Assembly (NCBI GenBank): GCA_963989385.1
Contig: OZ022515.1
Span: 5,488,803 to 5,552,802, forward strand
Reading direction: 5' to 3'
DNA length: 64,000 bases
DNA from: Ctena decussata
Lineage: Eukaryota; Mollusca; Bivalvia; Lucinida; Lucinidae
Positions 1 through 64,000 of this stretch are shown piece after piece. Both the position numbers and the translations under genes were made by a program. Numbering within the stretch: the stretch's first letter is position 1; each line of letters opens with the position of its first letter. The notes under the pieces are model-generated. The model was not told where the DNA came from, did not search any database, and saw only the letters and a program-made list of their open reading frames with translations.

Positions 1-459
1 TAAAAAAAAGGGTGCGGCCTGTTTTCAAATATTAGTCTAAAATACACAGAAGAATCTATTTTCAAGGTTGAATAATTTCAATAACACACCTGTAATGATC
101 ATTGTAATGTATTATTTATACTGTGAGTATGATATAGGTATAACTGACCTACCTGTATTTCATGAATGCAAAACGTATACATGCACTGTATCATGGTCAG
201 AAATTTGAGAAAAAGCTACTGTTTCTATCTGGTAAACCTTACAATTTGAAAAAGATTTGGAACAAATAATTGCTAGGACGCTCTTTTTAACTCATCAAAG
301 TATCTTCAGAGCTAAGTAAATTTTCAAAAAACAGATTTTATTTTTCAGATTTCTGTGCAGAAAATTACACTTTGATTTTTCCATATAAAAAACACTTTTT
401 AAACAGTATGTCCCTACATTTTGTATTCCAAACTGTAGAGAACAACAAAAAATAATAAG
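1..459. other. No gene recognised
   Basis: AT-rich DNA with no coding signal or repeat that I can identify. The reading frame at 295-585 minus overlaps the start of the adjacent repeat element and has no protein-like features. Confidence 0.5.
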
Positions 460-2831
460 AGGGCCATGAGGCCCTGAATCGCTCACCTGCGCAATTGGCA
501 AAGTGGCTTTTCTTATGTCTGAAATTGCAAACAATATGCGTTTTAGGTCAAAAGTCAAAGAATGACCATGACTTCTTGTACTCATTAATCTTCATGTACG
601 CATTAAGACAACCATACATAGCATTTTTAGGCCAAAATCTTCAAACCTATCCATGAAATCTTATGTTCTAGCATTTTCCCATATTTGAACATGCCGCTAA
701 AAAGGTCAAGGTAACCCAATGTCATCATTTGAACAGTCTTGGTAGGACTCTAGTACTCCATGCTACTTAACCAAGTTTACAGGCCATTGGTGTATTGGTT
801 CTGGAGAAGAAAAATATTAAAGGTTTATACCATAAATGGGTATGGCGGCCATGTTGGTCATGTGACCTGGGCCGTTTGAACAATTTTTTTTTTCAATCAA
901 GCTCTGGAGGCTCTATATGAAATGTGTTTACATTTGGCTCTTTGCCTTTTGAGAAAATTTTTGAAAATGTCAAAATATGAGAGATCTGGGTTAAAGGTCA
1001 AAGAATGACCTTGACCTCTTGTACTCATAATTCTTCATGGCCTCATTAAGACGACTGTATATACCAATTTTTAGGTCTAAATCTTTAAAACTTCCCATGA
1101 AATATTATGTTCTGGCATTTTCCCATATTTGACCTTGCCATAAAAAAGGTCAAGGTCAACCCAAGGTCATAATTTGAATGATCTTGATAGTACCTGAGTA
1201 CCCAATGCCAAGTTTCAGGCCATTGGTCAATTGGTTCTGGAGAAGAAGATTTTTAAAGGTTTTTACCATATATGGGCATGGCCGCCATGATGGTCATGTG
1301 ACCCAGACCATTTGAAGAAATTTTACTTCCCTCAACCCCTGAAGGCTGTTTATGAAATGTGTTTACAATTTGCTCAGTGACTTTTAAGAAGAAGTTTGAA
1401 ACTGTCAAACCATTAGAATTCAGTTTCAAAGGTCAAAGAACAACTTTGACCTCTTGTACTCACAAATCTTCATGTACTCATTAAGATGACTGTATTATCC
1501 AATTTTTAGGCCTAAATCTTCAAAACTATCCATGAAATCTTATGTTCCAGCATTTTTCCATATTTGCTGTAAAATGGCCAAGATCAACCCAAAGTCAACA
1601 TTTTAAACAATCTTGATAGTACTGGAATACCCAATGCTACATACCAAGTTTTAAGGCCATCGGTCAATTTGTTCTGGAGAAGAAGATTTTTAAAGGTTTT
1701 TTACCATATATGGGCGTGGCAGCCATGTTGGTCATGTGACCTGGACCGTTTAAATTAATTTTTGTTCCCTCTAATCCTGGAGGCTCTATATGAAATTTGG
1801 TTACAATTTGCTCAGTGGTTTTGGTGGAGATTGTTTGAAATTGTCAAAATATGAGAGTTCTGGGACAAAGGTCAAAAATGAACTTCACCTTTTGTACTTA
1901 TGATACTTCGTGTACTCATTAAAATGACTGAATACTCCAATTTTTAGGCCTTAATTTTCAAAACTTTCCAAGTAATCTTATGTTCTAGCATTTTTCCATA
2001 TTTGACTTTGCCGTAAATAGAATCAAGGTCAACCCAAGGTCATCATTTGAACAATCTTGATAGTACTTGAATACCCGATGCTACATGCCAAGTTTCAATG
2101 CCATCGGTCATCTGGTTCTGGAGAAATAGATTTTTAAAGGTTTTCGCCATATATGGGCGTGATGGCCATGTTGGGCATGTGACCTGGACCGTATGAATAA
2201 ATTTTTGTTCCCTCAACCCCTGGAGGCTCTATTTGAAATTTGGTTTCAATTGGCCCCGTGGCTTTTGAGAAGATTGTTTGAATTGTCAAAATTCGGAGTT
2301 CTGGGTCAAAGGTCAAAGCATGACCTTGACCTCTTGTACTCCTAAATCTTCATGTACTCATTAAGATGATTGTAGGTACCAATTTTTAGCCCAAAATCTT
2401 CAACAGTTTCTAAGATATCTTATGTTCTAGCATTTTGCCATATAAAAGCACAAGGAAGCAAATTTGATCTTACTGTAAAAAAGGTCAAGGTCAACCCAAG
2501 GTCATAATTTGAACAGTCTTGGTAGTACTCGCACACCCATTGCTACATACTAAGTTTCAAGGCCATCAGCCTATTGGTTCTGGAGTAAAAGATTTTTTTA
2601 GGTTTTTACCATATATGGGCGTGGCGGCCATATTGGTAATGTGACCAGGACCGTTTGAACAACTTTTCGTTCCCCCTTCCTCTGGAGGCCACATATGAAA
2701 TTTGGTCACACTTGGCGCAGCGTTTTCAGAGAAGAAGTCGTTTGAAATTGTGGATGGACGGACGGACGGACGGACGACGGAACCTTACCATCCTATAAGC
2801 TCCCCCGGAGCCGCTGGCTCAGGTGAGCTAA
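460..2831. mobile_element. Tandem-core interspersed element, 440-bp units, pearl/Helentron-like
   Basis: Five to six diverged copies of a unit of about 440 bp start near 549, 993, 1430, 1868 and 2308, each with 'ggtcaaagaatgaccttgac' or close variants. The core is followed by (GGAC)n at 2756-2776 and a terminal hairpin with stem GAGCC/GGCTC at 2810-2822. The outer ends, 'cgctcacctg' at 480-489 and 'caggtgagct' at 2820-2829, are inverted. Tandem core, ACGG-type microsatellite and hairpin end are the known layout of bivalve 'pearl'-type non-autonomous elements, which have been linked to Helentrons. No protein is encoded. Confidence 0.75.
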
Positions 2832-2879
2832 AAATCTGCTAACTTTCAGGGAGATACGATACTTTTTTATGGTTTAAAT

Positions 2880-3720
2880 CAGATTTTTGTATATACCTCA
2901 AATCAACACCGTAAGCTCACCTATTATCATCCCACAAAGCTGAAGAAACCGCTACACTCTTATATAACAAACATATTTTCATGTCTGTCTACCATGACCA
3001 TACTCTTAAGCTCACCAATAATCATCCCACAAACCTGAACAAACCGCTACTGAACTCTTATATAACAAACATATTTTCATGTCTGTCTGCCATGAATATA
3101 CTCTTAAGCTCACCAATTATCATCCCACAAAGCTGAACAAACCGCTACTGAACTCTTATATAACAAACATATTTCCATGTCTGTCTGCCTTGATCATACT
3201 CTTAAGCTCACCAATAATCATCCCACAAACCTGAACAAACCGCTACCGAACTCTTATATAACAAACATATTTCCATGTCTGTCTACCATGACCATACTCT
3301 TAAGCTCACCAATAATTATCCCATAAAGCTGAACAAACCGCTACTGAACTCTTATATAACAAACATATTTCATGTCTGTCTGCCTTGATCATACTCTTAA
3401 GCTCACCAATTATCATCCCACAAAGCTGAACAAACCGCTACACTCTTATATAACAAACATATTTCCATGTCTGTCTACCATGACCACATTCTTTAGCCCA
3501 CCAATAATCATCCCACAAACCTGAACAAACCGCTACCGAACTCTTATATAACAATCATATTTTCATGTCTGTCTACCTTGATCATACTCATCAATTATCA
3601 TCCTAAAAAGCTGGACAAACCGCTACATTACTATTATATATAACAAACTTTTTTACATGTCTACATATCTGCCCATGCTCTTCAGCTCGTCACTTATCAT
3701 CCCGAAGAGCTTGACATACC
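2880..3720. repeat. Satellite-like array of ~97-bp units
   Basis: About eight or nine copies repeat every 94-99 bp, with 'agctcaccaataatcatccc' near 2913, 3006, 3103, 3199, 3298, 3393, 3488 and more diverged copies near 3590 and 3685. The last, most diverged copy overlaps the 3' part of an open segment on the minus strand. A further single copy lies at 4558-4670. Copies are 80-95% alike by eye. Confidence 0.85.
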
Positions 3721-3886
3721 TGGCATAACTATTATAATACAAACCAAGGACCACATCACACAGAGCTTTGAGGTATAATTTCAGGTATTTTGGCAAAAAC
3801 TCAGCTGATTGGTCGGTTTTTCCAGACTCCTTTACAACCTTATCTAATGATATCAAAGCGGAGCGGTCAGTCAGGAATGTGGCAAG
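3653..3886 (-). CDS. Possible exon of unknown protein, overlapping the array seed
   Basis: On the minus strand the frame is open for about 77 codons ending in TAA just below 3653. It includes FLPKYLKLYLKALCDVVLGL and a C-terminal segment MISDELKSMGRYVDM. The composition (Leu, Lys, Tyr; helical) is more protein-like than most frames here, but there is no ATG at its start and no strong acceptor; CATTAG at about 3848 is a weak candidate. The final ~75 bp are homologous to the 97-bp array units, which do not keep the frame. No protein family recognised. It lies downstream of the ROCO-HEPN gene on the same strand and could be a decayed exon or a chance frame. Confidence 0.25.
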   Translation of the reverse strand, partial: LATFLTDRSALISLDKVVKESGKTDQSAEFLPKYLKLYLKALCDVVLGLYYNSYARYVKLFGMISDELKSMGRYVDM

Positions 3887-4557
3887 TCATTAAGATGAGA
3901 TAAGCTAGCCGTTTTATAGTATCTCATTAGAAGTAATTTCTCACAAGAAAACCTGCTTTTTGCATATGCGAGAACAAAAGGCCCAGATCAGTTGGGCATC
4001 CACGCAGACTGATCAGTGCCTTTATTGTTTGCTGCATAGATAGTATAATCTCCATAGTTTCTTAATTTCAAATTACAAGCCTTTGGCTGGTCTCTGTATC
4101 TAAGCAGGCAAGTGTGTGTCTTACCAGATCAGTAACCCTGAGGACAGATTTTCTCATGACATAGTTCATTACCAGTGTGTACGTAATTGTAACATGAAAA
4201 CACTCTGCAACAGTTACTATCACATGAGACTTATTATTATATTGTTGTTGTTATTTTCAATTTTAATCCTTTTAATGAAAAATGTGTATTCTATCCAGCT
4301 TTGATTGCTGCAAGCAAAATTCAGTTTCTGGTAATACACAGACTGATAATAAATTAATTTATTAATGTTGTGGCAGGAGGCAATAAAACTCTCAGCAGGG
4401 TCAACATCTTGATGTAACAGTGGCAGCTAATGAGCCTAGGGAAATTGCTGGATAACAGTAAACCTTTGAGTTCTTTGACCAATGAAATAAAAGGTTGCCT
4501 AAAGACCTGAAATACAAAGCCTATAGAGGTACCTGGAAGCTCTGTGTGATAGGCTCT

Positions 4558-4670
4558 TGTACAAACATATTTACATGTCTACATATCTACCATGCCCGTG
4601 CTCTGAAGCTTGCCAATTATCATCCCACAAAGCCGGCAAACTTTTGCATAACAATTATATAACAAACAAT
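4558..4670. repeat. Isolated diverged copy of the 97-bp unit
   Basis: Contains 'ccaattatcatcccacaaag' and flanking 'acaaacatat..acatgtctac', matching the array at 2880-3720 at about 75-80% by eye. Short fragments of the same unit (catgtctatcat) also occur near 4687 and 5036. Confidence 0.6.
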
Positions 4671-6090
4671 AATAAAATATATCTACATGTCTATCATGCC
4701 ACGTAAAATTTGGTTGAGAAATTTATATACGCTAGTATTGCCAGAGTAGAATATTTCAGCATCAGCAATATAACTGAAGTTAGAATTTTTCTAACTCATT
4801 TTTTATGTGTGAAAATATTTTACCATAAAATTTTACGTATTGACACAAATACGTAATATCAAAAATCGCAAACCCAGATCAGACAGATTCTTAGCCTGAG
4901 CAAGGTCTACACTATTTGACATTCAATTTGTATCTTTTAGACGCAACACCGCCTTGCGAGACCAAACTTTTCCATTCTAAGACAATTACGGCAATTATTT
5001 TAGGTGACCGAATTATTAGCATTTTACGGTATACATGTCTTCATGTCTATCATACCTAGTAACAAGGTCCATTATCGCTGTGTACTAGAAAGATGAGTGA
5101 ACTATTCTACAATAGCTGTCAGTTATGCTAGTCGCAACAGTACTAACCAGTGTTTTATATAAGAACCTGTGTGACATCTAATCCTAGTTTGAACGTTTGG
5201 GTCGCGGATATAACTATGAAAACTGAATCATTTTTTAATGTATTTGACTTCATTACAACTGGTGTTGGGCAGTGTGGCAGCCGTAGAACGTCTTCCCGTA
5301 CATCGTCAATAGTGCCGATTATATAATTTTGTCCTTTGAGATCAGAGGATAAATTCTGAAAGCTAAAAACGTATTGGTTTAGACTTATATTCTAGATCAT
5401 TGCTTTTTATTTATGTTGCACCCCTTTTAATACTTATCAGTCTTTGTTGCAACTGCCTTTAAAATCAAGAAATTGCAGAATGTTTTTCTCTGGTTTTCGT
5501 CCCCAAATCATGTCAGGGCTACTGATGAGTCTTTAGTAGACAAAACTTCGAAGTGTGGCTTAGTTTCTGTCTTTTGAACTTGTTCTCTGCTCGTGAAGGA
5601 ACTCTTTAATATTTTAATTACCATATAATGAATAGTCCATTTATACATCAACTTTCATTTAGTGCACTCACAAACCAACACAATTTCAACAAAATGTACC
5701 AACATAGAAATGCTAAACATTGGGACAGCTATGACAGAGATTACAGTGCAGATCCATATCAGACTGCTTCTAAAGGAGCAGTATGATCCGGTCCTACACC
5801 GTTTGCCATTCCTTCTGCATCTTATGGACTCAAGATTATATTGTAGGTGAATAAGAATAGCTTGTTAAGGTGTCCCATTTTTTAACTTATATGGTTATAA
5901 ATACAATGCATACCATTTTAACTTATATGGTTATAAATACAATGCATACCATATAAGAAAAATATAAATCATATTGTCTACATTCACACATATAATAATA
6001 AGCATTTTGTAATATATACATTCTAGTGTATACTGACGATCAACATCCATCACACGAGTAAATTGTATATGCTGCTGTTATTGCTTTGTA
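4670..6090. other. No gene recognised; includes a 37-bp direct duplication
   Basis: AT-rich DNA. At 5878-5951 the segment 'ttttaacttatatggttata' plus its following bases is present twice in tandem (unit about 37 bp). No exon-like segment with both splice sites was found. Confidence 0.45.
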
Positions 6091-6094
6091 ACTG

Positions 6095-6590
6095 ATTTTG
6101 TTTTTCATCGTTATGCATAATTACCCGATTTTGTTCTTCATCTTTATGTGTAATTTCCCGATTTTGCATTTCATCGTAATGTATGATTGTCCGATTCCAG
6201 TTTTTTTGCTATGGGTAATTATCCGATTTTGTTCTTAATCATTATGTATATTTAACAATTTTTTTTTTCATTTTTTCATGAATATGTATAATTATCCGAT
6301 ATAGCTCTTCTTCGATGTGTGTAATAACCCGGTTCTGCTCTTCTTCTTTATGTATAATTAATCGATTTTGTATAATTACCGGACTTTGTTCTTTATTATA
6401 TTGTATAATTACAAGATTTTGTTCATCGTTATGTATAATTATCTGATTTTGCGTTTCATCTTTATGCGTAATTACCCGATTTGGTTTTTTCTGTGTTATG
6501 TCTTATTACCCGGTTTTGTGTTTCATCGTGATATATAATTAACCGATTATGCTTTTCATCGTACTGTATAATTACCAATAGCCATGTTAT
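6095..6590. repeat. ~45-bp minisatellite
   Basis: Roughly ten diverged copies of 'taattacccgattttgttct' followed by 'tcatctttatg' occur in a row, spaced about 40-55 bp. The conserved core is TAATTAnCCGATTTTG. Confidence 0.75.
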
Positions 6591-6599
6591 TAAAACTAT

Positions 6600-7360
6600 T
6601 CAAAAATAGTTATTACTATAACTTATGTCTTTTTGTCATTGTGTACAAACTGTTTCACATCTGGATGTGTGTTTATCCAAATACCAAGTTCGCAGGTAAG
6701 TAAACTCCTGCAGAATCCCAAACCAAATTAACAAATTAATACATAATAATTAAAAATAAAAAAAAAAACTAGTATTCACTTTAAAGTACAATTTTAAGAT
6801 GCACTTGTACACTTTCAAGTGGGAAAAAATCTGCCATTTTCAATTTTTCATCCCTTCTCAATAGATGTGACAAAGGAGCAAAGTCTTTCGTTTGAAAGAG
6901 ACTCGATTTCGGAATGATTACTTCATTCAGGAAACTAACAGGAAGTCATGAAAATGACCCTTACACCTTTACATCTGCATAACCACCATAAAACAGCCAG
7001 AAAAATGGAGCTGAACAACTGTTATCTGCATCTGCTGACGTCCTGTATTCAATTTTTTGTCGTCTCTCATGTTGTTCGTTTAAGATGGCGGCAATTAAGT
7101 ATTGTGGTGTATACACATATATATAATGCTGAAAATATAACAGATCTTCCCAACATTTATCTGACTTTTTTTCACAATTTTGAGTTTCAAAATGCTGAAC
7201 TTGTTGATATTATAAAGGGATTAAAATATGAAAATAAATATGAAACGATATCAAATTGTAATTTGCTGCACAAAATTATAAAAAAAGTAGCAATCATTAT
7301 TGAAAATGTATTTAGGTCTAAAGGTACTTCAATGTATTAAGAATGATACACTACCATTTT
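6600..7360. other. No gene recognised; one 130-codon plus-strand frame
   Basis: The plus frame 6948-7340 opens with ATG and runs 130 codons, but its composition (His-, Ile-, Asn-rich, low complexity at the end) matches AT-rich background, no domain is visible and no promoter-like context is clear. I treat it as probably non-coding. Confidence 0.4.
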
Positions 7361-9265
7361 AAACTCACTTGAGACAGCGGCTCCGAGGGAGCTTATAGTA
7401 TAGGCAGGTTTTGTCGTCCGTCTGTAGTCCGTCCGTCATCGTCCGTCATATTTTTGAACGACTTCTCCTCTGACTCTGCTGAACCGACTGTAACTAAATT
7501 TCTTGTAAAGCCTGCAGGGGCTGCGGAACGAAATGTTGTTGAAATGGTCCTGGTCACATGACCAGCATGGCCGCAACGCCCATCTTTGATAAAAACCTTT
7601 AAAATCTTTTTCTCCAGAACGAATGAGCCGATGGCCTTGGAACTTTGTATGTAGAATTGGGTGCACGATTTCTTCAAAGATTGTTCAAATTATCATCTTG
7701 GATTAACTCTGGCCTTTATTACGGTAAGGCTTTATTTGCTTTTTGGTGCTTTTGGTGCTTATATATGGGAAAATGCTAGAACATATCATTTCATGGAACT
7801 GTTGAAGAGTTTTGGATAAAAACTGGGATAAACGGTCATCTTAATAACCACATGAAGGGTGTGAGTACGAAAGGTCATTCTTTGACCTTTGACCCAGGTC
7901 TCTCATATTTCGACAATTTCTAACACCTTCTCAAAAGTCACCATGCCAATAGTAACCAAATTTCATATACAGTCTCCAGGAGTTTAGGGAACCGATTGAC
8001 CGATCTCCTTGAAACTTGGTATGTAGCGTTTGGTTCTCAAGTACGACCAAGATTGTTCAAAGACGACCTTGGGTTGACTGGCCCTTTTTACGGCACTGTC
8101 AAAAATGGGAGACTTCTAGAAGTTAGAACATACGATTTCATGGAAAGTTTTAAAGCAATTTGCCTAATACTTGATATGTGCAGTCGTCTTAATGAGTTGA
8201 TGAAGACTGTGAGTACAAGAGTTCAAAGACATTCTTTGACGTTTGACCCAGAATTCCCATACTCTGACAATTTCAAACATATCCTCAAAAGAAAACGGGC
8301 CAGTTGTAACCAAAAATCACGAACAGTATCCAGGAGCTAAGGAAACGAATTTTTTTTTAAACGGTCCAGATCACAGATCACATGACCGCCATGTCCATAT
8401 ATGGCAAAATGCTAATTTCATACAGAGCATCCACATGCTGAGGTAAAGAAAATTTATTCAAACTGTCAAGGTCACATAACCAACATGGCTGCCACGCATA
8501 TTTAAAAAAAAAATCAAAAAATCTTTTTCACCAGAACCAATTGACCAATGGCCTTGAAACTTGGTATCTTGAATTGGGTACTTCAGTACTACCAAGCTTG
8601 TTCAAATGATGATCTAGGTCGATCTTGACATTTTTAGGGCAAGATCAAATATTGGAAAATGCTAGAATATAAGATTTCATGGAAATTTTTGACGATTTTG
8701 CCTAAAAATTTTATATACAGTCATCTTAATGAGTACATAATGATTATCTCATATTTTGATAATTTCAAACATCTCTTCAAAAGCCAAAAGTCCAATTGTA
8801 ACCAGATTTCATATAGAGCCTCCTCCTAAGGCTGTGGAAACAAAAATATTGTTCAATTAGTCCATGTAACAGGCCCAACATGGCTGTCATGCTTATAGGT
8901 GGTATAAATCTTTAAAAATATGCTTGTCCAGAACCAATTCACCGATGGCCTTGAAACTTGGTATGTAGCATTGAGTACTCAAGTCATTGAAGTGCTACCA
9001 AGATTGTTCGAATGACGACCTTCGATTAACCTTGACTTTTTCTTACGGCAAGGTCAAATATTGGACAAAGCTAGAACATAAGATTTCACGGAAAGTTTTG
9101 AATATTGAGGCTGAAAATTGGTATATACATTTGCCTTATTGATTACTTGAAGACTAATGAGAACAGACGGTCAAGGTTACTCAGTTTTACCTACGACCCA
9201 GCACTATCATAGTTCGACAATTTTAAACGTGCCCTCAAATGCCACAGGGCCAATTGCTCTTTTAG
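7361..9265. mobile_element. Second copy of the 440-bp tandem-core element, inverted
   Basis: This is an inverted relative of the element at 460-2831. It starts with 'aactcacttgagacagcggc' and hairpin GAG..CTC, then (GTCC)n at 7409-7449, then about four 440-bp units with the inverse of the 'ggtcaaagaatgaccttgac' core (for example near 7880, 8225). The far end fades out near 9265 without a clear terminus. Confidence 0.72.
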
Positions 9266-10314
9266 ATATTTTGAGATAAAACAGATAAAATCGGTAGACT
9301 GTGTCCGAAATTTAGAATATTTTGGAGATGATACAGAGGCGTCTTTTTTCTTAATGTTGCATTATTTTTTACTTTTACACCTGTCTCGTAACACAAATAT
9401 AGTGTTTATACTGTTCTTATCATATAATTCAACCTACCTACCCTATATGTAATGAATGAATCATTTAATAAAAAATCCCATCAATCTTATACGTGGTCGA
9501 ATATTTGGGAGTAAATATTTTGGCAGCATATAATCACTTTTTTGTATCTTTCTTATATACAGTCTTGTTCATCAGCATGCCACTCAATTTTATATTGTAA
9601 CCTGTAGAGATCAGCATAAATCAGACGCCTGTTAAGTTTCGGGGAGATGCGTTATACTTTCATGGTTTTATTCAGATATTTGAAATTATTATAACTAACC
9701 ACCTTACACAGACGTTATGATCTGTTATATAATACCAATTTGGCATTTCTCAAAGAAACACTTTCAATCGCACACCCAAAATTAAACCAATAATACAAAA
9801 TGTCATATAAAAGATATACATTTCGTGAGCGTTTATAAGAGTTTAAGAGGTCTTTCTACTTTTGGGAGCAGCATAATTTCTAAACATTCTATTATTTTTG
9901 CACATACCTTAGACATTCTTAAAACCGGGAATTAATAACCGTAACTGTCCTAAAATGGAACGGTTTAGTTTTACGTAGCAGTAATGTGTCCAATAGATGC
10001 TAATGGAATAACAAACTGTGTTTGTTGTTCCTTATCAGAATGCTCCTCGGGCCGCAGCTGATCTTGATTTTCATTGTTTTCTTAGATCTATCTGCCCAAA
10101 TGTATACATGTAGAATTTTACAGTAATACTCCAACTTAAAATTAAATATATAATGCTCAGATTGCGCCATGTAATAACTGAGAGTCACTTTTTCTGAGCA
10201 GGCAAAATCATCCGATTCATACGAATAAAAAAGTTCGAAATTATATTCGAGAACCGTTTACCGGCAATCTTGTTCATTCTGCAGTATCAGACATAAGGCA
10301 GATAAAAAGATACA
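9266..10314. other. No gene recognised
   Basis: AT-rich DNA. A fragment at 9995-10105 (with 'ataacaaactgtgtttgttg' and 'tctatctgcccaaatgtata') is similar to a piece at 33640-33745, suggesting a shared old repeat. Nothing else recognised. Confidence 0.45.
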
Positions 10315-11228
10315 TACGAGGGGTGTTCGAAAAGATTTGCAAATGGCGTAATTTCTTGATAACGACTATAAAGACATAATTACTGATAGCAAAAACACAT
10401 AAAGCTATGTTATGCCTACAGAAGTTTGCAAACGTACCCATATTTTCTTCAAAGGACAACTTTTTAACCTCTTTGAAAGAGGTATACCCTACAGGCACTG
10501 CAGAATTCTACTTTAGTAGGCCGTAATTCATATATGAACAGTCTTTGATTTTTTTTGATTTTTTCTGCTTTAAGACAATGTCCAGACAATATTGTCCTGT
10601 AAATATGGCGGAAATTATATTTAAACTAGGTTCAGTACTGTCCCGTAAATATGTATTATCCGTATTTCATGTTATAGCAACTTCTCCCTTTCTACTAAAT
10701 TTATTATGATTTTGTTATGAAAATAAGTCTGTTAGTAATCGAAATCTTGTCAGCAAGAGCATTTGCATGGATCAGCTAAAATCTGTCAATAAATTCAAAT
10801 TAATGCAAAATATGAAACTGCTACAATCTTTCAAAAATGACGTTGACGTCGATTTTAATAGCGCCATAACAACTGCGCATTGCATTGCAAGGAATGACTC
10901 GATAACAGTGCCACCCTTCTAACTTTTGTATGGATAATGTGGGCAACGATGGACATGCAGTTGACAAAGATATATTTTGTATTTATAACGATATTCGAAT
11001 TAAGGGCCTAACACTGAAAAGATTTGACATGTAAAATTAACCCAGTGGTATGAATGGGGCCTAATAAACTGCAATGTAAGTCAGTAAGAAAAAGTGCCTT
11101 TGTAATTTGTTTGGTATCATTGCAAAGACCAAATGTAGTGCTTTCAGTACATGCATAGCATTTGTACCCAGTATGCCCTTACACAAAGTTACGAGGCCAT
11201 TTGCAAAACTTTTCGAACGCCCCTCGTA
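10315..11228. mobile_element. Non-autonomous mariner-type DNA transposon
   Basis: Inverted ends begin CGAGGGGTGTTCGAAAAG at 10317 and, on the other strand, CGAGGGGCGTTCGAAAAG ending at 11226. The match continues into TTTGCAAATGGC, about 30 bp with few mismatches. Both ends are flanked by TA (10315-10316 and 11227-11228), the mariner target duplication. The 910-bp interior has no recognisable transposase. Confidence 0.85.
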
Positions 11229-11689
11229 TTTTTGTATTTTTACAATTAGTGTCACAGAAAAACACCTTTGGGGGAGAATGTACTATTGTCCATTATAAAG
11301 AAAATCGACTTTGAAACAAGGCACCGCAAGAGATACAAAACCCTTGCCTTAGACATGGTCCATTATGAGGTTGCTAGAGCGATGAAAAAGAATTCCTATA
11401 TAATGTCACCAATTACCTTGCCAGACACTAGCATCCTGAAAAGCAATTATCCAAAGGACATTGGTCTATAAAAGAAATTGCTATGGTAATGGCATTTTTT
11501 TCTAAAAGTAGCAACTCCGACCTTGGCATTGGACATACAATGCTGGAACGGAAACTTGTTTAAGGTATTGTCACACCTGTGTGAAATAATGTCAAAATTG
11601 GTCCATAAATAAAGGCAATGGAGCGATAACTTGAAATCATGTTCACACATCAAATTGACAAATTGTCCCCATCTTTCATGTACATATTT

Positions 11690-12800
11690 CCAATAATCTT
11701 AAAGATATTAGTAAAATCACTGGACCATGAAATAAAGGTCGATATCACATACTGTTTGATTGAGGTTAAACATCAGGTATACTGAGCCATTATCAGAAAG
11801 AAATCATGTTTGTGCATCAAATAGTCTTCAAGTTATAGGCAAAATCACTAGACCATGATATATAGGTCACTGTGACCTACTCTTAGTTTGAAGTCATATA
11901 TTCGGTCATACTTAGTCAACGTAACAGTAGATCACATTGACCTTTACTTCATGGTCCAGTGATTTTGTTTTTATATCTTGAAGACTTTTTGATGTATGAA
12001 CATGATTGCCAATGATAAAACCTCAGTATGATCCAAAGTTCATTGGCTTTCCCTTATTTTTGGAAGACCAGTAGATGTACGAATATGAATGCTGGCGATA
12101 ATAACTAAGTATGACAGGATGTTTGAACTCAAAGTAGCAGAAGTTCACTGTGACGTATATTTTATGTGAAATGATTTTGCCTTCTATTTCTAAAACTGTT
12201 TCATGGATACAATTTATAATTGGGCTAATGTTTTGGGCTAGCTCTGTGAGTAATCTGATGTTGATTGCTGGCCAGTGTGACCTATATTGCATGATCCAGT
12301 GATTTGCCTCATATTTCTATCACTATATCATGGATTTGAATACACTTGGTTAAATGGTTTGGGCTGACACTACGATGAGTGTCATTATAGTTGAAGGTCA
12401 GCATGACCTATATTTTCATTGCCCATTGATCTAACACTATTTCTGAAATTTGCATTCTACTTGGGTTCCTGGTTTTGGCTGACCCTGTGAGTGACCTCAT
12501 ATAAATTATAGGTCAGCGTGACCTATATTACACGGTCCAGTGATTTTATCATATTTCTTACACTTTTACACGGAAAAGTATTTTACTTGTGTTGTTGTGG
12601 GATGAAAATGTGAGTGACATCATATTAATTGTAGGTCAGTGTGAAATTTATACATTTGTTCCAGTAATTATCTAAAACTTTTTTGTTGACTTCTATTATA
12701 CTTGCTGTAACTGTACATTCAGAAAGAGTTATAGACCTCAAGTCACTTATACATCTCCCAGACTTATATTTCACTGTTCATTGATCTTGTCACATCTTTG
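11690..12800. repeat. Diverged tandem repeat, ~120-bp units
   Basis: Units with 'gtcagcgtgacctatatt' followed by 'ggtccagtgatttt' recur at about 12275, 12397, 12515 and 12633. The left part (11700-11990) has the related phrase 'aatcactggaccatgaaata'. The same family occurs at 15370-15730 and around 20080-20350. Confidence 0.7.
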
Positions 12801-12839
12801 GTGATATTTTAGAGGTTCAAATTATCTCAGAAAAAAATG

Positions 12840-13061
12840 TTTATTCTGTCAACGCACTTTATCTTATTTAACTTCTGTATAAAGCATAAGTATACATATA
12901 CATGCCAAATACTCCAACTTTTGTTTCCCGCAGAAGCTGCAATAATTTGCTGAAAATAGGCAAATTTGCACTAATACTGTCACTGTCAGAGTTCTCTAAT
13001 TATTCAATGTCGTGTACTTTCCACCAGTCACACTCGTTATATTTCCGCCCAATTCAGCAGC
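12840..13061 (-). other. Probable 3' UTR with AATAAA signal
   Basis: About 220 bp follow the TAA on the minus strand before a canonical AATAAA hexamer at 12845-12840. No better candidate lies closer to the stop. The cleavage site cannot be placed from sequence alone. Confidence 0.4.
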
Positions 13062-13138
13062 TTAGTATGAGTATTTCTCCATTATGGCTTTGAGCTTTTT
13101 AATGGTATCTTCCACGTTTTCCAGGTTGTTAATGGCCT
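13062..13138 (-). CDS. ROCO-HEPN exon 7: C-terminal helix and stop
   Basis: A T-run ending TTTTTTTGCAG precedes 13138. The first two bases AG complete the Glu codon split at the end of the HEPN exon, followed by 24 residues (AINNLENVEDTIKKLK, AIMEKYSY) and TAA at 13064-13062. The amphipathic pattern and high charge indicate a helix or short coiled coil continuing the helix at the end of exon 6. It is too short for ORF detection; the call rests on the strong acceptor, matching phase, and a composition clearly unlike the surrounding AT-rich DNA. Confidence 0.82.
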
Positions 13139-14631
13139 CTGCAAAAAAATACATTATTTTAAACCAGAAGAATCGTTTGTGCGCAACAACAACTTTTATA
13201 TCGATGTTATGTCAACAGGAATGTGCTCAACTCATTTAATTAAGTATTGGAAGATATTAAAAGAAACATTTTGGCATGTTTTTTTCTCTACACAAATATA
13301 TACAAATTGCAATTGGCAAGCATTTGATTGCGCTAAGTACGTATGTTTAATTGATGTAAAAGTTAGCCATGCTTAATTAGTTACAGTATATTTCTGATCA
13401 AGATCTGAAGTGGGTAACATGATCTAGTTACGGCAAGTTACTGGTGTTACTCTGGTAACAAATTCAATGGTACTCAACGATTTGGACCAATTTTGTGCGC
13501 TAGATGCAAGATATCGAAACCATCTTCAACAACACGTCGTATACATTTAAAATATTTAGGTATTAAGGACACAGGCAAACGGTGCAAGGTCAAATCAGAC
13601 ATCGCAGTTTACACTTTTGCATTAAATTCAGAGCAATTTCAATTGATGAAAAATAAATAAACCTGATATCCCTTAGGAATGAAATTATTTCATTTATACG
13701 AATATAATACTGGTTAGATCCATCGATTGTGCTCTGAAATCCGAATTATTAACTACTGAACAGTTCCTACCCTTCCCAGATGAAGTGGAGCTAGACTTAG
13801 TTCATAAATGCTTACGAATTGCATTCAGACACACCTTGGCCTCATAAAAAACACTGTCTGACAAACGGAATTTTCAGTTTTCATAATGACTACCGTATAT
13901 TTTATGTATAACTAGCGCATGAGACTATGCGCGTGTAAAGTTTCGACAAAATTTCCTGACAGTATCGGATGGGATGCAAGAACGAGTATAATCAAATATA
14001 GCCGCTGGCGGCCATATCGGTCGACGAATCGAAATTATTTCCAATATACAGAATTAAGACTCAATTTGAAAAGAAAGGCAAAAGTCATGAATTGATACAA
14101 TTAGGTCCCATATCCCGCCTTCAAAACAAAAAAGAAAAGAAGTTTATACACAAACTGCCACAAACTCCCGGCAATACTAATTAGTGAAAAATATTTATAT
14201 GTCTGAAACTTCATGTATTTTACAAATGCATAAAACGAATTCTCTGTAATAATACGAGCAGTAACGTCGCTTGAAGAACAAATATCCGCCACTGAGCTAA
14301 ACATATAAGCACTTTTTAGATGTTCTTCATTGATAAAGACGATGATGACACCGTCCTTTGATTAACTATACATACCCCTGTCTCATTTAAGAATTACAAG
14401 ACTAGGGTTTGCAATTTAACAAATATATACTCTCTGTACAACGTTTTGTTTGCCGATTATTTTGGTTAAGACCCAGTTGTAAAATTATTTCAGTCAGTTT
14501 TAAAAGTATGTAATCAAGTCAGAAGTATGCAATTGTTATTATGTGTTGCTCGATAGGAAAAAAAACTATATAATCAATCCGCGCTCCTAAAGCACCCGTC
14601 AGTCTATAAACGGATTTTATTCGGAAGCAAA
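13139..14631. other. ROCO-HEPN intron 6, unique-looking part
   Basis: Intron DNA between the last two exons. No repeat or RNA was recognised in this part and no additional exon with both splice sites was seen. Confidence 0.5.
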
Positions 14632-14812
14632 TACAGTTGAACTTCAATGGCTCGAACCCTAATGGCTCATTTACTCTGCCTGGCTAAAACTCTTTCCCTG
14701 GTCCCTAGAGGTCACAGTATATAGAAACTAACCTTGGATGACTAGAACTACCTTTGGTTGGAACTAATTTTCTTAGTACCAAACCTTTTCGAGCCAATGA
14801 AGTTCAACTCTA
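14632..14812. mobile_element. Small inverted-repeat element (MITE), ~177 bp
   Basis: Ends are AGTTGAACTTCAATGGCTCG on the left and the complement AGTTGAACTTCATTGGCTCG on the right, one mismatch over 22 bp. TA flanks each end (14632-14633, 14811-14812), suggesting a Tc1/mariner-mobilised element. Confidence 0.82.
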
Positions 14813-15369
14813 TAATGTTTTGCAGTATCTGATCTGGGTCGTCCTTGTTCGCTAGGTTGCTAGGCTATTAACAGCCATGTACAATAATTATAGTACATGC
14901 ACGCTGTGCGAAATCCTTTGCTAACCAAACTCGTTGCTTTCAAATTTCTGTTTATTAAAAAAAGAGAAGAAATACAATTAGCCATCAACGCTAATAGCCA
15001 TCATATATTTCAAGGTTAAATAAGTTAAATGACCACAATCAAGGCATATTAAAGTCCTTTCCTTATGTTAATATTTTTGTTGTTATCGTTGTTGTTTTTT
15101 AATATAACCCACAAAGATGGGATAAAATCCTTCTAAAACGAACATTAATAAAACATGCATCTGAAAAGTAAAAAAAGGACCTGTTTGGTCAGCTTATTGC
15201 TTTTGACTTAATAATCACTGGTTGACATTTGCAACGCCGGATAAACGCAAACTGAAAAACAAGAATCGTCAGAAGAAGAACGAAAATAAAGTGCGATTTT
15301 GCGGGAGCTTGACTTTAACAAGCGCAGGTTTAATATGGACAATACTAGCCAAGTAAAGTGAGAGCAGCT

Positions 15370-15730
15370 GCAGTGTCAGGACCCTATGCAATTATGTTCA
15401 TACATCAATGGTCTTCAACATATAAGGCGTAATCACTGGACCATGAAATAAAGGTCAATTTCTACTACTGCTAGTTTTGGGTCCATTTTCTTAGTCATAC
15501 TAATTCATTATCCCAAGCTATCATGTACATACATCAAACAGTCATCAAGATATAAGGTAAAATCACTGGTCTCTGTGACCTCCTGTTAGTTTGATATCAA
15601 ATATCTGGACATACTGAGGCATTATCAGAAGAATCATGTTCGTGTTTCAAAAAGTCTTCCAGTTATAAGAATAAATCACTAGACCATGAAATAAACGTCA
15701 CTGTAACCTACATTCAGTAGATGATCGTAG
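15370..15730. repeat. Fragment of the 'aatcactggaccatgaaata' repeat family
   Basis: Contains the family phrase at about 15430 and variants near 15565 and 15665, matching 11690-11990 in order and orientation. Confidence 0.65.
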
Positions 15731-16440
15731 ACTTATCCATCGAGCAAGTGCGAAGCCTCTAGACCTTGTGGTCACTTAGAAACTGAGCGAAACGCTAGAG
15801 ACGAATGTTTTTCTATGTTCAATTAACCGTGAAGTACAGAACATGGTCCAATTGAAATCATTGCTTTCCGTAGACTTTTTGCAGACGTATTTGTGGAGCG
15901 AATTTGAAGACTCTAGCCCCTGTGGTTACTTAGAAACTGAGCTAAACGCAACAGGTGCATATTTTGTCTATGTTAAATCACCCGTGAAATATAGCTATTA
16001 ACCCGATAGCATCGCTTGTTTTAGTAGATCGTCCCCAAATGTGTCTATGTTGCAAGTTTGAAGATTCTGGCCCTTGAGGTTAATACGAAACTGAGCTAAA
16101 CGCATAAAATGAATATCTTTTTTCTATATTCATTTAACCGTATAATAAAGATGAGGGCGCAATGTTTATCGCAGTTTTCAGGAGATCTTCCGCAGACCTA
16201 TCTCTAGAGAAAACTTGCAGAATCTGGCCCTTGCAGTTACTGAGACATTGAACTAAACGCAACAGGAGAATACTTTATTATATGTTCAATCAACCAGAAA
16301 TATAATATATGTCATTGCCCAATATACTCGCTGCTTTCAGTAGCTCTTCCTCAGACGCATCAATGGAGCACGTTTGAAGACTCTAGCCCTTGCGGTTACT
16401 AAGAAACCGAGCTAAACGCAAAAGGTGAATATTCTTACAA
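15725..16440. repeat. Tandem repeat, ~150-bp units
   Basis: About five units carry 'cgtagacttatccatcgagc' or variants followed by 'gaagactctagcccttg..gttacttagaaactgagctaaacgca'. They start near 15728, 15880, 16030, 16185 and 16330. The block lies in intron 6 of the ROCO-HEPN gene, next to the preceding repeat. Confidence 0.78.
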
Positions 16441-16740
16441 AGGGGCATGCGCACTCGCAGCAGCACGAGAACGCGCACGCGCACTCGGATGTATACGAAG
16501 GGTAATGCGAAAGCACATGTGTATTGAGCTAAAATGTGTATTGTTCTAAATTCTTTCATAAAAGTCACATTTTGGAATTTCTTGTGCAAAAACACTCTTA
16601 TAGAGGGTGTAAAAGACATCTGCATGAATGCATGATAGTTCTCATTGTATTTCATATGACGGAATAGATCAACAGCAAATGTTATTTCATAGTGAAAAGC
16701 AAAAACTATTGTTGAATGGTGAATGAAATTTTAAAATTAC

Positions 16741-17419
16741 CCTCAAATTCCTTTAGTTTCAACTGAAGTTTCTGTGTGTCTTTTGGTGTGAAGACCTGAT
16801 TTTTTCTTTTCGCTAACGCTATGCGGTAGCCTTTTGGACCGATTGAGCTTTCAATGTCATCCACTATTGCACTTATTTCATCCCAGAAGTCTTCAAATAC
16901 ACGATCCTCAAGTCGCCCGTCCGCGGAATAGGCGTTGACACGGTTTCGGCAGTTTCGTATACGCTCCACATTGGCACCGAGAGATGTGTCCCTCGGCTGA
17001 TCTTCCGGTCGTCTACCCCATCCAGTCACAGGTGCTGGAACAGAGCTTATGTTTCTAATTAAAGCATATAACAAAGTAATATCAAACTGATCAAGTGTGC
17101 CTGTGAATTGCCCATTTGGGTCAGGAAATAGAAGGTCTAATTGTTCTTGTCTAATATGTCTCATTGCTCTAAATGTAGGTTCGTATGTTAACAGCGCTGC
17201 GTAGAAGTCGGCGAACCCAATTGGAACATGGCTCAGAAGGATATCTCTAAGTCCATCAGCACACACTGTAACCAATACGTTACAAAGACGTGCATGGTTT
17301 ATGTGTTGCTGTGTCATTGGTACTTCCGCATCCATTTCTTCTATATCAGAGACTGGCATTTTCTCCTGGCCGGCACATCCACCGACAGCTATTCCCGTTG
17401 TCTCTATCTCATCCTCCTT
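16741..17419 (-). CDS. ROCO-HEPN exon 6: DZIP3-like HEPN domain
   Basis: Acceptor CATTTATTTCAG precedes 17419; donor GAGG/GTAATT follows 16741; 679 bp, 226 residues (451-676). The first ~40 residues are an acidic linker. From about residue 490 to 645 the sequence matches the DZIP3-like HEPN family: NHARLCNVLVTVCADGLRDI, then FDITLLYALIRNI, W-G-R-R-P, D-x-S-L-G-A-N-V-E-R-I-R-N and a C-terminal helix FEDFWDEISAIVDDI. The motif that is usually R-N-x4-H reads RNRVNAYS (residues 608-615), with Tyr where His is expected (codon at 16928-16930). The exon ends in a lysine-rich helix with the last codon split. The ATG at 17359 is internal, not a gene start, because the frame runs back to a good acceptor in phase with exon 5. 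Confidence 0.9.
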
Positions 17420-18355
17420 CTGAAATAAATGACAGGGGATTTAAACAATAAATATTTGATCTCTTCAAAAGAAAACCAGTAACAGGGATGAAATATTCTA
17501 ACCCACAAGGCCCAGGGACTTCAAACAAGTCAGAAAGAATCGAATTTATATCTGCTACGAAAGGACACAGAGCTCTTTTTCATAATTTGTGATTTGATAT
17601 CTAAATTTATCAGTATGCTTCCTTTTGTCTTCTGTAGATATGCGACCGCCTCATGAGGGGAAAATGGAGTCGATGGTTTTGCTGACTGTTCAACATTTTA
17701 TGGCTGAACGTAGAACCACTCCTTTACTTGGTGGCAGCAGAGGGCTGAAATTTTGACAGTGGCACTCTCTAGTGATCGTTTCCCTGACTTGATTTATTTA
17801 CATCCCTACAGTAATGTATTAATAATATCCGACATTTATGCTCACACTCACTCTTATTATTTCATATTGTACGTTCGTGATGATTTGTCACCCACGCACG
17901 GCCTATTTAGAAGAGGCAAAAAAAAACAGATGTTTTATAGCTTAACATACCTAGCTGCTTCATTAATAAGTTAACCTTCGTATTTAATCGTCTTCCTACA
18001 CGAATGATTAAATAAAAGTGTTTATAGATAATTGGTGGACCCATCTAAACATAAAAAATATTTTGCGTTAAAACAGGTGTAAAAAGCCATGTAAATGTCC
18101 TTGCACTCATTTTGCATAAACTAACGTCTTATATGTTAATGCAGAACTAATGTATGTGTACTTACAGTCTTTATGCGCAGACATTTTTACTATTTATTTC
18201 AGTGCAACAAGTCTGTAGCTGACATTGCTAATGAAATTTTACTCTGAAATGTCGGAAATCTATATTTTTAAAGGTCCGAAGTGTTTTCTAGTATAACAAC
18301 ATTACTTTGCGTACCATTTGGGTTCTGCGGCACACTAAAATATTCTTTAATTTAC

Positions 18356-18919
18356 CATGTCTATCCAGCCTCCAAGAAGTTCTTGTACATTCAATAAATG
18401 TGACATTTGGCACTTGTCGCATGTTACAGCTGCTTGGTTGATTATATTACTAATGTGCAGATATCCACCACTGTCTGTAGGAGAGTATTGTGGGCACTGA
18501 ATACATTGACAAAATTTGGCTGACAATTCCATGGCTTGAAAAATACTTCTTAAGCTATGAACAAGGAATTCCTGAACAGGTTGGCAAACAGCTTGGTGTG
18601 GTTGTTCTTTATCCACAAAACTCTCTATTCTAGCATGAACAGCATAATTTACCAGAAACAATGTCAGCTTGTAATGGTTTGCCTCGTCAAGATTGAACTT
18701 ACAAACCCCACAGAAGATCAGCTTTCTCCCATTCTGTTCAACTATAGGCCACTTTGTGATACACATAGCTAACAACTTCTGAAATATTGCTGGTGGTAGA
18801 AAGTGGTTCTCTGCAACCATGCAAAATATAGTAGTGCGAGACGATCCTTCCAAATTTGTTAGTAGATTTTTGTCAGCTTCTTTACGTACCATACAAGGTA
18901 TGATATAATGAACGTCTTT
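18356..18919 (-). CDS. ROCO-HEPN exon 5: second half of COR domain
   Basis: Acceptor TTTCTTCCATTTCAG precedes 18919; donor ATG/GTAAATT follows 18356; 564 bp, 188 residues (263-450), phase 0 at both ends. It starts KDVHYIIPCMVRKE, the COR-B 'y-i-I-P-c' strand, then LPPAIFQKLLAMCITKWP, the typical LP-x-x-x-F-x-x-L segment followed by K-W-P. Near the end is a cysteine arrangement CQCIQC and, some 25 residues later, CDKC, which could bind a metal; similar Cys pairs occur in other animal ROCO proteins. The 15 codons upstream of 18919, including an ATG at 18964, are intron read-through, so the apparent start there is not real. Confidence 0.9.
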
Positions 18920-18999
18920 CTGAAATGGAAGAAACCGGGTCTTTAAACTCACAAAAGTGCTCATTTTAACTAGTTATTGTCAATTGTCTCCGCATACTT

Positions 19000-21010
19000 C
19001 ACTGTAATGGGTGAAATGTAGTTATTTGACCCTACCTTACGTTCAACCATGGTGCAGTGTACACCTTTATATTTTGTCCCCACGTGACTTCCTGTTTGCA
19101 TACCTACACGACAAAACCATTTTAGTTCTTCTCGCAGTTTCTTGGTTAATTGTGCATTTTGGTCGTGGTCTTTACTGTGTATTAAACAATTGCATTTTCT
19201 TTTTTTATGTTTCTTTTTTCTTCTTATTGTCTTATTGTCTGCTCAGTGTTGCAGATTTGTATTTTGTCCATATATATCAAAAGTACATGCTAACAGTTTC
19301 CCAAAACCGATCAAAACATTGTAAGGTTATTGCAAATTGGAGAATTTTGTATATCAAGATAGAGACTCTAACTGACTCTAAATGACTGTGACGCCATTGA
19401 TGGGTATTAAACACCAAATGCTTGATAAAAGGACGGGTTACACTTTGGTCGATTTTGTGCCCACGACCGATTTTGATAAAATTTGTGTATTTAAAAGCTT
19501 GGCATTTGGTAATTTATATAAGCACATATTTAAGTTTGCGGTTTTATAAACAATCACGTGACTTCCGGTTTATTACAAATGGGGTGCTGAATGGGGAACA
19601 CTAACTCGCGGTTTTTCAATATAATCATCAATTTTGATGACATATCAGCCGTCCAAACTGACAGATATAATACTGTTGGTTCTTATCCACATTCTAAAAC
19701 AGATATTTTCGCCCAAACCATCTAGTAAGGAGAAATTTTATTTGAATTTTTACGAAACTTCAGAACAGTAGATTTTACAAGTGTTTATTAACACAATAAT
19801 ATGCATGTAAAGCGTTTGCTTTTGTGAAAATAATGAAACAAATGAACAGGAAGTCGATTATAACCAACCGATATTGTTAAGCAAATGGATTCTTGGCGAA
19901 ACGCTTTTGCACGCTTGTGTTCTGACAAGTGCGTGAAAAGGTCATCAGCCTTCTTTTATTAAGCATTATTAACTTTTTATACATATAATGAAAGCTTCAT
20001 CATATCAAATATTAAACACGTATGACAATGGTACGTATTTATGGATGCTACACAGGTACAGGTAATTAAAAGGTTAGACAAAATCAGTGAACCAAGAAAT
20101 GTAGGTCACAGGGACCTACATGTAGTACCAAATGAGGCGCAGCCCTGAAGTGACTTACTATTCCAAGTCCCATGAAGTTTCATGTTAGTTCGAAATAAGA
20201 CATTAATTCAATGGATCATGAAATACAAGTAAAACAAAAAAGTATGACATCATTATATCTGACTGAACCATTTTCTTTAGTATGTTGAATATATAATGTT
20301 GAATATATAAGGAAAAGAACAGTGAACTTTTAAATATATGTCACCGTAACCTACAGACAGTATGAGGATTTTTGCATCGTTTGACTGACCAACTATTTGT
20401 AATTATGTTGCGAATCAAAAAAACGTGTTGAGATATAAGTGAAAATCCTGGTCCATGCATAAAGTTCTAGGACTCAGTGTGCATGGATGCTTTGCAGTTC
20501 CTACATTTATACAGGATATGATCTGATCAAATATCAGCACTCCAACCCCAAAGATATCTAAAGTGGTATGGAAAAAAAGCTGATCCAAGTAACTTTTCAT
20601 ACAAAGTTAGTGGACCAGAGTTCAAGGTCACAGAATTTTATAATGCATCAGCTTCAGGCAGAGGGATACATCATTTGACCACGTCGCAACATTATAAAAT
20701 CAGAGATTATATCACAGCATGGTGATGGAGGACATTCAGTCTAACACCTTACAAACGCACATAACGCCATACCTATATGCATGCCCAGCGCTGCGCCCCC
20801 TCCCCGACCCAACCCCTATCCCACACACACGGAATCCTTGGTGGGGGCATTAGAAACACATACTACTCAGATGAACACTTTGAAAAAGATGTGTTCTGTC
20901 GAATAATGCCTCTATTTTCTATCAGTTACAAAATATAATGATGCGATTTTGGTATAAATCCTTTATTCCTAGTGTTAGATACATGGAAATTTACCCAAAA
21001 AGTTTATTTT
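19000..21010. other. ROCO-HEPN intron 4, mostly unassigned
   Basis: No exon was recognised. 20060-20350 holds diverged copies of the 'aatcactggaccatgaaata' repeat family. 20790-20830 is C-rich. Plus-strand frames at 19011-19604 are low-complexity Leu/Phe/Tyr-rich and look non-coding. Confidence 0.45.
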
Positions 21011-21013
21011 TCG

Positions 21014-21125
21014 TTTACTCCTACCCTCGTAACCATTGTAATGTAACCCGTTTATGAAGAATGTGTATATGAGGAATAATTATGTATAAAAATTGTAGTG
21101 GTTACGAGGGTAGGATGAAGTGAAA
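21014..21125. mobile_element. Short inverted-repeat element
   Basis: CTACCCTCGTAACCA at 21021-21035 pairs perfectly with TGGTTACGAGGGTAG at 21099-21113, with partial pairing for about 8 bp more outside. A 63-bp AT-rich spacer separates them. Consistent with a tiny MITE or a hairpin. Confidence 0.6.
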
Positions 21126-21569
21126 TTCGGATGCCTAGTGGACTACGGTAGTTCAAATTTACATAGACTCAATGTTAAATGTTGCAGAGAGTACATGTAT
21201 TCAACCGCATAATTAAAATAAAAGGCATTAAAATACGGGAAAATTAAAACGTACAGAATAAACTAGAAACATATAGCTATCATTTCTGCATGTTTTTGTG
21301 GTCATCTGTCAACCTTCGAAAATCGGCTTTTTTAGTGGGCACATTGTAATAGTAAATTGTAACTCGTCCTTTCATGTACACCAGAATCATACTAACTGTT
21401 TATCCACGTATAATGGCGTTTCATGGCGATACGATATGAAATTCATCAAAGTATATTTTTAAGCTGTAGTATAGAGGTTCTATAGCCTTGAAGTTAAAAA
21501 TTGTGTGTGATGTTTAAATATATATAGTACATGCGACATGCCTATACTCTGAACAATCTGAATGTGTAC

Positions 21570-21712
21570 CTCTGCTTCCTCGCCATTACCGTCTAAGTCG
21601 CCATGTACATCGACTGGAGCAGCAATAAATAGAAACTTCTCCATCAGACGAATCACGTGCTCATGGTTCTTAAACAGGCTTGGGTCTTCTTTGTTCTTCT
21701 CAAAGATCCTAA
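21570..21712 (-). CDS. ROCO-HEPN exon 4: COR domain, middle
   Basis: Acceptor TATATTTTTAG precedes 21712. The first two bases TT complete a Val codon begun in the previous exon. The exon reads RIFEKNKEDPSLFKN and then HVIRLMEKFLFI, matching the COR segment where the helix 'LMExFxLI' follows the LDPxWL segment. It ends with an acidic, poorly conserved stretch (DLDGNGEEAE) before donor GAG/GTACACA at 21569. Residues are 215-262. The donor was chosen because it is the only GT nearby that leaves phase 0 for the next exon. Confidence 0.86.
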
Positions 21713-22008
21713 CTAAAAATATATATTGGTATCCTTACTAAAAATATATATTGGGAAATACAACTCAGGCAATGCATACACAAACAATGTCCGTCAATAG
21801 TCGACAAATGAACGATTAAACAATACACCTGTAAACAGCTTCATGCATAAACGTTTACACAACCAAAAACCGAAAACAGAAAATAGCAAGTTTATGTTCT
21901 ATATGTTCTCGTGTTTGAAATGGAGAAAAAATACGGGAGAAAAAAAACATATTGAAAAAATAATACGAGAGAATAAAAAACACATATTGAAAAAAAATAC
22001 GTGGTATG

Positions 22009-23032
22009 TACAAGGGTTGATCCAGAAGTAATGTCACTGTGTCCACTGCGCGCTTATTCATCGTAGCATGATTATAAAAATCATATCAAGCTGAACTGTA
22101 ATTCAGTTCTGATTTACAGAATAAATATATAATAGGAATCTTTTTTTCTTTCCAATTATATAGACGTTCAAAGTATGCCACCGACGCCATCGCGCCGCAC
22201 GTCAGAATAACGTTAATTACATGATCATAATATTCAAAGGCAATCACAAATAAATATCAAACTTACGCGCCAAATCAGATGAGAATTTGATACAATGACG
22301 AAATTTATTTCTGTCGCCCACTGTTGAAATTTTAATATCGTCACTGCAGTTTGAAGTTTGCTAGCTAGCGCTAATGCTTGTTACTGCCGAGAGTAAAAAA
22401 TGTTGACTTCTGACAAAAAAAGCGTCAGCTGATATTTGCGGTTTTGTCTCGAATTTGGAATATCACCATTAGAGACTCTAGAGCTGTTTAGTAAGACGTG
22501 GTGAAATAACAGTTATTATGAGGCTTGTTTAAAGCTGCAATCAGCGCTATACGCGTGCAGGTGAGCCGCTAGAGGATAGTCTGAAAACCGGAAGACCTTT
22601 ATGTGCAATGTCAGACAAAAACGTCAGTCTTGTTTGGACACCATACATGAAGATCAATGTTCTGAAATTCGAACATTGTGCAAAATTCTTAAAATTGAGT
22701 TGCGGGGCTCTTCAAGTAATATTAAAGATGAGATAAACATGGGTGAAGAGACAGTAGTGCTATACTGGAACAGCGTAGATATGCTACTTTGGACATGACA
22801 CAATACCGAAATTTCGTCTGGTGCGTCAACAACGTCATTGACGTGCGGCGCGTTTCGTTACCATGCCTTCTGTCAATCGCGATATCTCAATTACTGTGCA
22901 CTGTATTTCTATGACATTTTCAGCCCATAATGCAAATAGATTAAGGTACTTGGATACGAAGTTTTATTGGTTTCCGTTTATTCTACATGATTTTATAGCT
23001 GCAGTGACATTACTTCTGGATCAACCCTCGTA
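22009..23032. mobile_element. Non-autonomous mariner-type DNA transposon, ~1 kb
   Basis: Left end CAAGGGTTGATCCAGAAGTA (22011 on) and right end, complemented, CGAGGGTTGATCCAGAAGTA (from 23030) match over about 29 bp with one mismatch. TA lies at both flanks. The interior has a 65-codon plus frame (22601-22798) without recognisable transposase motifs. It is located in intron 3 of the ROCO-HEPN gene, 300 bp upstream of exon 4. Confidence 0.85.
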
Positions 23033-23099
23033 TATACGAGTATGTTATGTAAAAAAAACTTTAGAAAATGTTTTAGCCTGTGTACATTTTATGAGAAAT

Positions 23100-24318
23100 T
23101 GATGTTTACTTAAATGGTGTTCAACTTTTAAATTTTCTAATTATTAGCCATGAATCCAAGGCCGCCATTCGCTGAAACGTATTTAGTGACTTGTATCGAA
23201 ATGTAAGGTAAAAGGCCATCGACCTTCGTCATTCAGCATGTGACAAATCAAAGTAGATCTATTCGGTATACCAACGAAATCTATTTTAAAGAAAAATGTT
23301 TGCATGTACCTAACATGTTTACGAAAAGTGCTATAGAATTGTTTAAGTTGTTCCAAATACTTTGACCAAAAACAGTCACAATTAAAAGGTGAAGTATACT
23401 GAGACAAGGTAAGTAAGGCTTATCTCCTATTAATATACTTGTTTAAGACATTGAAAGTGTAATAATGGCGATAAATTTTCGAATTCGCGAGAATTCTAAA
23501 ATGTGTAACTTAATGAATTTGTCAAGTGTTAATGGCGTTGGTTGAAAATTTTGAGCAAGAGGCCTTGATGATCAATACTCGCTTTTCACCATACAGAAAT
23601 TGTTCTTCTTTACCTGAGTTATAAAGCGGTCTCTCGATCTGATGACTTAAAGCATGATCATATTGATTTTTTGACAATTAATTTTGCTATACACAACGAA
23701 TATATATTGTCGCAAACGGAACATTCAGTCCTGTCTAACAAGGACCGCCGAAGATAAGTGGGTCAGGCGTTGGTCTGCTTACATGTAGCTAGCGGACCGT
23801 GTACAACTCCCGCTAAAGGCTGAAATCTTTTCAGCCGGAAACGTGGTTCCACTGCACACAACCTTTCATTTTTATTATTATTATTCTTATTAATATTACT
23901 GAAATAATTATGTAAAAACCCCAAAAAAGCAAGTTATCCATCCATTTTGTCTATCTACTTTGAAAAATATGTCAAATGTTTTCCGAGAGAGAGAGAGATT
24001 TTTAAATCTCTCACTGCTGAAAATGAAAGAGGAAAACTCGGCTAGACCCTATCCCTAGCAACATTCTGAACAATTTTGTTGATTGATCAAAAATCCCAAA
24101 ATGTCTAACAGAGTTATTGAAAAAAACTAGGTTAATAGTAGATGTGTTTGTTATAATTAATGCATTGAAAACAAAACAGAAAAAGCAACTAGCCGAATTT
24201 ATGCGATTTTATTAAAAAAATATTTCGTCTTCATCTGACATTGTTTGTGGGTGAGAATTATACCGGACGTTGATGTCGCCAACAACTGTCCTGCAATTCA
24301 TGGCTAAATACTTCATGA
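23100..24318. other. Intron 3 DNA, no gene recognised
   Basis: Contains a short GA run near 23988. At 23745-23850 'gtgggtcaggcgttggtctg' and 'gtgtacaactcccgc' loosely resemble tRNA A and B boxes, possibly an old tRNA-derived SINE, but this is weak. Confidence 0.35.
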
Positions 24319-25078
24319 AAGAGACTTTATGATGTCTCTTTCTGATGATACTTAAGCTCATGTCATTGAAGCATTCAACTCAACGTCTAGGTACTTGGAC
24401 GGACTTTTAAATATTGACAATCCGTATTTTGAAGAAATGGTTAGTCAAATTTATCCGGCCGAATTGCAGTTTAATAAAGCAAATACATCTGATACCGAAG
24501 TACCCTTTTTTGGATTTACATTTATCAATTTTAGACGGATTTGTATGACAAACGCGATGATTTTGATTTCGACATTGTTAATTTTCCGGTTTTGGATGGT
24601 GATGTTCCTCGCACCACTTCTTATGGTGTTTACATTTTTCAGCTTATTCGCCTCGCTAGGGTGTCTAGTCATTTGGCTGATTTCAATGCTCCTTAGAGAA
24701 GTTTGACTGCCAAGCTTTTACAGCAGGAGTATCGGTATCATAAAGTTCGGAAAGCTTTATTCTAAATTTTATCGTAGTCTCTTTGAATTGGCTTCTAAAT
24801 ATAACACAGGGTTAAGGTCACATTTGCAACTAGGCCTATCGGAACCTAAATTTTATGGTGACTTAGTATATAAATTACGTAAAATTGTAGGAAAAACAGA
24901 ATTTCCTGATCAATTTGAGAAATTATCATGCGATTTAAATGCATTGGCTATAACATAGATGTAATGCGACAGTCTGCATGCTTAGTGATTAACCCAATCA
25001 CGGTTAACAACTTTGCTTTCCTCTTTAATTGCATGCCGGTGGGTCGGGGTTCAGACTCTATGACAGCCCCGGCATAAA
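24319..25078 (+). pseudogene. Penelope-like reverse transcriptase, decayed and 5'-truncated
   Basis: Homologous to the better copy at 59260-60426 (about 90% by eye), starting abruptly at the codons for ERDFMMSLSD. The catalytic motif C reads RYLDGLLNIDN, with the second Asp of YLDD changed to Gly. A deletion near 24540 removes the codons for SSKIY seen in the other copy, and further frameshifts break the frame. The C-terminal part (EPKFYGDLVYKLRKIVG) is in another frame. The element cannot be active. It lies within intron 3, antisense to the host gene. Confidence 0.8.
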
Positions 25079-25640
25079 GCTATATATTGGTTGGTTGGGG
25101 CCGGATGTTTGCCTGTTTCTTGTGCCACAGGGGTTCAACTGGTGGTCTTCTTTTGCTCCAGTGCTCCAGTGGTGTTGCTGACACCCCAGGGATCTCCAGG
25201 TGTCTCAAAACGTTTTGGTTGTCGATTCCTCGTCCTTGCATCATCACAGTCTTTTCTTGATTTTAATTGTTGCCCGTGATGACTCACTGATGAGTTAGGG
25301 GACCTCCATACGAGCCGAACTACCAACTAATTTAACTATTTAACTTATTGTGTTTTCATTTCAACACTTCTGTTGGTCTAAATTATTGAGTTCTATAAAT
25401 ATAGTTGAGTTACCACCTATTTGGAAAAGAGCTGCTGACTCGGCTTATCACTTGTAATTTATTGTTTGTTGGGATGACTTTTTCAATCTTTCCCTTTGAT
25501 GTTGGGGATAGGGTTTGGGATCTGATTCTGTCAGTTCCTGAAGTGTATTTACTCTTTAAATTCATTATCGATGCGGTTTTATGCATTGTGCCAAAGATAC
25601 GCTGGCCTCTGACAACATATTCACCTAGGAAAACAAGGAT
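25079..25640 (+). mobile_element. 3' untranslated tail of the Penelope-like copy
   Basis: Colinear with 60427-61110: it shares 'gctatatattggttggttgg', the 'gactcactgatgagttaggg' phrase and 'gagctgctgactcggcttat', followed by 'cttgtaatttattgtttgtt'. Relative to that copy it lacks about 190 bp after 25330. Confidence 0.75.
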
Positions 25641-25761
25641 TTGATTCTTATGCCTTTTTCTTTTTTTTTGACATCTGAGTAAAAGACTCTGTTTACGAAA
25701 ACAGTCTAATAGCCCAGATAAAGACATGTAAACCAAATGAGCCAAGACACTAGATAACAAA

Positions 25762-25963
25762 CAGTGTGGTCGTGCGTCAAGCGCAGACTCAATTCAGCCC
25801 AGTCTGAACAAAGTCTTTGCTGGCAGCATGAAGGTAGCTTAGTACCTTGGCTACCCTTTTAGCGCTTAGCAAAGACTCTGATCATATTGGGCGGATGCCC
25901 AGGCTGATCTGAGTCTGCGCCGGGCGCACAACCACTTTGTTGGCTTTCTCGTGTCGCGGCTCA
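25762..25963. mobile_element. Bivalve-type inverted-repeat MITE, copy 1
   Basis: The right end 'gcgcacaaccactttgttgg' then 'ctttctcgtgtcgcggctc' and an internal palindromic pair around 'actctgatcatattgggcgg / cccaggctgatctgagt' match the copies at 36513 and 39452. The left end is degraded. Confidence 0.7.
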
Positions 25964-25969
25964 AATTAA

Positions 25970-28030
25970 CCTACCAAAATGAATCTCAGAGGTTAAGCCT
26001 ATTCTCAGATCCCGACAGAAAGTAAGTAAGTAACTCAATTCATTTTTTGAATGTTTTATGTTGATCTCCTGATGACATGATGGAGTTAAGGCGTTTGTTG
26101 CATAAACATCTAAGTAGTTTTGTAATAATCGTGCTTAATATGGGACCTTTCCATATTTTGACAAATGCATTAGTGAGTAATAAGTTATGTAGATTTTTGG
26201 CAACTGATATGTACACATTGACTTTTAAAATGCTGTGCAATATTATCTGTTTCATGAAATATGGAGTTAGGCCCTTTTTGCACATACAAAATAGCTAAAA
26301 TCCATTTTTCCTCATTTATTTCATTGAAGCTAATGGAATACTCGTAACTTCACTTGAAATAAATGTTTCTTAACATAAAGAGTGAATATCTGTGCAAGAG
26401 AGATCAATTTTATGGAGTTTTGAGGAAAAAAATGGCGAATTCTCAAAATAATGAAAGGGGTACCTTATAACACTAGCCAATTCATCTATGTCATATTCAA
26501 TAAGTTAATAAAAAAATACTATTTCGTGACCATGAATAAATATTTCGTTTTTCTATCGTCCAAACAAGCCATGAATTCAACATGTCTTACTTACAAGCTG
26601 GCAACAGGTGACCACAAACAGTCCTGCCATTAATCAGAATGTCTAACATAAAAATTTGGTCAGAATGTATAGTATTAATGAAAGTTAAACCCTGACCCTG
26701 GCCAAACTTCATGTGAAAATCTGGACCTAAACCAGTTTTAAATATAATCCAGTCTGCCCGAAATACTGATTTGATAAAATCCGGAGCGGAGTATGGAATC
26801 TGTATGAAAAGCATAACTCAGTTCATTTACTGCCACAAACAAAGACCTTCGAATCAAAAGCTGTATTTATAAATGCAAGCAAATGCATATAGGACCACTT
26901 AATATCGAAGTTACATTAAATTCAGCGTACCTATGAATTATAGTAAGGTGCTAGTCTAAGAATCATTGATACACTCTAAGGTATTGTAATTATTCGTTTA
27001 AAGGTATACTGAGAAACAAAAATGCATTTTCGAATGTTAGCTACTATCATAACGTTTATATACTTAGCAAAAATAAAAACTTGACAATCACTAGTTTTTA
27101 TCCTCCGGTAGTCGGGAAAAGGTAAGACATGATTTTGTTTTCAATTGAGGAAAAAGTAATCATTTTGTAATATCACAATTACAAAAATTCAAGATTTTTA
27201 AGATAAAACAATATTGACGTTATTGAAAAGGTCACGAGGGTAATTTTCTGTTTTCTATGCTCAAAACCAGACAATAACCGAATTCAAAATTGTGAAGTTT
27301 GCATAACTGATAAAAATTCTGTTGGCAATGCCTTTCCATTATTAAATTCAACCTGTATGGACTCTTTAGCCAATGTCATACTTATGCACGGTCAACCAGG
27401 TGGCCATGCGAACCAGACGAAAAACCTCAGCCCATGCCCTTATGAAGTCAGAAATTCAGCTTCAATCGAATTTCCATTACACACTAAACTCTTTATAGAA
27501 CTTTAAGAAATGGCTTTCAAATAAATTTAGTAATAAACACAGTGAGTTTGCAAGACAATCAAACAAATCATGAAGAAAATAATAAAAAAGACAAACTGGT
27601 ATAGAAACTATGGCGTCTCAGAATTTTCTATATGTTTACTTCAAAGGGAGATAATCTGAAAGTTTGAAAATTTAAACGAGTTTTTAAGGTTGTAATTACA
27701 ATTTACATAAGCGTTCTAAGTGTTTTCTGTGCGCACTGGAACCACTGTTTATTGTTAACAAGAAACCTTTCTTCTGTGCATGCGCAAATTAAAGTTCTGT
27801 TCTGAATTATTAAAACAAAATTAACTTGGATAACTCCGGACAGGGCAAAAATAACCAATAAATTTTCATGATTTAAGTAATCAAACGTCTTTCCAACTCG
27901 AAAAAGTCCATACATACATTTCGTAAATGCTTGGTTGGCCAGAATTAAGAAATAACACCTGTCAAGTTTTTGTTTTTGTCAAGTATATTGCTCCGGCTTT
28001 TATCTTATGCACTAGGTTTAAACAATGTAA
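25970..28030. other. Intron 3 DNA, no gene recognised
   Basis: AT-rich and unique-looking. Frames here (26040-26814, 27703-27915) have no domain-like sequence and lack paired splice sites. Confidence 0.45.
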
Positions 28031-28046
28031 CAAAAACAGTGCATAC

Positions 28047-28207
28047 CAATGGCTGAGCGACAAATAACCCCCGATTCACAGAATTCTTTCCACTGTGTGG
28101 CAAGTTTTGGGCTGCGGATTGCAAATTTGTCAGCAGTGATGACAGTTTTGAGCCCACCTATCAACCATACTGGGTCCAGTACGATATTGTCACGTAGAAA
28201 TTTATCA
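28047..28207 (-). CDS. ROCO-HEPN exon 3: COR domain, 'LDPxWL' segment
   Basis: Acceptor CTTCTTTTCAG precedes 28207 and donor TTG/GTATGC follows 28047. The first base T completes the AG left by the previous exon (Ser), then comes DKFLRDNIVLDPVWL, the standard COR sequence around the L-D-P-x-W-L motif, continuing with GGLKTVITADKF and WKEFCESGVICRS. It ends one base into a codon. The residues are 161-214 of the joined protein. The frame upstream of 28207 stays open by chance as intron read-through and should not be annotated as coding. Confidence 0.9.
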
Positions 28208-28214
28208 CTGAAAA

Positions 28215-30395
28215 GAAGACGGAATATTAGCCGACCAACATAATGATGAATTGCATGTCTTTGACAAATATCTTGTATCAATACACATTAAAGAGATGTT
28301 GCACAACAATTACCAAATTGCAACTAACAGATTGTCACGGTTTGCATTAAGAAGCATATTTGATTCAACTAAACTTAATAATTTACATTCAGACTTATGT
28401 TGTTGCTTCTGTTGTAGTTTATTATTATTTTCATTTTTTTGTCAACTATCTGTTAGTCTTTGACTTTTTTGTCCGTAATTTAGGATAAATTGCCTGCAAA
28501 ATTCACTATCTCTTGGCATTTAGCTAATCTTGTTTTGCTTTGTTGCCATCTTCATTGTTGCCCTTTCGCATTTGTTTATAGGGGCACGATGAGGACATCG
28601 ATTGTGACGATTCCTGATTAATGCATTCTAATCTACTGTATGTAGTCGCGTTTTCATTTTTGAACTTTAATAGTTGTGCTTAACGTTTAAACTGGGTAAT
28701 ATTTGGGGACAAAATAACATTATCACAAACTTTCATAAACGGAATTCTTCAAAGTTTAGCGACATGTGACAGCGTCTGACATGTTGAGCCTTGTGAAGTT
28801 GCGACGTTGCTGTTATGTAACGTGAATGAATGTGTCGCCAAAAAATCTGCGTGTACAGTTATTAGGATTTCCGCTTACTGACTCATATTTTTCAAAGCGT
28901 CTCCTGAACTGAAGAGTAACTGAACATTTCTCACGGTGTCTTTAATTTTCTTCATCTACATTCTTTTAAGAATGTACGCATTTTGGATAGTTGATAAAAT
29001 TATATCCAGCAAGTATGTACATTGTATCCAATGAAAGGTGCAGGTGTTATATGGGTAATGCTTTTTCAGTAAACATTGGCGCTATTTCATTGTGCTCTTC
29101 AAAATCTATGCTGGAAACACTGATAAATATAAAAATATTAAAACCAAAGTTTCCGATTTTCGACTTTAAAAGGCTCAAGATGTCAGAGCCTCTCACAGAT
29201 TATAAAATAGACGACAATTAAAATAAGTAAAGTTAAACGAAAAACTAACACATCCGATGGTAACTGTAGCAGTCTTGCATGAGCAGTCTAACAGTCAATT
29301 CCATTTAAATGCCACTTAACCAAATTTAGTAAATCAGATTCGCATTTCTGCATTTAACTTATTCAAAGTCACAACACCCCAAAATTTTGAAAAAGAAAAG
29401 AGTCGGGAAGACCCACATTTACCGACGCATGTAGTAAGACAAACCTGTCGCAGAAATCCGGTAAGAGATTCCTAAGTATCGACTCGCTGGCATACGCAAT
29501 CCACGGGAGGCTGATTTCTGAGGTGGGATAATAAACACATAGATCACTTTCGAGTTTAAGCCCTTTCCAATTGTATTTCATTCATATCAGGACGATGATG
29601 GGGTTATAAAGTACATCTTATTAGTAATTTACAGCTTTAAAGTTCCTTGTCTATTGTTGAGCTACTTTAGCAGCTGGTTTTTCAAAGTGAATGCTTAAAC
29701 CATTAAAAAATGCTAAATTATCTTACCGTGTTCAATTAAGTACTACTTCTTGTAGTCAGATTTGTCCATGAGAGTTCTTAAAATTTACTGGAATGCTCTT
29801 TACCTTAGAAAGAAATCTTTTGCAATGCATTTTCCGGTTTTAAAGCTGTTTGTCAGAATGCACACTAAACAGACTAGTATTGCTGCAGGGTAAGATATTT
29901 TAAGCCCAGTCTTGAAAATTTACCATATCATATAAATTTTACATGAGCTCAGATCAATAGAACCTACCCTGATAGTTTTGGTCATTATGTTTGGAGGAAA
30001 TATCTTGTGGGAACACTCTAAAATGCATCAGCATATGTAATACTATAAGCAAATCTTTTCTGGGATTCAGTTGTGATGACATGATACATGGTGCCCGGCA
30101 TATTGAAAAATGTAATGTACATCATCATAGGCTGGAAACAAGAAGGAATTTTTTTACTATAGGAAAACTCACCTCCCGACAAAATAAAAGAAATAAACGA
30201 TGAAAAAGAGAGGTTAAGCAAATTGCTTTACGGCAGTTTTTAGTTATACGTAAGATCAAGTTCTGAGTTAATAAAACAAAAACATAAGATAGTTCAGACG
30301 GTTTTATCAAAAAGATTCCACGTAAAACCAGTTGTTGAAGTGGCTCTACAACTGAGTAATTTTGGAATGTATATACACTAAATATTAGTCTGTAT
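28215..30395. other. ROCO-HEPN intron 2
   Basis: No repeats or exons recognised between the two COR exons apart from AT-rich runs. The frames at 28991-29221 and 29369-29581 lack recognisable features. Confidence 0.45.
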
Positions 30396-30402
30396 TATTA
30401 AC

Positions 30403-30524
30403 CTGTAGTAGATGGCTTTCCCTGACTGGTGTAGGAACGAAAGAAAGGAACCCATTTCAGCATCGTTAGAAATATTAATGTCTAAGCCTCTGTTTATTGT
30501 CTTCAGTTCTTCTAGAGTCAGCAC
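30403..30524 (-). CDS. ROCO-HEPN exon 2: start of COR domain
   Basis: Acceptor TTTTATCCACAG ends at 30525 and donor CAG/GTTAATA follows 30403. The 122-bp exon encodes 40 residues (121-160 of the joined protein) starting VLTLEELKTIN and including FLSFLHQSGKAIYY. The last part is the characteristic COR pattern F-L-x-F-L-H-x-x-G-x-x-x-Y. It begins in phase 0, matching the end of the 58.6-kb exon, and ends two bases into a codon (AG). The sequence follows on naturally from the previous exon with no gap in the domain, although the intron between them is 28 kb. It is too short to be found by ORF length and was located by similarity and splice sites. Confidence 0.88.
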
Positions 30525-30682
30525 CTGTGGATAAAAGGAAAAATAAAATGTTAGCATGTCAATGTGGGTATATAACTACTATAATAAAAATTATAGTTGG
30601 GGGAGGTTAAATCAAAGCGCCTGTTGTCAGGTACAATATCCAACTTGAACTACATGCTATATTGAAATGTAAATATCAACAA

Positions 30683-31244
30683 ACAGTCACCAGAAAATTT
30701 TTGCCAAACCAGTTTTTGGCAAACTCACCTTGTAATTTTACTTGACTAAGAGACCTCATATGACTTGTGTTATATGAAATAGAGGTTTCTAAGTAAATCC
30801 TGTACCTTCTGGTCCAAAAATAATAAGAGGTCTAAATAAAATTTAGCAAAAAAGGTCAAAATCCCCATGGGGTTTTTGAAAACCCCGCGGGGAAAAAAAT
30901 CCCCATGGGGAATTATGACTCTCCCCACAGGGAATATTCCCCATATTTTTTCAAGGGGAAAAAGTCCCCATGGGTAAATGTAATGAAGAAATATTTATTT
31001 AATATTCACACTTAGAGTATCAACAAAGACAAATATTAAACCTGCTACCCAATATTAGCCACCCAACCAAACCTTGATATTTTCCCCATGGGGTTTTGTC
31101 CCCGCGGGAAAATTTTGGACAAAATTCCCCATGGGGTTTTTCAAGAAATTTAAATCCACAAATTTGTCAAATTTTAAATTTGACATGGATTTTTTATCTT
31201 AAATAATTCGTTATGGATTGATTTCTGATTATTTTGTTAAAATC
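30683..31244 (+). repeat. Left arm of a ~560-bp inverted repeat with CCCCATGGGG palindromes
   Basis: This arm is nearly identical to the reverse complement of 41278-41838, starting 'aacagtcaccagaaaatttt' and ending 'attattttgttaaaatc'. Within it the palindromes CCCCATGGGG, CCCCGCGGGG and close variants occur around 30864, 30883, 30900, 30967, 31084, 31097 and 31127. The arm lies about 160 bp upstream of exon 2, in the 28-kb intron. Confidence 0.9.
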
Positions 31245-31844
31245 AAAATTTATTTTGTATAGTATATCTGCAACTGCAATTTTGCTGTTTCTATGATGTA
31301 AATGCGTTTATCGCGCAATACTTGGTGTGGAGACAATGACATCTCATCATTTCCTTTAGCTTGGAAGTGGCTGATAATGCAAAAATAACCAGCAAAGACA
31401 TTTGATTATTTCTTCATTCATATTTCTTCCTAGAAAGACGGATACGTACCGACAGAAACACGAAAATATGCATGGGTCTTAGAAAATAAACCCTTTTTTG
31501 AGATTCACTATTTATACTTTCACCAACATATATACGCATGCAAGCTTGTAAGAAGATGCGTAAACATACAGATAATCGCACACATAGAAAAACAAACATA
31601 CATATACATAAATTGGTCTTCTTTTTAGCCAAGCCAGGCTTTTCCGACATGATTTTGCAGCTGCAGATATAATTCGAAAATGTTTTCTCAAGAGTCACAC
31701 ATCTTAGAGACGCCCGTGCAAAACCCCTATCCAAAAAAGTATTAGCTTTTTAAAAAAGCTGGCGACCATTAGCTTTTACACAAACATACAAAATAAACCG
31801 AATGTGCACAGCCTTGTGACTACAACTAATTGATTGATGTGTTG

Positions 31845-32092
31845 CTTCCCGTCCATGGTAAACAGCTATGGTCGCTATGGTCATGTCGGGACGGTCAGGT
31901 AACCTAACCACACTATTCCTGGGCAGGCTTAGACTTCCTAAGCGGTTAGCCAGTACCAAGTGCACATACTTTCGCCAGGAACTGACAACTGCCCTTTTTG
32001 AATCAGCAGAAGGAGAAACAAAAGTATGTGGCCAGACCGGGTATCGAACCCGGGACCTCTACCGACTGCGGTACGTGGCCACGCCTTGTGGC
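31845..32092 (-). mobile_element. tRNA-derived SINE, copy 1
   Basis: Read on the minus strand it opens with a tRNA-like head and has the B-box-like GGTTCGATACCCGG. The body includes 'gtgcacttggtactggctaa' and ends with 'ctgaccgtcccgacatgacc'. Compared with the copy at 37811-38055 about 18 bases of the head (anticodon region) are missing. Confidence 0.78.
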
Positions 32093-32235
32093 TACAAATA
32101 AGCGGACAAAAAAAAACATCTACAAACGAAAACAAAAGCACTGCCTTTAACTGTCAGGAATAAGAAACGATGAGAACAAATGTTTCAAGCTCCACTGATT
32201 CGCTACAGAGGCTCACAATGTCGCAGCCAGTTTGC

Positions 32236-32350
32236 AGCTGTAGCTATAGCTTTGTCAGAGTATCTAGGGTGGAGTGTAGCTACAGCTTTGCCGGAGTTAT
32301 CTACGGTGGAGTGTAGCTATAGCTTTGCCGGAGTTATTTACGGCGAATCT
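32236..32350. repeat. 46-bp tandem repeat, ~2.5 copies
   Basis: 'gtgtagctatagctttgccg' followed by 'gagttat.tacggtgga' is repeated at 32271 and 32310 with a more diverged first copy at 32237. It lies beyond a SINE and has no coding sense. Confidence 0.75.
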
Positions 32351-32539
32351 ATGATTTATCAAAATTGTTTCTGCTAAAGTTCTAAGCCCGTTCTAAGTGA
32401 AAGCAAAAGTTCAAGCTGTATATGTTCGAGAGCAGAAAAGTCGAAACGCTTTTTTCAGAGTGATATTCAATGTGAATGAACACATTGGTTTTGAAAGGGC
32501 GACTAGTTCATGAAAAATACGGTGCTTTTATTAAATTTG

Positions 32540-32860
32540 AATCCTTTCCCAATTACAACAGAGGGCAAGGGTTTGGATCCAAAAAAGAACAGTAGGTCCC
32601 CGACCCCTCACCCCCAGTAATCTTTTACTAACCCTTCCATGGCGGTACTTCTGTTGTGGTTCCTCAATTTTAAATGCCGTTATGTCCGCTTGTCTATGGT
32701 CATCTAGCAACATGGTCACCTGAATAGCTGCACATTTTGCTGTCTGTTTTGTTTTGTAATTCAAAATGATAGATGTTGCTGCTGTTTAAAGTTAGGGTAG
32801 CTGAGTGACCACCTGTTTCGGAAAGAGGTGATCAATCCGTAAGTGTATAATTGCACCACG
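32540..32860 (+). mobile_element. Diverged tail fragment of the Penelope-like family
   Basis: 'ccccagtaatcttttactaa' followed by 'cccttccatggcggtacttctgttgtggtt' aligns with 60745-60790, and 'gctgagtgaccacctgtttc' resembles the later tail segment. Strongly diverged, so the call is tentative. Confidence 0.5.
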
Positions 32861-32869
32861 CAACAGATC

Positions 32870-34370
32870 GCTACTGGGAACATTCACAGGTTTGCATGTT
32901 TAGTCACTACTGGGAACGTTACAGCTGCAACTATAGTTATCATTGTAAGAGTTATCCATCTTATATAGTTGGACTATGTGACTGTCGCTTGTTGCTATCC
33001 TTTCGCGAAATAATTTTTTTGGGTTGTTTAATTGATTTAAGACTTGGCAAATATTGTAGTAATGGGTCTGCTGCAGATCCAGAAATTCGACATTATGGCC
33101 AGGCATCTTGTTTCCGTAGCTGGCCCGTGGAGAAATGTTCTCAAATGTGAACCTTTAGTGGCATTACCCGGCGCTGCGAATTTGCATATTAAAACCTCTT
33201 ACCTTGGCATACAGTACATAGCCCCAGAGGGGTAACCATGCCTTCCCTCGCCTCGCCCTCTTAGATCCTCCGACTCGCCATTTTGACGGTTATTCAGTTT
33301 TCTCATTCGTAAATCAAACAACCGAAATTCAAAAGTTAGGTCATTAATACAGGCCTATTATTAATAAAAAAGACTTTTTTTTCAGTGGGTGACACAATCA
33401 GCTACACACTACTCTTCCTTAAGGCCCACTTAACAAAACATATACAAGTCAGAAACATATATCAAATAGAAAAAAATACAACAGGCCTGATGACCATCAC
33501 TCCCTCTCTCAAGAAAAGAAAAGACATTAGTAGCAATCAGTACTACCATAAGATTTTAAATATTGCGGCACCCAAAATAATCACCGTAGTTGTCTCAAAC
33601 ATGGAACAGTCTGGTTTTACAATGCGGTAACCAAAAGATGCAGATGGAATAACAAACAGTGTACACCCTGATCAGACTGCTCATCTAGGAACAGCCTAAT
33701 CCGAGTCTGTACTGTCCGCCCATACCTATCTGCCCCAATACCTAGAATGTTATTGTATAACAGAATTTAAATATTGAAGCCCAGTCCTGTAGCCTGCCTT
33801 TACCGAAAACGAAATTCATGAACGCGCCTCGATTTCTGGGTGATCATGAAAAAGAAAATCGGGTCCCTTTAAATGTACATAAAAATAACCATCAGAGGAG
33901 AATGCAAATCCCCCGACAGAAGACCCCCATGGGCCTTGGTAAAAAGGGTGCACTTCAAAACACATATAAGTAATATATTGTCATTCTTTAATGCTTCTGA
34001 TTGGCATTATCTGTTTAACAGATGCATGATTATCTAAAACAGTATGCCAGATTGCTAAAAAGGGGAAAAGAGGTAATATCTCAAACAGCCACCATGTACA
34101 CAAATGTTTAGCATATGATACACTCAACTTTCAAAATGTGCGAATAACTTCTAAAGGACAAACCCTACAAATCTAATTTTGAGCTCTCTAGTAAGTGAAT
34201 TTGGACAAAGAATCCAAATCTTGAAAAAAAATATTTGTTGTGTGTGTGTGATGGGGAGGGGCGCGGGGTCAGAGAGAGTGAGGAGCACTGACTGATAAGA
34301 TATCACAGTATGATCATCAATATTCTAAAAGGTATAAGGTTATTAAAATTGTGGAGCAGGCCAGGGTTAT
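32870..34370. other. Intron 1 DNA, no gene recognised
   Basis: No exon recognised. 33640-33745 resembles 9995-10105. Frames in this region have no domain features. Confidence 0.4.
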
Positions 34371-34379
34371 ACAGATATG

Positions 34380-35395
34380 GAGCAGAGACTCAAACAGCAG
34401 CTCAAACTACCAAAGGGAAATAACTCACAAAGTATAATTGCAAGAGTTGTCATTCATATATGAGACAAATCGTCATGACCTGTTCTGCATATCTGTGAAG
34501 TATCATGAAAATATTTTAAAATGTATTCAAGTTATGGAGCGGACACCTAAAATCATCAAAGGAAAATAACTAAAAAAGAAAGCAAGAGTTGTCATTCTTG
34601 TTCACGACACATCGTCATGACCTGTTCTACATATCTGTGAAGTATCATGAAAATATTTCAAAAGGTATTCAACTTATAGAGCACACATCATACCTTAAAA
34701 CAATCAAGGGGAAATAACTCAAAAAGTAAAAACAGCAAGAGTTGTCATTCTTGTTCGCGGGATATCGTCATGACCTGTTTTACATATCTGTGAAGTATCA
34801 TGAAAAGGTAATCAAGTTATAGAGCGGACATGAAATCACACATAAAATGATCAAGGGGAAATAACTCAAAAAGTAAGAAAGCAAGAGTTGTGATTCTTGT
34901 TCGCGACACATCGTCATGACCTGTTCAACATATCTGTGAAGTATCATGAAAATATTCTAAAGGGTATTCAAGTTAAAGAGCGGACACGAATCTGCCAAAA
35001 AAAAACCACCTAAAATCATCAAGGGGAAAAACTCAAAAAGTAAGAAAGCAAGAGTTGTCATTCTTGTACGCGACACATCGTCATGGCCTGTTCTCCATAT
35101 CTGTGAAGTAACATGAGAATATTCCAAAGGGTTTTCAAGTTACAGAGCAGACACGAATCTGCCACAAATCACTAAAGGGGAGATAACTCAAAAAGTGCAA
35201 TAGCAAGAGTTACCACTATTATACGTGACGCATCGTCATGGCCTGTTCTACATAACTGTGAAGTATTATGAAAATATTCTAAAGGGTATTCAAGATATAG
35301 AGCAGACAAGAAAATATTTACGGACGGACGGACAGACGGACGGACGGACGCCAGGCTCATCGCTATATTCCCCGAACCTTTCGGTCGGGGATAAA
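34380..35395. mobile_element. Tandem-core element, ~155-bp units, pearl-like
   Basis: Six to seven units of about 150-165 bp carry 'gcaagagttgtcattcttgt' then 'cgtcatgacctgttctacat' and 'ctgtgaagtatcatgaaaat', near 34452, 34595, 34733, 34882, 35048 and 35202. The core is followed by (GGAC)n at 35321-35350 and an end hairpin CCCCGA..TCGGGG at 35370-35390. This closely fits the published structure of bivalve pearl elements (core of ~160 bp, ACGG microsatellite, 3' hairpin). Confidence 0.82.
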
Positions 35396-35951
35396 AATAA
35401 GTCGAACATATGCCTGTCCGCTCAAAATACTCACACGAAATATGAATTTACATTTTTTCAACATCAGTCCTCATTTTCTTTTAAATGTCTCATTCCCCCC
35501 CCCCCCCCACCATCATTACTCCTAAAATTTCACACTCTGCTCTTTCAAACTCAAACTTACAAACATTTATAGAAATGACACAAAAGATTTGGGCCGCTTC
35601 ATATTCAAAAACAGATATTTTCATCGATTTTCTGTATATTAGGACAGTATACAATTTACTATAAAATCATGTCGTGCAGATGATTTTGTTCTCAGTCAAA
35701 TTAAATGATTGCTGATGACTCCCCAGGTGCCTTGTCATCAGCAAAACTACCGTGGCTTCTGGGGATACAGCCCCCATACCTCCTCCCCATTAATATTATT
35801 AACATTTTTATTAAGCATTCAACAATAGAATTCAGGATAACCATAAGCAGTTCTAAGAAAAGTGCAAGAAAAACAGACAAATTTTAAACAGACCATTAAT
35901 TTGCATGATTAATTAACCTGTCAGAATAAGGAGAATAAGGAAATTTTTCAT

Positions 35952-36152
35952 GCAGGTTTTGAATGGGGTCAGCCTGACATAAAATAGGTAATATGGTGTT
36001 TGTGTGCAGGGTAGCTGGGATGTGTGTGATTGCTAGTCGCGGTGGGGGGGGTGCAGGTTTTGAATGGGGTCAGCCTGACATAAAATAGGTAATATGGTGT
36101 TTGTGTGCAGGGTAGCTGGGATGTGTGTGATTGTTAGTCGCGGTGGGGGGGG
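35952..36152. repeat. 101-bp near-perfect tandem duplication
   Basis: The unit starting 'gcaggttttgaatggggtca' at 35952 repeats at 36053 with one substitution (tgctagtcgcgg to tgttagtcgcgg) apart from the length of the G run. Such high identity implies a recent duplication. Confidence 0.92.
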
Positions 36153-36250
36153 GGGGGGTCGTATTTTTTTTTCTCATCTATCGAGGGGGGTCGTGTGTGT
36201 GTGTGTGTGGGGGGGGGGTCATAAACCGTTTTGTCACCTATCGAGGGGGG
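36040..36250. repeat. G-run and GT-repeat block
   Basis: Runs of 7-14 G alternate with (GT)n and the phrase 'atctatcgagggggg', which occurs twice (about 36176 and 36238). The plus strand has many G runs able to form quadruplexes. Frames across it are compositional artefacts. Confidence 0.8.
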
Positions 36251-36512
36251 GGGAGAAAGAGAATAAACTTCTGGCGAGACTGGGTGGGGGTCGGCGGAAA
36301 CATTCGATGAATAGTGCAAAAATGTACCTCCCCCCCCCCTCCCCATCTGATAACAAATGACTAGTCCCTTACATATATCATCCCGGAGCCTTAGATATTT
36401 CCTTCGGTGGGGGGATAAAAATGACTAACAACAAAAAGGGACATCACTCGTCAATCACATTAACGGAAGTAAAATAAAGTACAATGCACTTATATCAATG
36501 CCCATTCCATAT

Positions 36513-36741
36513 GAGCCGCAACACGAGAAAACTAACAAAGGGGTTGTGCGCCTAGCGAAGACTCAGATCAGCCTGGGCATCCACCCAGTCCGATCAGACT
36601 CTTTGCTAAGTGCTTAAAGGGTAGTTGAGGGTCTAAGCTATATCCATGCGGACAGCATAGACTCTGATCAGACTGGGCGGATTCCCAGGCTGATCTGAGT
36701 CTTATTTGGGCGCACAACCACTTTGTTGGTTTTCTGGCGTT
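36513..36741. mobile_element. Bivalve-type inverted-repeat MITE, copy 2
   Basis: The left end 'cgcaacacgagaaaactaac' with 'aaaggggttgtgcgcctagc' is inverted relative to the right end 'gggcgcacaaccactttgtt' with 'ggttttctgg'. The inside is strongly self-complementary: 'actcagatcagcctgggcat' against 'cccaggctgatctgagt'. This is the most complete of the three copies. Confidence 0.85.
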
Positions 36742-37810
36742 AAAGTCTATTTAACTTATTTTTTCCAAAACCACTGCACTCATAGTTCTCCAATTTCATA
36801 CCGATTATGTCCAGACTGCAACACGTCAGAATGGTAAATTCAGCCAGGTCGAGAATCCAAGATAACAACCATTACTAAATATGGCAAAAACAACAAAGTC
36901 AGCTTCTATTCCAGAACCTCTTGGTATATTCCGTTGAAATATTGCATGGAAGAACAGTGGGCCATGACCTCTGCTTCTGTGGAAGTGCAATGCAGGCGCG
37001 ACATAGCATTCCGAGGAATTCGTGTCTTAATTAGATCACAAGGAACACGTTGGTGTCAAAATTAATATGAAATGGCTGAATGTTTTGTTTCACATCAAAA
37101 CGGCAACCACTACCAGATTGGGTGGCCGGAAAACATTTCAGCTGGCGCAATGATGCTGTATGATTTTGCTAACCAGCCCCGGATCCAGGGGTTGGGCTCT
37201 GGGGCTTCAGCCCCGCCACCTGGACCCGGTAAGATTAAAATATATGTTATGAGATCTCATTAGAATCGCCTCGGTGTGGCGATTCTAAAGACACCAAAAA
37301 CACGCAAAAAGACACCAAAAACTCTCATCAAATGGATCCCTTATTATGTCATATATTTTGAAGCCTCACCTCCGCCCAAACAATATGTTCTATGAAAGGG
37401 TTATCCCTTGGAAGCAAGGATCACACAAAAGAACTGAAAACTGTCGAGTGTACAAGTTTTCTGGGCCAGACTAGCCAGTTTCGGCCAATTAGGCCTCATC
37501 AGTGACCCTCAAATATTTTCAAAGTTCTACAATGGAATCAGTGAACCCTTCCCCTCCCACTTCCCAAATATATCTCGGCTCTCGGCACCTCTCAGCCCCG
37601 CCAGTTATCAGTCATCCAGAGCCCCACTAGTATCCGGGCCTGTCTAACACTTATCAGCCTGTCTCGTTTCGTTAGATAATTATCGTCAGATGTTGACTCT
37701 TTTCATGAGTCAATATTACAATCACACTCGGATGCCGCTGCTGTTGTATTTTCTAGATTCTCTATGAGGCCTAGGCTTTCAGAAGTAGCATTGTTGATGT
37801 CGTTTGGTTG

Positions 37811-38055
37811 CTCTACGTCCACGGTAAACTGCTATGGTCAAGTCGGGACGGTCAGTTACCCTAACCACACTATTCTTGGGCAGGCTTATACCCCCTTAGC
37901 GGCTTGCCAGTACTACGTGCACATACTTTCGCTATAAACTGACAACTGCCTTGAATCAGCAGAAGGAGAAACGAAAGCATATGGCTGGACAGGGTATCAA
38001 ACCTGGGACCTCTGGCTCTTGAGTCGGACGTGCTACCGACTGCGCTACGCGGCCC
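37811..38055 (-). mobile_element. tRNA-derived SINE, copy 2
   Basis: The minus strand starts GGCCGCGTAGCGCAGTCGGT, with an A-box-like TAGCGCAGTCGG, then 'agcacgtccgactcaagagc' and a B-box-like GGTTTGATACCC. The tRNA-unrelated body matches the copy at 31845-32092. It is a SINE rather than a tRNA gene because the head does not close an acceptor stem and the body is repeated. Confidence 0.85.
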
Positions 38056-38446
38056 GGCTTCAGCAGTAGCAAGTTTCCACAACTTCAAACATGCTTATAG
38101 TTGTTTCTGTACATGTTATTTTTCTAGCTAGAATCTATATGATGATAAACAGATAATAGCATGTTTTTGTTATCATCCTATTTCCCAGCCCTCGGCCAAT
38201 ATCGGACCTCGGGAAAGCCCTCGGCCCGATACTGGAACTCGGGCTGAGAAACAGGTGATAACGAAAAAAAAATATAAATAAATAACATGTAATAATCTCC
38301 ATTTATCAGTGTTGCAAGTTTTTACGGTGTGCATAGTTTAAACCTTAGAATGAAATGGATTAGAATGGAATGGAATAGAATGCATGAGATAATGTACATT
38401 CTGTTGTCTACAACAATTTGCTCTTTGAGCTCTAAATTGTGCTCTT

Positions 38447-38658
38447 TCATAAAAGAATTTGCTTCCTCGGAGGGAGAAAATTGTTTCTTATAAGACTATC
38501 ATCCCTATCAATGGAATAGAGTGGAGGAGAGTCTCCCTGCCTGTCCATTTCACTCCTCCATTCAGTGAAATGGACACGCATAGAGACTCTCCTCCATAGG
38601 AATGCTAGTCTTAAAAGAAACAATTTTCTCCCTCAGAGGAAGCAAATTCTTTTATGTA
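38447..38658. mobile_element. Fold-back (palindromic) element
   Basis: 'aaaagaatttgcttcctcgg' on the left and 'ctcagaggaagcaaattctt' on the right are the tips of two arms of about 100 bp that pair almost throughout. The centre is itself a hairpin: 'tgtccatttcact' at 38542 against 'agtgaaatggaca' at 38564. There are no coding features. It lies in the 28-kb intron. Confidence 0.85.
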
Positions 38659-38942
38659 AGATCACCATTCAAGGCTCATAGAGCACATTGTAGATTCCAC
38701 TCCAAATTACTCCATGTTTTAAACTATGCCCTGATTATTAAAGGGAATTCTCTGTAACCTCCAATTCCCGGTTGACCGATTTCGTCAATGTCATATATAA
38801 AGATAGATAAGATTACGAAAAAACTTTCTTCCTTCCTATATATACTGCTACAGCATTATGTGCAGGTGTACTTTTGTGCACTCCAGTGTTGCACGAAGAA
38901 AGCCTACATATAGCCATGTAGCTATATACATGTAGTAGGGAT

Positions 38943-39152
38943 GTGCGGGGGTAACGTCGATATGAGAATTGAAATATGATGGTAGTAGGGATGTTTAACC
39001 TTCATAGGAGGCCTCCAGTTAACGTACCAATCCGAAGGACGGCATAGGTGCGGGGGTAACGTCGATATGAGAATTGAAATATGATGGTAGTAGGGATGTT
39101 TAACCTGCATAGGGGGGCTCCAGTTAACGTACCGATCCGAAGGACGGCATAC
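38943..39152. repeat. 105-bp tandem duplication
   Basis: The unit starting 'gtgcgggggtaacgtcgata' occurs at 38943 and 39048, ending each time in 'ccgaaggacggcata', with only a few substitutions. Confidence 0.92.
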
Positions 39153-39254
39153 TTATGACTTGCGAGTTTACGTCCGTTTCAACAGTAATCCAGTTATATC
39201 AGGACAATGCGACGGTGATAATGAAAGGCTGTGTCAAAATGGAACCCCGTTTAC

Positions 39255-39436
39255 GATGGGAACGTTCTCGCCTCAAGCGAGGCTCGAACCCGATCTGCTA
39301 GATCAGTAGACCTGCGCTTAACCAACTGAGCTATCGGGACTCCTCGGACATAGGAAGACTTTGTCCTGGGCGGGGATCGAAGCCACGACCCTATGGCTTC
39401 ACAGACAAGTTCACTAACCACTGAGCCACCGCGCTG
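39255..39436 (-). mobile_element. Two tRNA-like heads in tandem (dimeric SINE-like)
   Basis: On the minus strand the first unit starts GCGCGGTGGCTCAGTGGTTA with a B-box-like GGCTTCGATCCCC. The second starts GTCCCGATAGCTCAGTTGGT with B box GGGTTCGAGCC. Both have good A boxes (TGGCTCAGTGG, TAGCTCAGTTGG). Neither closes a clean acceptor stem, so I read them as tRNA-derived repeat heads rather than working tRNA genes. Confidence 0.65.
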
Positions 39437-39451
39437 CAAAACATTAAGACT

Positions 39452-39641
39452 AAGCCGCGACACGAGAAAATCAACGAAGTGGTTGTGCACCCAGCGCAGA
39501 CTCAGATCAGCCTGGGCATCCGCCTAGTCTTAGCAGAGTATTTCCTAAGCGCTTAAAGGGTAGATATCGGTCTAAGCTACCTTCATGTGAACAGCAAAGA
39601 TGCCCAGGCTGATCGGAGTCAGCGCTGGGCTTACACACACG
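39452..39641. mobile_element. Bivalve-type inverted-repeat MITE, copy 3
   Basis: Left end 'agccgcgacacgagaaaatc' and 'aacgaagtggttgtgcaccc', internal 'agactcagatcagcctgggc'. The right end is truncated at 'gcgctgggct'. It directly abuts the tRNA-like dimer. Confidence 0.75.
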
Positions 39642-39929
39642 CACCCAATGCACTTGGCCACTTGCTTTACCTGTGAATCGAAACGGGAAAGAGATTTGAA
39701 GTACAATAATTGTAACTCTTATCAAACAGAGTATAGCCGCAACTGTAATTTCAGCGTCATTGCGGGTTGTTACGGTGCGAAAGGAAACTTCTTTCTGCAT
39801 TTTTTTTTCAGCAAAGGAATGCTCCTTTTGCGAAAATAAGATTTAGATTTAGAAAGGAAGGTATTTATTTTGGCTATTTTAGCCTTTATTTATCCATACA
39901 GCGTCCATTAGTCTCAAATTACCCTGACG

Positions 39930-39937
39930 GAAAGTTT

Positions 39938-39970
<33 letters not shown>

Positions 39971-39997
39971 GATACAAGAAAAAAAAAATAAATAAAA
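39930..39997 (+). repeat. Poly-A tract
   Basis: About 30 A followed by a second A-rich run and 'ataaataaaat'. It could be the tail of a retroposed sequence, but no flanking duplication was identified. Confidence 0.6.
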
Positions 39998-40179
39998 TAC
40001 TCCAACCCAAATGCTTTTATGAAATCATTTTATTTTCAGAATTTGTAAGGCGTTGGTAAGAAACGACAATTAGTTTAATTTTTCACATTTGGTTCCATTC
40101 ACATTGACCACAAAAAACGCTGCAGTTGGAAAAGTTGAATGGTATGCCTAAACGGTATTTAGTTCATTATATAGCTTTC

Positions 40180-40240
40180 CCCATGTCCGTTTGTCTGTCC
40201 GTCCGTCCTTCCCTCCATCCTCCCTTTCGTATGGTCGTCC
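40180..40240. repeat. (GTCC)n remnant of a tandem-core type element
   Basis: 'tgtctgtccgtccgtccttc' preceded by 'atagctttccccatgtccg' resembles the microsatellite end of the pearl-like elements elsewhere in the window; a core array is not evident. Confidence 0.4.
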
Positions 40241-40799
40241 GGAGCCATAACAAATTAACCACTAAACAGAATTTCGTGAAACTTAAAATAATTATATATC
40301 ACTATAACCTGCTGATGCACGTGAAGTCTCATCAAACTGGCCTCAGTAGTGCATGAGTTATTGCTCTGAATCGACTTTAAATCAATAAAACAAGCCATAA
40401 GTAAGTAACCAATTACCGAACCTTCTACACAAGTCAAAACTCTGAAAGTAGGTTTCTTGTGGCGGGGCTCAAATATTACATAATTATGCAGTAGCCACAT
40501 TTAGTAACTACACCACACTTACAGGGAAAATCACAAGGAACAGCAGGGATGATGACTTCCACTCTTAGATGGTAGGCTTGGACAGCCAACTATAGAATGC
40601 TAGATCCCCAAAAGCCAATTTTATACAAAAGAAAAAAATTGGGTTGCAGAGACATTGTTTATTTTTCAACATAATTTCTACTTCAAAAATATATATGCTG
40701 GGAACTCATGGAGTCAGTTCCAATGAGCGCTAGCAACACAATTTAGAAAATTATACATCTTCAGGACAAACTATTAGGACTTGGGGAACCAATAGGAAT

Positions 40800-41277
40800 A
40801 TTTACCCGCGGGAAAAATGCCCCATGAGAAAAAAATCCCCACGGCCTAAAATCCCCATGGGGAAAATCTCAATTTTTGTTATGTTATTATTTTACGTTTA
40901 AACTTAATACTTAAAACTAAATATACATAAGAATAACATCACACATAATTTTCAGGACAAACATTTTTGAGCAAAGACAGGAATATTCACCAAAATCTTT
41001 AGGAACCCATGGGAAATTTTACTCATGGGAAAAAATTCCCCATGAGAAAAAAAAAACATGCCCAAAAATCCCCATGGGGATAATGTCAATTTGTTTTGAT
41101 TATTATTTTTTTACTTTTAAACTTAATACAGATATATTCAAACTGAACTGTTTCATTCATTTATTAATTAACTTTAAAACTTATATTTTTTCTGAATACC
41201 ATTGAATTTTTCCCCATGGGAAAAATATTCAACATACTTTTTTTCCCCATGGGGAGATTTCCCTGCGGGAAAATTTA
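40800..41277. repeat. Extra CCCCATGGGG-rich segment next to the right arm
   Basis: Motifs 'cccgcggg', 'ccccatgagaaaaa', 'ccccatgggg' and 'ccctgcggg' recur through this segment, which directly adjoins the right arm but has no counterpart inside the left arm. Confidence 0.7.
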
Positions 41278-41838
41278 GATTTTAACAAAATAATCAGAAA
41301 TCAATCCATAACGAATTATTTAAGATAAAAAATCCATGTCAAATTTAAAATTTGACAAATTTGTGGATTTAAATTTCTTGAAAAACCCCATTGGGAATTT
41401 TGTCCAAAATTTTCCCGCGGGGACACAACCCCATGGGGAAAATATCAAGGTTTGGTTGGGTGGCTAATATTGGGTAGCAGGTTTAATATTTGTCTTTGTT
41501 GATATTCTAAGTGTAAATATTAAATAAATATTTCTTCATTACATTTACCCATGGGGAATTTTTCCCCTTGAAAAAATATGGGGAATATTCCCCATTGGGA
41601 GGGTCATAATTCCCCATGGGGATTTTTTTCCCCACGGGGTTTTAAAAAACCCATGGGGATTTTGACCTTTTTTGCTAAATAATTTTTAGACCTCTTATTA
41701 TTTTTGGACCAGAAGGTACAGGATTTACTTAGAAACCTCTATTTCATATAACACAAGTCATATGAGGTCTCTTAGTCAAGTAAAATTACAAGGTGAGTTT
41801 GCCAAAAACTGGTTTGGCAAAAATTTTCTGGTGACTGT
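41278..41838 (-). repeat. Right arm of the ~560-bp inverted repeat
   Basis: This is the reverse complement of 30683-31244 with only scattered differences (for example 'ccccattggg' for CCCCATGGGG). It ends 'ggtgactgtt', the complement of the left arm's first bases. The arms are 10 kb apart. Confidence 0.9.
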
Positions 41839-42009
41839 TAACTGAAAGACAGAGTGAGGATAAAATATATATCAAAACTATATTGGCATATCTATTTTGA
41901 TTCACTAATTATGCAATAAGATTTTATACTTGCGCATGGTTAATTCAGAGAGCATAAAGGCAATTAACAAAACAAAATACAACGAAATATCATTATCTTT
42001 AGTTTCTAT

Positions 42010-43195
42010 GCTATTCTAACCCGTACGAGGTCATTGGGACACCACATATGACTTCGAAACAGTCCCTTCCCACCTTGTCCTGTTTTCAGCTGACAAAATC
42101 CAACTTTGTCTACTCTTTAATATTGTCTTCCAACCTCTTCTTCTGTCTACCTCTTATTCCTTTTCCTTTCATGGTGCCCTGTCTTTGCTAATTCAGAAGA
42201 CCTTTAGACGTGGCCAAACCAAATAAGTTTGCGTTTCTTGACCAGCGTCAGGAGTTCATCATATACTACAATGGTTGCTTGGATCTTTCTGTGAACCTCC
42301 TCGTCGGGTATATGGTCCTCATACGTAATGTTCAGTAACCCTCGGTAGCAGCTCATCTCAAAGGTCTGCGTTCTTTTCTTTAACTCTGCCGTCAAGGTCC
42401 ACGATTCACAGGCATACAAGAATATGGAAATGACAAGAGGGCGCATAAGTTTCACCTTTGTTCCAAGAGATATGTTGCTATCTCTCCAAATTTGTTTTAG
42501 CTTGGCAAGAGCTGAAGTGGCTTTTGCAATCCTGTAGAGAACCTACTCTTTTGAGCCATCACCTGAGACAACTGCTCCAAGGTATTTGAAGCTTGTAACA
42601 GTACCCAGCTTCTGCCCTTTTACCTTGATCTCCCTCTTGATGCTATAGGCGCTGATTGTCATCAGATTGGTACTTTCAGCACTGATCTCCATCATATACC
42701 GAGTGCAGGTTTTGTCGAGACTTTCAACTGGGGCCTCTAGTTTCTGATAATCTTCAGCTAGAGCGTCTATGTCATCGGCAAACCTCAGATTGGTAATGTT
42801 TCTGAAGTCTATGCTAACCTTCCATCATGTTCTTACAAAGCATCAGACATGATCCGTTCGAGAAAAATGTTGAAGAGGGTGGGTGGCTGAAGACAGCCTT
42901 CTCTTTCTCCAATTGCTGTTCTGAACCATTCTCATGTGCTGCCATTCATCAGGACTGCTATTGTAGCCTTGTCGTACAGCTGCGGAATGATGCGAACTAG
43001 ATTTTCATTGATATTGAACTTCCACAATGTTCAATGAAGACATGGTATAGATTTTGCTGATGTTGGAGATACTTTTCACACAGGATTCTAAGGTCTAAGG
43101 TGCTCCTTCCGGCTCGGAACCCAGCCCGTTCTTCAGCGATTATCTCTTCGGCTTGTGGTTTAAACCTGTTCAAGATGACTTTCAACATGACTTTG
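42010..43195 (-). pseudogene. Non-LTR retrotransposon reverse transcriptase, decayed
   Basis: Read from 43195 downward, fragments in several frames follow the usual order: KPQAEEIIAEERAGFRAGRS (finger region), PPTLFNIFLERIMSDA, NLRFADDIDALAED with the catalytic F-A-D-D at about 42790, KYLGAVVSGDGSK, then a continuous stretch PLVISIFLYACESWTLTAEL and a C-terminal segment with KRKLIWFGHV. Stops and frameshifts separate these pieces and the N-terminal endonuclease is missing. It matches the endonuclease/RT class common in invertebrate genomes. Inactive. Confidence 0.85.
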
Positions 43196-43199
43196 CTTT

Positions 43200-45500
43200 A
43201 AGGTTAGTCTATTTTTTTATTTAATTTTTATTTTTATTTTTTCATTTTTTGGCATAAAGCAAGAAATAGATATCAACAACACCAGTCTTAAAGCAGTATT
43301 TCTGCCAAAATTTCATATTTTCTCCAAACCTTTGTATAAACTTTTCTACGCAAGTAAACCCATTATAACTCAACTCTGATTTTCATTCACTTCAGGGCTC
43401 ATGTGCAAGCAGGGATGAAACTTTTGGCTTTGGTGTTAGCCTGTTTTAATTTTGGTGGACCCTGCAAAAAATCAATATACAGAGGAGCACTTGTATTGTC
43501 TATATACACCTTTCCTATAAATCGATAAAGTCGCGCACGAGTTATCTACCCAAGTAGACTGTGACGTCATATATAGGAGCATCTCATATAGTTCAGTACA
43601 ACTGCAAGCACACATAGCATGCATAAAGCAGACGTTTTGTAAATGTGAACTGCAAAAAATACATTGAAATACCAAATTAAAGTATAATTGCCCTGTTGTC
43701 ATGTGACATATTTTTTATTTATATATATTTTTTATTTATATTAGTATCATAAGGAGGATCCCGACAAGTCACTCATGATTTTCATGACCCCTTTCATCGA
43801 CGCCGTGTTTGAACACACCGGCAATACATTCACGTTTGTTCAATATAAAAGAGTTACTTTTCGTATAAACAAGTTTCGTAAATCTGAAAAGTTCTTTCCA
43901 TTTGTCCGACAGAAAATGTCAGCATTCAGATAGTAACTACGCATTATTACCGGACATATTATAGTGCTGATATTTATGATTTCGTGTGCGATACACAGAT
44001 CTAAAGGCATCAACATCCAGACAGTTTTCCGTAAGTTTGAACCCGAGGTTGAATTTATATTATTTTCCATCTCTTACTTATCTTCGATAATATTCATTTG
44101 ATCGTTTCCATTTCACGTGTTCTTAAAGCTGCCTTCGGAACATGTGTCTAGGTAATACATAATCATATAGGTGTTTGTTTATTGCGGCAATGCGCACGAT
44201 TCGGTGATTACACAAACGAATTCCATGTCAGCACACTTTCTTGTCATTTTTAGCGTGTCTGCTTTATAATCAGCTAATCGTTCGTTTTATATCTTTTGTA
44301 ATAACGGTCTTAACATCTTCCGCGATTTTCTTTCTTTTCCTTGTGTTTTGGAAGCTGTACTGGTGATGCATACTCTTTCGATTACGGTAATTGGGGCCCG
44401 AAATTTTAGTCGCAAATCTTTTAATTTTATGCCAAGTTCCCATACGCTATAATTTTCCGACGAAGAAAGAGCTAAATATAGTTAGAACAAAATAGGTATC
44501 TTAATCTTACACGTTGAATGTTAGTTTTCTATATATGGAAAACCGGCATTTATTTGGTTAACAATGAAAAACAATAGCCTACCCTATAGATGATGTCATA
44601 GGCGTTGCAAGGGACAAAACTCGAACAGACTCTGAATTATAGAAAAGGTTTATAACTCAACTTGGTTTACACACTGAATGAGCATGTTTTATCTACCTAA
44701 AAGGCAAGAAATAACTTTAACAGTTATTTTAAACAATAAATGGAATGGGTCATTTTGAACAGTTATATTGCTTTAATATGGAAGTGCAAAAGCAAGTCAT
44801 CCTACATAAATGTTCAGGACACAATGAGTTTAATACAAAGTGACAGCTGATTGGTAAAAATGTCGCAAGTGTATATCCTATGACATACTTATGTTAGAGA
44901 CCTGACGTCATACCGGAAAACTTTACTTCTACTTGTCGCACGTCAGTCTTGACGTTATTGAAAGCACTTGCTTTTGCGCAAAGTATTTAACTTCTTAAAG
45001 GGAAAATATTCATAAGCGTGGTAAACTGTCATATTGGGAACTCATTCGTCGGCTTTTCAGCTCCTTTAGCATCATTGAGTTCATTGACGGGCATCTTGAA
45101 AATGGACTTCTACTGGGGTCAGTGCTTGGCGGTGTGGGCATGTCCGGTGTCGCGCATTTCCTTGCTGGTCATATGCAGGCTCATTAAAACCGAGTCTGCT
45201 GCTTCTGGTCTAGTCTTTGCTCCCAAGGGATATTACTGTTCAGATCTTATTTTACGACGCAAATTGCGTTTTACAGCTCTACTGACGCGTTAGGAAAAAC
45301 GAAAATTTGCCACCGCAAAGCCGATAATTCACCTCCTTGCATGATCTTTGTTTTTTAATCCAATTGTACCACAAATTAAAAGATATTTAGAGAATGAGAT
45401 AAGGGGAGTGCATACAATAAAGGATGTTTGGGGTCATGCGGTGAAACTCGGCCAAATTCTTCGTTTTTATTGTATGTTTTCATTGGTAACATGTGTTGGA
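43200..45500. other. Intron 1 DNA, no gene recognised
   Basis: AT-rich. The plus frame 45018-45293 (91 codons, locally higher GC) opens near ATG but has no recognised domain; it could be a repeat-derived segment. Nothing else supported. Confidence 0.4.
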
Positions 45501-45543
45501 AACGATTAAAGCGCTAGATATGTGAAAGAATAATGTAGCTTGT

Positions 45544-46817
45544 TTCAAAATTATTGAGAATCAAATAATCAAATAATCGAAATTATTGAGAATCAAATAA
45601 TCATATCTGCATATAAAACAGTGTGACAAAACAAGGTATATTTATTGCAAGTACCAACCTTCTATTCGCATCTGCACAAAGAATTTATATTTTATCAAGT
45701 CTCCATTATCTTCCAGGCATAGGTTTATGCAGGTGGGCATGCTATCTATCAAAGAGGTTATGGTTTCGTGGGTGAAGGTGTCCCTATATCGCTCTACGTC
45801 TCTCTTCATATCTTCAATTTTTGCGAGTGCCTGTTTTACTGACTCCTTCATTGTTCCTCAAATATTTTCAATAGGATTCAGATCTGGGCTGTAGCTTGGC
45901 CAACCCAATACTCTTATCCCTTTATCATGAAACCATAGTTTTGTATACTTAGCAGTATGCTTCGGATCTTTGTCTTGTTGTAATATCCAGTCATCTCCAT
46001 AAAACACATGGACATTTGGAAGAAAATATGTTTCTAAAATATCAGTATACCGATTACTGGTCAAATTGCCTTCAAACACACACAAAGGAGTGGTCCCAAG
46101 TGATGCCACTCCACCCCACATATGAAACTTGGGACTGCATTTAGGTCTCTGGTACAAACTCGCAGAATCAGCCTTTGTCCATAACTTCACATTTTTAGTA
46201 TACACCCAAACAGAGCTCTCATCTGTAAATATAACATTACCCCAACCAAAGTTTCCCGTGCTAAACACCACTCAACTCGCCTATCCTTGTGTTCTTGTTT
46301 CAGCAAAGGGGAGGGAATTCCTTTCTTTTTCTCGAAGCCAAAATCAATCAAGTTTCTTCTTACTGTAGATTTTGATATATTACTAGACCCTCTATTGACC
46401 ATTTCATATGTTATATTTGAAATGTTACCCAACCTCACTCGGTCACCAAACTCCAATTTTCTAGGCCTCCCTGCTCGTTTCTGGTGCTCAATACCTCTGC
46501 CTTTCTCAAAATTACTCTTTACCTTGTAAACTGTAGAACCAAGAGTGTCAGTTCTTTCTGACAAATATATTAACATCAGTGATTCCTTCATTATATAGCC
46601 TAAACATCAACCTTCTCTCCTCAGCAGCCAGTATTTACCACTGTCAGAAAAAATGTCGTCTGCTAAAGAATCAAGGGTTGTTACTCTAACTGCTGCAAGT
46701 GATTTTAGTAAAGGGGAGTTGCCTGCCTTAGACCATAATAACTTTTTGAGTATTGAGTCAAAAATGACTAAACTACAGCTGCTGAAACTAATCTTTAAAA
46801 TTCTCAATAATTTTGAA
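45544..46817 (-). mobile_element. Tc1/mariner-like DNA transposon with terminal repeats
   Basis: Perfect 18-bp inverted ends TTCAAAATTATTGAGAAT lie at 45544-45561 and, complemented, at 46800-46817, enclosing 1.27 kb with a transposase on the minus strand. The left end contains an additional direct copy of the end motif at about 45581. The exact target duplication is not obvious. It lies in the 28-kb intron in the same orientation as the host gene. Confidence 0.88.
45642..46807 (-). pseudogene. Tc1/mariner-family transposase, one frameshift and one stop
   Basis: The order from 46807 down is: an N-terminal segment of ~65 residues (unrecognised), a helix-turn-helix region with RAGRPRKLEFGDRV, a second DNA-binding part STVRRNLIDFGF, then the catalytic core: VIFTDESSVWVY (first Asp), LQQDKDPKHTAKY (second Asp) and YSPDLNPIENI (Glu or Asp position), the usual DD-about-34 arrangement. 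The second and third parts are in different frames, joined by a frameshift near 46258. A further shift or stop separates the N-terminal piece near 46605. After NPIENI the expected Trp codon is TGA at about 45855; the frame then continues for 70 residues. Only a few changes from intact, so a fairly young copy. Confidence 0.88.
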
Positions 46818-46829
46818 CCAAACTATATT

Positions 46830-48590
46830 TAACAATTTCCTCGAAAGATCTATAAGATTCTGCGAAAGGTGAAATTTGTTTGGTTTACTTACAACGTCAC
46901 ATTTACTTTTGGGGAATATTCGAGAATAAGGGGCCAAATATATAAGAATTAAGTACTGAAAAAAATAATGTGTTGTGAACTTTTCACGTGCTAATGAAAT
47001 TGTGATAAATTAAAGCATTGAGTGTATGTTATTCATGTTTATGCCCTCCCTTCTCGAAATGATAATAAAACTTTGAAAATCTTGATTGAACATCCCCAAA
47101 TATTTCTGTTACGGACACGCCTGTATTCGTTCACCTAAATCTTATTTCAAACCAAAGTGATATTTGGCGGGAAAACGTGGTGTAATTGTGAATTGGCACG
47201 ATGTCATACACTTAACCAGGATTGAAGTTTGAAGAGAGAACTAGTATAGGTGAACTAAAAGCCAAACTTGGTATAGCTGCTGATCAAGAGCATGTATCAT
47301 TTAGAATCAACCTGAAGTGTATACTGTACTACCTTCTGTGCTATTATAGGACTTGCCTAATTACCATTGTGACGTGATTTGAAGGTCCCTGTATGATAAG
47401 ATGATTGTGGCCTACTCTCTATTTCAAAGGCCACGGCCAATAAAACAAATCCATGAATTAAGGAGAAGAAACGGACACAAAGTCAGCCGATATAGTCATA
47501 TCAGCGGTAATATCCCTATGTAGAATTAATGCAAAAAGAATAGAAAGGTAACTTTCTCCGATCAAGCACAACATTGACGTAGGAGCAGGGGATGGTTGGT
47601 GGGACAGCAGCCAAACTCCCTCCTTAAAACATTGTTTGAAAGGGTAGGGGCCAACAGACCTCTTGACCCCCGTCTCTAGGTCTCCCCCTATTGATCAAAA
47701 TAAAACTTTCCATTGTGCTTCTTTATAATCATGAGAAAACCTAGTCAGATGAAACTGATAATGCTGTCAGAAAATACCCAGAATGGTTGACATAGCATTT
47801 AGGAATTCAGTACCCTGATTAACTGCCCACTAGCGGAAGGAACATTTAAAAATAAGAGTACGTCTATATACCAATTAATTTAAAGATAAAGTGTCCAAAT
47901 GTACCATTCTTCCTGAACAAGTGTATCCAAACGGTGGCCGAATTTTCCCGCAAGCGCATTCATCATAAGGGCAAGTGACTCTAAAAGATAGTTGCGTCAC
48001 TTTAACCTGAAAACGAACGGTAACCCTGCTTTACTCGTATTTTCACAAATGGTAATGCATGGCGCTACCGTTTGCAATTGGAAACAAAAGGCGGAAACCA
48101 GCCAAAATATTACTACTGTTCTCTACAGAGGGATCACTTTGATATGGAAAATATATATATTTTGTTTTCAATTCTGGTATAGGTTTTTACCAGATGCAAT
48201 ACAAACCCAGAGGAATGCAAATTAATTTCTTTAAAATAAATACTTAACATTGGAGCGAAAACCCTCGGAAAGCGGTTATTGTATTTATAACGGTGAATCC
48301 TTCCACATAAAAAATAGGCCCTGAAATGGCGAACATGGTTCTTGACGAAATTTCCCATTATTTTCAAATGCATTGACTATATTAAAATGATTCAACACAT
48401 AAAATTGCTTTGCTGTCTAGTATTGAACAGGCTTTGTCAACAACATTCTGGGCCAAAATTGCTCGAAATGCTGAAATATTCTTCGTCAAAGTACAATATT
48501 CTATCTTGATTCTACCGAAAACCTGAATCAATATAAAACATTATTTACAGAAAGTTGGGACTTTCTCCAATGCGCACACCCATGCCATCG
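46830..48590. other. Intron 1 DNA, no gene recognised
   Basis: No coding or repeat structure identified. Frames at 47992-48373 lack protein-like features. Confidence 0.45.
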
Positions 48591-48597
48591 AAAACAT

Positions 48598-50215
48598 TAT
48601 TATACCCCCCCTCGCAAACTATGTTTGTGGGGGTATACTGTTTTGACGTTGTCCTTCCGTCCGTCGTTCCGTCCTTCCGTCCGTCCGTCCGCAACGCATT
48701 AAATTTGCTCCGATTTGTTTCAAATTTTGTCAATGGATGCAGCATAAGAAAATAGTGGATACGTATTTTTCAATTTTTCCTGGAAGGTTTTTATTGCGGA
48801 GTTATGCCCCTTTTTTCGTGAAATAAGTTTCTTATCGCAATTCCTCCTAGATGATTTGACAGATTTTCTTGAAATTAAGTATGTGAACAGATATTGGTAT
48901 GAAGATGTGCATTAAGGTTTTGTTTTTAAATTCTGTCCCTTTTTGCCTGAGTTATGCACCTTTTTGATATTGTTTGCCCTATTTTATAGGGTATTTGCAT
49001 TAAATTTGCTCCAATTTGTTCCAAATTTTGTCCATGGATGCAACATAAGAAAATAGTGGATATGTACATTTCAATTTTTCCTGGAAGGTTTATATTGTGG
49101 AGTTATGCCCCTTTGTATTTTTCGTGAAATAAGTTTCTTATCGCAACTCCTCCTAGATGGTTTGACGGATTTTCTTGAAATTAAGTATGTGAACAAATAT
49201 TGGTATGTAGATGTGCATTAGGGTTTTGATGTTAAATTCTGCCCCTTTTTGTCTGAGTTATGCCCCTTTTTTATATTTTTTGCCCTATTTTATAGGGTAT
49301 TTGCATTAAATTTGCTCCAATTTGTTTCAAATTTTGTCCATGGATGCAGCATAAGAAAATAGTGGATACGTATTTTCAATTTTTCCTGGAAAGTTTTTAT
49401 TGCGGAGTTATGCCCCTTTGTACTTTTCGTGAAATGTTTGTTATCGCAACTCCTCCTAGATGGTTTGACGGATTTTCTTCAAATTAAGTATGTGAACAGA
49501 TATTGGTATGAAGATGTGCATTAGGGGTTTGATGTTAAATTCTGCCCCTTTTTGTCTGAGTTAAGCCCCTTTTTATATTTTTGCCCTTTTTTATAGGTTT
49601 TTTTTTCTTTTTTGCTTCCATTTTATTCAAATAGTATTACTAGATTCCGCATATGGAAAGAGCTGATACATATTGTTCAGTTTTTTTCCGGAAAGGTTTT
49701 CCTGCTGAATTATGTCCCTTTGTAGTTTTCGTAAGAAAAGTTTGTTATCGCAACAACTCCAAGACCATTTGATTGGTTTTTCTTGAAATTAAGTATGCGA
49801 ACACATATTGGTATGAAGATGTGCATTAACCCTTTATGCATGAATTATGCCCCTTTTTATATGTTTTGCCCTATTTCGAAGTTTTTTATGCCATTTTCAC
49901 TTCCATTTTATTCAGATTTGGTGCACAGATACAGTAGAAGAAAGAGTTGGCACAACTTGCTCTGTTTTTCTCAAAAGGGTTTCCAGCTTTGTTGTGCCCC
50001 TTTGTAGTCTTGGAAAACAGAGTTTGTTGTCGCTACTTCTCCTAAACCGTTTGACTGATATTAAATATGTGAACAGATATTGGTATATAGATATGCACTT
50101 GTAGTTGTCATAACATGTATGCTGTGTAAATGTAATACTTAAATGACAAAGCTGCATGCCTAACTGTTAAACGCGGGGGTATTTAGTAAGCCATGCCTAC
50201 TGCCACCTCTAGTTA
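48598..50215. mobile_element. Tandem-core element, ~305-bp units, hairpin end on the left
   Basis: The left end is a hairpin ATACCCCC..GTTTGTGGGGGTAT at 48602-48637, then (TCCG)n at 48653-48690, then about five units of roughly 305 bp with 'gcattaaatttgctccaatt' (48696, 48999, 49306) and 'gaagatgtgcattagggttt'. The last two units are diverged. The right end includes 'gcgggggtatttagtaagcc'. It has the same layout as the other pearl-like elements, in inverse orientation. Confidence 0.8.
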
Positions 50216-51049
50216 TTTCTTCTTTTTGCATGTGAAATTTCAAGCAGTATCGTTTTGCAACAGATTTAAATTGCAAAATTAAAGGTAGCATCTGTGATTT
50301 TAACGCTCAAAAACCGTCTTGCCCGTGATATTATCACCAGCAATACTTGCCGGACAGCCACGCGTTAGACAGAAAATTTAGGTCGACAGCTTGTCAAATA
50401 TTAGCTCGGATTGCTAAATCCTGAAGAAGAGAAAAAGAACGGAGTTTAGTGAGCTAAAATAGACTATAAACTGATGGAACGCACCTCACCTCTTTGCTGG
50501 CCTGATTGGCATTGTACAAAGTTGACTGCCACTCAAATTTACGACACTAATATCATTTTCAAACTTTTTTTATCTTTAAAACAGTCCTCTGTTATTTGTC
50601 AAATAATTTATTCGGTCACTTTATTCTGACGTGATCGATGAAAAATGACCTATTCATTTTATCTAGAGCTATAGGCAGCCGGATTATACGTCGAACATGA
50701 ATTTAACCAGATAATTTAGGGCCGGTACGAAATGAAGTTTTTTTTTGTTTTTTTTCCCTGTCGTTTTGTTTGTATATTTAGTTAAGTGAGAAAGAAACAA
50801 GCCGGTTGGCGATGAAAGGAGGTTGGGCGGGGGAAGTTGGGGGGGGGGGGGGGGGGGGAGGGGGTAGAGGTTTGTGCGAACAGCATTTCTTACATCATGT
50901 TTGGACTAAGGAATTCCTATTTCATCACAAATATCTACAAATGAGGCGAGAATGCGTTGTTATACATTTATATAATAATAAAAGTTTCGTCTGGAATGAT
51001 GCCTGCCTGATACCAAACATGACTTGAACAGTCGTTGCTTTCACATCAT

Positions 51050-51093
<44 letters not shown>

Positions 51094-52020
51094 ATTTAAT
51101 GGATAAATTTGGGCAATATTGTTGTTACACACAAAGATAACATTTGAATTTTACCAGCAGCTGAGCCGCGGCATGGAAAGAGGAAGCTTGTCGCATGTGA
51201 TAACAGCAAAAAAAAACTGCTTTGCTTAGTCTATCAATACTGTGTCAAGATTCAAAGCTGTATACCTATAAGCGAACAACAAAACCATGATTGGCTAGCA
51301 AGAATTTCTTTCCACTCTGAAATAAGCCGACGACTACGAAGAGTATTTCGATGATGAGACTGAAAAGTGTAACGGGGTGGGTGGGTGGGTGGGTATGGTA
51401 GGGGGCGGGGGTGTAGGTGTGGAGATGGAGGCATACTATATGTATGTGCAATCCGACATTTGGCACATGGCACAAAAAGCAGCCATTATATGGTAAATAT
51501 ACTTAAACTGTATACGAATCTCTCAAATACGGCGAATTCCATATCCTTCTTAAGACCATTGACAGTGTACCTAAACAATCTCTTTGAAAGTTGAAAACAG
51601 CAAATATATATGAGGAACTGTTAAACTGCATTGACTTTGTATACCTTTTCAACCAACTTCTCATTGCTTTCATTAGTAAAAAAGTGCATAAACATAAAAG
51701 CTACAAGCAAATGTCCATACTAGAATGCACACATGCAAGCTGTTCATCTTAACATTTATAACATTTGTAGTATGGGCTATCTAATTCTTTGCTGGTTGCA
51801 GGTCACCCGTATATAGTGTTCAAATGCGACCCAGGTCGCTGGCTCGATTCCTATCATTCCTAATGAATGTGTTTGAAATATTTTTCTAGTCGATTCGGAA
51901 ATCAACTGTCCAACAGTTTACTTTTAGGTCACAGAAAATGAAGAATAAACCCAGAGTTGAGTATACAGTACACTGGATTTCTCAGGAAGATGAGAAATGG
52001 AAAAATATCAAATCTTCCGG
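50216..52020. other. Intron 1 DNA with simple repeats
   Basis: A G run of about 19 lies at 50830-50850, (CT)n of about 40 bp at 51050-51090, and a (GGGT)n / G-rich tract at 51375-51420 that could form a quadruplex. No exon was recognised; frames across these are compositional. Confidence 0.6.
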
Positions 52021-52024
52021 TGAC

Positions 52025-52266
52025 CTTCAACCCCGGAGATAATACCACTTTAGCCACCTGTGCTTTCGACCGAGTCAATCAATTACCATACGTGCAAAAG
52101 TGGCTGTCGACCTAGACAATCGACAGCAGTAACAGCTAGGTCGACAGCCATTAAAAATATTACCATTTACCGTTATTGGTAGTGCTGACAATCGTATTCT
52201 TGGTCGAAAGCCACATTGTATAATACAGACTCGGTAGCCAAATTGGTATTACCCCCGTGTTCAAGA
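52025..52266. mobile_element. MITE with internal perfect hairpin
   Basis: The ends 'accccggagataataccact' and, complemented, 'acacgggggtaataccaatt' are inverted repeats of about 30 bp with mismatches. In the middle TGGCTGTCGACCTAG at 52101-52115 pairs perfectly with CTAGGTCGACAGCCA at 52136-52150. Confidence 0.7.
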
Positions 52267-53164
52267 GATCTGGGACTACTAGTCAAACAAAGATAAAACA
52301 GTTACAATTCCTATCGGCACACAAATGAAGAATGACATGTTCAGCCTTTTAAGGATCTGAAAAGAAATTAAATGTATACATGTAAATGTGCGGGCCTACG
52401 AAGATTGGGTACACTTCCAGCAGAATCATCTCGGCAATTTAATTTATGCCTACATTTCTAATGGCGGTCAACTCTTTAAGCTCTTTTGGAAGCAAATGAT
52501 TTTTTTAAAGAATTTTTCTGTTTAGGAAGTCAACAAATGTGACCCCCTTTGTCGAAAAGGCAGCCGGAAATACATGTGGGCATACCCACCGTGACACCAT
52601 AAGGTTTTAAATTCTAGCAAACCTGCAGGTCCAAAATATGGCAAACATTTCCATTTCTGTGGTATGTTTTCCGCGTGTTTCCGTCCCACGAAGTATTAAA
52701 GTATAAGTAAGATCGTCCTGATGGAATGGGAAATCGCACAGCAGGGCTCAATACAAGAATATTGATTGAGGATAATTGTACGACAGTATGTGACTGTATG
52801 AAGAATCGTCTTCCCAAGACTACTCTAATGTGCAGCAACCACAGTCATTTTGTTGGAGAAATAAGAAAACATATATCTGATTTATTAGTGAGTTCCCTAT
52901 TTAGATCTACCAGTGTACCTGCAGATTTGTAAATCCAACACACAGATGCCTGACGAGCTTCTCCGTTTGATACAGGCTACGTAAAAACTCACATGCATGT
53001 AGTGCACTGCTAACCCTTCTAACCACCTCACCCACTCAACACCAATCCCAGTTAACTCACATGCAACCGTTAACTTTTAAACAGATGCGCGCAATCTGTT
53101 TATTGAAGAAAATTAACAGTCAAACTATAGACCTGAATTTTAATTGCTGATTAAGTCCATCTTC

Positions 53165-53520
53165 TAATTTAAAGAGTAACTACACTTCAGGAACTGACTG
53201 AATCAGATCCCAAACCCTATCCCCAACATCAAAGGGAATGATTGACAAAGACATCCCAACAAACAATAAATTACAAGTGATAAGACGAGTCAGCAGCTCT
53301 TTCCCAAATAGATGGCAACTCAGCTATCTTTATTGAACTAAATAATTTAGACCAACAGACGGGTTACAACGGACTAAGCAAATTATATGAAAAACATTTA
53401 ACAATTATTTTTACCTATTTTCTATTTTTATGATAGAAGGGTTAAACTGAGAAGACAATAAATTAAACAGCACCGAACATAAAACAAATGCAACCAGGAT
53501 TAAACAAACAATTTTAGGAT
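53165..53520 (-). mobile_element. Tail of a Penelope-like copy, inverted
   Basis: This is the reverse complement of about 60790-61110: for example 'ataagacgagtcagcagctc', 'acgggttacaacggactaag' and 'tttctatttttatgatagaa'. No reverse transcriptase remains next to it. Confidence 0.8.
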
Positions 53521-54499
53521 ATCTTCAAATCCACGTCCGCGTATCCTCAAATGCGTTTTAGGATATCCGTAAATTATGGAATAACGAATACGTAGCAAAA
53601 CGGCACCCATACAAAATTACGCCAAAGGTTTGTCAATATATTGCTGCAGTTTAGAGATGAGACTTGACAATATTCTATTTCACAATAAATTATGTTTAAA
53701 ATGTATTTGCTGGACTGTTTCATTCTATCTCGGTCGACAATTAATCAGTGTTAGATGGTAATGTTTCTAGGAACAGGCAGATTTGCGAGTTTGTTATTCT
53801 AGCAATGAACATTTCGCGCGATGTGAAGTGGACAGAAGGCTGGCATCATTTCGCCGCCATTTATATGTTAGTTTGCAATTTCTGAAATTTCACGTAATGG
53901 TAGAGTATATTTCAGTGTTATTCATGGCATAGGTCTTGGAATTGGAGAAAGTCAAATAAGCTGTAAATCGTAATTTTTATTCACATGTCTGACGTTGAAG
54001 TAAAGGGCTTTGTTTCGTTCATAATAACACAGCCGACAAAGATTGTCTTGGAATTAGTTCAACAGTAATATTCAGTAATGGAAGTCAGAGAGGTTCTCTT
54101 AAAATTTCAACTGGTGAGGCAATATGATGAATGTGTATGGTGGCGTGAAAATACAGAGGGGATCATCGATATCTATTTTAATGGCGACGATTTCGAGCAA
54201 AAATCGTTGCTATGGGCTTAATTATATCCCTACTCCTTGGAGCTGCGTTCCAACTGTATGGACAATCTTCTTAAAAGCACATCAAAGAAACGAACAAAGC
54301 AGACTTGAATTCACTCAGTCTGTTTGTATGCAGTAATGTACTGCTGCAACACTGCTCGCACTTTCTAGCCACGGCTTCAACCGTACACTTTTTCAGTCTG
54401 ACTCATGGTGAGTTCAATAATGATTTAAAAACTTTGTTTCCACGGGCAGTTATCAAATTTATCATGACCTATGCAAACTATGTATCTTACTTTTTTGGC

Positions 54500-55800
54500 A
54501 GAAGATGCAGTGTTGCTTGGAGAAATTAAAAGTGAATTACAACGGTTACTGCACAAACTAAAACTGTATTGCACCACATGGGATCTACAGGTGAATTTAA
54601 ACAAAACTAATGTAGCTGTATTTTCGAAATGGCGGTAATCTTCGAGGATATGAGAAATACTTTTTATGGAGATACACAGTTAAAATTTTTGACTCATTAC
54701 AGATATTTAGGTTTAGTAATATATTCTCGATTATTTTTGGTATGTGTGCGTGAAAGCATTAGCGGAACAGGCCTCAAAAGCAGTTTTTAGTTTAAAACCA
54801 ATTCTGAGTTCGTTTGGGCCTCTTTCGGCAATTTTGTCACTGAACATATTTGACACAAACATTTTGCAAAATATGACATATGCTGCGGTGATTTGGTTTT
54901 CCCATGGAAATTTAGTCTCGTAAACATACTTCATGTTTTCTGTAAATAAATTTTGCGAACGACAAACCGTTCTGCAAACATATAGGAGCGGCTGTAGGGT
55001 AAAGGATAGCACTCCGGACTACTATTTCAGTGGTCGTCAGATCAATCTCCCGCTTCTCCCGTCTTTCGGATGAGACTTGAAACCGAGGTCCAGTCTGTTT
55101 TTTTACCTATTTGTTGGTGGGAGCTAAACCCGAGTTGACTCACTCACTCACTCACACACCAAATATATTTGCTAAGGATGAATTAGGTAGAAATATTATT
55201 TATATGACTAGATGTTCAAAAATTATTAATTATTGTCAAGAATTTTACGTATGGAATACAACAGGTACCCTGTAATATGTTATGAACTTGTGTATAAATT
55301 GCTTAATAATAATTCTAGAACAGATTGTTGGGAGACAAAGGTTAGAAAGGAACTTGAAAATTATGTATGGTACAAGCAAGGTGTAGAGCCGGTGAACGTA
55401 TTTTCATTTCTATTCTTAAACAAAGACTATTTGACAGATGTTCTAGAGACTTATAAACTTAGAACTTATGAAATATTAAAAGAAAAATTATAGCTCCGTA
55501 TGGACCGTAATGTCGATACTTAGAGGGGGTTCCTTAGATTTAATAGTGCACATTGGGAGATATGAAAATATACGGTATGAAGACAGAATGTGTCCAGTTT
55601 GCAATATGGCTATAAAAATTAATTTCATGTTTAATTTGGATGGTCTCATTATATTTCGATGGGACAGAACTATATTCGTAAGTATCACTCTACCTGTCCG
55701 TCATATGATAAAGGCGGAGTTTCAGCCTATGTTAATTTTACATAGGAATCTGCCCACGCTTAGATTTTTTTTTATTTCAATGTGTATTTGTGTTGCCTAA
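54500..55800 (+). pseudogene. Second non-LTR reverse transcriptase remnant, interrupted by a SINE-like insert
   Basis: From 54500 the plus strand reads FLAEDAVLLGEIKSELQRLL (motif C region, A-E-D for A-D-D), LQVNLNKTNVAVFSKW, then after stops ALAEQASKAVFSLKP and NMTYAAVIWF. After an insert, 55230-55490 gives RILRMEYNRYPVICYELVYK and VRKELENYVW. Further on, 55525-55620 reads IVHIGRYENIRYEDRMCPVC, a C-terminal Cys-containing segment usual in these elements. Stops and frame changes throughout; not active. Confidence 0.75.
54965..55162 (+). mobile_element. SINE-like insert inside the retrotransposon remnant
   Basis: The segment begins 'gagcggctgtagggtaaagg', has 'cgtctttcggatgagacttg' followed by 'aaaccgaggtcc' (a conserved phrase I recall from invertebrate SINEs) and ends in (ACTC)n at about 55138-55155. 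The retrotransposon frame resumes after it. Confidence 0.55.
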
Positions 55801-56229
55801 GGACTAAAAGTGTTGCTTATGGATTATTTGCCTCAGTTTGCACACTCAGCATAACACAAGATTAACTTAAGTATCTTATAACCTGAAAATGAGGGTTCCC
55901 GTAAAATACCGTTCCTAGTACTATCAAATTTTTAGATTTTGCAATTTCAATTATAAACTTAAATTAATGTGAAACAGTTTACAAATGCGTATATTTACGC
56001 TACACTAAAGGGCTTATCTACAAAATACTTTTTGTTTGGTATAACCCCTCCAAATCAGCTAAAAACCACACATATATCAAAAATTAATTCTCAGTTAAAG
56101 TGTGATCCAATTGTTGTCAAGATTTTATACTAACCATAAATCATGCTGTATACCTCTTATATATGTACGAGCAAACTGAAGACAGTCTGAGTCCGGTAAA
56201 CTACACTTCAGGGCTGCAGAATATAGGCT

Positions 56230-56515
56230 ATCAAAGTCACCTGTATATACCAATTTTTAAGCCAAAATCTTAAAAACCAAAACTTCCCATGAAATCTTAT
56301 GTTCTAGCGTTTTCCAATATTTGACCTTGCCGTAAAAAATGGTCAAGGTCAATCCAAGGTCATCATTTGGACAATCTTGGAAGAACTAGAGTAGCTGATG
56401 CTACTCACCAAGTCTCAAGGCCATTGGTCAACTGGTTTTTAAGAAGATTTTTAAAGATTTTTTGACCATATATGGGCATTGTGGCCATGTCGATCATGTG
56501 ACTTGGAGCCAGTAT
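56230..56515. repeat. Fragment of the 440-bp tandem-core unit
   Basis: 'tataccaatttttaagccaa' through 'accatatatgggcattgtgg' matches 1060-1310 in order and orientation, without microsatellite or hairpin end. Confidence 0.75.
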
Positions 56516-57081
56516 GTATTCTCTCACCTTTAGTGGCGGGGCTGTGGGGCATAATATAGCAGTTAAGATATTAATCTGACCAAAGTTTCGTAATTCTAGG
56601 TCATAAAATTGAATTTAACCATCTTCTAAGCAAGTTTATGTTATCAGTCAACCATGAAAACCAGGTCATTGTGAAATTCTCGTCACATCATCCAATGGTA
56701 CTGGTCAAGGTGCTTCCTAGACATGAGTTTGATGATTACTGGTCAGTTTATTTAGCAATGATGCCAAGAAATATTGAAAATAGAAGACAAAAATATAAAA
56801 AAAAAATGCTGAACGCCAAAGGAAGTCTCTTTTGACCACATATATTCAAATTAAACCAAATAATATGATATGGAAATACATTTTAGATGTTTTGTTAATC
56901 ATTTTATTAAACACTGTCTGTCTGCTATACCCTTCTACCAAATGAGAACATTTTTGCAAGACCAGCTAAAACCATGTTGAATTACCCCACCTACTTCTGT
57001 GGACCCATAGTTCAGTAACTAGGGCTTTCCGACCAAAGTCACATATGGTTCAATAAACTAGACTCACTGGAGTATACCATC

Positions 57082-57405
57082 AGTCAGAAAAATAAAACTT
57101 TGGTAGGATGCAGAAAACCCACCCAATTGATACCCCCCCCCCCCCTTTGTAAATCTACGAAGTTTAGTGAAACGGTACCCTGGGTCATAGGCGTAAAAGT
57201 AAAAAGTATGCAAAGACCAGGAACTGAAACAATCCAAATCCAAATCCAGCCCTCAAACCATAGTTGGAAACAACTAAGATTACAAATAATCAAGATACAG
57301 AGAACATATGGCCAACCGAGTGAGCAGCTTGTTCCCAAAAGGTGGCCACTCAGCAACCCAAACCGAACCAAAAATAATAAGAACATACATAAGGTAAAAC
57401 ATCAC
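57082..57405 (-). mobile_element. Inverted tail fragment shared with 62.7-63.3 kb
   Basis: The reverse complement is nearly identical to 62747-62971: 'gagcagcttgttcccaaaag', 'gtggccactcagcaacccaa'. It begins next to a C run of 13 (57128-57141). The frames read on both strands are mirror copies of the same repeat, not genes. Confidence 0.85.
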
Positions 57406-57649
57406 AGAAAGCCGAGCTCTTATAGAATAAACCGTATACTGCATCATATTTTACCGTGCCAAATATAAAACACACCCAACGAAGGGGTTTAGAAGATATG
57501 AGAACTTAAACAACATACATGCAAACCTTTAACAGAAATGTTAACTAGAGAAAGGATGGGCAGTTGAATAGACGACCAAACGAACAAATGGATAGAGGAA
57601 CGTATGAAACGCATTTGATAAAATTTACATATATCTTGGCACACTTTCA

Positions 57650-57782
57650 ACAAAATGTTAGCCGGCAAAATAAACGGAGGATAGTATTTGATTCAACTCC
57701 AGCATTAGAGTATCCACAAAATGTTAGCCGGCCAAATAAACGGAGAATAGTATTCGATTCAACTCAAGCATTCGACATAGTG
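57650..57782. repeat. 66-bp tandem duplication
   Basis: 'acaaaatgttagccggcaaa' and the following ~46 bases are repeated at 57716 with few changes. Confidence 0.85.
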
Positions 57783-57984
57783 ATTCACCAAACTGTCCCA
57801 ATAATATTGTAGATGAACGAGAACAACACGCAACGTTAAAGCAAGTGCAAATTTTAAATTCTGTAATCTTGTTTGCCAGCCAGAAGCAGCATTCTGCTGA
57901 ACCTAGAAGTAAGCCTATGAAAAGGCTACATTGACGTTTTTTGGAAAAAATAATCAAATACTGCGATCCGAACTGATCATAAAC

Positions 57985-58445
57985 TTCAAGACACTTTTAG
58001 TATCTGTCCTTGACCTAAGGTCAGCAGCAGAATGTTGTATGAAAAGGTATAAGACTGTTACTTAGACCTTCGGTCGGCAGCACCATCCAGCTGCATGTCA
58101 AGTAATTCGCTGCAGCTAAGTAGTAAGAACAAGACCTAGTAACTTACCTTAAGTTTGAGTTGAAGAAGATTTGATATATAAACATGAAACTTAAACTTAG
58201 TGCCAATTTTCTACAAAGTTTGCAAGTCCTTGACTGCGGGCATGGGTGGGGATTGTCTAGAATAAACATTAATGGCACCATCTTTTGTCATCCGTAACAT
58301 AAAACAAACTTGAAAAACTAAGAGATCTTAATAAGCTTTAAGACAAAACTTTAAACTCAATGGTAGGGTGGCAGATGGACAGACAGACGGACGAACTTCA
58401 GACAAAAGCCGTGTGCCCCTCAACATGCTTAGTATGACGGGGATA
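57985..58445. repeat. Remnant of a tandem-core-type element end
   Basis: Ends in 'gacagacagacggacgaac' followed by CCCC..GGGG pairing around 58415-58442 ('gtgcccctcaac', 'gacggggatata'), like the (GGAC)n plus hairpin ends elsewhere. Its left part shows no clear tandem core. Confidence 0.5.
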
Positions 58446-58564
58446 TAAAAAAATAGAGTTTCTACATTCAGCAATATATACAAATCAAAAGTTTATCCTA
58501 ACCAATAGTTCAACCTGCTGCATATAATCAAACTTTAGTCAGTAAATCAATAAATAACTCTTAC

Positions 58565-58926
58565 CTTGAAGCCAGATGCTTTCCGCTGCTGAATTTCTCT
58601 GTCCAGTGGGAGCCACTTTGCTGGAGTTTTCTCTCCCCAACTTGACTGCAGCTTAGCAAGTTCAAATATCTCTGTTTTGAGCCGAGAGTAACTTTTATCA
58701 TTTTTTTTTGAGTTATTAACAATAAATTCTGTCTCTGACAATATGGCATTAAATGGCGTTTCCGCGATTGCACTTCGAAATTCTTTGAAGAAATTTGCAG
58801 CTATGGTTTCTCGAATTTCCTTTGGTATTTTGTCAACATGGGTTCCGACAAGGATAACGTGAGGATGAGTTTCGGATTTTACTACAGCAAACATGTAAAT
58901 GATGTTCAGCCAGAAGATCATGGATT
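58565..58926 (-). CDS. ROCO-HEPN exon 1 in window: end of Roc GTPase domain
   Basis: The acceptor is a pyrimidine stretch ending TTTTTACAG just above 58926; the donor is AAG/GTAAGAG at 58565-58558. The exon starts with two bases of a split codon and then gives 120 residues, ending in phase 0. It opens SMIFWLN, then has VILVGTHVDK at residues 23-32, the Roc G4 motif (T-H-x-D) that reads the guanine base. Residues 104-111 are WLPLDREI, the typical link from Roc into COR. The G1, G2 and G3 motifs are absent and must be in upstream exons outside the window. The open frame continues past both splice sites into intron, so the 149-codon ORF there overstates the exon. The family call is confident; the GTPase cannot be judged intact without G1. 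Confidence 0.9.
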
Positions 58927-58997
58927 CTGTAAAAATGGTAATATTAGACTTGATGCATAACGCTTTTGGCAAATAAATTAACACCACATAATACATG

Positions 58998-59180
58998 TAC
59001 TGTCAAGCCTGTCTAAAGGCTTCACTGTATTAAGATGCCACGTGTCTTTAGCAACCACTTTTGTTTGGGTCCCTTAAACCAAAATACAATGCAAATGAAC
59101 CTGTATTAAGGGGTCACCTGTCTTAAGCAGCCAATTTTTGTGGATCCCCTGGGTAACCCCTTAAGACAGGTTTGACTGTA
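58998..59180. mobile_element. MITE with 'CTGTCAAnCCTGTCT' ends
   Basis: Left end 'ctgtcaagcctgtctaaagg' and right end, complemented, 'cagtcaaacctgtcttaagg' match at about 18 of 21 positions. TA flanks each side (58998-58999, 59179-59180). It sits just upstream of the Roc exon acceptor (70 bp), inside the preceding intron. Confidence 0.82.
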
Positions 59181-59259
59181 ATGTAACTTCTTGCCTTACC
59201 GCTATCAGAATTCATGTAATTAGGTACTGTGGAAAAGTTTACGAACGGTCAGGAAAAAA

Positions 59260-60426
59260 ATTGTTTTGGTCAATTAAAAATTCTACCGAGGTTTTTGATA
59301 AACTGAAATCTAGAGGATATCGCGCGTCTAGACTGTCTACATACGATTTTTCTACACTCTACACAACTTTGCCCCATAATTTAATAAAAAAGAAACTAAT
59401 AAATTAAATTCAGACTACTTTTCAGAGAGAGAGTGCTCTTTATCTTGCTTGCAATGATAAACATGCTTTTTATACTTCCGATGACCAAAAAAGGTTTAAA
59501 ATGTGGTCTTGCCAAAATGTTTGTGATGCTTTAGTATATTATCTAGATAACATTTTCATCAGATTCGGTACTAAGTTACACAGACAAATTATAGGAATTC
59601 CGATGGGTACTAATTGCGCTCTTCTTGTAGCAGATTTGTTTCTATTTTGCTATGAAAGAGACTTTATGATGTCTCTTTCTGATGATATCAAGCTCATGTC
59701 ATTGAAGCATTCAACTCAACGTCTAGATACTTGGACGACCTTTTAAATATTGACAACCCTTATTTTGAAGAAATGGTTAGTCAAATTTATCCTGCTGAAT
59801 TGCAGTTAAATAAAGCAAATACTTCTGATACCGAGGCCCCATTTTTGGATTTACATTTATCTATTTTAGATGGATTTGTTTCATCTAAAATTTATGACAA
59901 ACGCGATGATTTTGATTTCGACATTGTTAATTTTCCGTTTTTGGATGGTGATATTCCCCGCACCACTTCTTATGGTGTTTACATTTCTCAGCTTATTCGC
60001 TTCGCTAGGGTGTCTAGTCATCTGGCTGACTTCAATGCTCGTAATAAAAGTTTGACTGCCAAGCTTTTACAGCAGGAGTATCGGTATCATAAACTTCGGA
60101 AAGCTTTTTCTAAATTTTATCGTAGACACTTTGAATTGGTTTCTAAATATAATATAGGGTTAAGGTCACTTTTGCAACAAGGCCTATCGGAACCTGAATT
60201 TTATGGTGACTTAGTATATAAATTACGCAAAATCGTAGGGAAAACAGAATTTCCCGATCAATTTAAGAAAATTATCATACGATTTAAACGCATTGGCTAT
60301 AACATAGATGTAATGCGACAGTCTGCATGCTTAGTGGTTAACCCAATCACGGTTGACAACTTTGTTGTCCTCTTTAATTGCACGCCGGTGGGTCGGGGTT
60401 CAGACTCTATGATAACCCCTACATAA
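59260..60426 (+). pseudogene. Penelope-like reverse transcriptase, one stop and one frameshift
   Basis: The translated order is FWSIKNSTEVFDKLKSRGYR, motif A YDFSTLYTTLPH, motif B GIPMGTNCALLVADLF, motif C RYLDDLLNIDN, then a C-terminal region with YDKRDDFDFDIVNFPF and YGVYISQLIRFARV. A TAA near 59406 interrupts the N-terminal part and a frameshift lies near 59690 between motifs B and C. The D-x-x-x-L-Y-T motif A suggests the Penelope-like group; related invertebrate elements carry a GIY-YIG nuclease, but none was seen here, so the family name is tentative. The 5' part is missing. Antisense to the ROCO-HEPN gene, in its upstream intron. Confidence 0.78.
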
Positions 60427-61115
60427 AGCTATATATTAGTTGGTTGGGGCCGGATGTTTGTCTGTTTCTTGGCCCACCGGGGTTCAATTGGTGGTTTCTT
60501 TTGCTCCAGTACTCCAGTGGAGTTTCTGACGCCCCAGGGATCTCCGGGTGTCTCAACACGTTTTGGCTGTCGAGTCCTCATCCTTGCTTCATCACGGTCT
60601 TTTCTTGATCTTAATTGTTGACCGTGATGACTCTCTGATGAGTTAGGGGACCTCCATACGAACCGAACTACCAACTAATTGTGTGCACCGCAGCGGAGGG
60701 TGAGGGTGAAGGTTTGGGCCCAGTAAAACCGGTTTAAACCCCCCAGTAGTTATTACTGACCGTCCCAAGGCGGTACTTTTGTTGCGGTTGCATTTGTTTT
60801 ATGTTCGGTGCTGTTTAATTTATTGTGTTCTCAGTTTAATCCTTCTATCATAAAAATAGAAAATAGGTAAAATAATTGTTAAATGTTTTTCATATAATTT
60901 GCTTAGTCCGTTGTAACCCGTCTGTTGGTCTAAATTATTTAGTTCAATAAAGATAGCTGAGTTGCCATCTATTTGGGTAAGAGCTGCTGACTCGGCTTAT
61001 CACTTGTAATTTATTGTTTGTTGGGATGTCTTTGTCAATCTTTCCCTTTGATGTTGGAGATAGGGTTTGGGATCTGATTCAGTCAGTTCCTGAAGTGGAG
61101 TTACTCTTTAAATTT
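60427..61115 (+). mobile_element. 3' tail of the Penelope-like copy
   Basis: The untranslated tail is shared with 25079-25640 and, inverted, 53165-53520. It includes 'ccccagtagttattactgac', 'gacctccatacgaaccgaac' and 'tcttgatcttaattgttgac'. It stops matching near 61115. Confidence 0.78.
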
Positions 61116-61119
61116 GAAA

Positions 61120-62400
61120 CCCGGAAGAGTTGCGAACATGCCTTTAAGGATAAAAAACAACATGTACCATTATGCTCTGAAAAAAATAAATTATTTATGT
61201 AAATAACACTGAATATCACTAAAGATGAACAATGCAGTAGCTCTATATTTATATAATATCGAACATGAAAAGCAGCTTTTAGAAACTTCTTTCCAATCTA
61301 TCGCAACACGCCAAATAATCCTGGTTCACCTTTCTTTCTGCCCGTCTCTGTGTATTGTTTTACAACCTCGCTTACTTCCCATCTGCATAAAAGTATATGT
61401 TATATAACTAAACTGTCAAGAATTTCTACATCTATGTAAATTCTGTTTTGATGATTAAACATACTGTTTGTGAAGTACTTCCATATGGACAATCCTAACA
61501 ATCATAATACTAAGGAAAACGCCAGGGCGTACCATAATTTGTGTGCATACTTTAGCCTTAGAATGGCACAAAGAGGTAAAGAAAAGAAACGTTTACATGT
61601 ACAGAATTGTATTGAAATAAGGAAGAGCTAAATACTAGGCTTTCACTTTGTGTGTATGACTGATATATGGTATGCTAAAGAAAAAACGGCTGAGATTCTA
61701 GCAACGTTTGATCGACTTTAAACCTATTATGCCTGGATTATTCTGTTTCAGATATTCTCTGTTATACCGAAAGTAACTGTATTCGCAAATGTGATGTACA
61801 GTTTCTTCGTTGTATATTACAAATTTCGTCTTCTTTTGTAGTATCCATTGTGTAGTGTAATATGAAAGTGGCCCTTCCTGGGATGGTGAAACAGAAACCC
61901 ATCTGTGCCTGTATCTGTCACTGAAACATTTCAACGAATCATTTCTTCATGTCCACCATCACATTTGACCCTGGAGCTACCAAATGAATAACCTGCTGGA
62001 GGATATCAAGTTGATGGTACATACAAAATACTAAACTTTTCGGTCGTGTAGTTCTGGAGAAGCAGATCTATAAAGACTTAACTCCTCTGTTGTGTAAACC
62101 AAGGATCAAGGCAGAGCCATTTTGGATCTCAGGACTATTAGCCTTTAATTAGACATCAATAATCTGGCTTGAATTGTTCTGGAGAAATGGACCTTTGAAT
62201 ATTTTCCCTATGTAATAAGCAATGTCCTTAAGAATCAGGCAGGTCCTATAGAAAAGGTGATAAGAGACTTTTTCAGAAAATCAAAAATGTTTAGTGTAGT
62301 TGTTTCCTTATGTCAAAAAAGTCCCAAAACCAAAGAGAAAGTGTGATTTTCACATCGTTGCCATGGCAACGAAACATTAAAAATTATACTTTTTGAAGAC
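61120..62400. other. Upstream intron DNA, no gene recognised
   Basis: The minus frame 61698-61934 (78 codons) has a possible acceptor but no recognised domain or matching donor. 62040-62075 ('tagttctggagaagcagatc') echoes the 440-bp core unit. Confidence 0.4.
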
Positions 62401-62404
62401 TTTA

Positions 62405-62975
62405 TACTTTTTGAAGGCTCAACTGGTGACCTTCTTTTGCTTCAGACTTTCCAGTGGGGTTGTTTGGCAGGAGAGGGATCTCCACCTGTCAGACGGCCCG
62501 TTGTATCTGTTGAGTCCTCGTCTTTGCTTCTTAAGGTGTTGAAATTTGATTTATGTGTTTACCGTGATGATTCATTGACGAGTTAGAGGGTTATCATGCG
62601 AACCGAACAACCAACTAAATGTTTTGTACCACTTCAGATACTGAGGGTGAGGTTGGGCCTGTAAAATCGATTTAAGCCCCCCAGTAATTCATTACTGACC
62701 GTTCCAAGGCGGTAGTTCGGTCGTGGTTCTCTGTTGCCTGTTTTTGGTGTCAGAGTTTCTGTGATGTTTTACCTTATGTATGTTCTTATTATTTTTGGTT
62801 CGGTTTGGGTTGCTGAGTGGCCACCTTTTGGGAACAAGCTGCTCACTCGGTTGGCCATATGTTCTCTGTATCTTGATTATTTGTAAACTTAGTTGTTTCC
62901 AACTATGGTTTGAGGGCTGGATTTGGATTTTGATTGTTTCAGTTCCTGGTCTTTGCATACTTTTTACTTTTAAAC
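62405..62975 (+). mobile_element. Related Penelope-like tail
   Basis: 'gatgattcattgacgagtta', 'ccccagtaattcattactga' and 'gctgctcactcggttggcca' align in order with the tail at 60480-61020 at lower identity, suggesting a different subfamily. Confidence 0.65.
62747..62971 (+). repeat. Direct repeat, first copy (225 bp)
   Basis: Starts 'gtgtcagagtttctgtgatg' and ends 'ctttgcatactttttactttta'. It is repeated at 63065-63290 with about 1-2% differences. Confidence 0.92.
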
Positions 62976-63064
62976 GGCATTTCCAACCTGTGCGATGGAC
63001 TTAGTTTCAGATTGAAAATCAGTTATTTGCACTATCATGCAGGTAAGCGCAGCATCATACGCGG

Positions 63065-63290
63065 GTGTCAGAGTTTCTGTGATGTTTTACCTTATGTATG
63101 TTCTTATTATTTTTGGTTCGGTTTGGGTTGCTGAGTGGCCACCTTTTGGGAACAAGCTGCTCACTCGGTTGGCCATATGTTCTCTGTATCTTGATTATTT
63201 GTAATCTTAGTTGTTTCCTACTATGGTTTGAGGGCTGGATTTGGATTTTGATTGTTTCAGTTCCTGGTCTTTGCATACTTTTTACTTTTT
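63065..63290 (+). repeat. Direct repeat, second copy
   Basis: Near-identical to 62747-62971, 318 bp downstream, in the same orientation. Direct terminal copies are typical of tandemly arranged Penelope-like insertions (pseudo-LTRs), but a simple duplication explains it equally well. Confidence 0.92.
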
Positions 63291-63481
63291 TTTAAATCAG
63301 ATCACTTTTAAATAGTCATGTAAATGAATTTATTTGATGAAATTAAGTCATGTATAAGCTTTTATGAGTGTGCATCAAAAAGTAAATACAAACACACAGA
63401 ATGTGTTTCTATGGTAACCAACAGGAACAGTGTCAAGCAAGTTTTCTGCTTGCTGAAAACGATGACTTTCAGTCTCAATTA

Positions 63482-63840
63482 TCTCGCAACAGTAAAGCTA
63501 GGATGCAAAATGTGAGTATATGATGCATACACTAGTTTCTTGTGTTGGTAACGAAAGACTAAAAAGTTGACAATTTGCATTTCCCTGGTTTCCATGGCGA
63601 CCAAAGTGGTCCCTATTCATTAAAATTGAAAAAAATATCATAATTTGTAGAAGAAAATCTCGCAACAGACAAGCTAGGATACAAGGAGCGTGCACATGAT
63701 ACATACACTAGGGTTTTGTGTTATTAATGAAAAAATGAAAAGGTTGTCAATGTTGCATTTTCCTGGTTTCCATGGCGACCAAAGTGGTTCTTATTCATTA
63801 AAATTGAAAAAAGGTCATAATTTGTAGAAGAAAATCTCCT
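63482..63840. repeat. ~177-bp tandem repeat, two copies
   Basis: 'tctcgcaacagtaaagctag' at 63482 and 'tctcgcaacagacaagctag' at 63658 start two units. Each contains 'tttccatggcgaccaaagtg' and ends 'aatttgtagaagaaaatct'. A partial third may follow to 63960. Confidence 0.85.
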
Positions 63841-64000
63841 ATAAATCCATACGTATGTAAATAATTTAACACACTACATCAAACTTCAAAGCGTACTTGG
63901 TAAGTAGAACACAATGTGTTTTTAGTTTTATATCTTAATTTGGTTTCCATTGCAGCTTGAATGACGGCCCTATCATTAAAATGCACTTTATTTTAATTCG

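Follow-up and report, generated by a model that had tools for sequence, protein, structure and literature searches.

Introduction

The Roco (Roc-COR) GTPases include the Parkinson's kinase LRRK2 as well as MFHAS1 and DAPK1, and to our knowledge few clear direct outputs of these proteins have been described. HEPN domains form a composite active site from two paired domains. The nucleotide cycle of a Roco protein has been followed in CtRoco, which is reported to be mostly a monomer when bound to GTP, a dimer when nucleotide-free and in between when bound to GDP (PMC6337361). DZIP3-type HEPN domains are reported in fusions with NACHT, CARD, DEATH and LRR, among others (PMC3710099); in the pearl oyster such a domain occurs together with NACHT, at the N-terminus and in a duplicated family (PMC9646362), and NACHT + HEPN_DZIP3 proteins are also reported from Aplysia (PMC9334734). 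A comparable layout is given for the bacterial AP-GTPase-COR conflict systems, in which LRR, AP-GTPase (Roc) and COR are followed by a variable effector (PMC8195603). Among the matches listed from the open-licence PMC literature, we found no paper describing Roc-COR joined to HEPN.

Here we analysed a 64,000-nucleotide stretch of the genome of the bivalve Ctena decussata (the window), in which a preliminary description had proposed a Roc-COR GTPase fused to a DZIP3-type HEPN domain in one spliced gene. Coordinates are those of the window unless the contig (C18 or C7) is named.

Results

Seven exons, running from 58926 to 13062, joined in phase into 701 residues, and the proposed GT-AG sites, phases and length were all reproduced; splicing was inferred from the sequence. 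The exons lie on the minus strand, a point unstated in the preliminary description. Exon E1 (58565..58926), the third known exon of the gene, encodes the end of Roc (GTHVD, the G4 motif) and the start of COR-A; it matched the homologue P0001 in tblastn at 54% identity (E 3.6e-41), and ten more exons of this type are present in the same genome. COR-A continues through E2 (30403..30524) and E3 (28047..28207; NIVLDPVWLI) and ends in E4 (21570..21712), E5 (18356..18919) carries COR-B and a zinc-ribbon-like motif, E6 (16741..17419) a linker and the HEPN_DZIP3 domain, and E7 (13062..13138) the C-terminal tail with its TAA stop. E2 to E5 were placed by the in-phase join and by tblastn with P0001, which matched six of the seven exons in order, and E6 by Pfam and by the HEPN exons elsewhere in the genome. 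E7 was placed by the join and by DNA identity (80–91%) to the tail exons of four paralogous loci, each of which lies downstream of the HEPN exon of its locus and in the same orientation. The order Roc(G4)-COR-HEPN-tail was thus borne out by Pfam domains and colinear homology.

The window holds only the G4 end of Roc, with the G1 and G3 motifs lying outside it. Two further exons joining in phase were located in the same genome 14 to 30 kb past the window end, one carrying the P-loop (G1; C18:5583100-5582825) and the other DFAGQ (G3; C18:5567841-5567296). With these the gene has nine exons or more, spans at least 81 kb and encodes at least 975 residues, and its reading frame is open across all nine known exons without stop or frameshift; the 5′ end of the gene was not found, and the nine-exon join is incomplete on that side. 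In this join the GTPase motifs are intact (GNGGVGKT, DFAGQ and GTHVD), and COR follows directly after a Roc that contains G1, G3 and G4. The profile check suggested for the 701-residue join held for COR-A, which scored above the Pfam cut-off (E 1.7e-13, residues 101-242), and for HEPN_DZIP3 (PF18738; 75.3 bits against a cut-off of 27, E 5.4e-21), whereas Roc was matched by Pfam only once the P-loop and G3 exons beyond the window had been added (E 1.5e-13). Taken singly, the E1 and E5 frames gave no Pfam match to a Roc or COR family, and COR-B was identified in the join by colinear homology (tblastn with P0001). The solved LRR-protein chain 4wnr, which we take to be a Roco protein, matched residues 80-192 of the join (E 1.3e-4). 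The full-length structure model was poor (mean pLDDT 52) and lent no structural support to HEPN pairing. Sensor repeats of the kind expected in an NLR-like immune receptor (LRR, TPR, WD40 or ankyrin) were not matched in the 975 known residues of a gene whose 5′ end is missing. By its motifs and domain order, the predicted gene product belongs to the Roco GTPases.

Between COR and HEPN lies a C-x2-C-x24-C-x2-C motif (CIQC...CDKC; 18410..18505, minus strand), a possible zinc site. The motif is present in 21 of the homologues P0001-P0022, P0017 being the exception, and is absent from the Unionida proteins P0023-P0027.

When the same domain order was sought in other proteins, as the preliminary description had suggested, 20 of the 28 matches in the first protein search combined Roc, COR-A and HEPN within a single predicted protein. 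Sixteen of the matches (P0001-P0015 and P0017) cover 99–100% of the join at 49–53% identity, P0020 and P0021 stop short of HEPN, and P0018 and P0019 break off within it. All family members found with a species name are bivalve. The C-terminal domain of related Roc-COR proteins in mussels is HEPN, TIR, CARD or Death, and bivalve Roc-COR proteins from Potamilus, Sinanodonta, Mya, Mactra and Mercenaria carry Death, SH2, Macro, TIR or CARD; in these, with the domain order checked for P0034, P0038, P0039, P0042, P0043 and P0057, TIR, CARD and Death sit in the C-terminal slot, and Macro and SH2 lie in front. A group of homologues has a degenerate Rab-like domain before Roc. No such domain was detected with 13 relatives in the window from 59 kb or in the 150 kb of contig beyond it (to C18:5702802), the best match near the gene (E 0.042) being judged a chance one, and the 26 whole-genome matches (26–55% identity, mostly partial) look like ordinary Rab-type genes.

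Whether the HEPN fusion arose only once was examined with trees of the COR region, built from the 68 of 78 sequences that covered no fewer than 180 profile positions, plus ten COR-B exons taken from the genome of the window. In the quick tree (78 rows, of which 38 that fell in no group were left uncounted), the window-genome copies group beside the homologues with the Rab-like domain before Roc. A more careful tree, built from 23 selected rows, needed four changes of the HEPN label, of which the starred branches force only one, and this result suggested effector exchange among Unionida.

The HEPN domain was modelled as all-helical (mean pLDDT 80.8). Its active-site stretch in the window copy reads RNRVNAY (16928..16948, minus strand), with the His codon changed to TAT (Tyr; 16930-16928) and the preceding Gly codon to GCC (Ala), and it lacks the Rx4-6H motif, described as the putative RNase site of HEPN (PMC3710099, PMC9646362). 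All ten other genomic copies keep both Gly-His and Rx4-6H, and the motif is also retained in 31 of 32 HEPN-bearing relatives from outside this genome. P0057 likewise has no HEPN His, so the loss is not unique to the window gene. Since the motif is termed only 'mostly conserved' in the DZIP3-type family in the published account (PMC3710099), Rx4-6H is not required for HEPN_DZIP3 membership. With the active-site His replaced by Tyr while the relatives keep Rx4-6H, the window copy is probably no RNase, and the earlier claim of an RNase effector fails for it.

HEPN exons of this type occur in 11 copies in the genome, including the window copy; nine of the ten His-keeping siblings have open HEPN exons, and the tenth, the C7 sister copy, is broken by four stops. 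Each of the 11 is preceded by a same-strand COR-B exon, about 0.9 to 9 kb away in the ten other copies, and the alignment of nine starts at the E6 boundary (residue 451 of the join). COR-B (E5-type) exons number 13 with the window's, two of which (C18:5110513 and C7:92637803) have no same-strand HEPN exon 3′; the only match within 5 kb downstream of the former was a linker fragment. The fusion of Roc-COR to HEPN in one predicted gene is thus backed both by homologues and by the other copies in this genome.

Discussion

We read the locus as a spliced Roc-COR-HEPN family gene in which the nucleotide gates HEPN pairing and whose window copy is a non-cutting regulator, a reading on which we find ourselves evenly poised. 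The Roc-COR module, followed by the zinc-ribbon-like motif, would carry a DZIP3-type HEPN as its C-terminal effector; COR would hold two subunits together or apart depending on the nucleotide at Roc, and its state would pair or separate two HEPN domains and thereby start or stop RNA cutting, probably in defence or stress inside the cell. On the CtRoco dimer cycle, states other than the GTP-bound one would favour HEPN pairing; the preliminary description had left this direction open. The window copy would still switch and pair, the composite HEPN active site would not be completed, and the protein would serve as a non-cutting subunit, acting as an RNA-binding regulator or as a brake on active paralogues. 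The proposed switch-plus-effector layout fits the family, with its C-terminal HEPN, TIR, CARD or Death, and does not extend to RNase activity of the window copy.

Nine exons free of stops and frameshifts speak against the window copy being a decaying one on its way to a pseudogene, its His loss reflecting relaxed constraint, which we consider rather unlikely. Pairwise dN/dS of its HEPN exon against seven alignable copies (0.33–0.75) is below 1, as it is in the COR-B exon, and its count of 20 private HEPN-exon residues lies inside the 5–21 span of the seven other copies compared. However, the HEPN values mostly lie above those among the other copies (0.22–0.71, 22 pairs) and would thus fit slow decay too, and the C7 sister is clearly disrupted.

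Somewhat less probable still is that Roc-COR-HEPN is a scaffold or RNA-binding adaptor with no RNase in any member, its zinc-ribbon-like motif and HEPN binding RNA or partners: some HEPN domains are indeed described as probable non-catalytic RNA binders (PMC3710099) and the His is missing from the window copy, but the wide retention of Rx4-6H inside and outside this genome implies selection on the catalytic motif. A pair of adjacent genes, with Roc-COR terminating after E5 and HEPN encoded separately, is very improbable, for although read-through of the E5 donor meets a stop after two codons, here and in a paralogue, making a COR-only isoform possible, and although two COR-B exons lack a HEPN partner and four homologues stop short of or within HEPN, all 11 HEPN exons follow a COR-B exon, most align from the E6 boundary, and most homologues unite all three domains in single predicted proteins, a shared gene-prediction error in these being conceivable.

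If the nucleotide-gated family with a non-cutting window copy is taken one step further, GTP-gated Roc-COR-HEPN RNases could be accompanied by at least one dead sister subunit (Gly and His lost) that pairs via COR and sets the threshold for cutting. This would be a poison-subunit control of an immune RNase, with the Rab-like domain of some homologues as a further GTPase-like control surface; we regard this extension as doubtful. The same switch with an RNase-type domain, TIR, CARD or Death in one slot would offer a simple read-out of Roc-COR driving an effector, for which the His-less copy beside ten His-keeping siblings, nine with open HEPN exons, is a ready-made control. Such a Roc-COR-effector family would also link animal Roco proteins to bacterial GTPase-plus-variable-effector conflict systems.

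Compared with Roco proteins such as CtRoco and LRRK2, the gene shares a Roc with G1, G3 and G4 directly before COR-A/COR-B, but it ends in a C-terminal HEPN rather than in a kinase or repeats, and it has a zinc-ribbon-like motif after COR-B and no LRR matched in the 975 known residues. Like the mollusc NACHT + HEPN_DZIP3 proteins, it joins an NTPase switch to a DZIP3-type HEPN; the Roc GTPase here replaces NACHT, and the HEPN is C-terminal instead of N-terminal as in the pearl oyster. Where bivalve Roc-COR proteins bear Death, SH2, Macro, TIR or CARD, the Roc-COR core is homologous and a different domain takes the C-terminal place of HEPN, whereas the likeness to the bacterial AP-GTPase-COR systems is one of analogous working layout, homology having been compared for Roc-COR only. 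Taken together, we read Roc-COR-HEPN as a new variation on Roco-type switch-plus-effector proteins.

Gene structure of the Roc-COR-HEPN locus

The preliminary description had proposed a single spliced gene fusing a Roc-COR GTPase to a DZIP3-like HEPN domain, and its exon structure was reproduced in full: seven exons (E1–E7), all on the minus strand and running from 58926 down to 13062, with splice sites read from the sequence, showed GT-AG at all introns, consistent phases, and 701 residues followed by a stop codon. Within the 701-residue join, Pfam recognised COR-A (E 1.7e-13) as well as HEPN_DZIP3 (E 5.4e-21); Roc was detected (E 1.5e-13) only when two exons beyond the window were included. 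The HEPN frame by itself scored E 8.7e-22, and the E1 and E5 frames by themselves gave no Roc or COR family match in Pfam. The best solved-structure sequence match to the join was the LRR-protein chain 4wnr (E 1.3e-4, residues 80–192), which we take to be a Roco protein.

Sequence matching in the 150 kb of genome 5′ of the window recovered the two outer exons, both on the minus strand: a P-loop exon containing GNGGVGKT (C18:5583100-5582825) and a G3 exon containing DFAGQ (C18:5567841-5567296). With them the phase is kept, and the resulting nine-exon join of 975 residues contains no internal stop and is 48% identical to residues 194–1185 of the homologous protein P0001. An apparent splice acceptor just before the P-loop exon indicates that at least one further 5′ exon is probably missing from this model, in which splicing is predicted from sequence.

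Several other matches were noted in the window. Two overlapping frames at 45861-46606 (−), within the E1–E2 intron, matched Tc3-type HTH and DDE_3 transposase and were read as a broken Tc1-like element; the same intron carries a reverse-transcriptase fragment at 42546-42824 (−; RVT_1, E 3e-05, under the curated cut-off). One frame (AHVIEAFNSTSRYLD...) occurs in two copies, at 59686-60426 (+) and 24356-24706 (+), neither with a Pfam match, which are probably pieces of one mobile element. The SECIS_1 match at the end of the first copy (60401-60464, +; 36.2 bits against a cut-off of 35) is probably due to chance.

One fused gene or two neighbouring genes

A protein search with the 701-residue join scored 7997 candidates and returned 28 matches, including P0001–P0015 and P0017 (ENA), which covered 99–100% of the join at 49–53% identity; the named matches came from the freshwater mussels Potamilus and Sinanodonta (Unionida). 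The precomputed Pfam list placed Roc, COR-A and HEPN_DZIP3 in a single predicted protein for 20 of the 28, so the combination recurs elsewhere and argues against two separate neighbouring genes. Some predicted proteins would fit the two-gene reading, as P0020 and P0021 stop short of HEPN and P0018 and P0019 stop within it. The window's own 1.658-Gb genome, in which the window occupies C18:5488803-5552802, was searched with P0001, which matched six of the seven window exons in order (tblastn); 39 of 221 candidates were scored, and the exon counts are therefore lower bounds. At least 11 family HEPN exons exist, the window copy included, and each is preceded on its own strand by a COR-B exon at a distance of about 0.9 to 9 kb, against the two-gene reading; conversely, two of at least 13 COR-B exons, at C18:5110513-5111085 (minus) and C7:92637803-92638378 (plus), have no same-strand HEPN exon 3′. 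Downstream of the former, a linker fragment was the sole match within 5 kb. The alignment began at join residue 451, the E6 boundary, for 9 of the 11 HEPN exons, and the tail exon was found again 2 to 27 kb 3′ of the HEPN exon at four other loci. The genome contains 38 HEPN_DZIP3 matches, 11 in exons of this family and 27 known by the HEPN match alone; one of these 27, at C18:5696477-5696938, is separated from the HEPN exon of the window copy by about 190 kb in the 5′ direction.

Additional domains and motifs

The window copy and 21 of P0001–P0022 carry a zinc-ribbon-like C-x2-C-x24-C-x2-C motif between COR-B and HEPN, and the pattern had no match in P0017 or the Unionida proteins P0023–P0027. 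By pattern, the pre-HEPN linker contained one to five units of ~20 residues in 6 of 11 copies and none in the other five; by eye, C2:39134 has one. In four C8 and C18 copies (L025, L028, L029 and L030), the stretch from the zinc-ribbon-like motif to HEPN consists of a coding repeat with two to five ~20-residue units.

Thirteen rows of A1, an alignment of homologues, span from its start a Rab-like domain preceding Roc. By eye, none of the 13 has the G3 Asp or a Ser/Thr following the P-loop lysine position, and the domain was therefore named degenerate; NKxD is kept in 11. It occupies approximately residues 1–165 of P0001, P0005, P0010, P0018 and others, giving two GTPase-like domains per protein; a search 5′ of the window copy, through the window end and the next 150 kb, did not recover it.

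HEPN active site and selection

The Rx4-6H motif, the putative endoRNase site of HEPN proteins (PMC3710099 and PMC9646362), was kept in 31 of 32 outside proteins with a DZIP3-type HEPN from the join and profile searches (28 by pattern; P0036, P0037 and P0041 by eye; P0018 and P0019, ending inside HEPN, left out); the N-terminal HEPN of Ruditapes P0057 does not keep it. Gly-His was likewise kept in all 10 other copies found in the window's genome, the broken C7 copy too, and the window copy alone carries Ala-Tyr (GCC TAT versus GGC or GGT CAT), which requires at least two point changes in adjacent codons. As the motif is reported in 194 of 202 pearl oyster DZIP3-type HEPN proteins (PMC9646362), such loss is unusual, yet not unheard of.

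Pairwise HEPN-exon dN/dS was 0.33–0.75 for the window copy against seven copies (excluding the broken C7 copy and two more distant copies at saturation), and 0.22 to 0.71 among 22 other listed, non-independent pairs with dS under 0.6. Private HEPN-exon residues numbered 20 in the window copy and 5 to 21 in the seven others compared. Together, these values indicate that the window copy is under constraint, perhaps weaker than in its sister copies. The nearest copy by COR-B was C18:28404 (dS 0.064), and by HEPN exon four copies were about equally near (dS 0.155–0.17), a difference that may reflect recombination or gene conversion among the family copies.

Proposed mechanism and relation to known systems

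HEPN RNases are known to work as pairs. Domain order and motifs are the observed features of the window copy; in a working model, GTP loss would let COR draw two HEPN domains together and their pairing would turn on RNA cutting, so that the window copy, lacking the His, would pair and not cut. For CtRoco, the published cycle runs from mainly monomers in the GTP-bound state, through an intermediate state with GDP, to dimers when no nucleotide is bound (PMC6337361). A possible immune role is suggested by the company that these domains keep elsewhere (PMC8195603, PMC9334734 and PMC9646362).

A profile search returned 73 proteins, in which the Pfam scan identified Roc-COR-TIR (P0038 and P0042) and Roc-COR-CARD (P0039) in mussel, Macro-Roc-COR-Death (P0034, mussel), SH2-Roc-COR-Death (P0043, Mya) and HEPN-nSTAND3-Roc-COR-Death (P0057, Ruditapes; nSTAND3 slightly below its cut-off). 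HEPN, TIR, CARD and Death thus share a C-terminal place, and the trees agree with, and do not prove, exchange among them.

The available portion of a 2013 HEPN survey lists DZIP3-type fusions to TPR, Zn-ribbon, RING, ankyrin, CARD, NACHT, DEATH and LRR and does not name Roc-COR there (PMC3710099). Among the matches listed in our literature search, which covered open-licence PMC papers incompletely, no description of Roc-COR-HEPN was recognised; the named Potamilus and Sinanodonta proteins are "hypothetical" in public databases. A brown-algal Roco paper (PMC11378527) shows that the idea of Roco families as candidate immune receptors is already under discussion.
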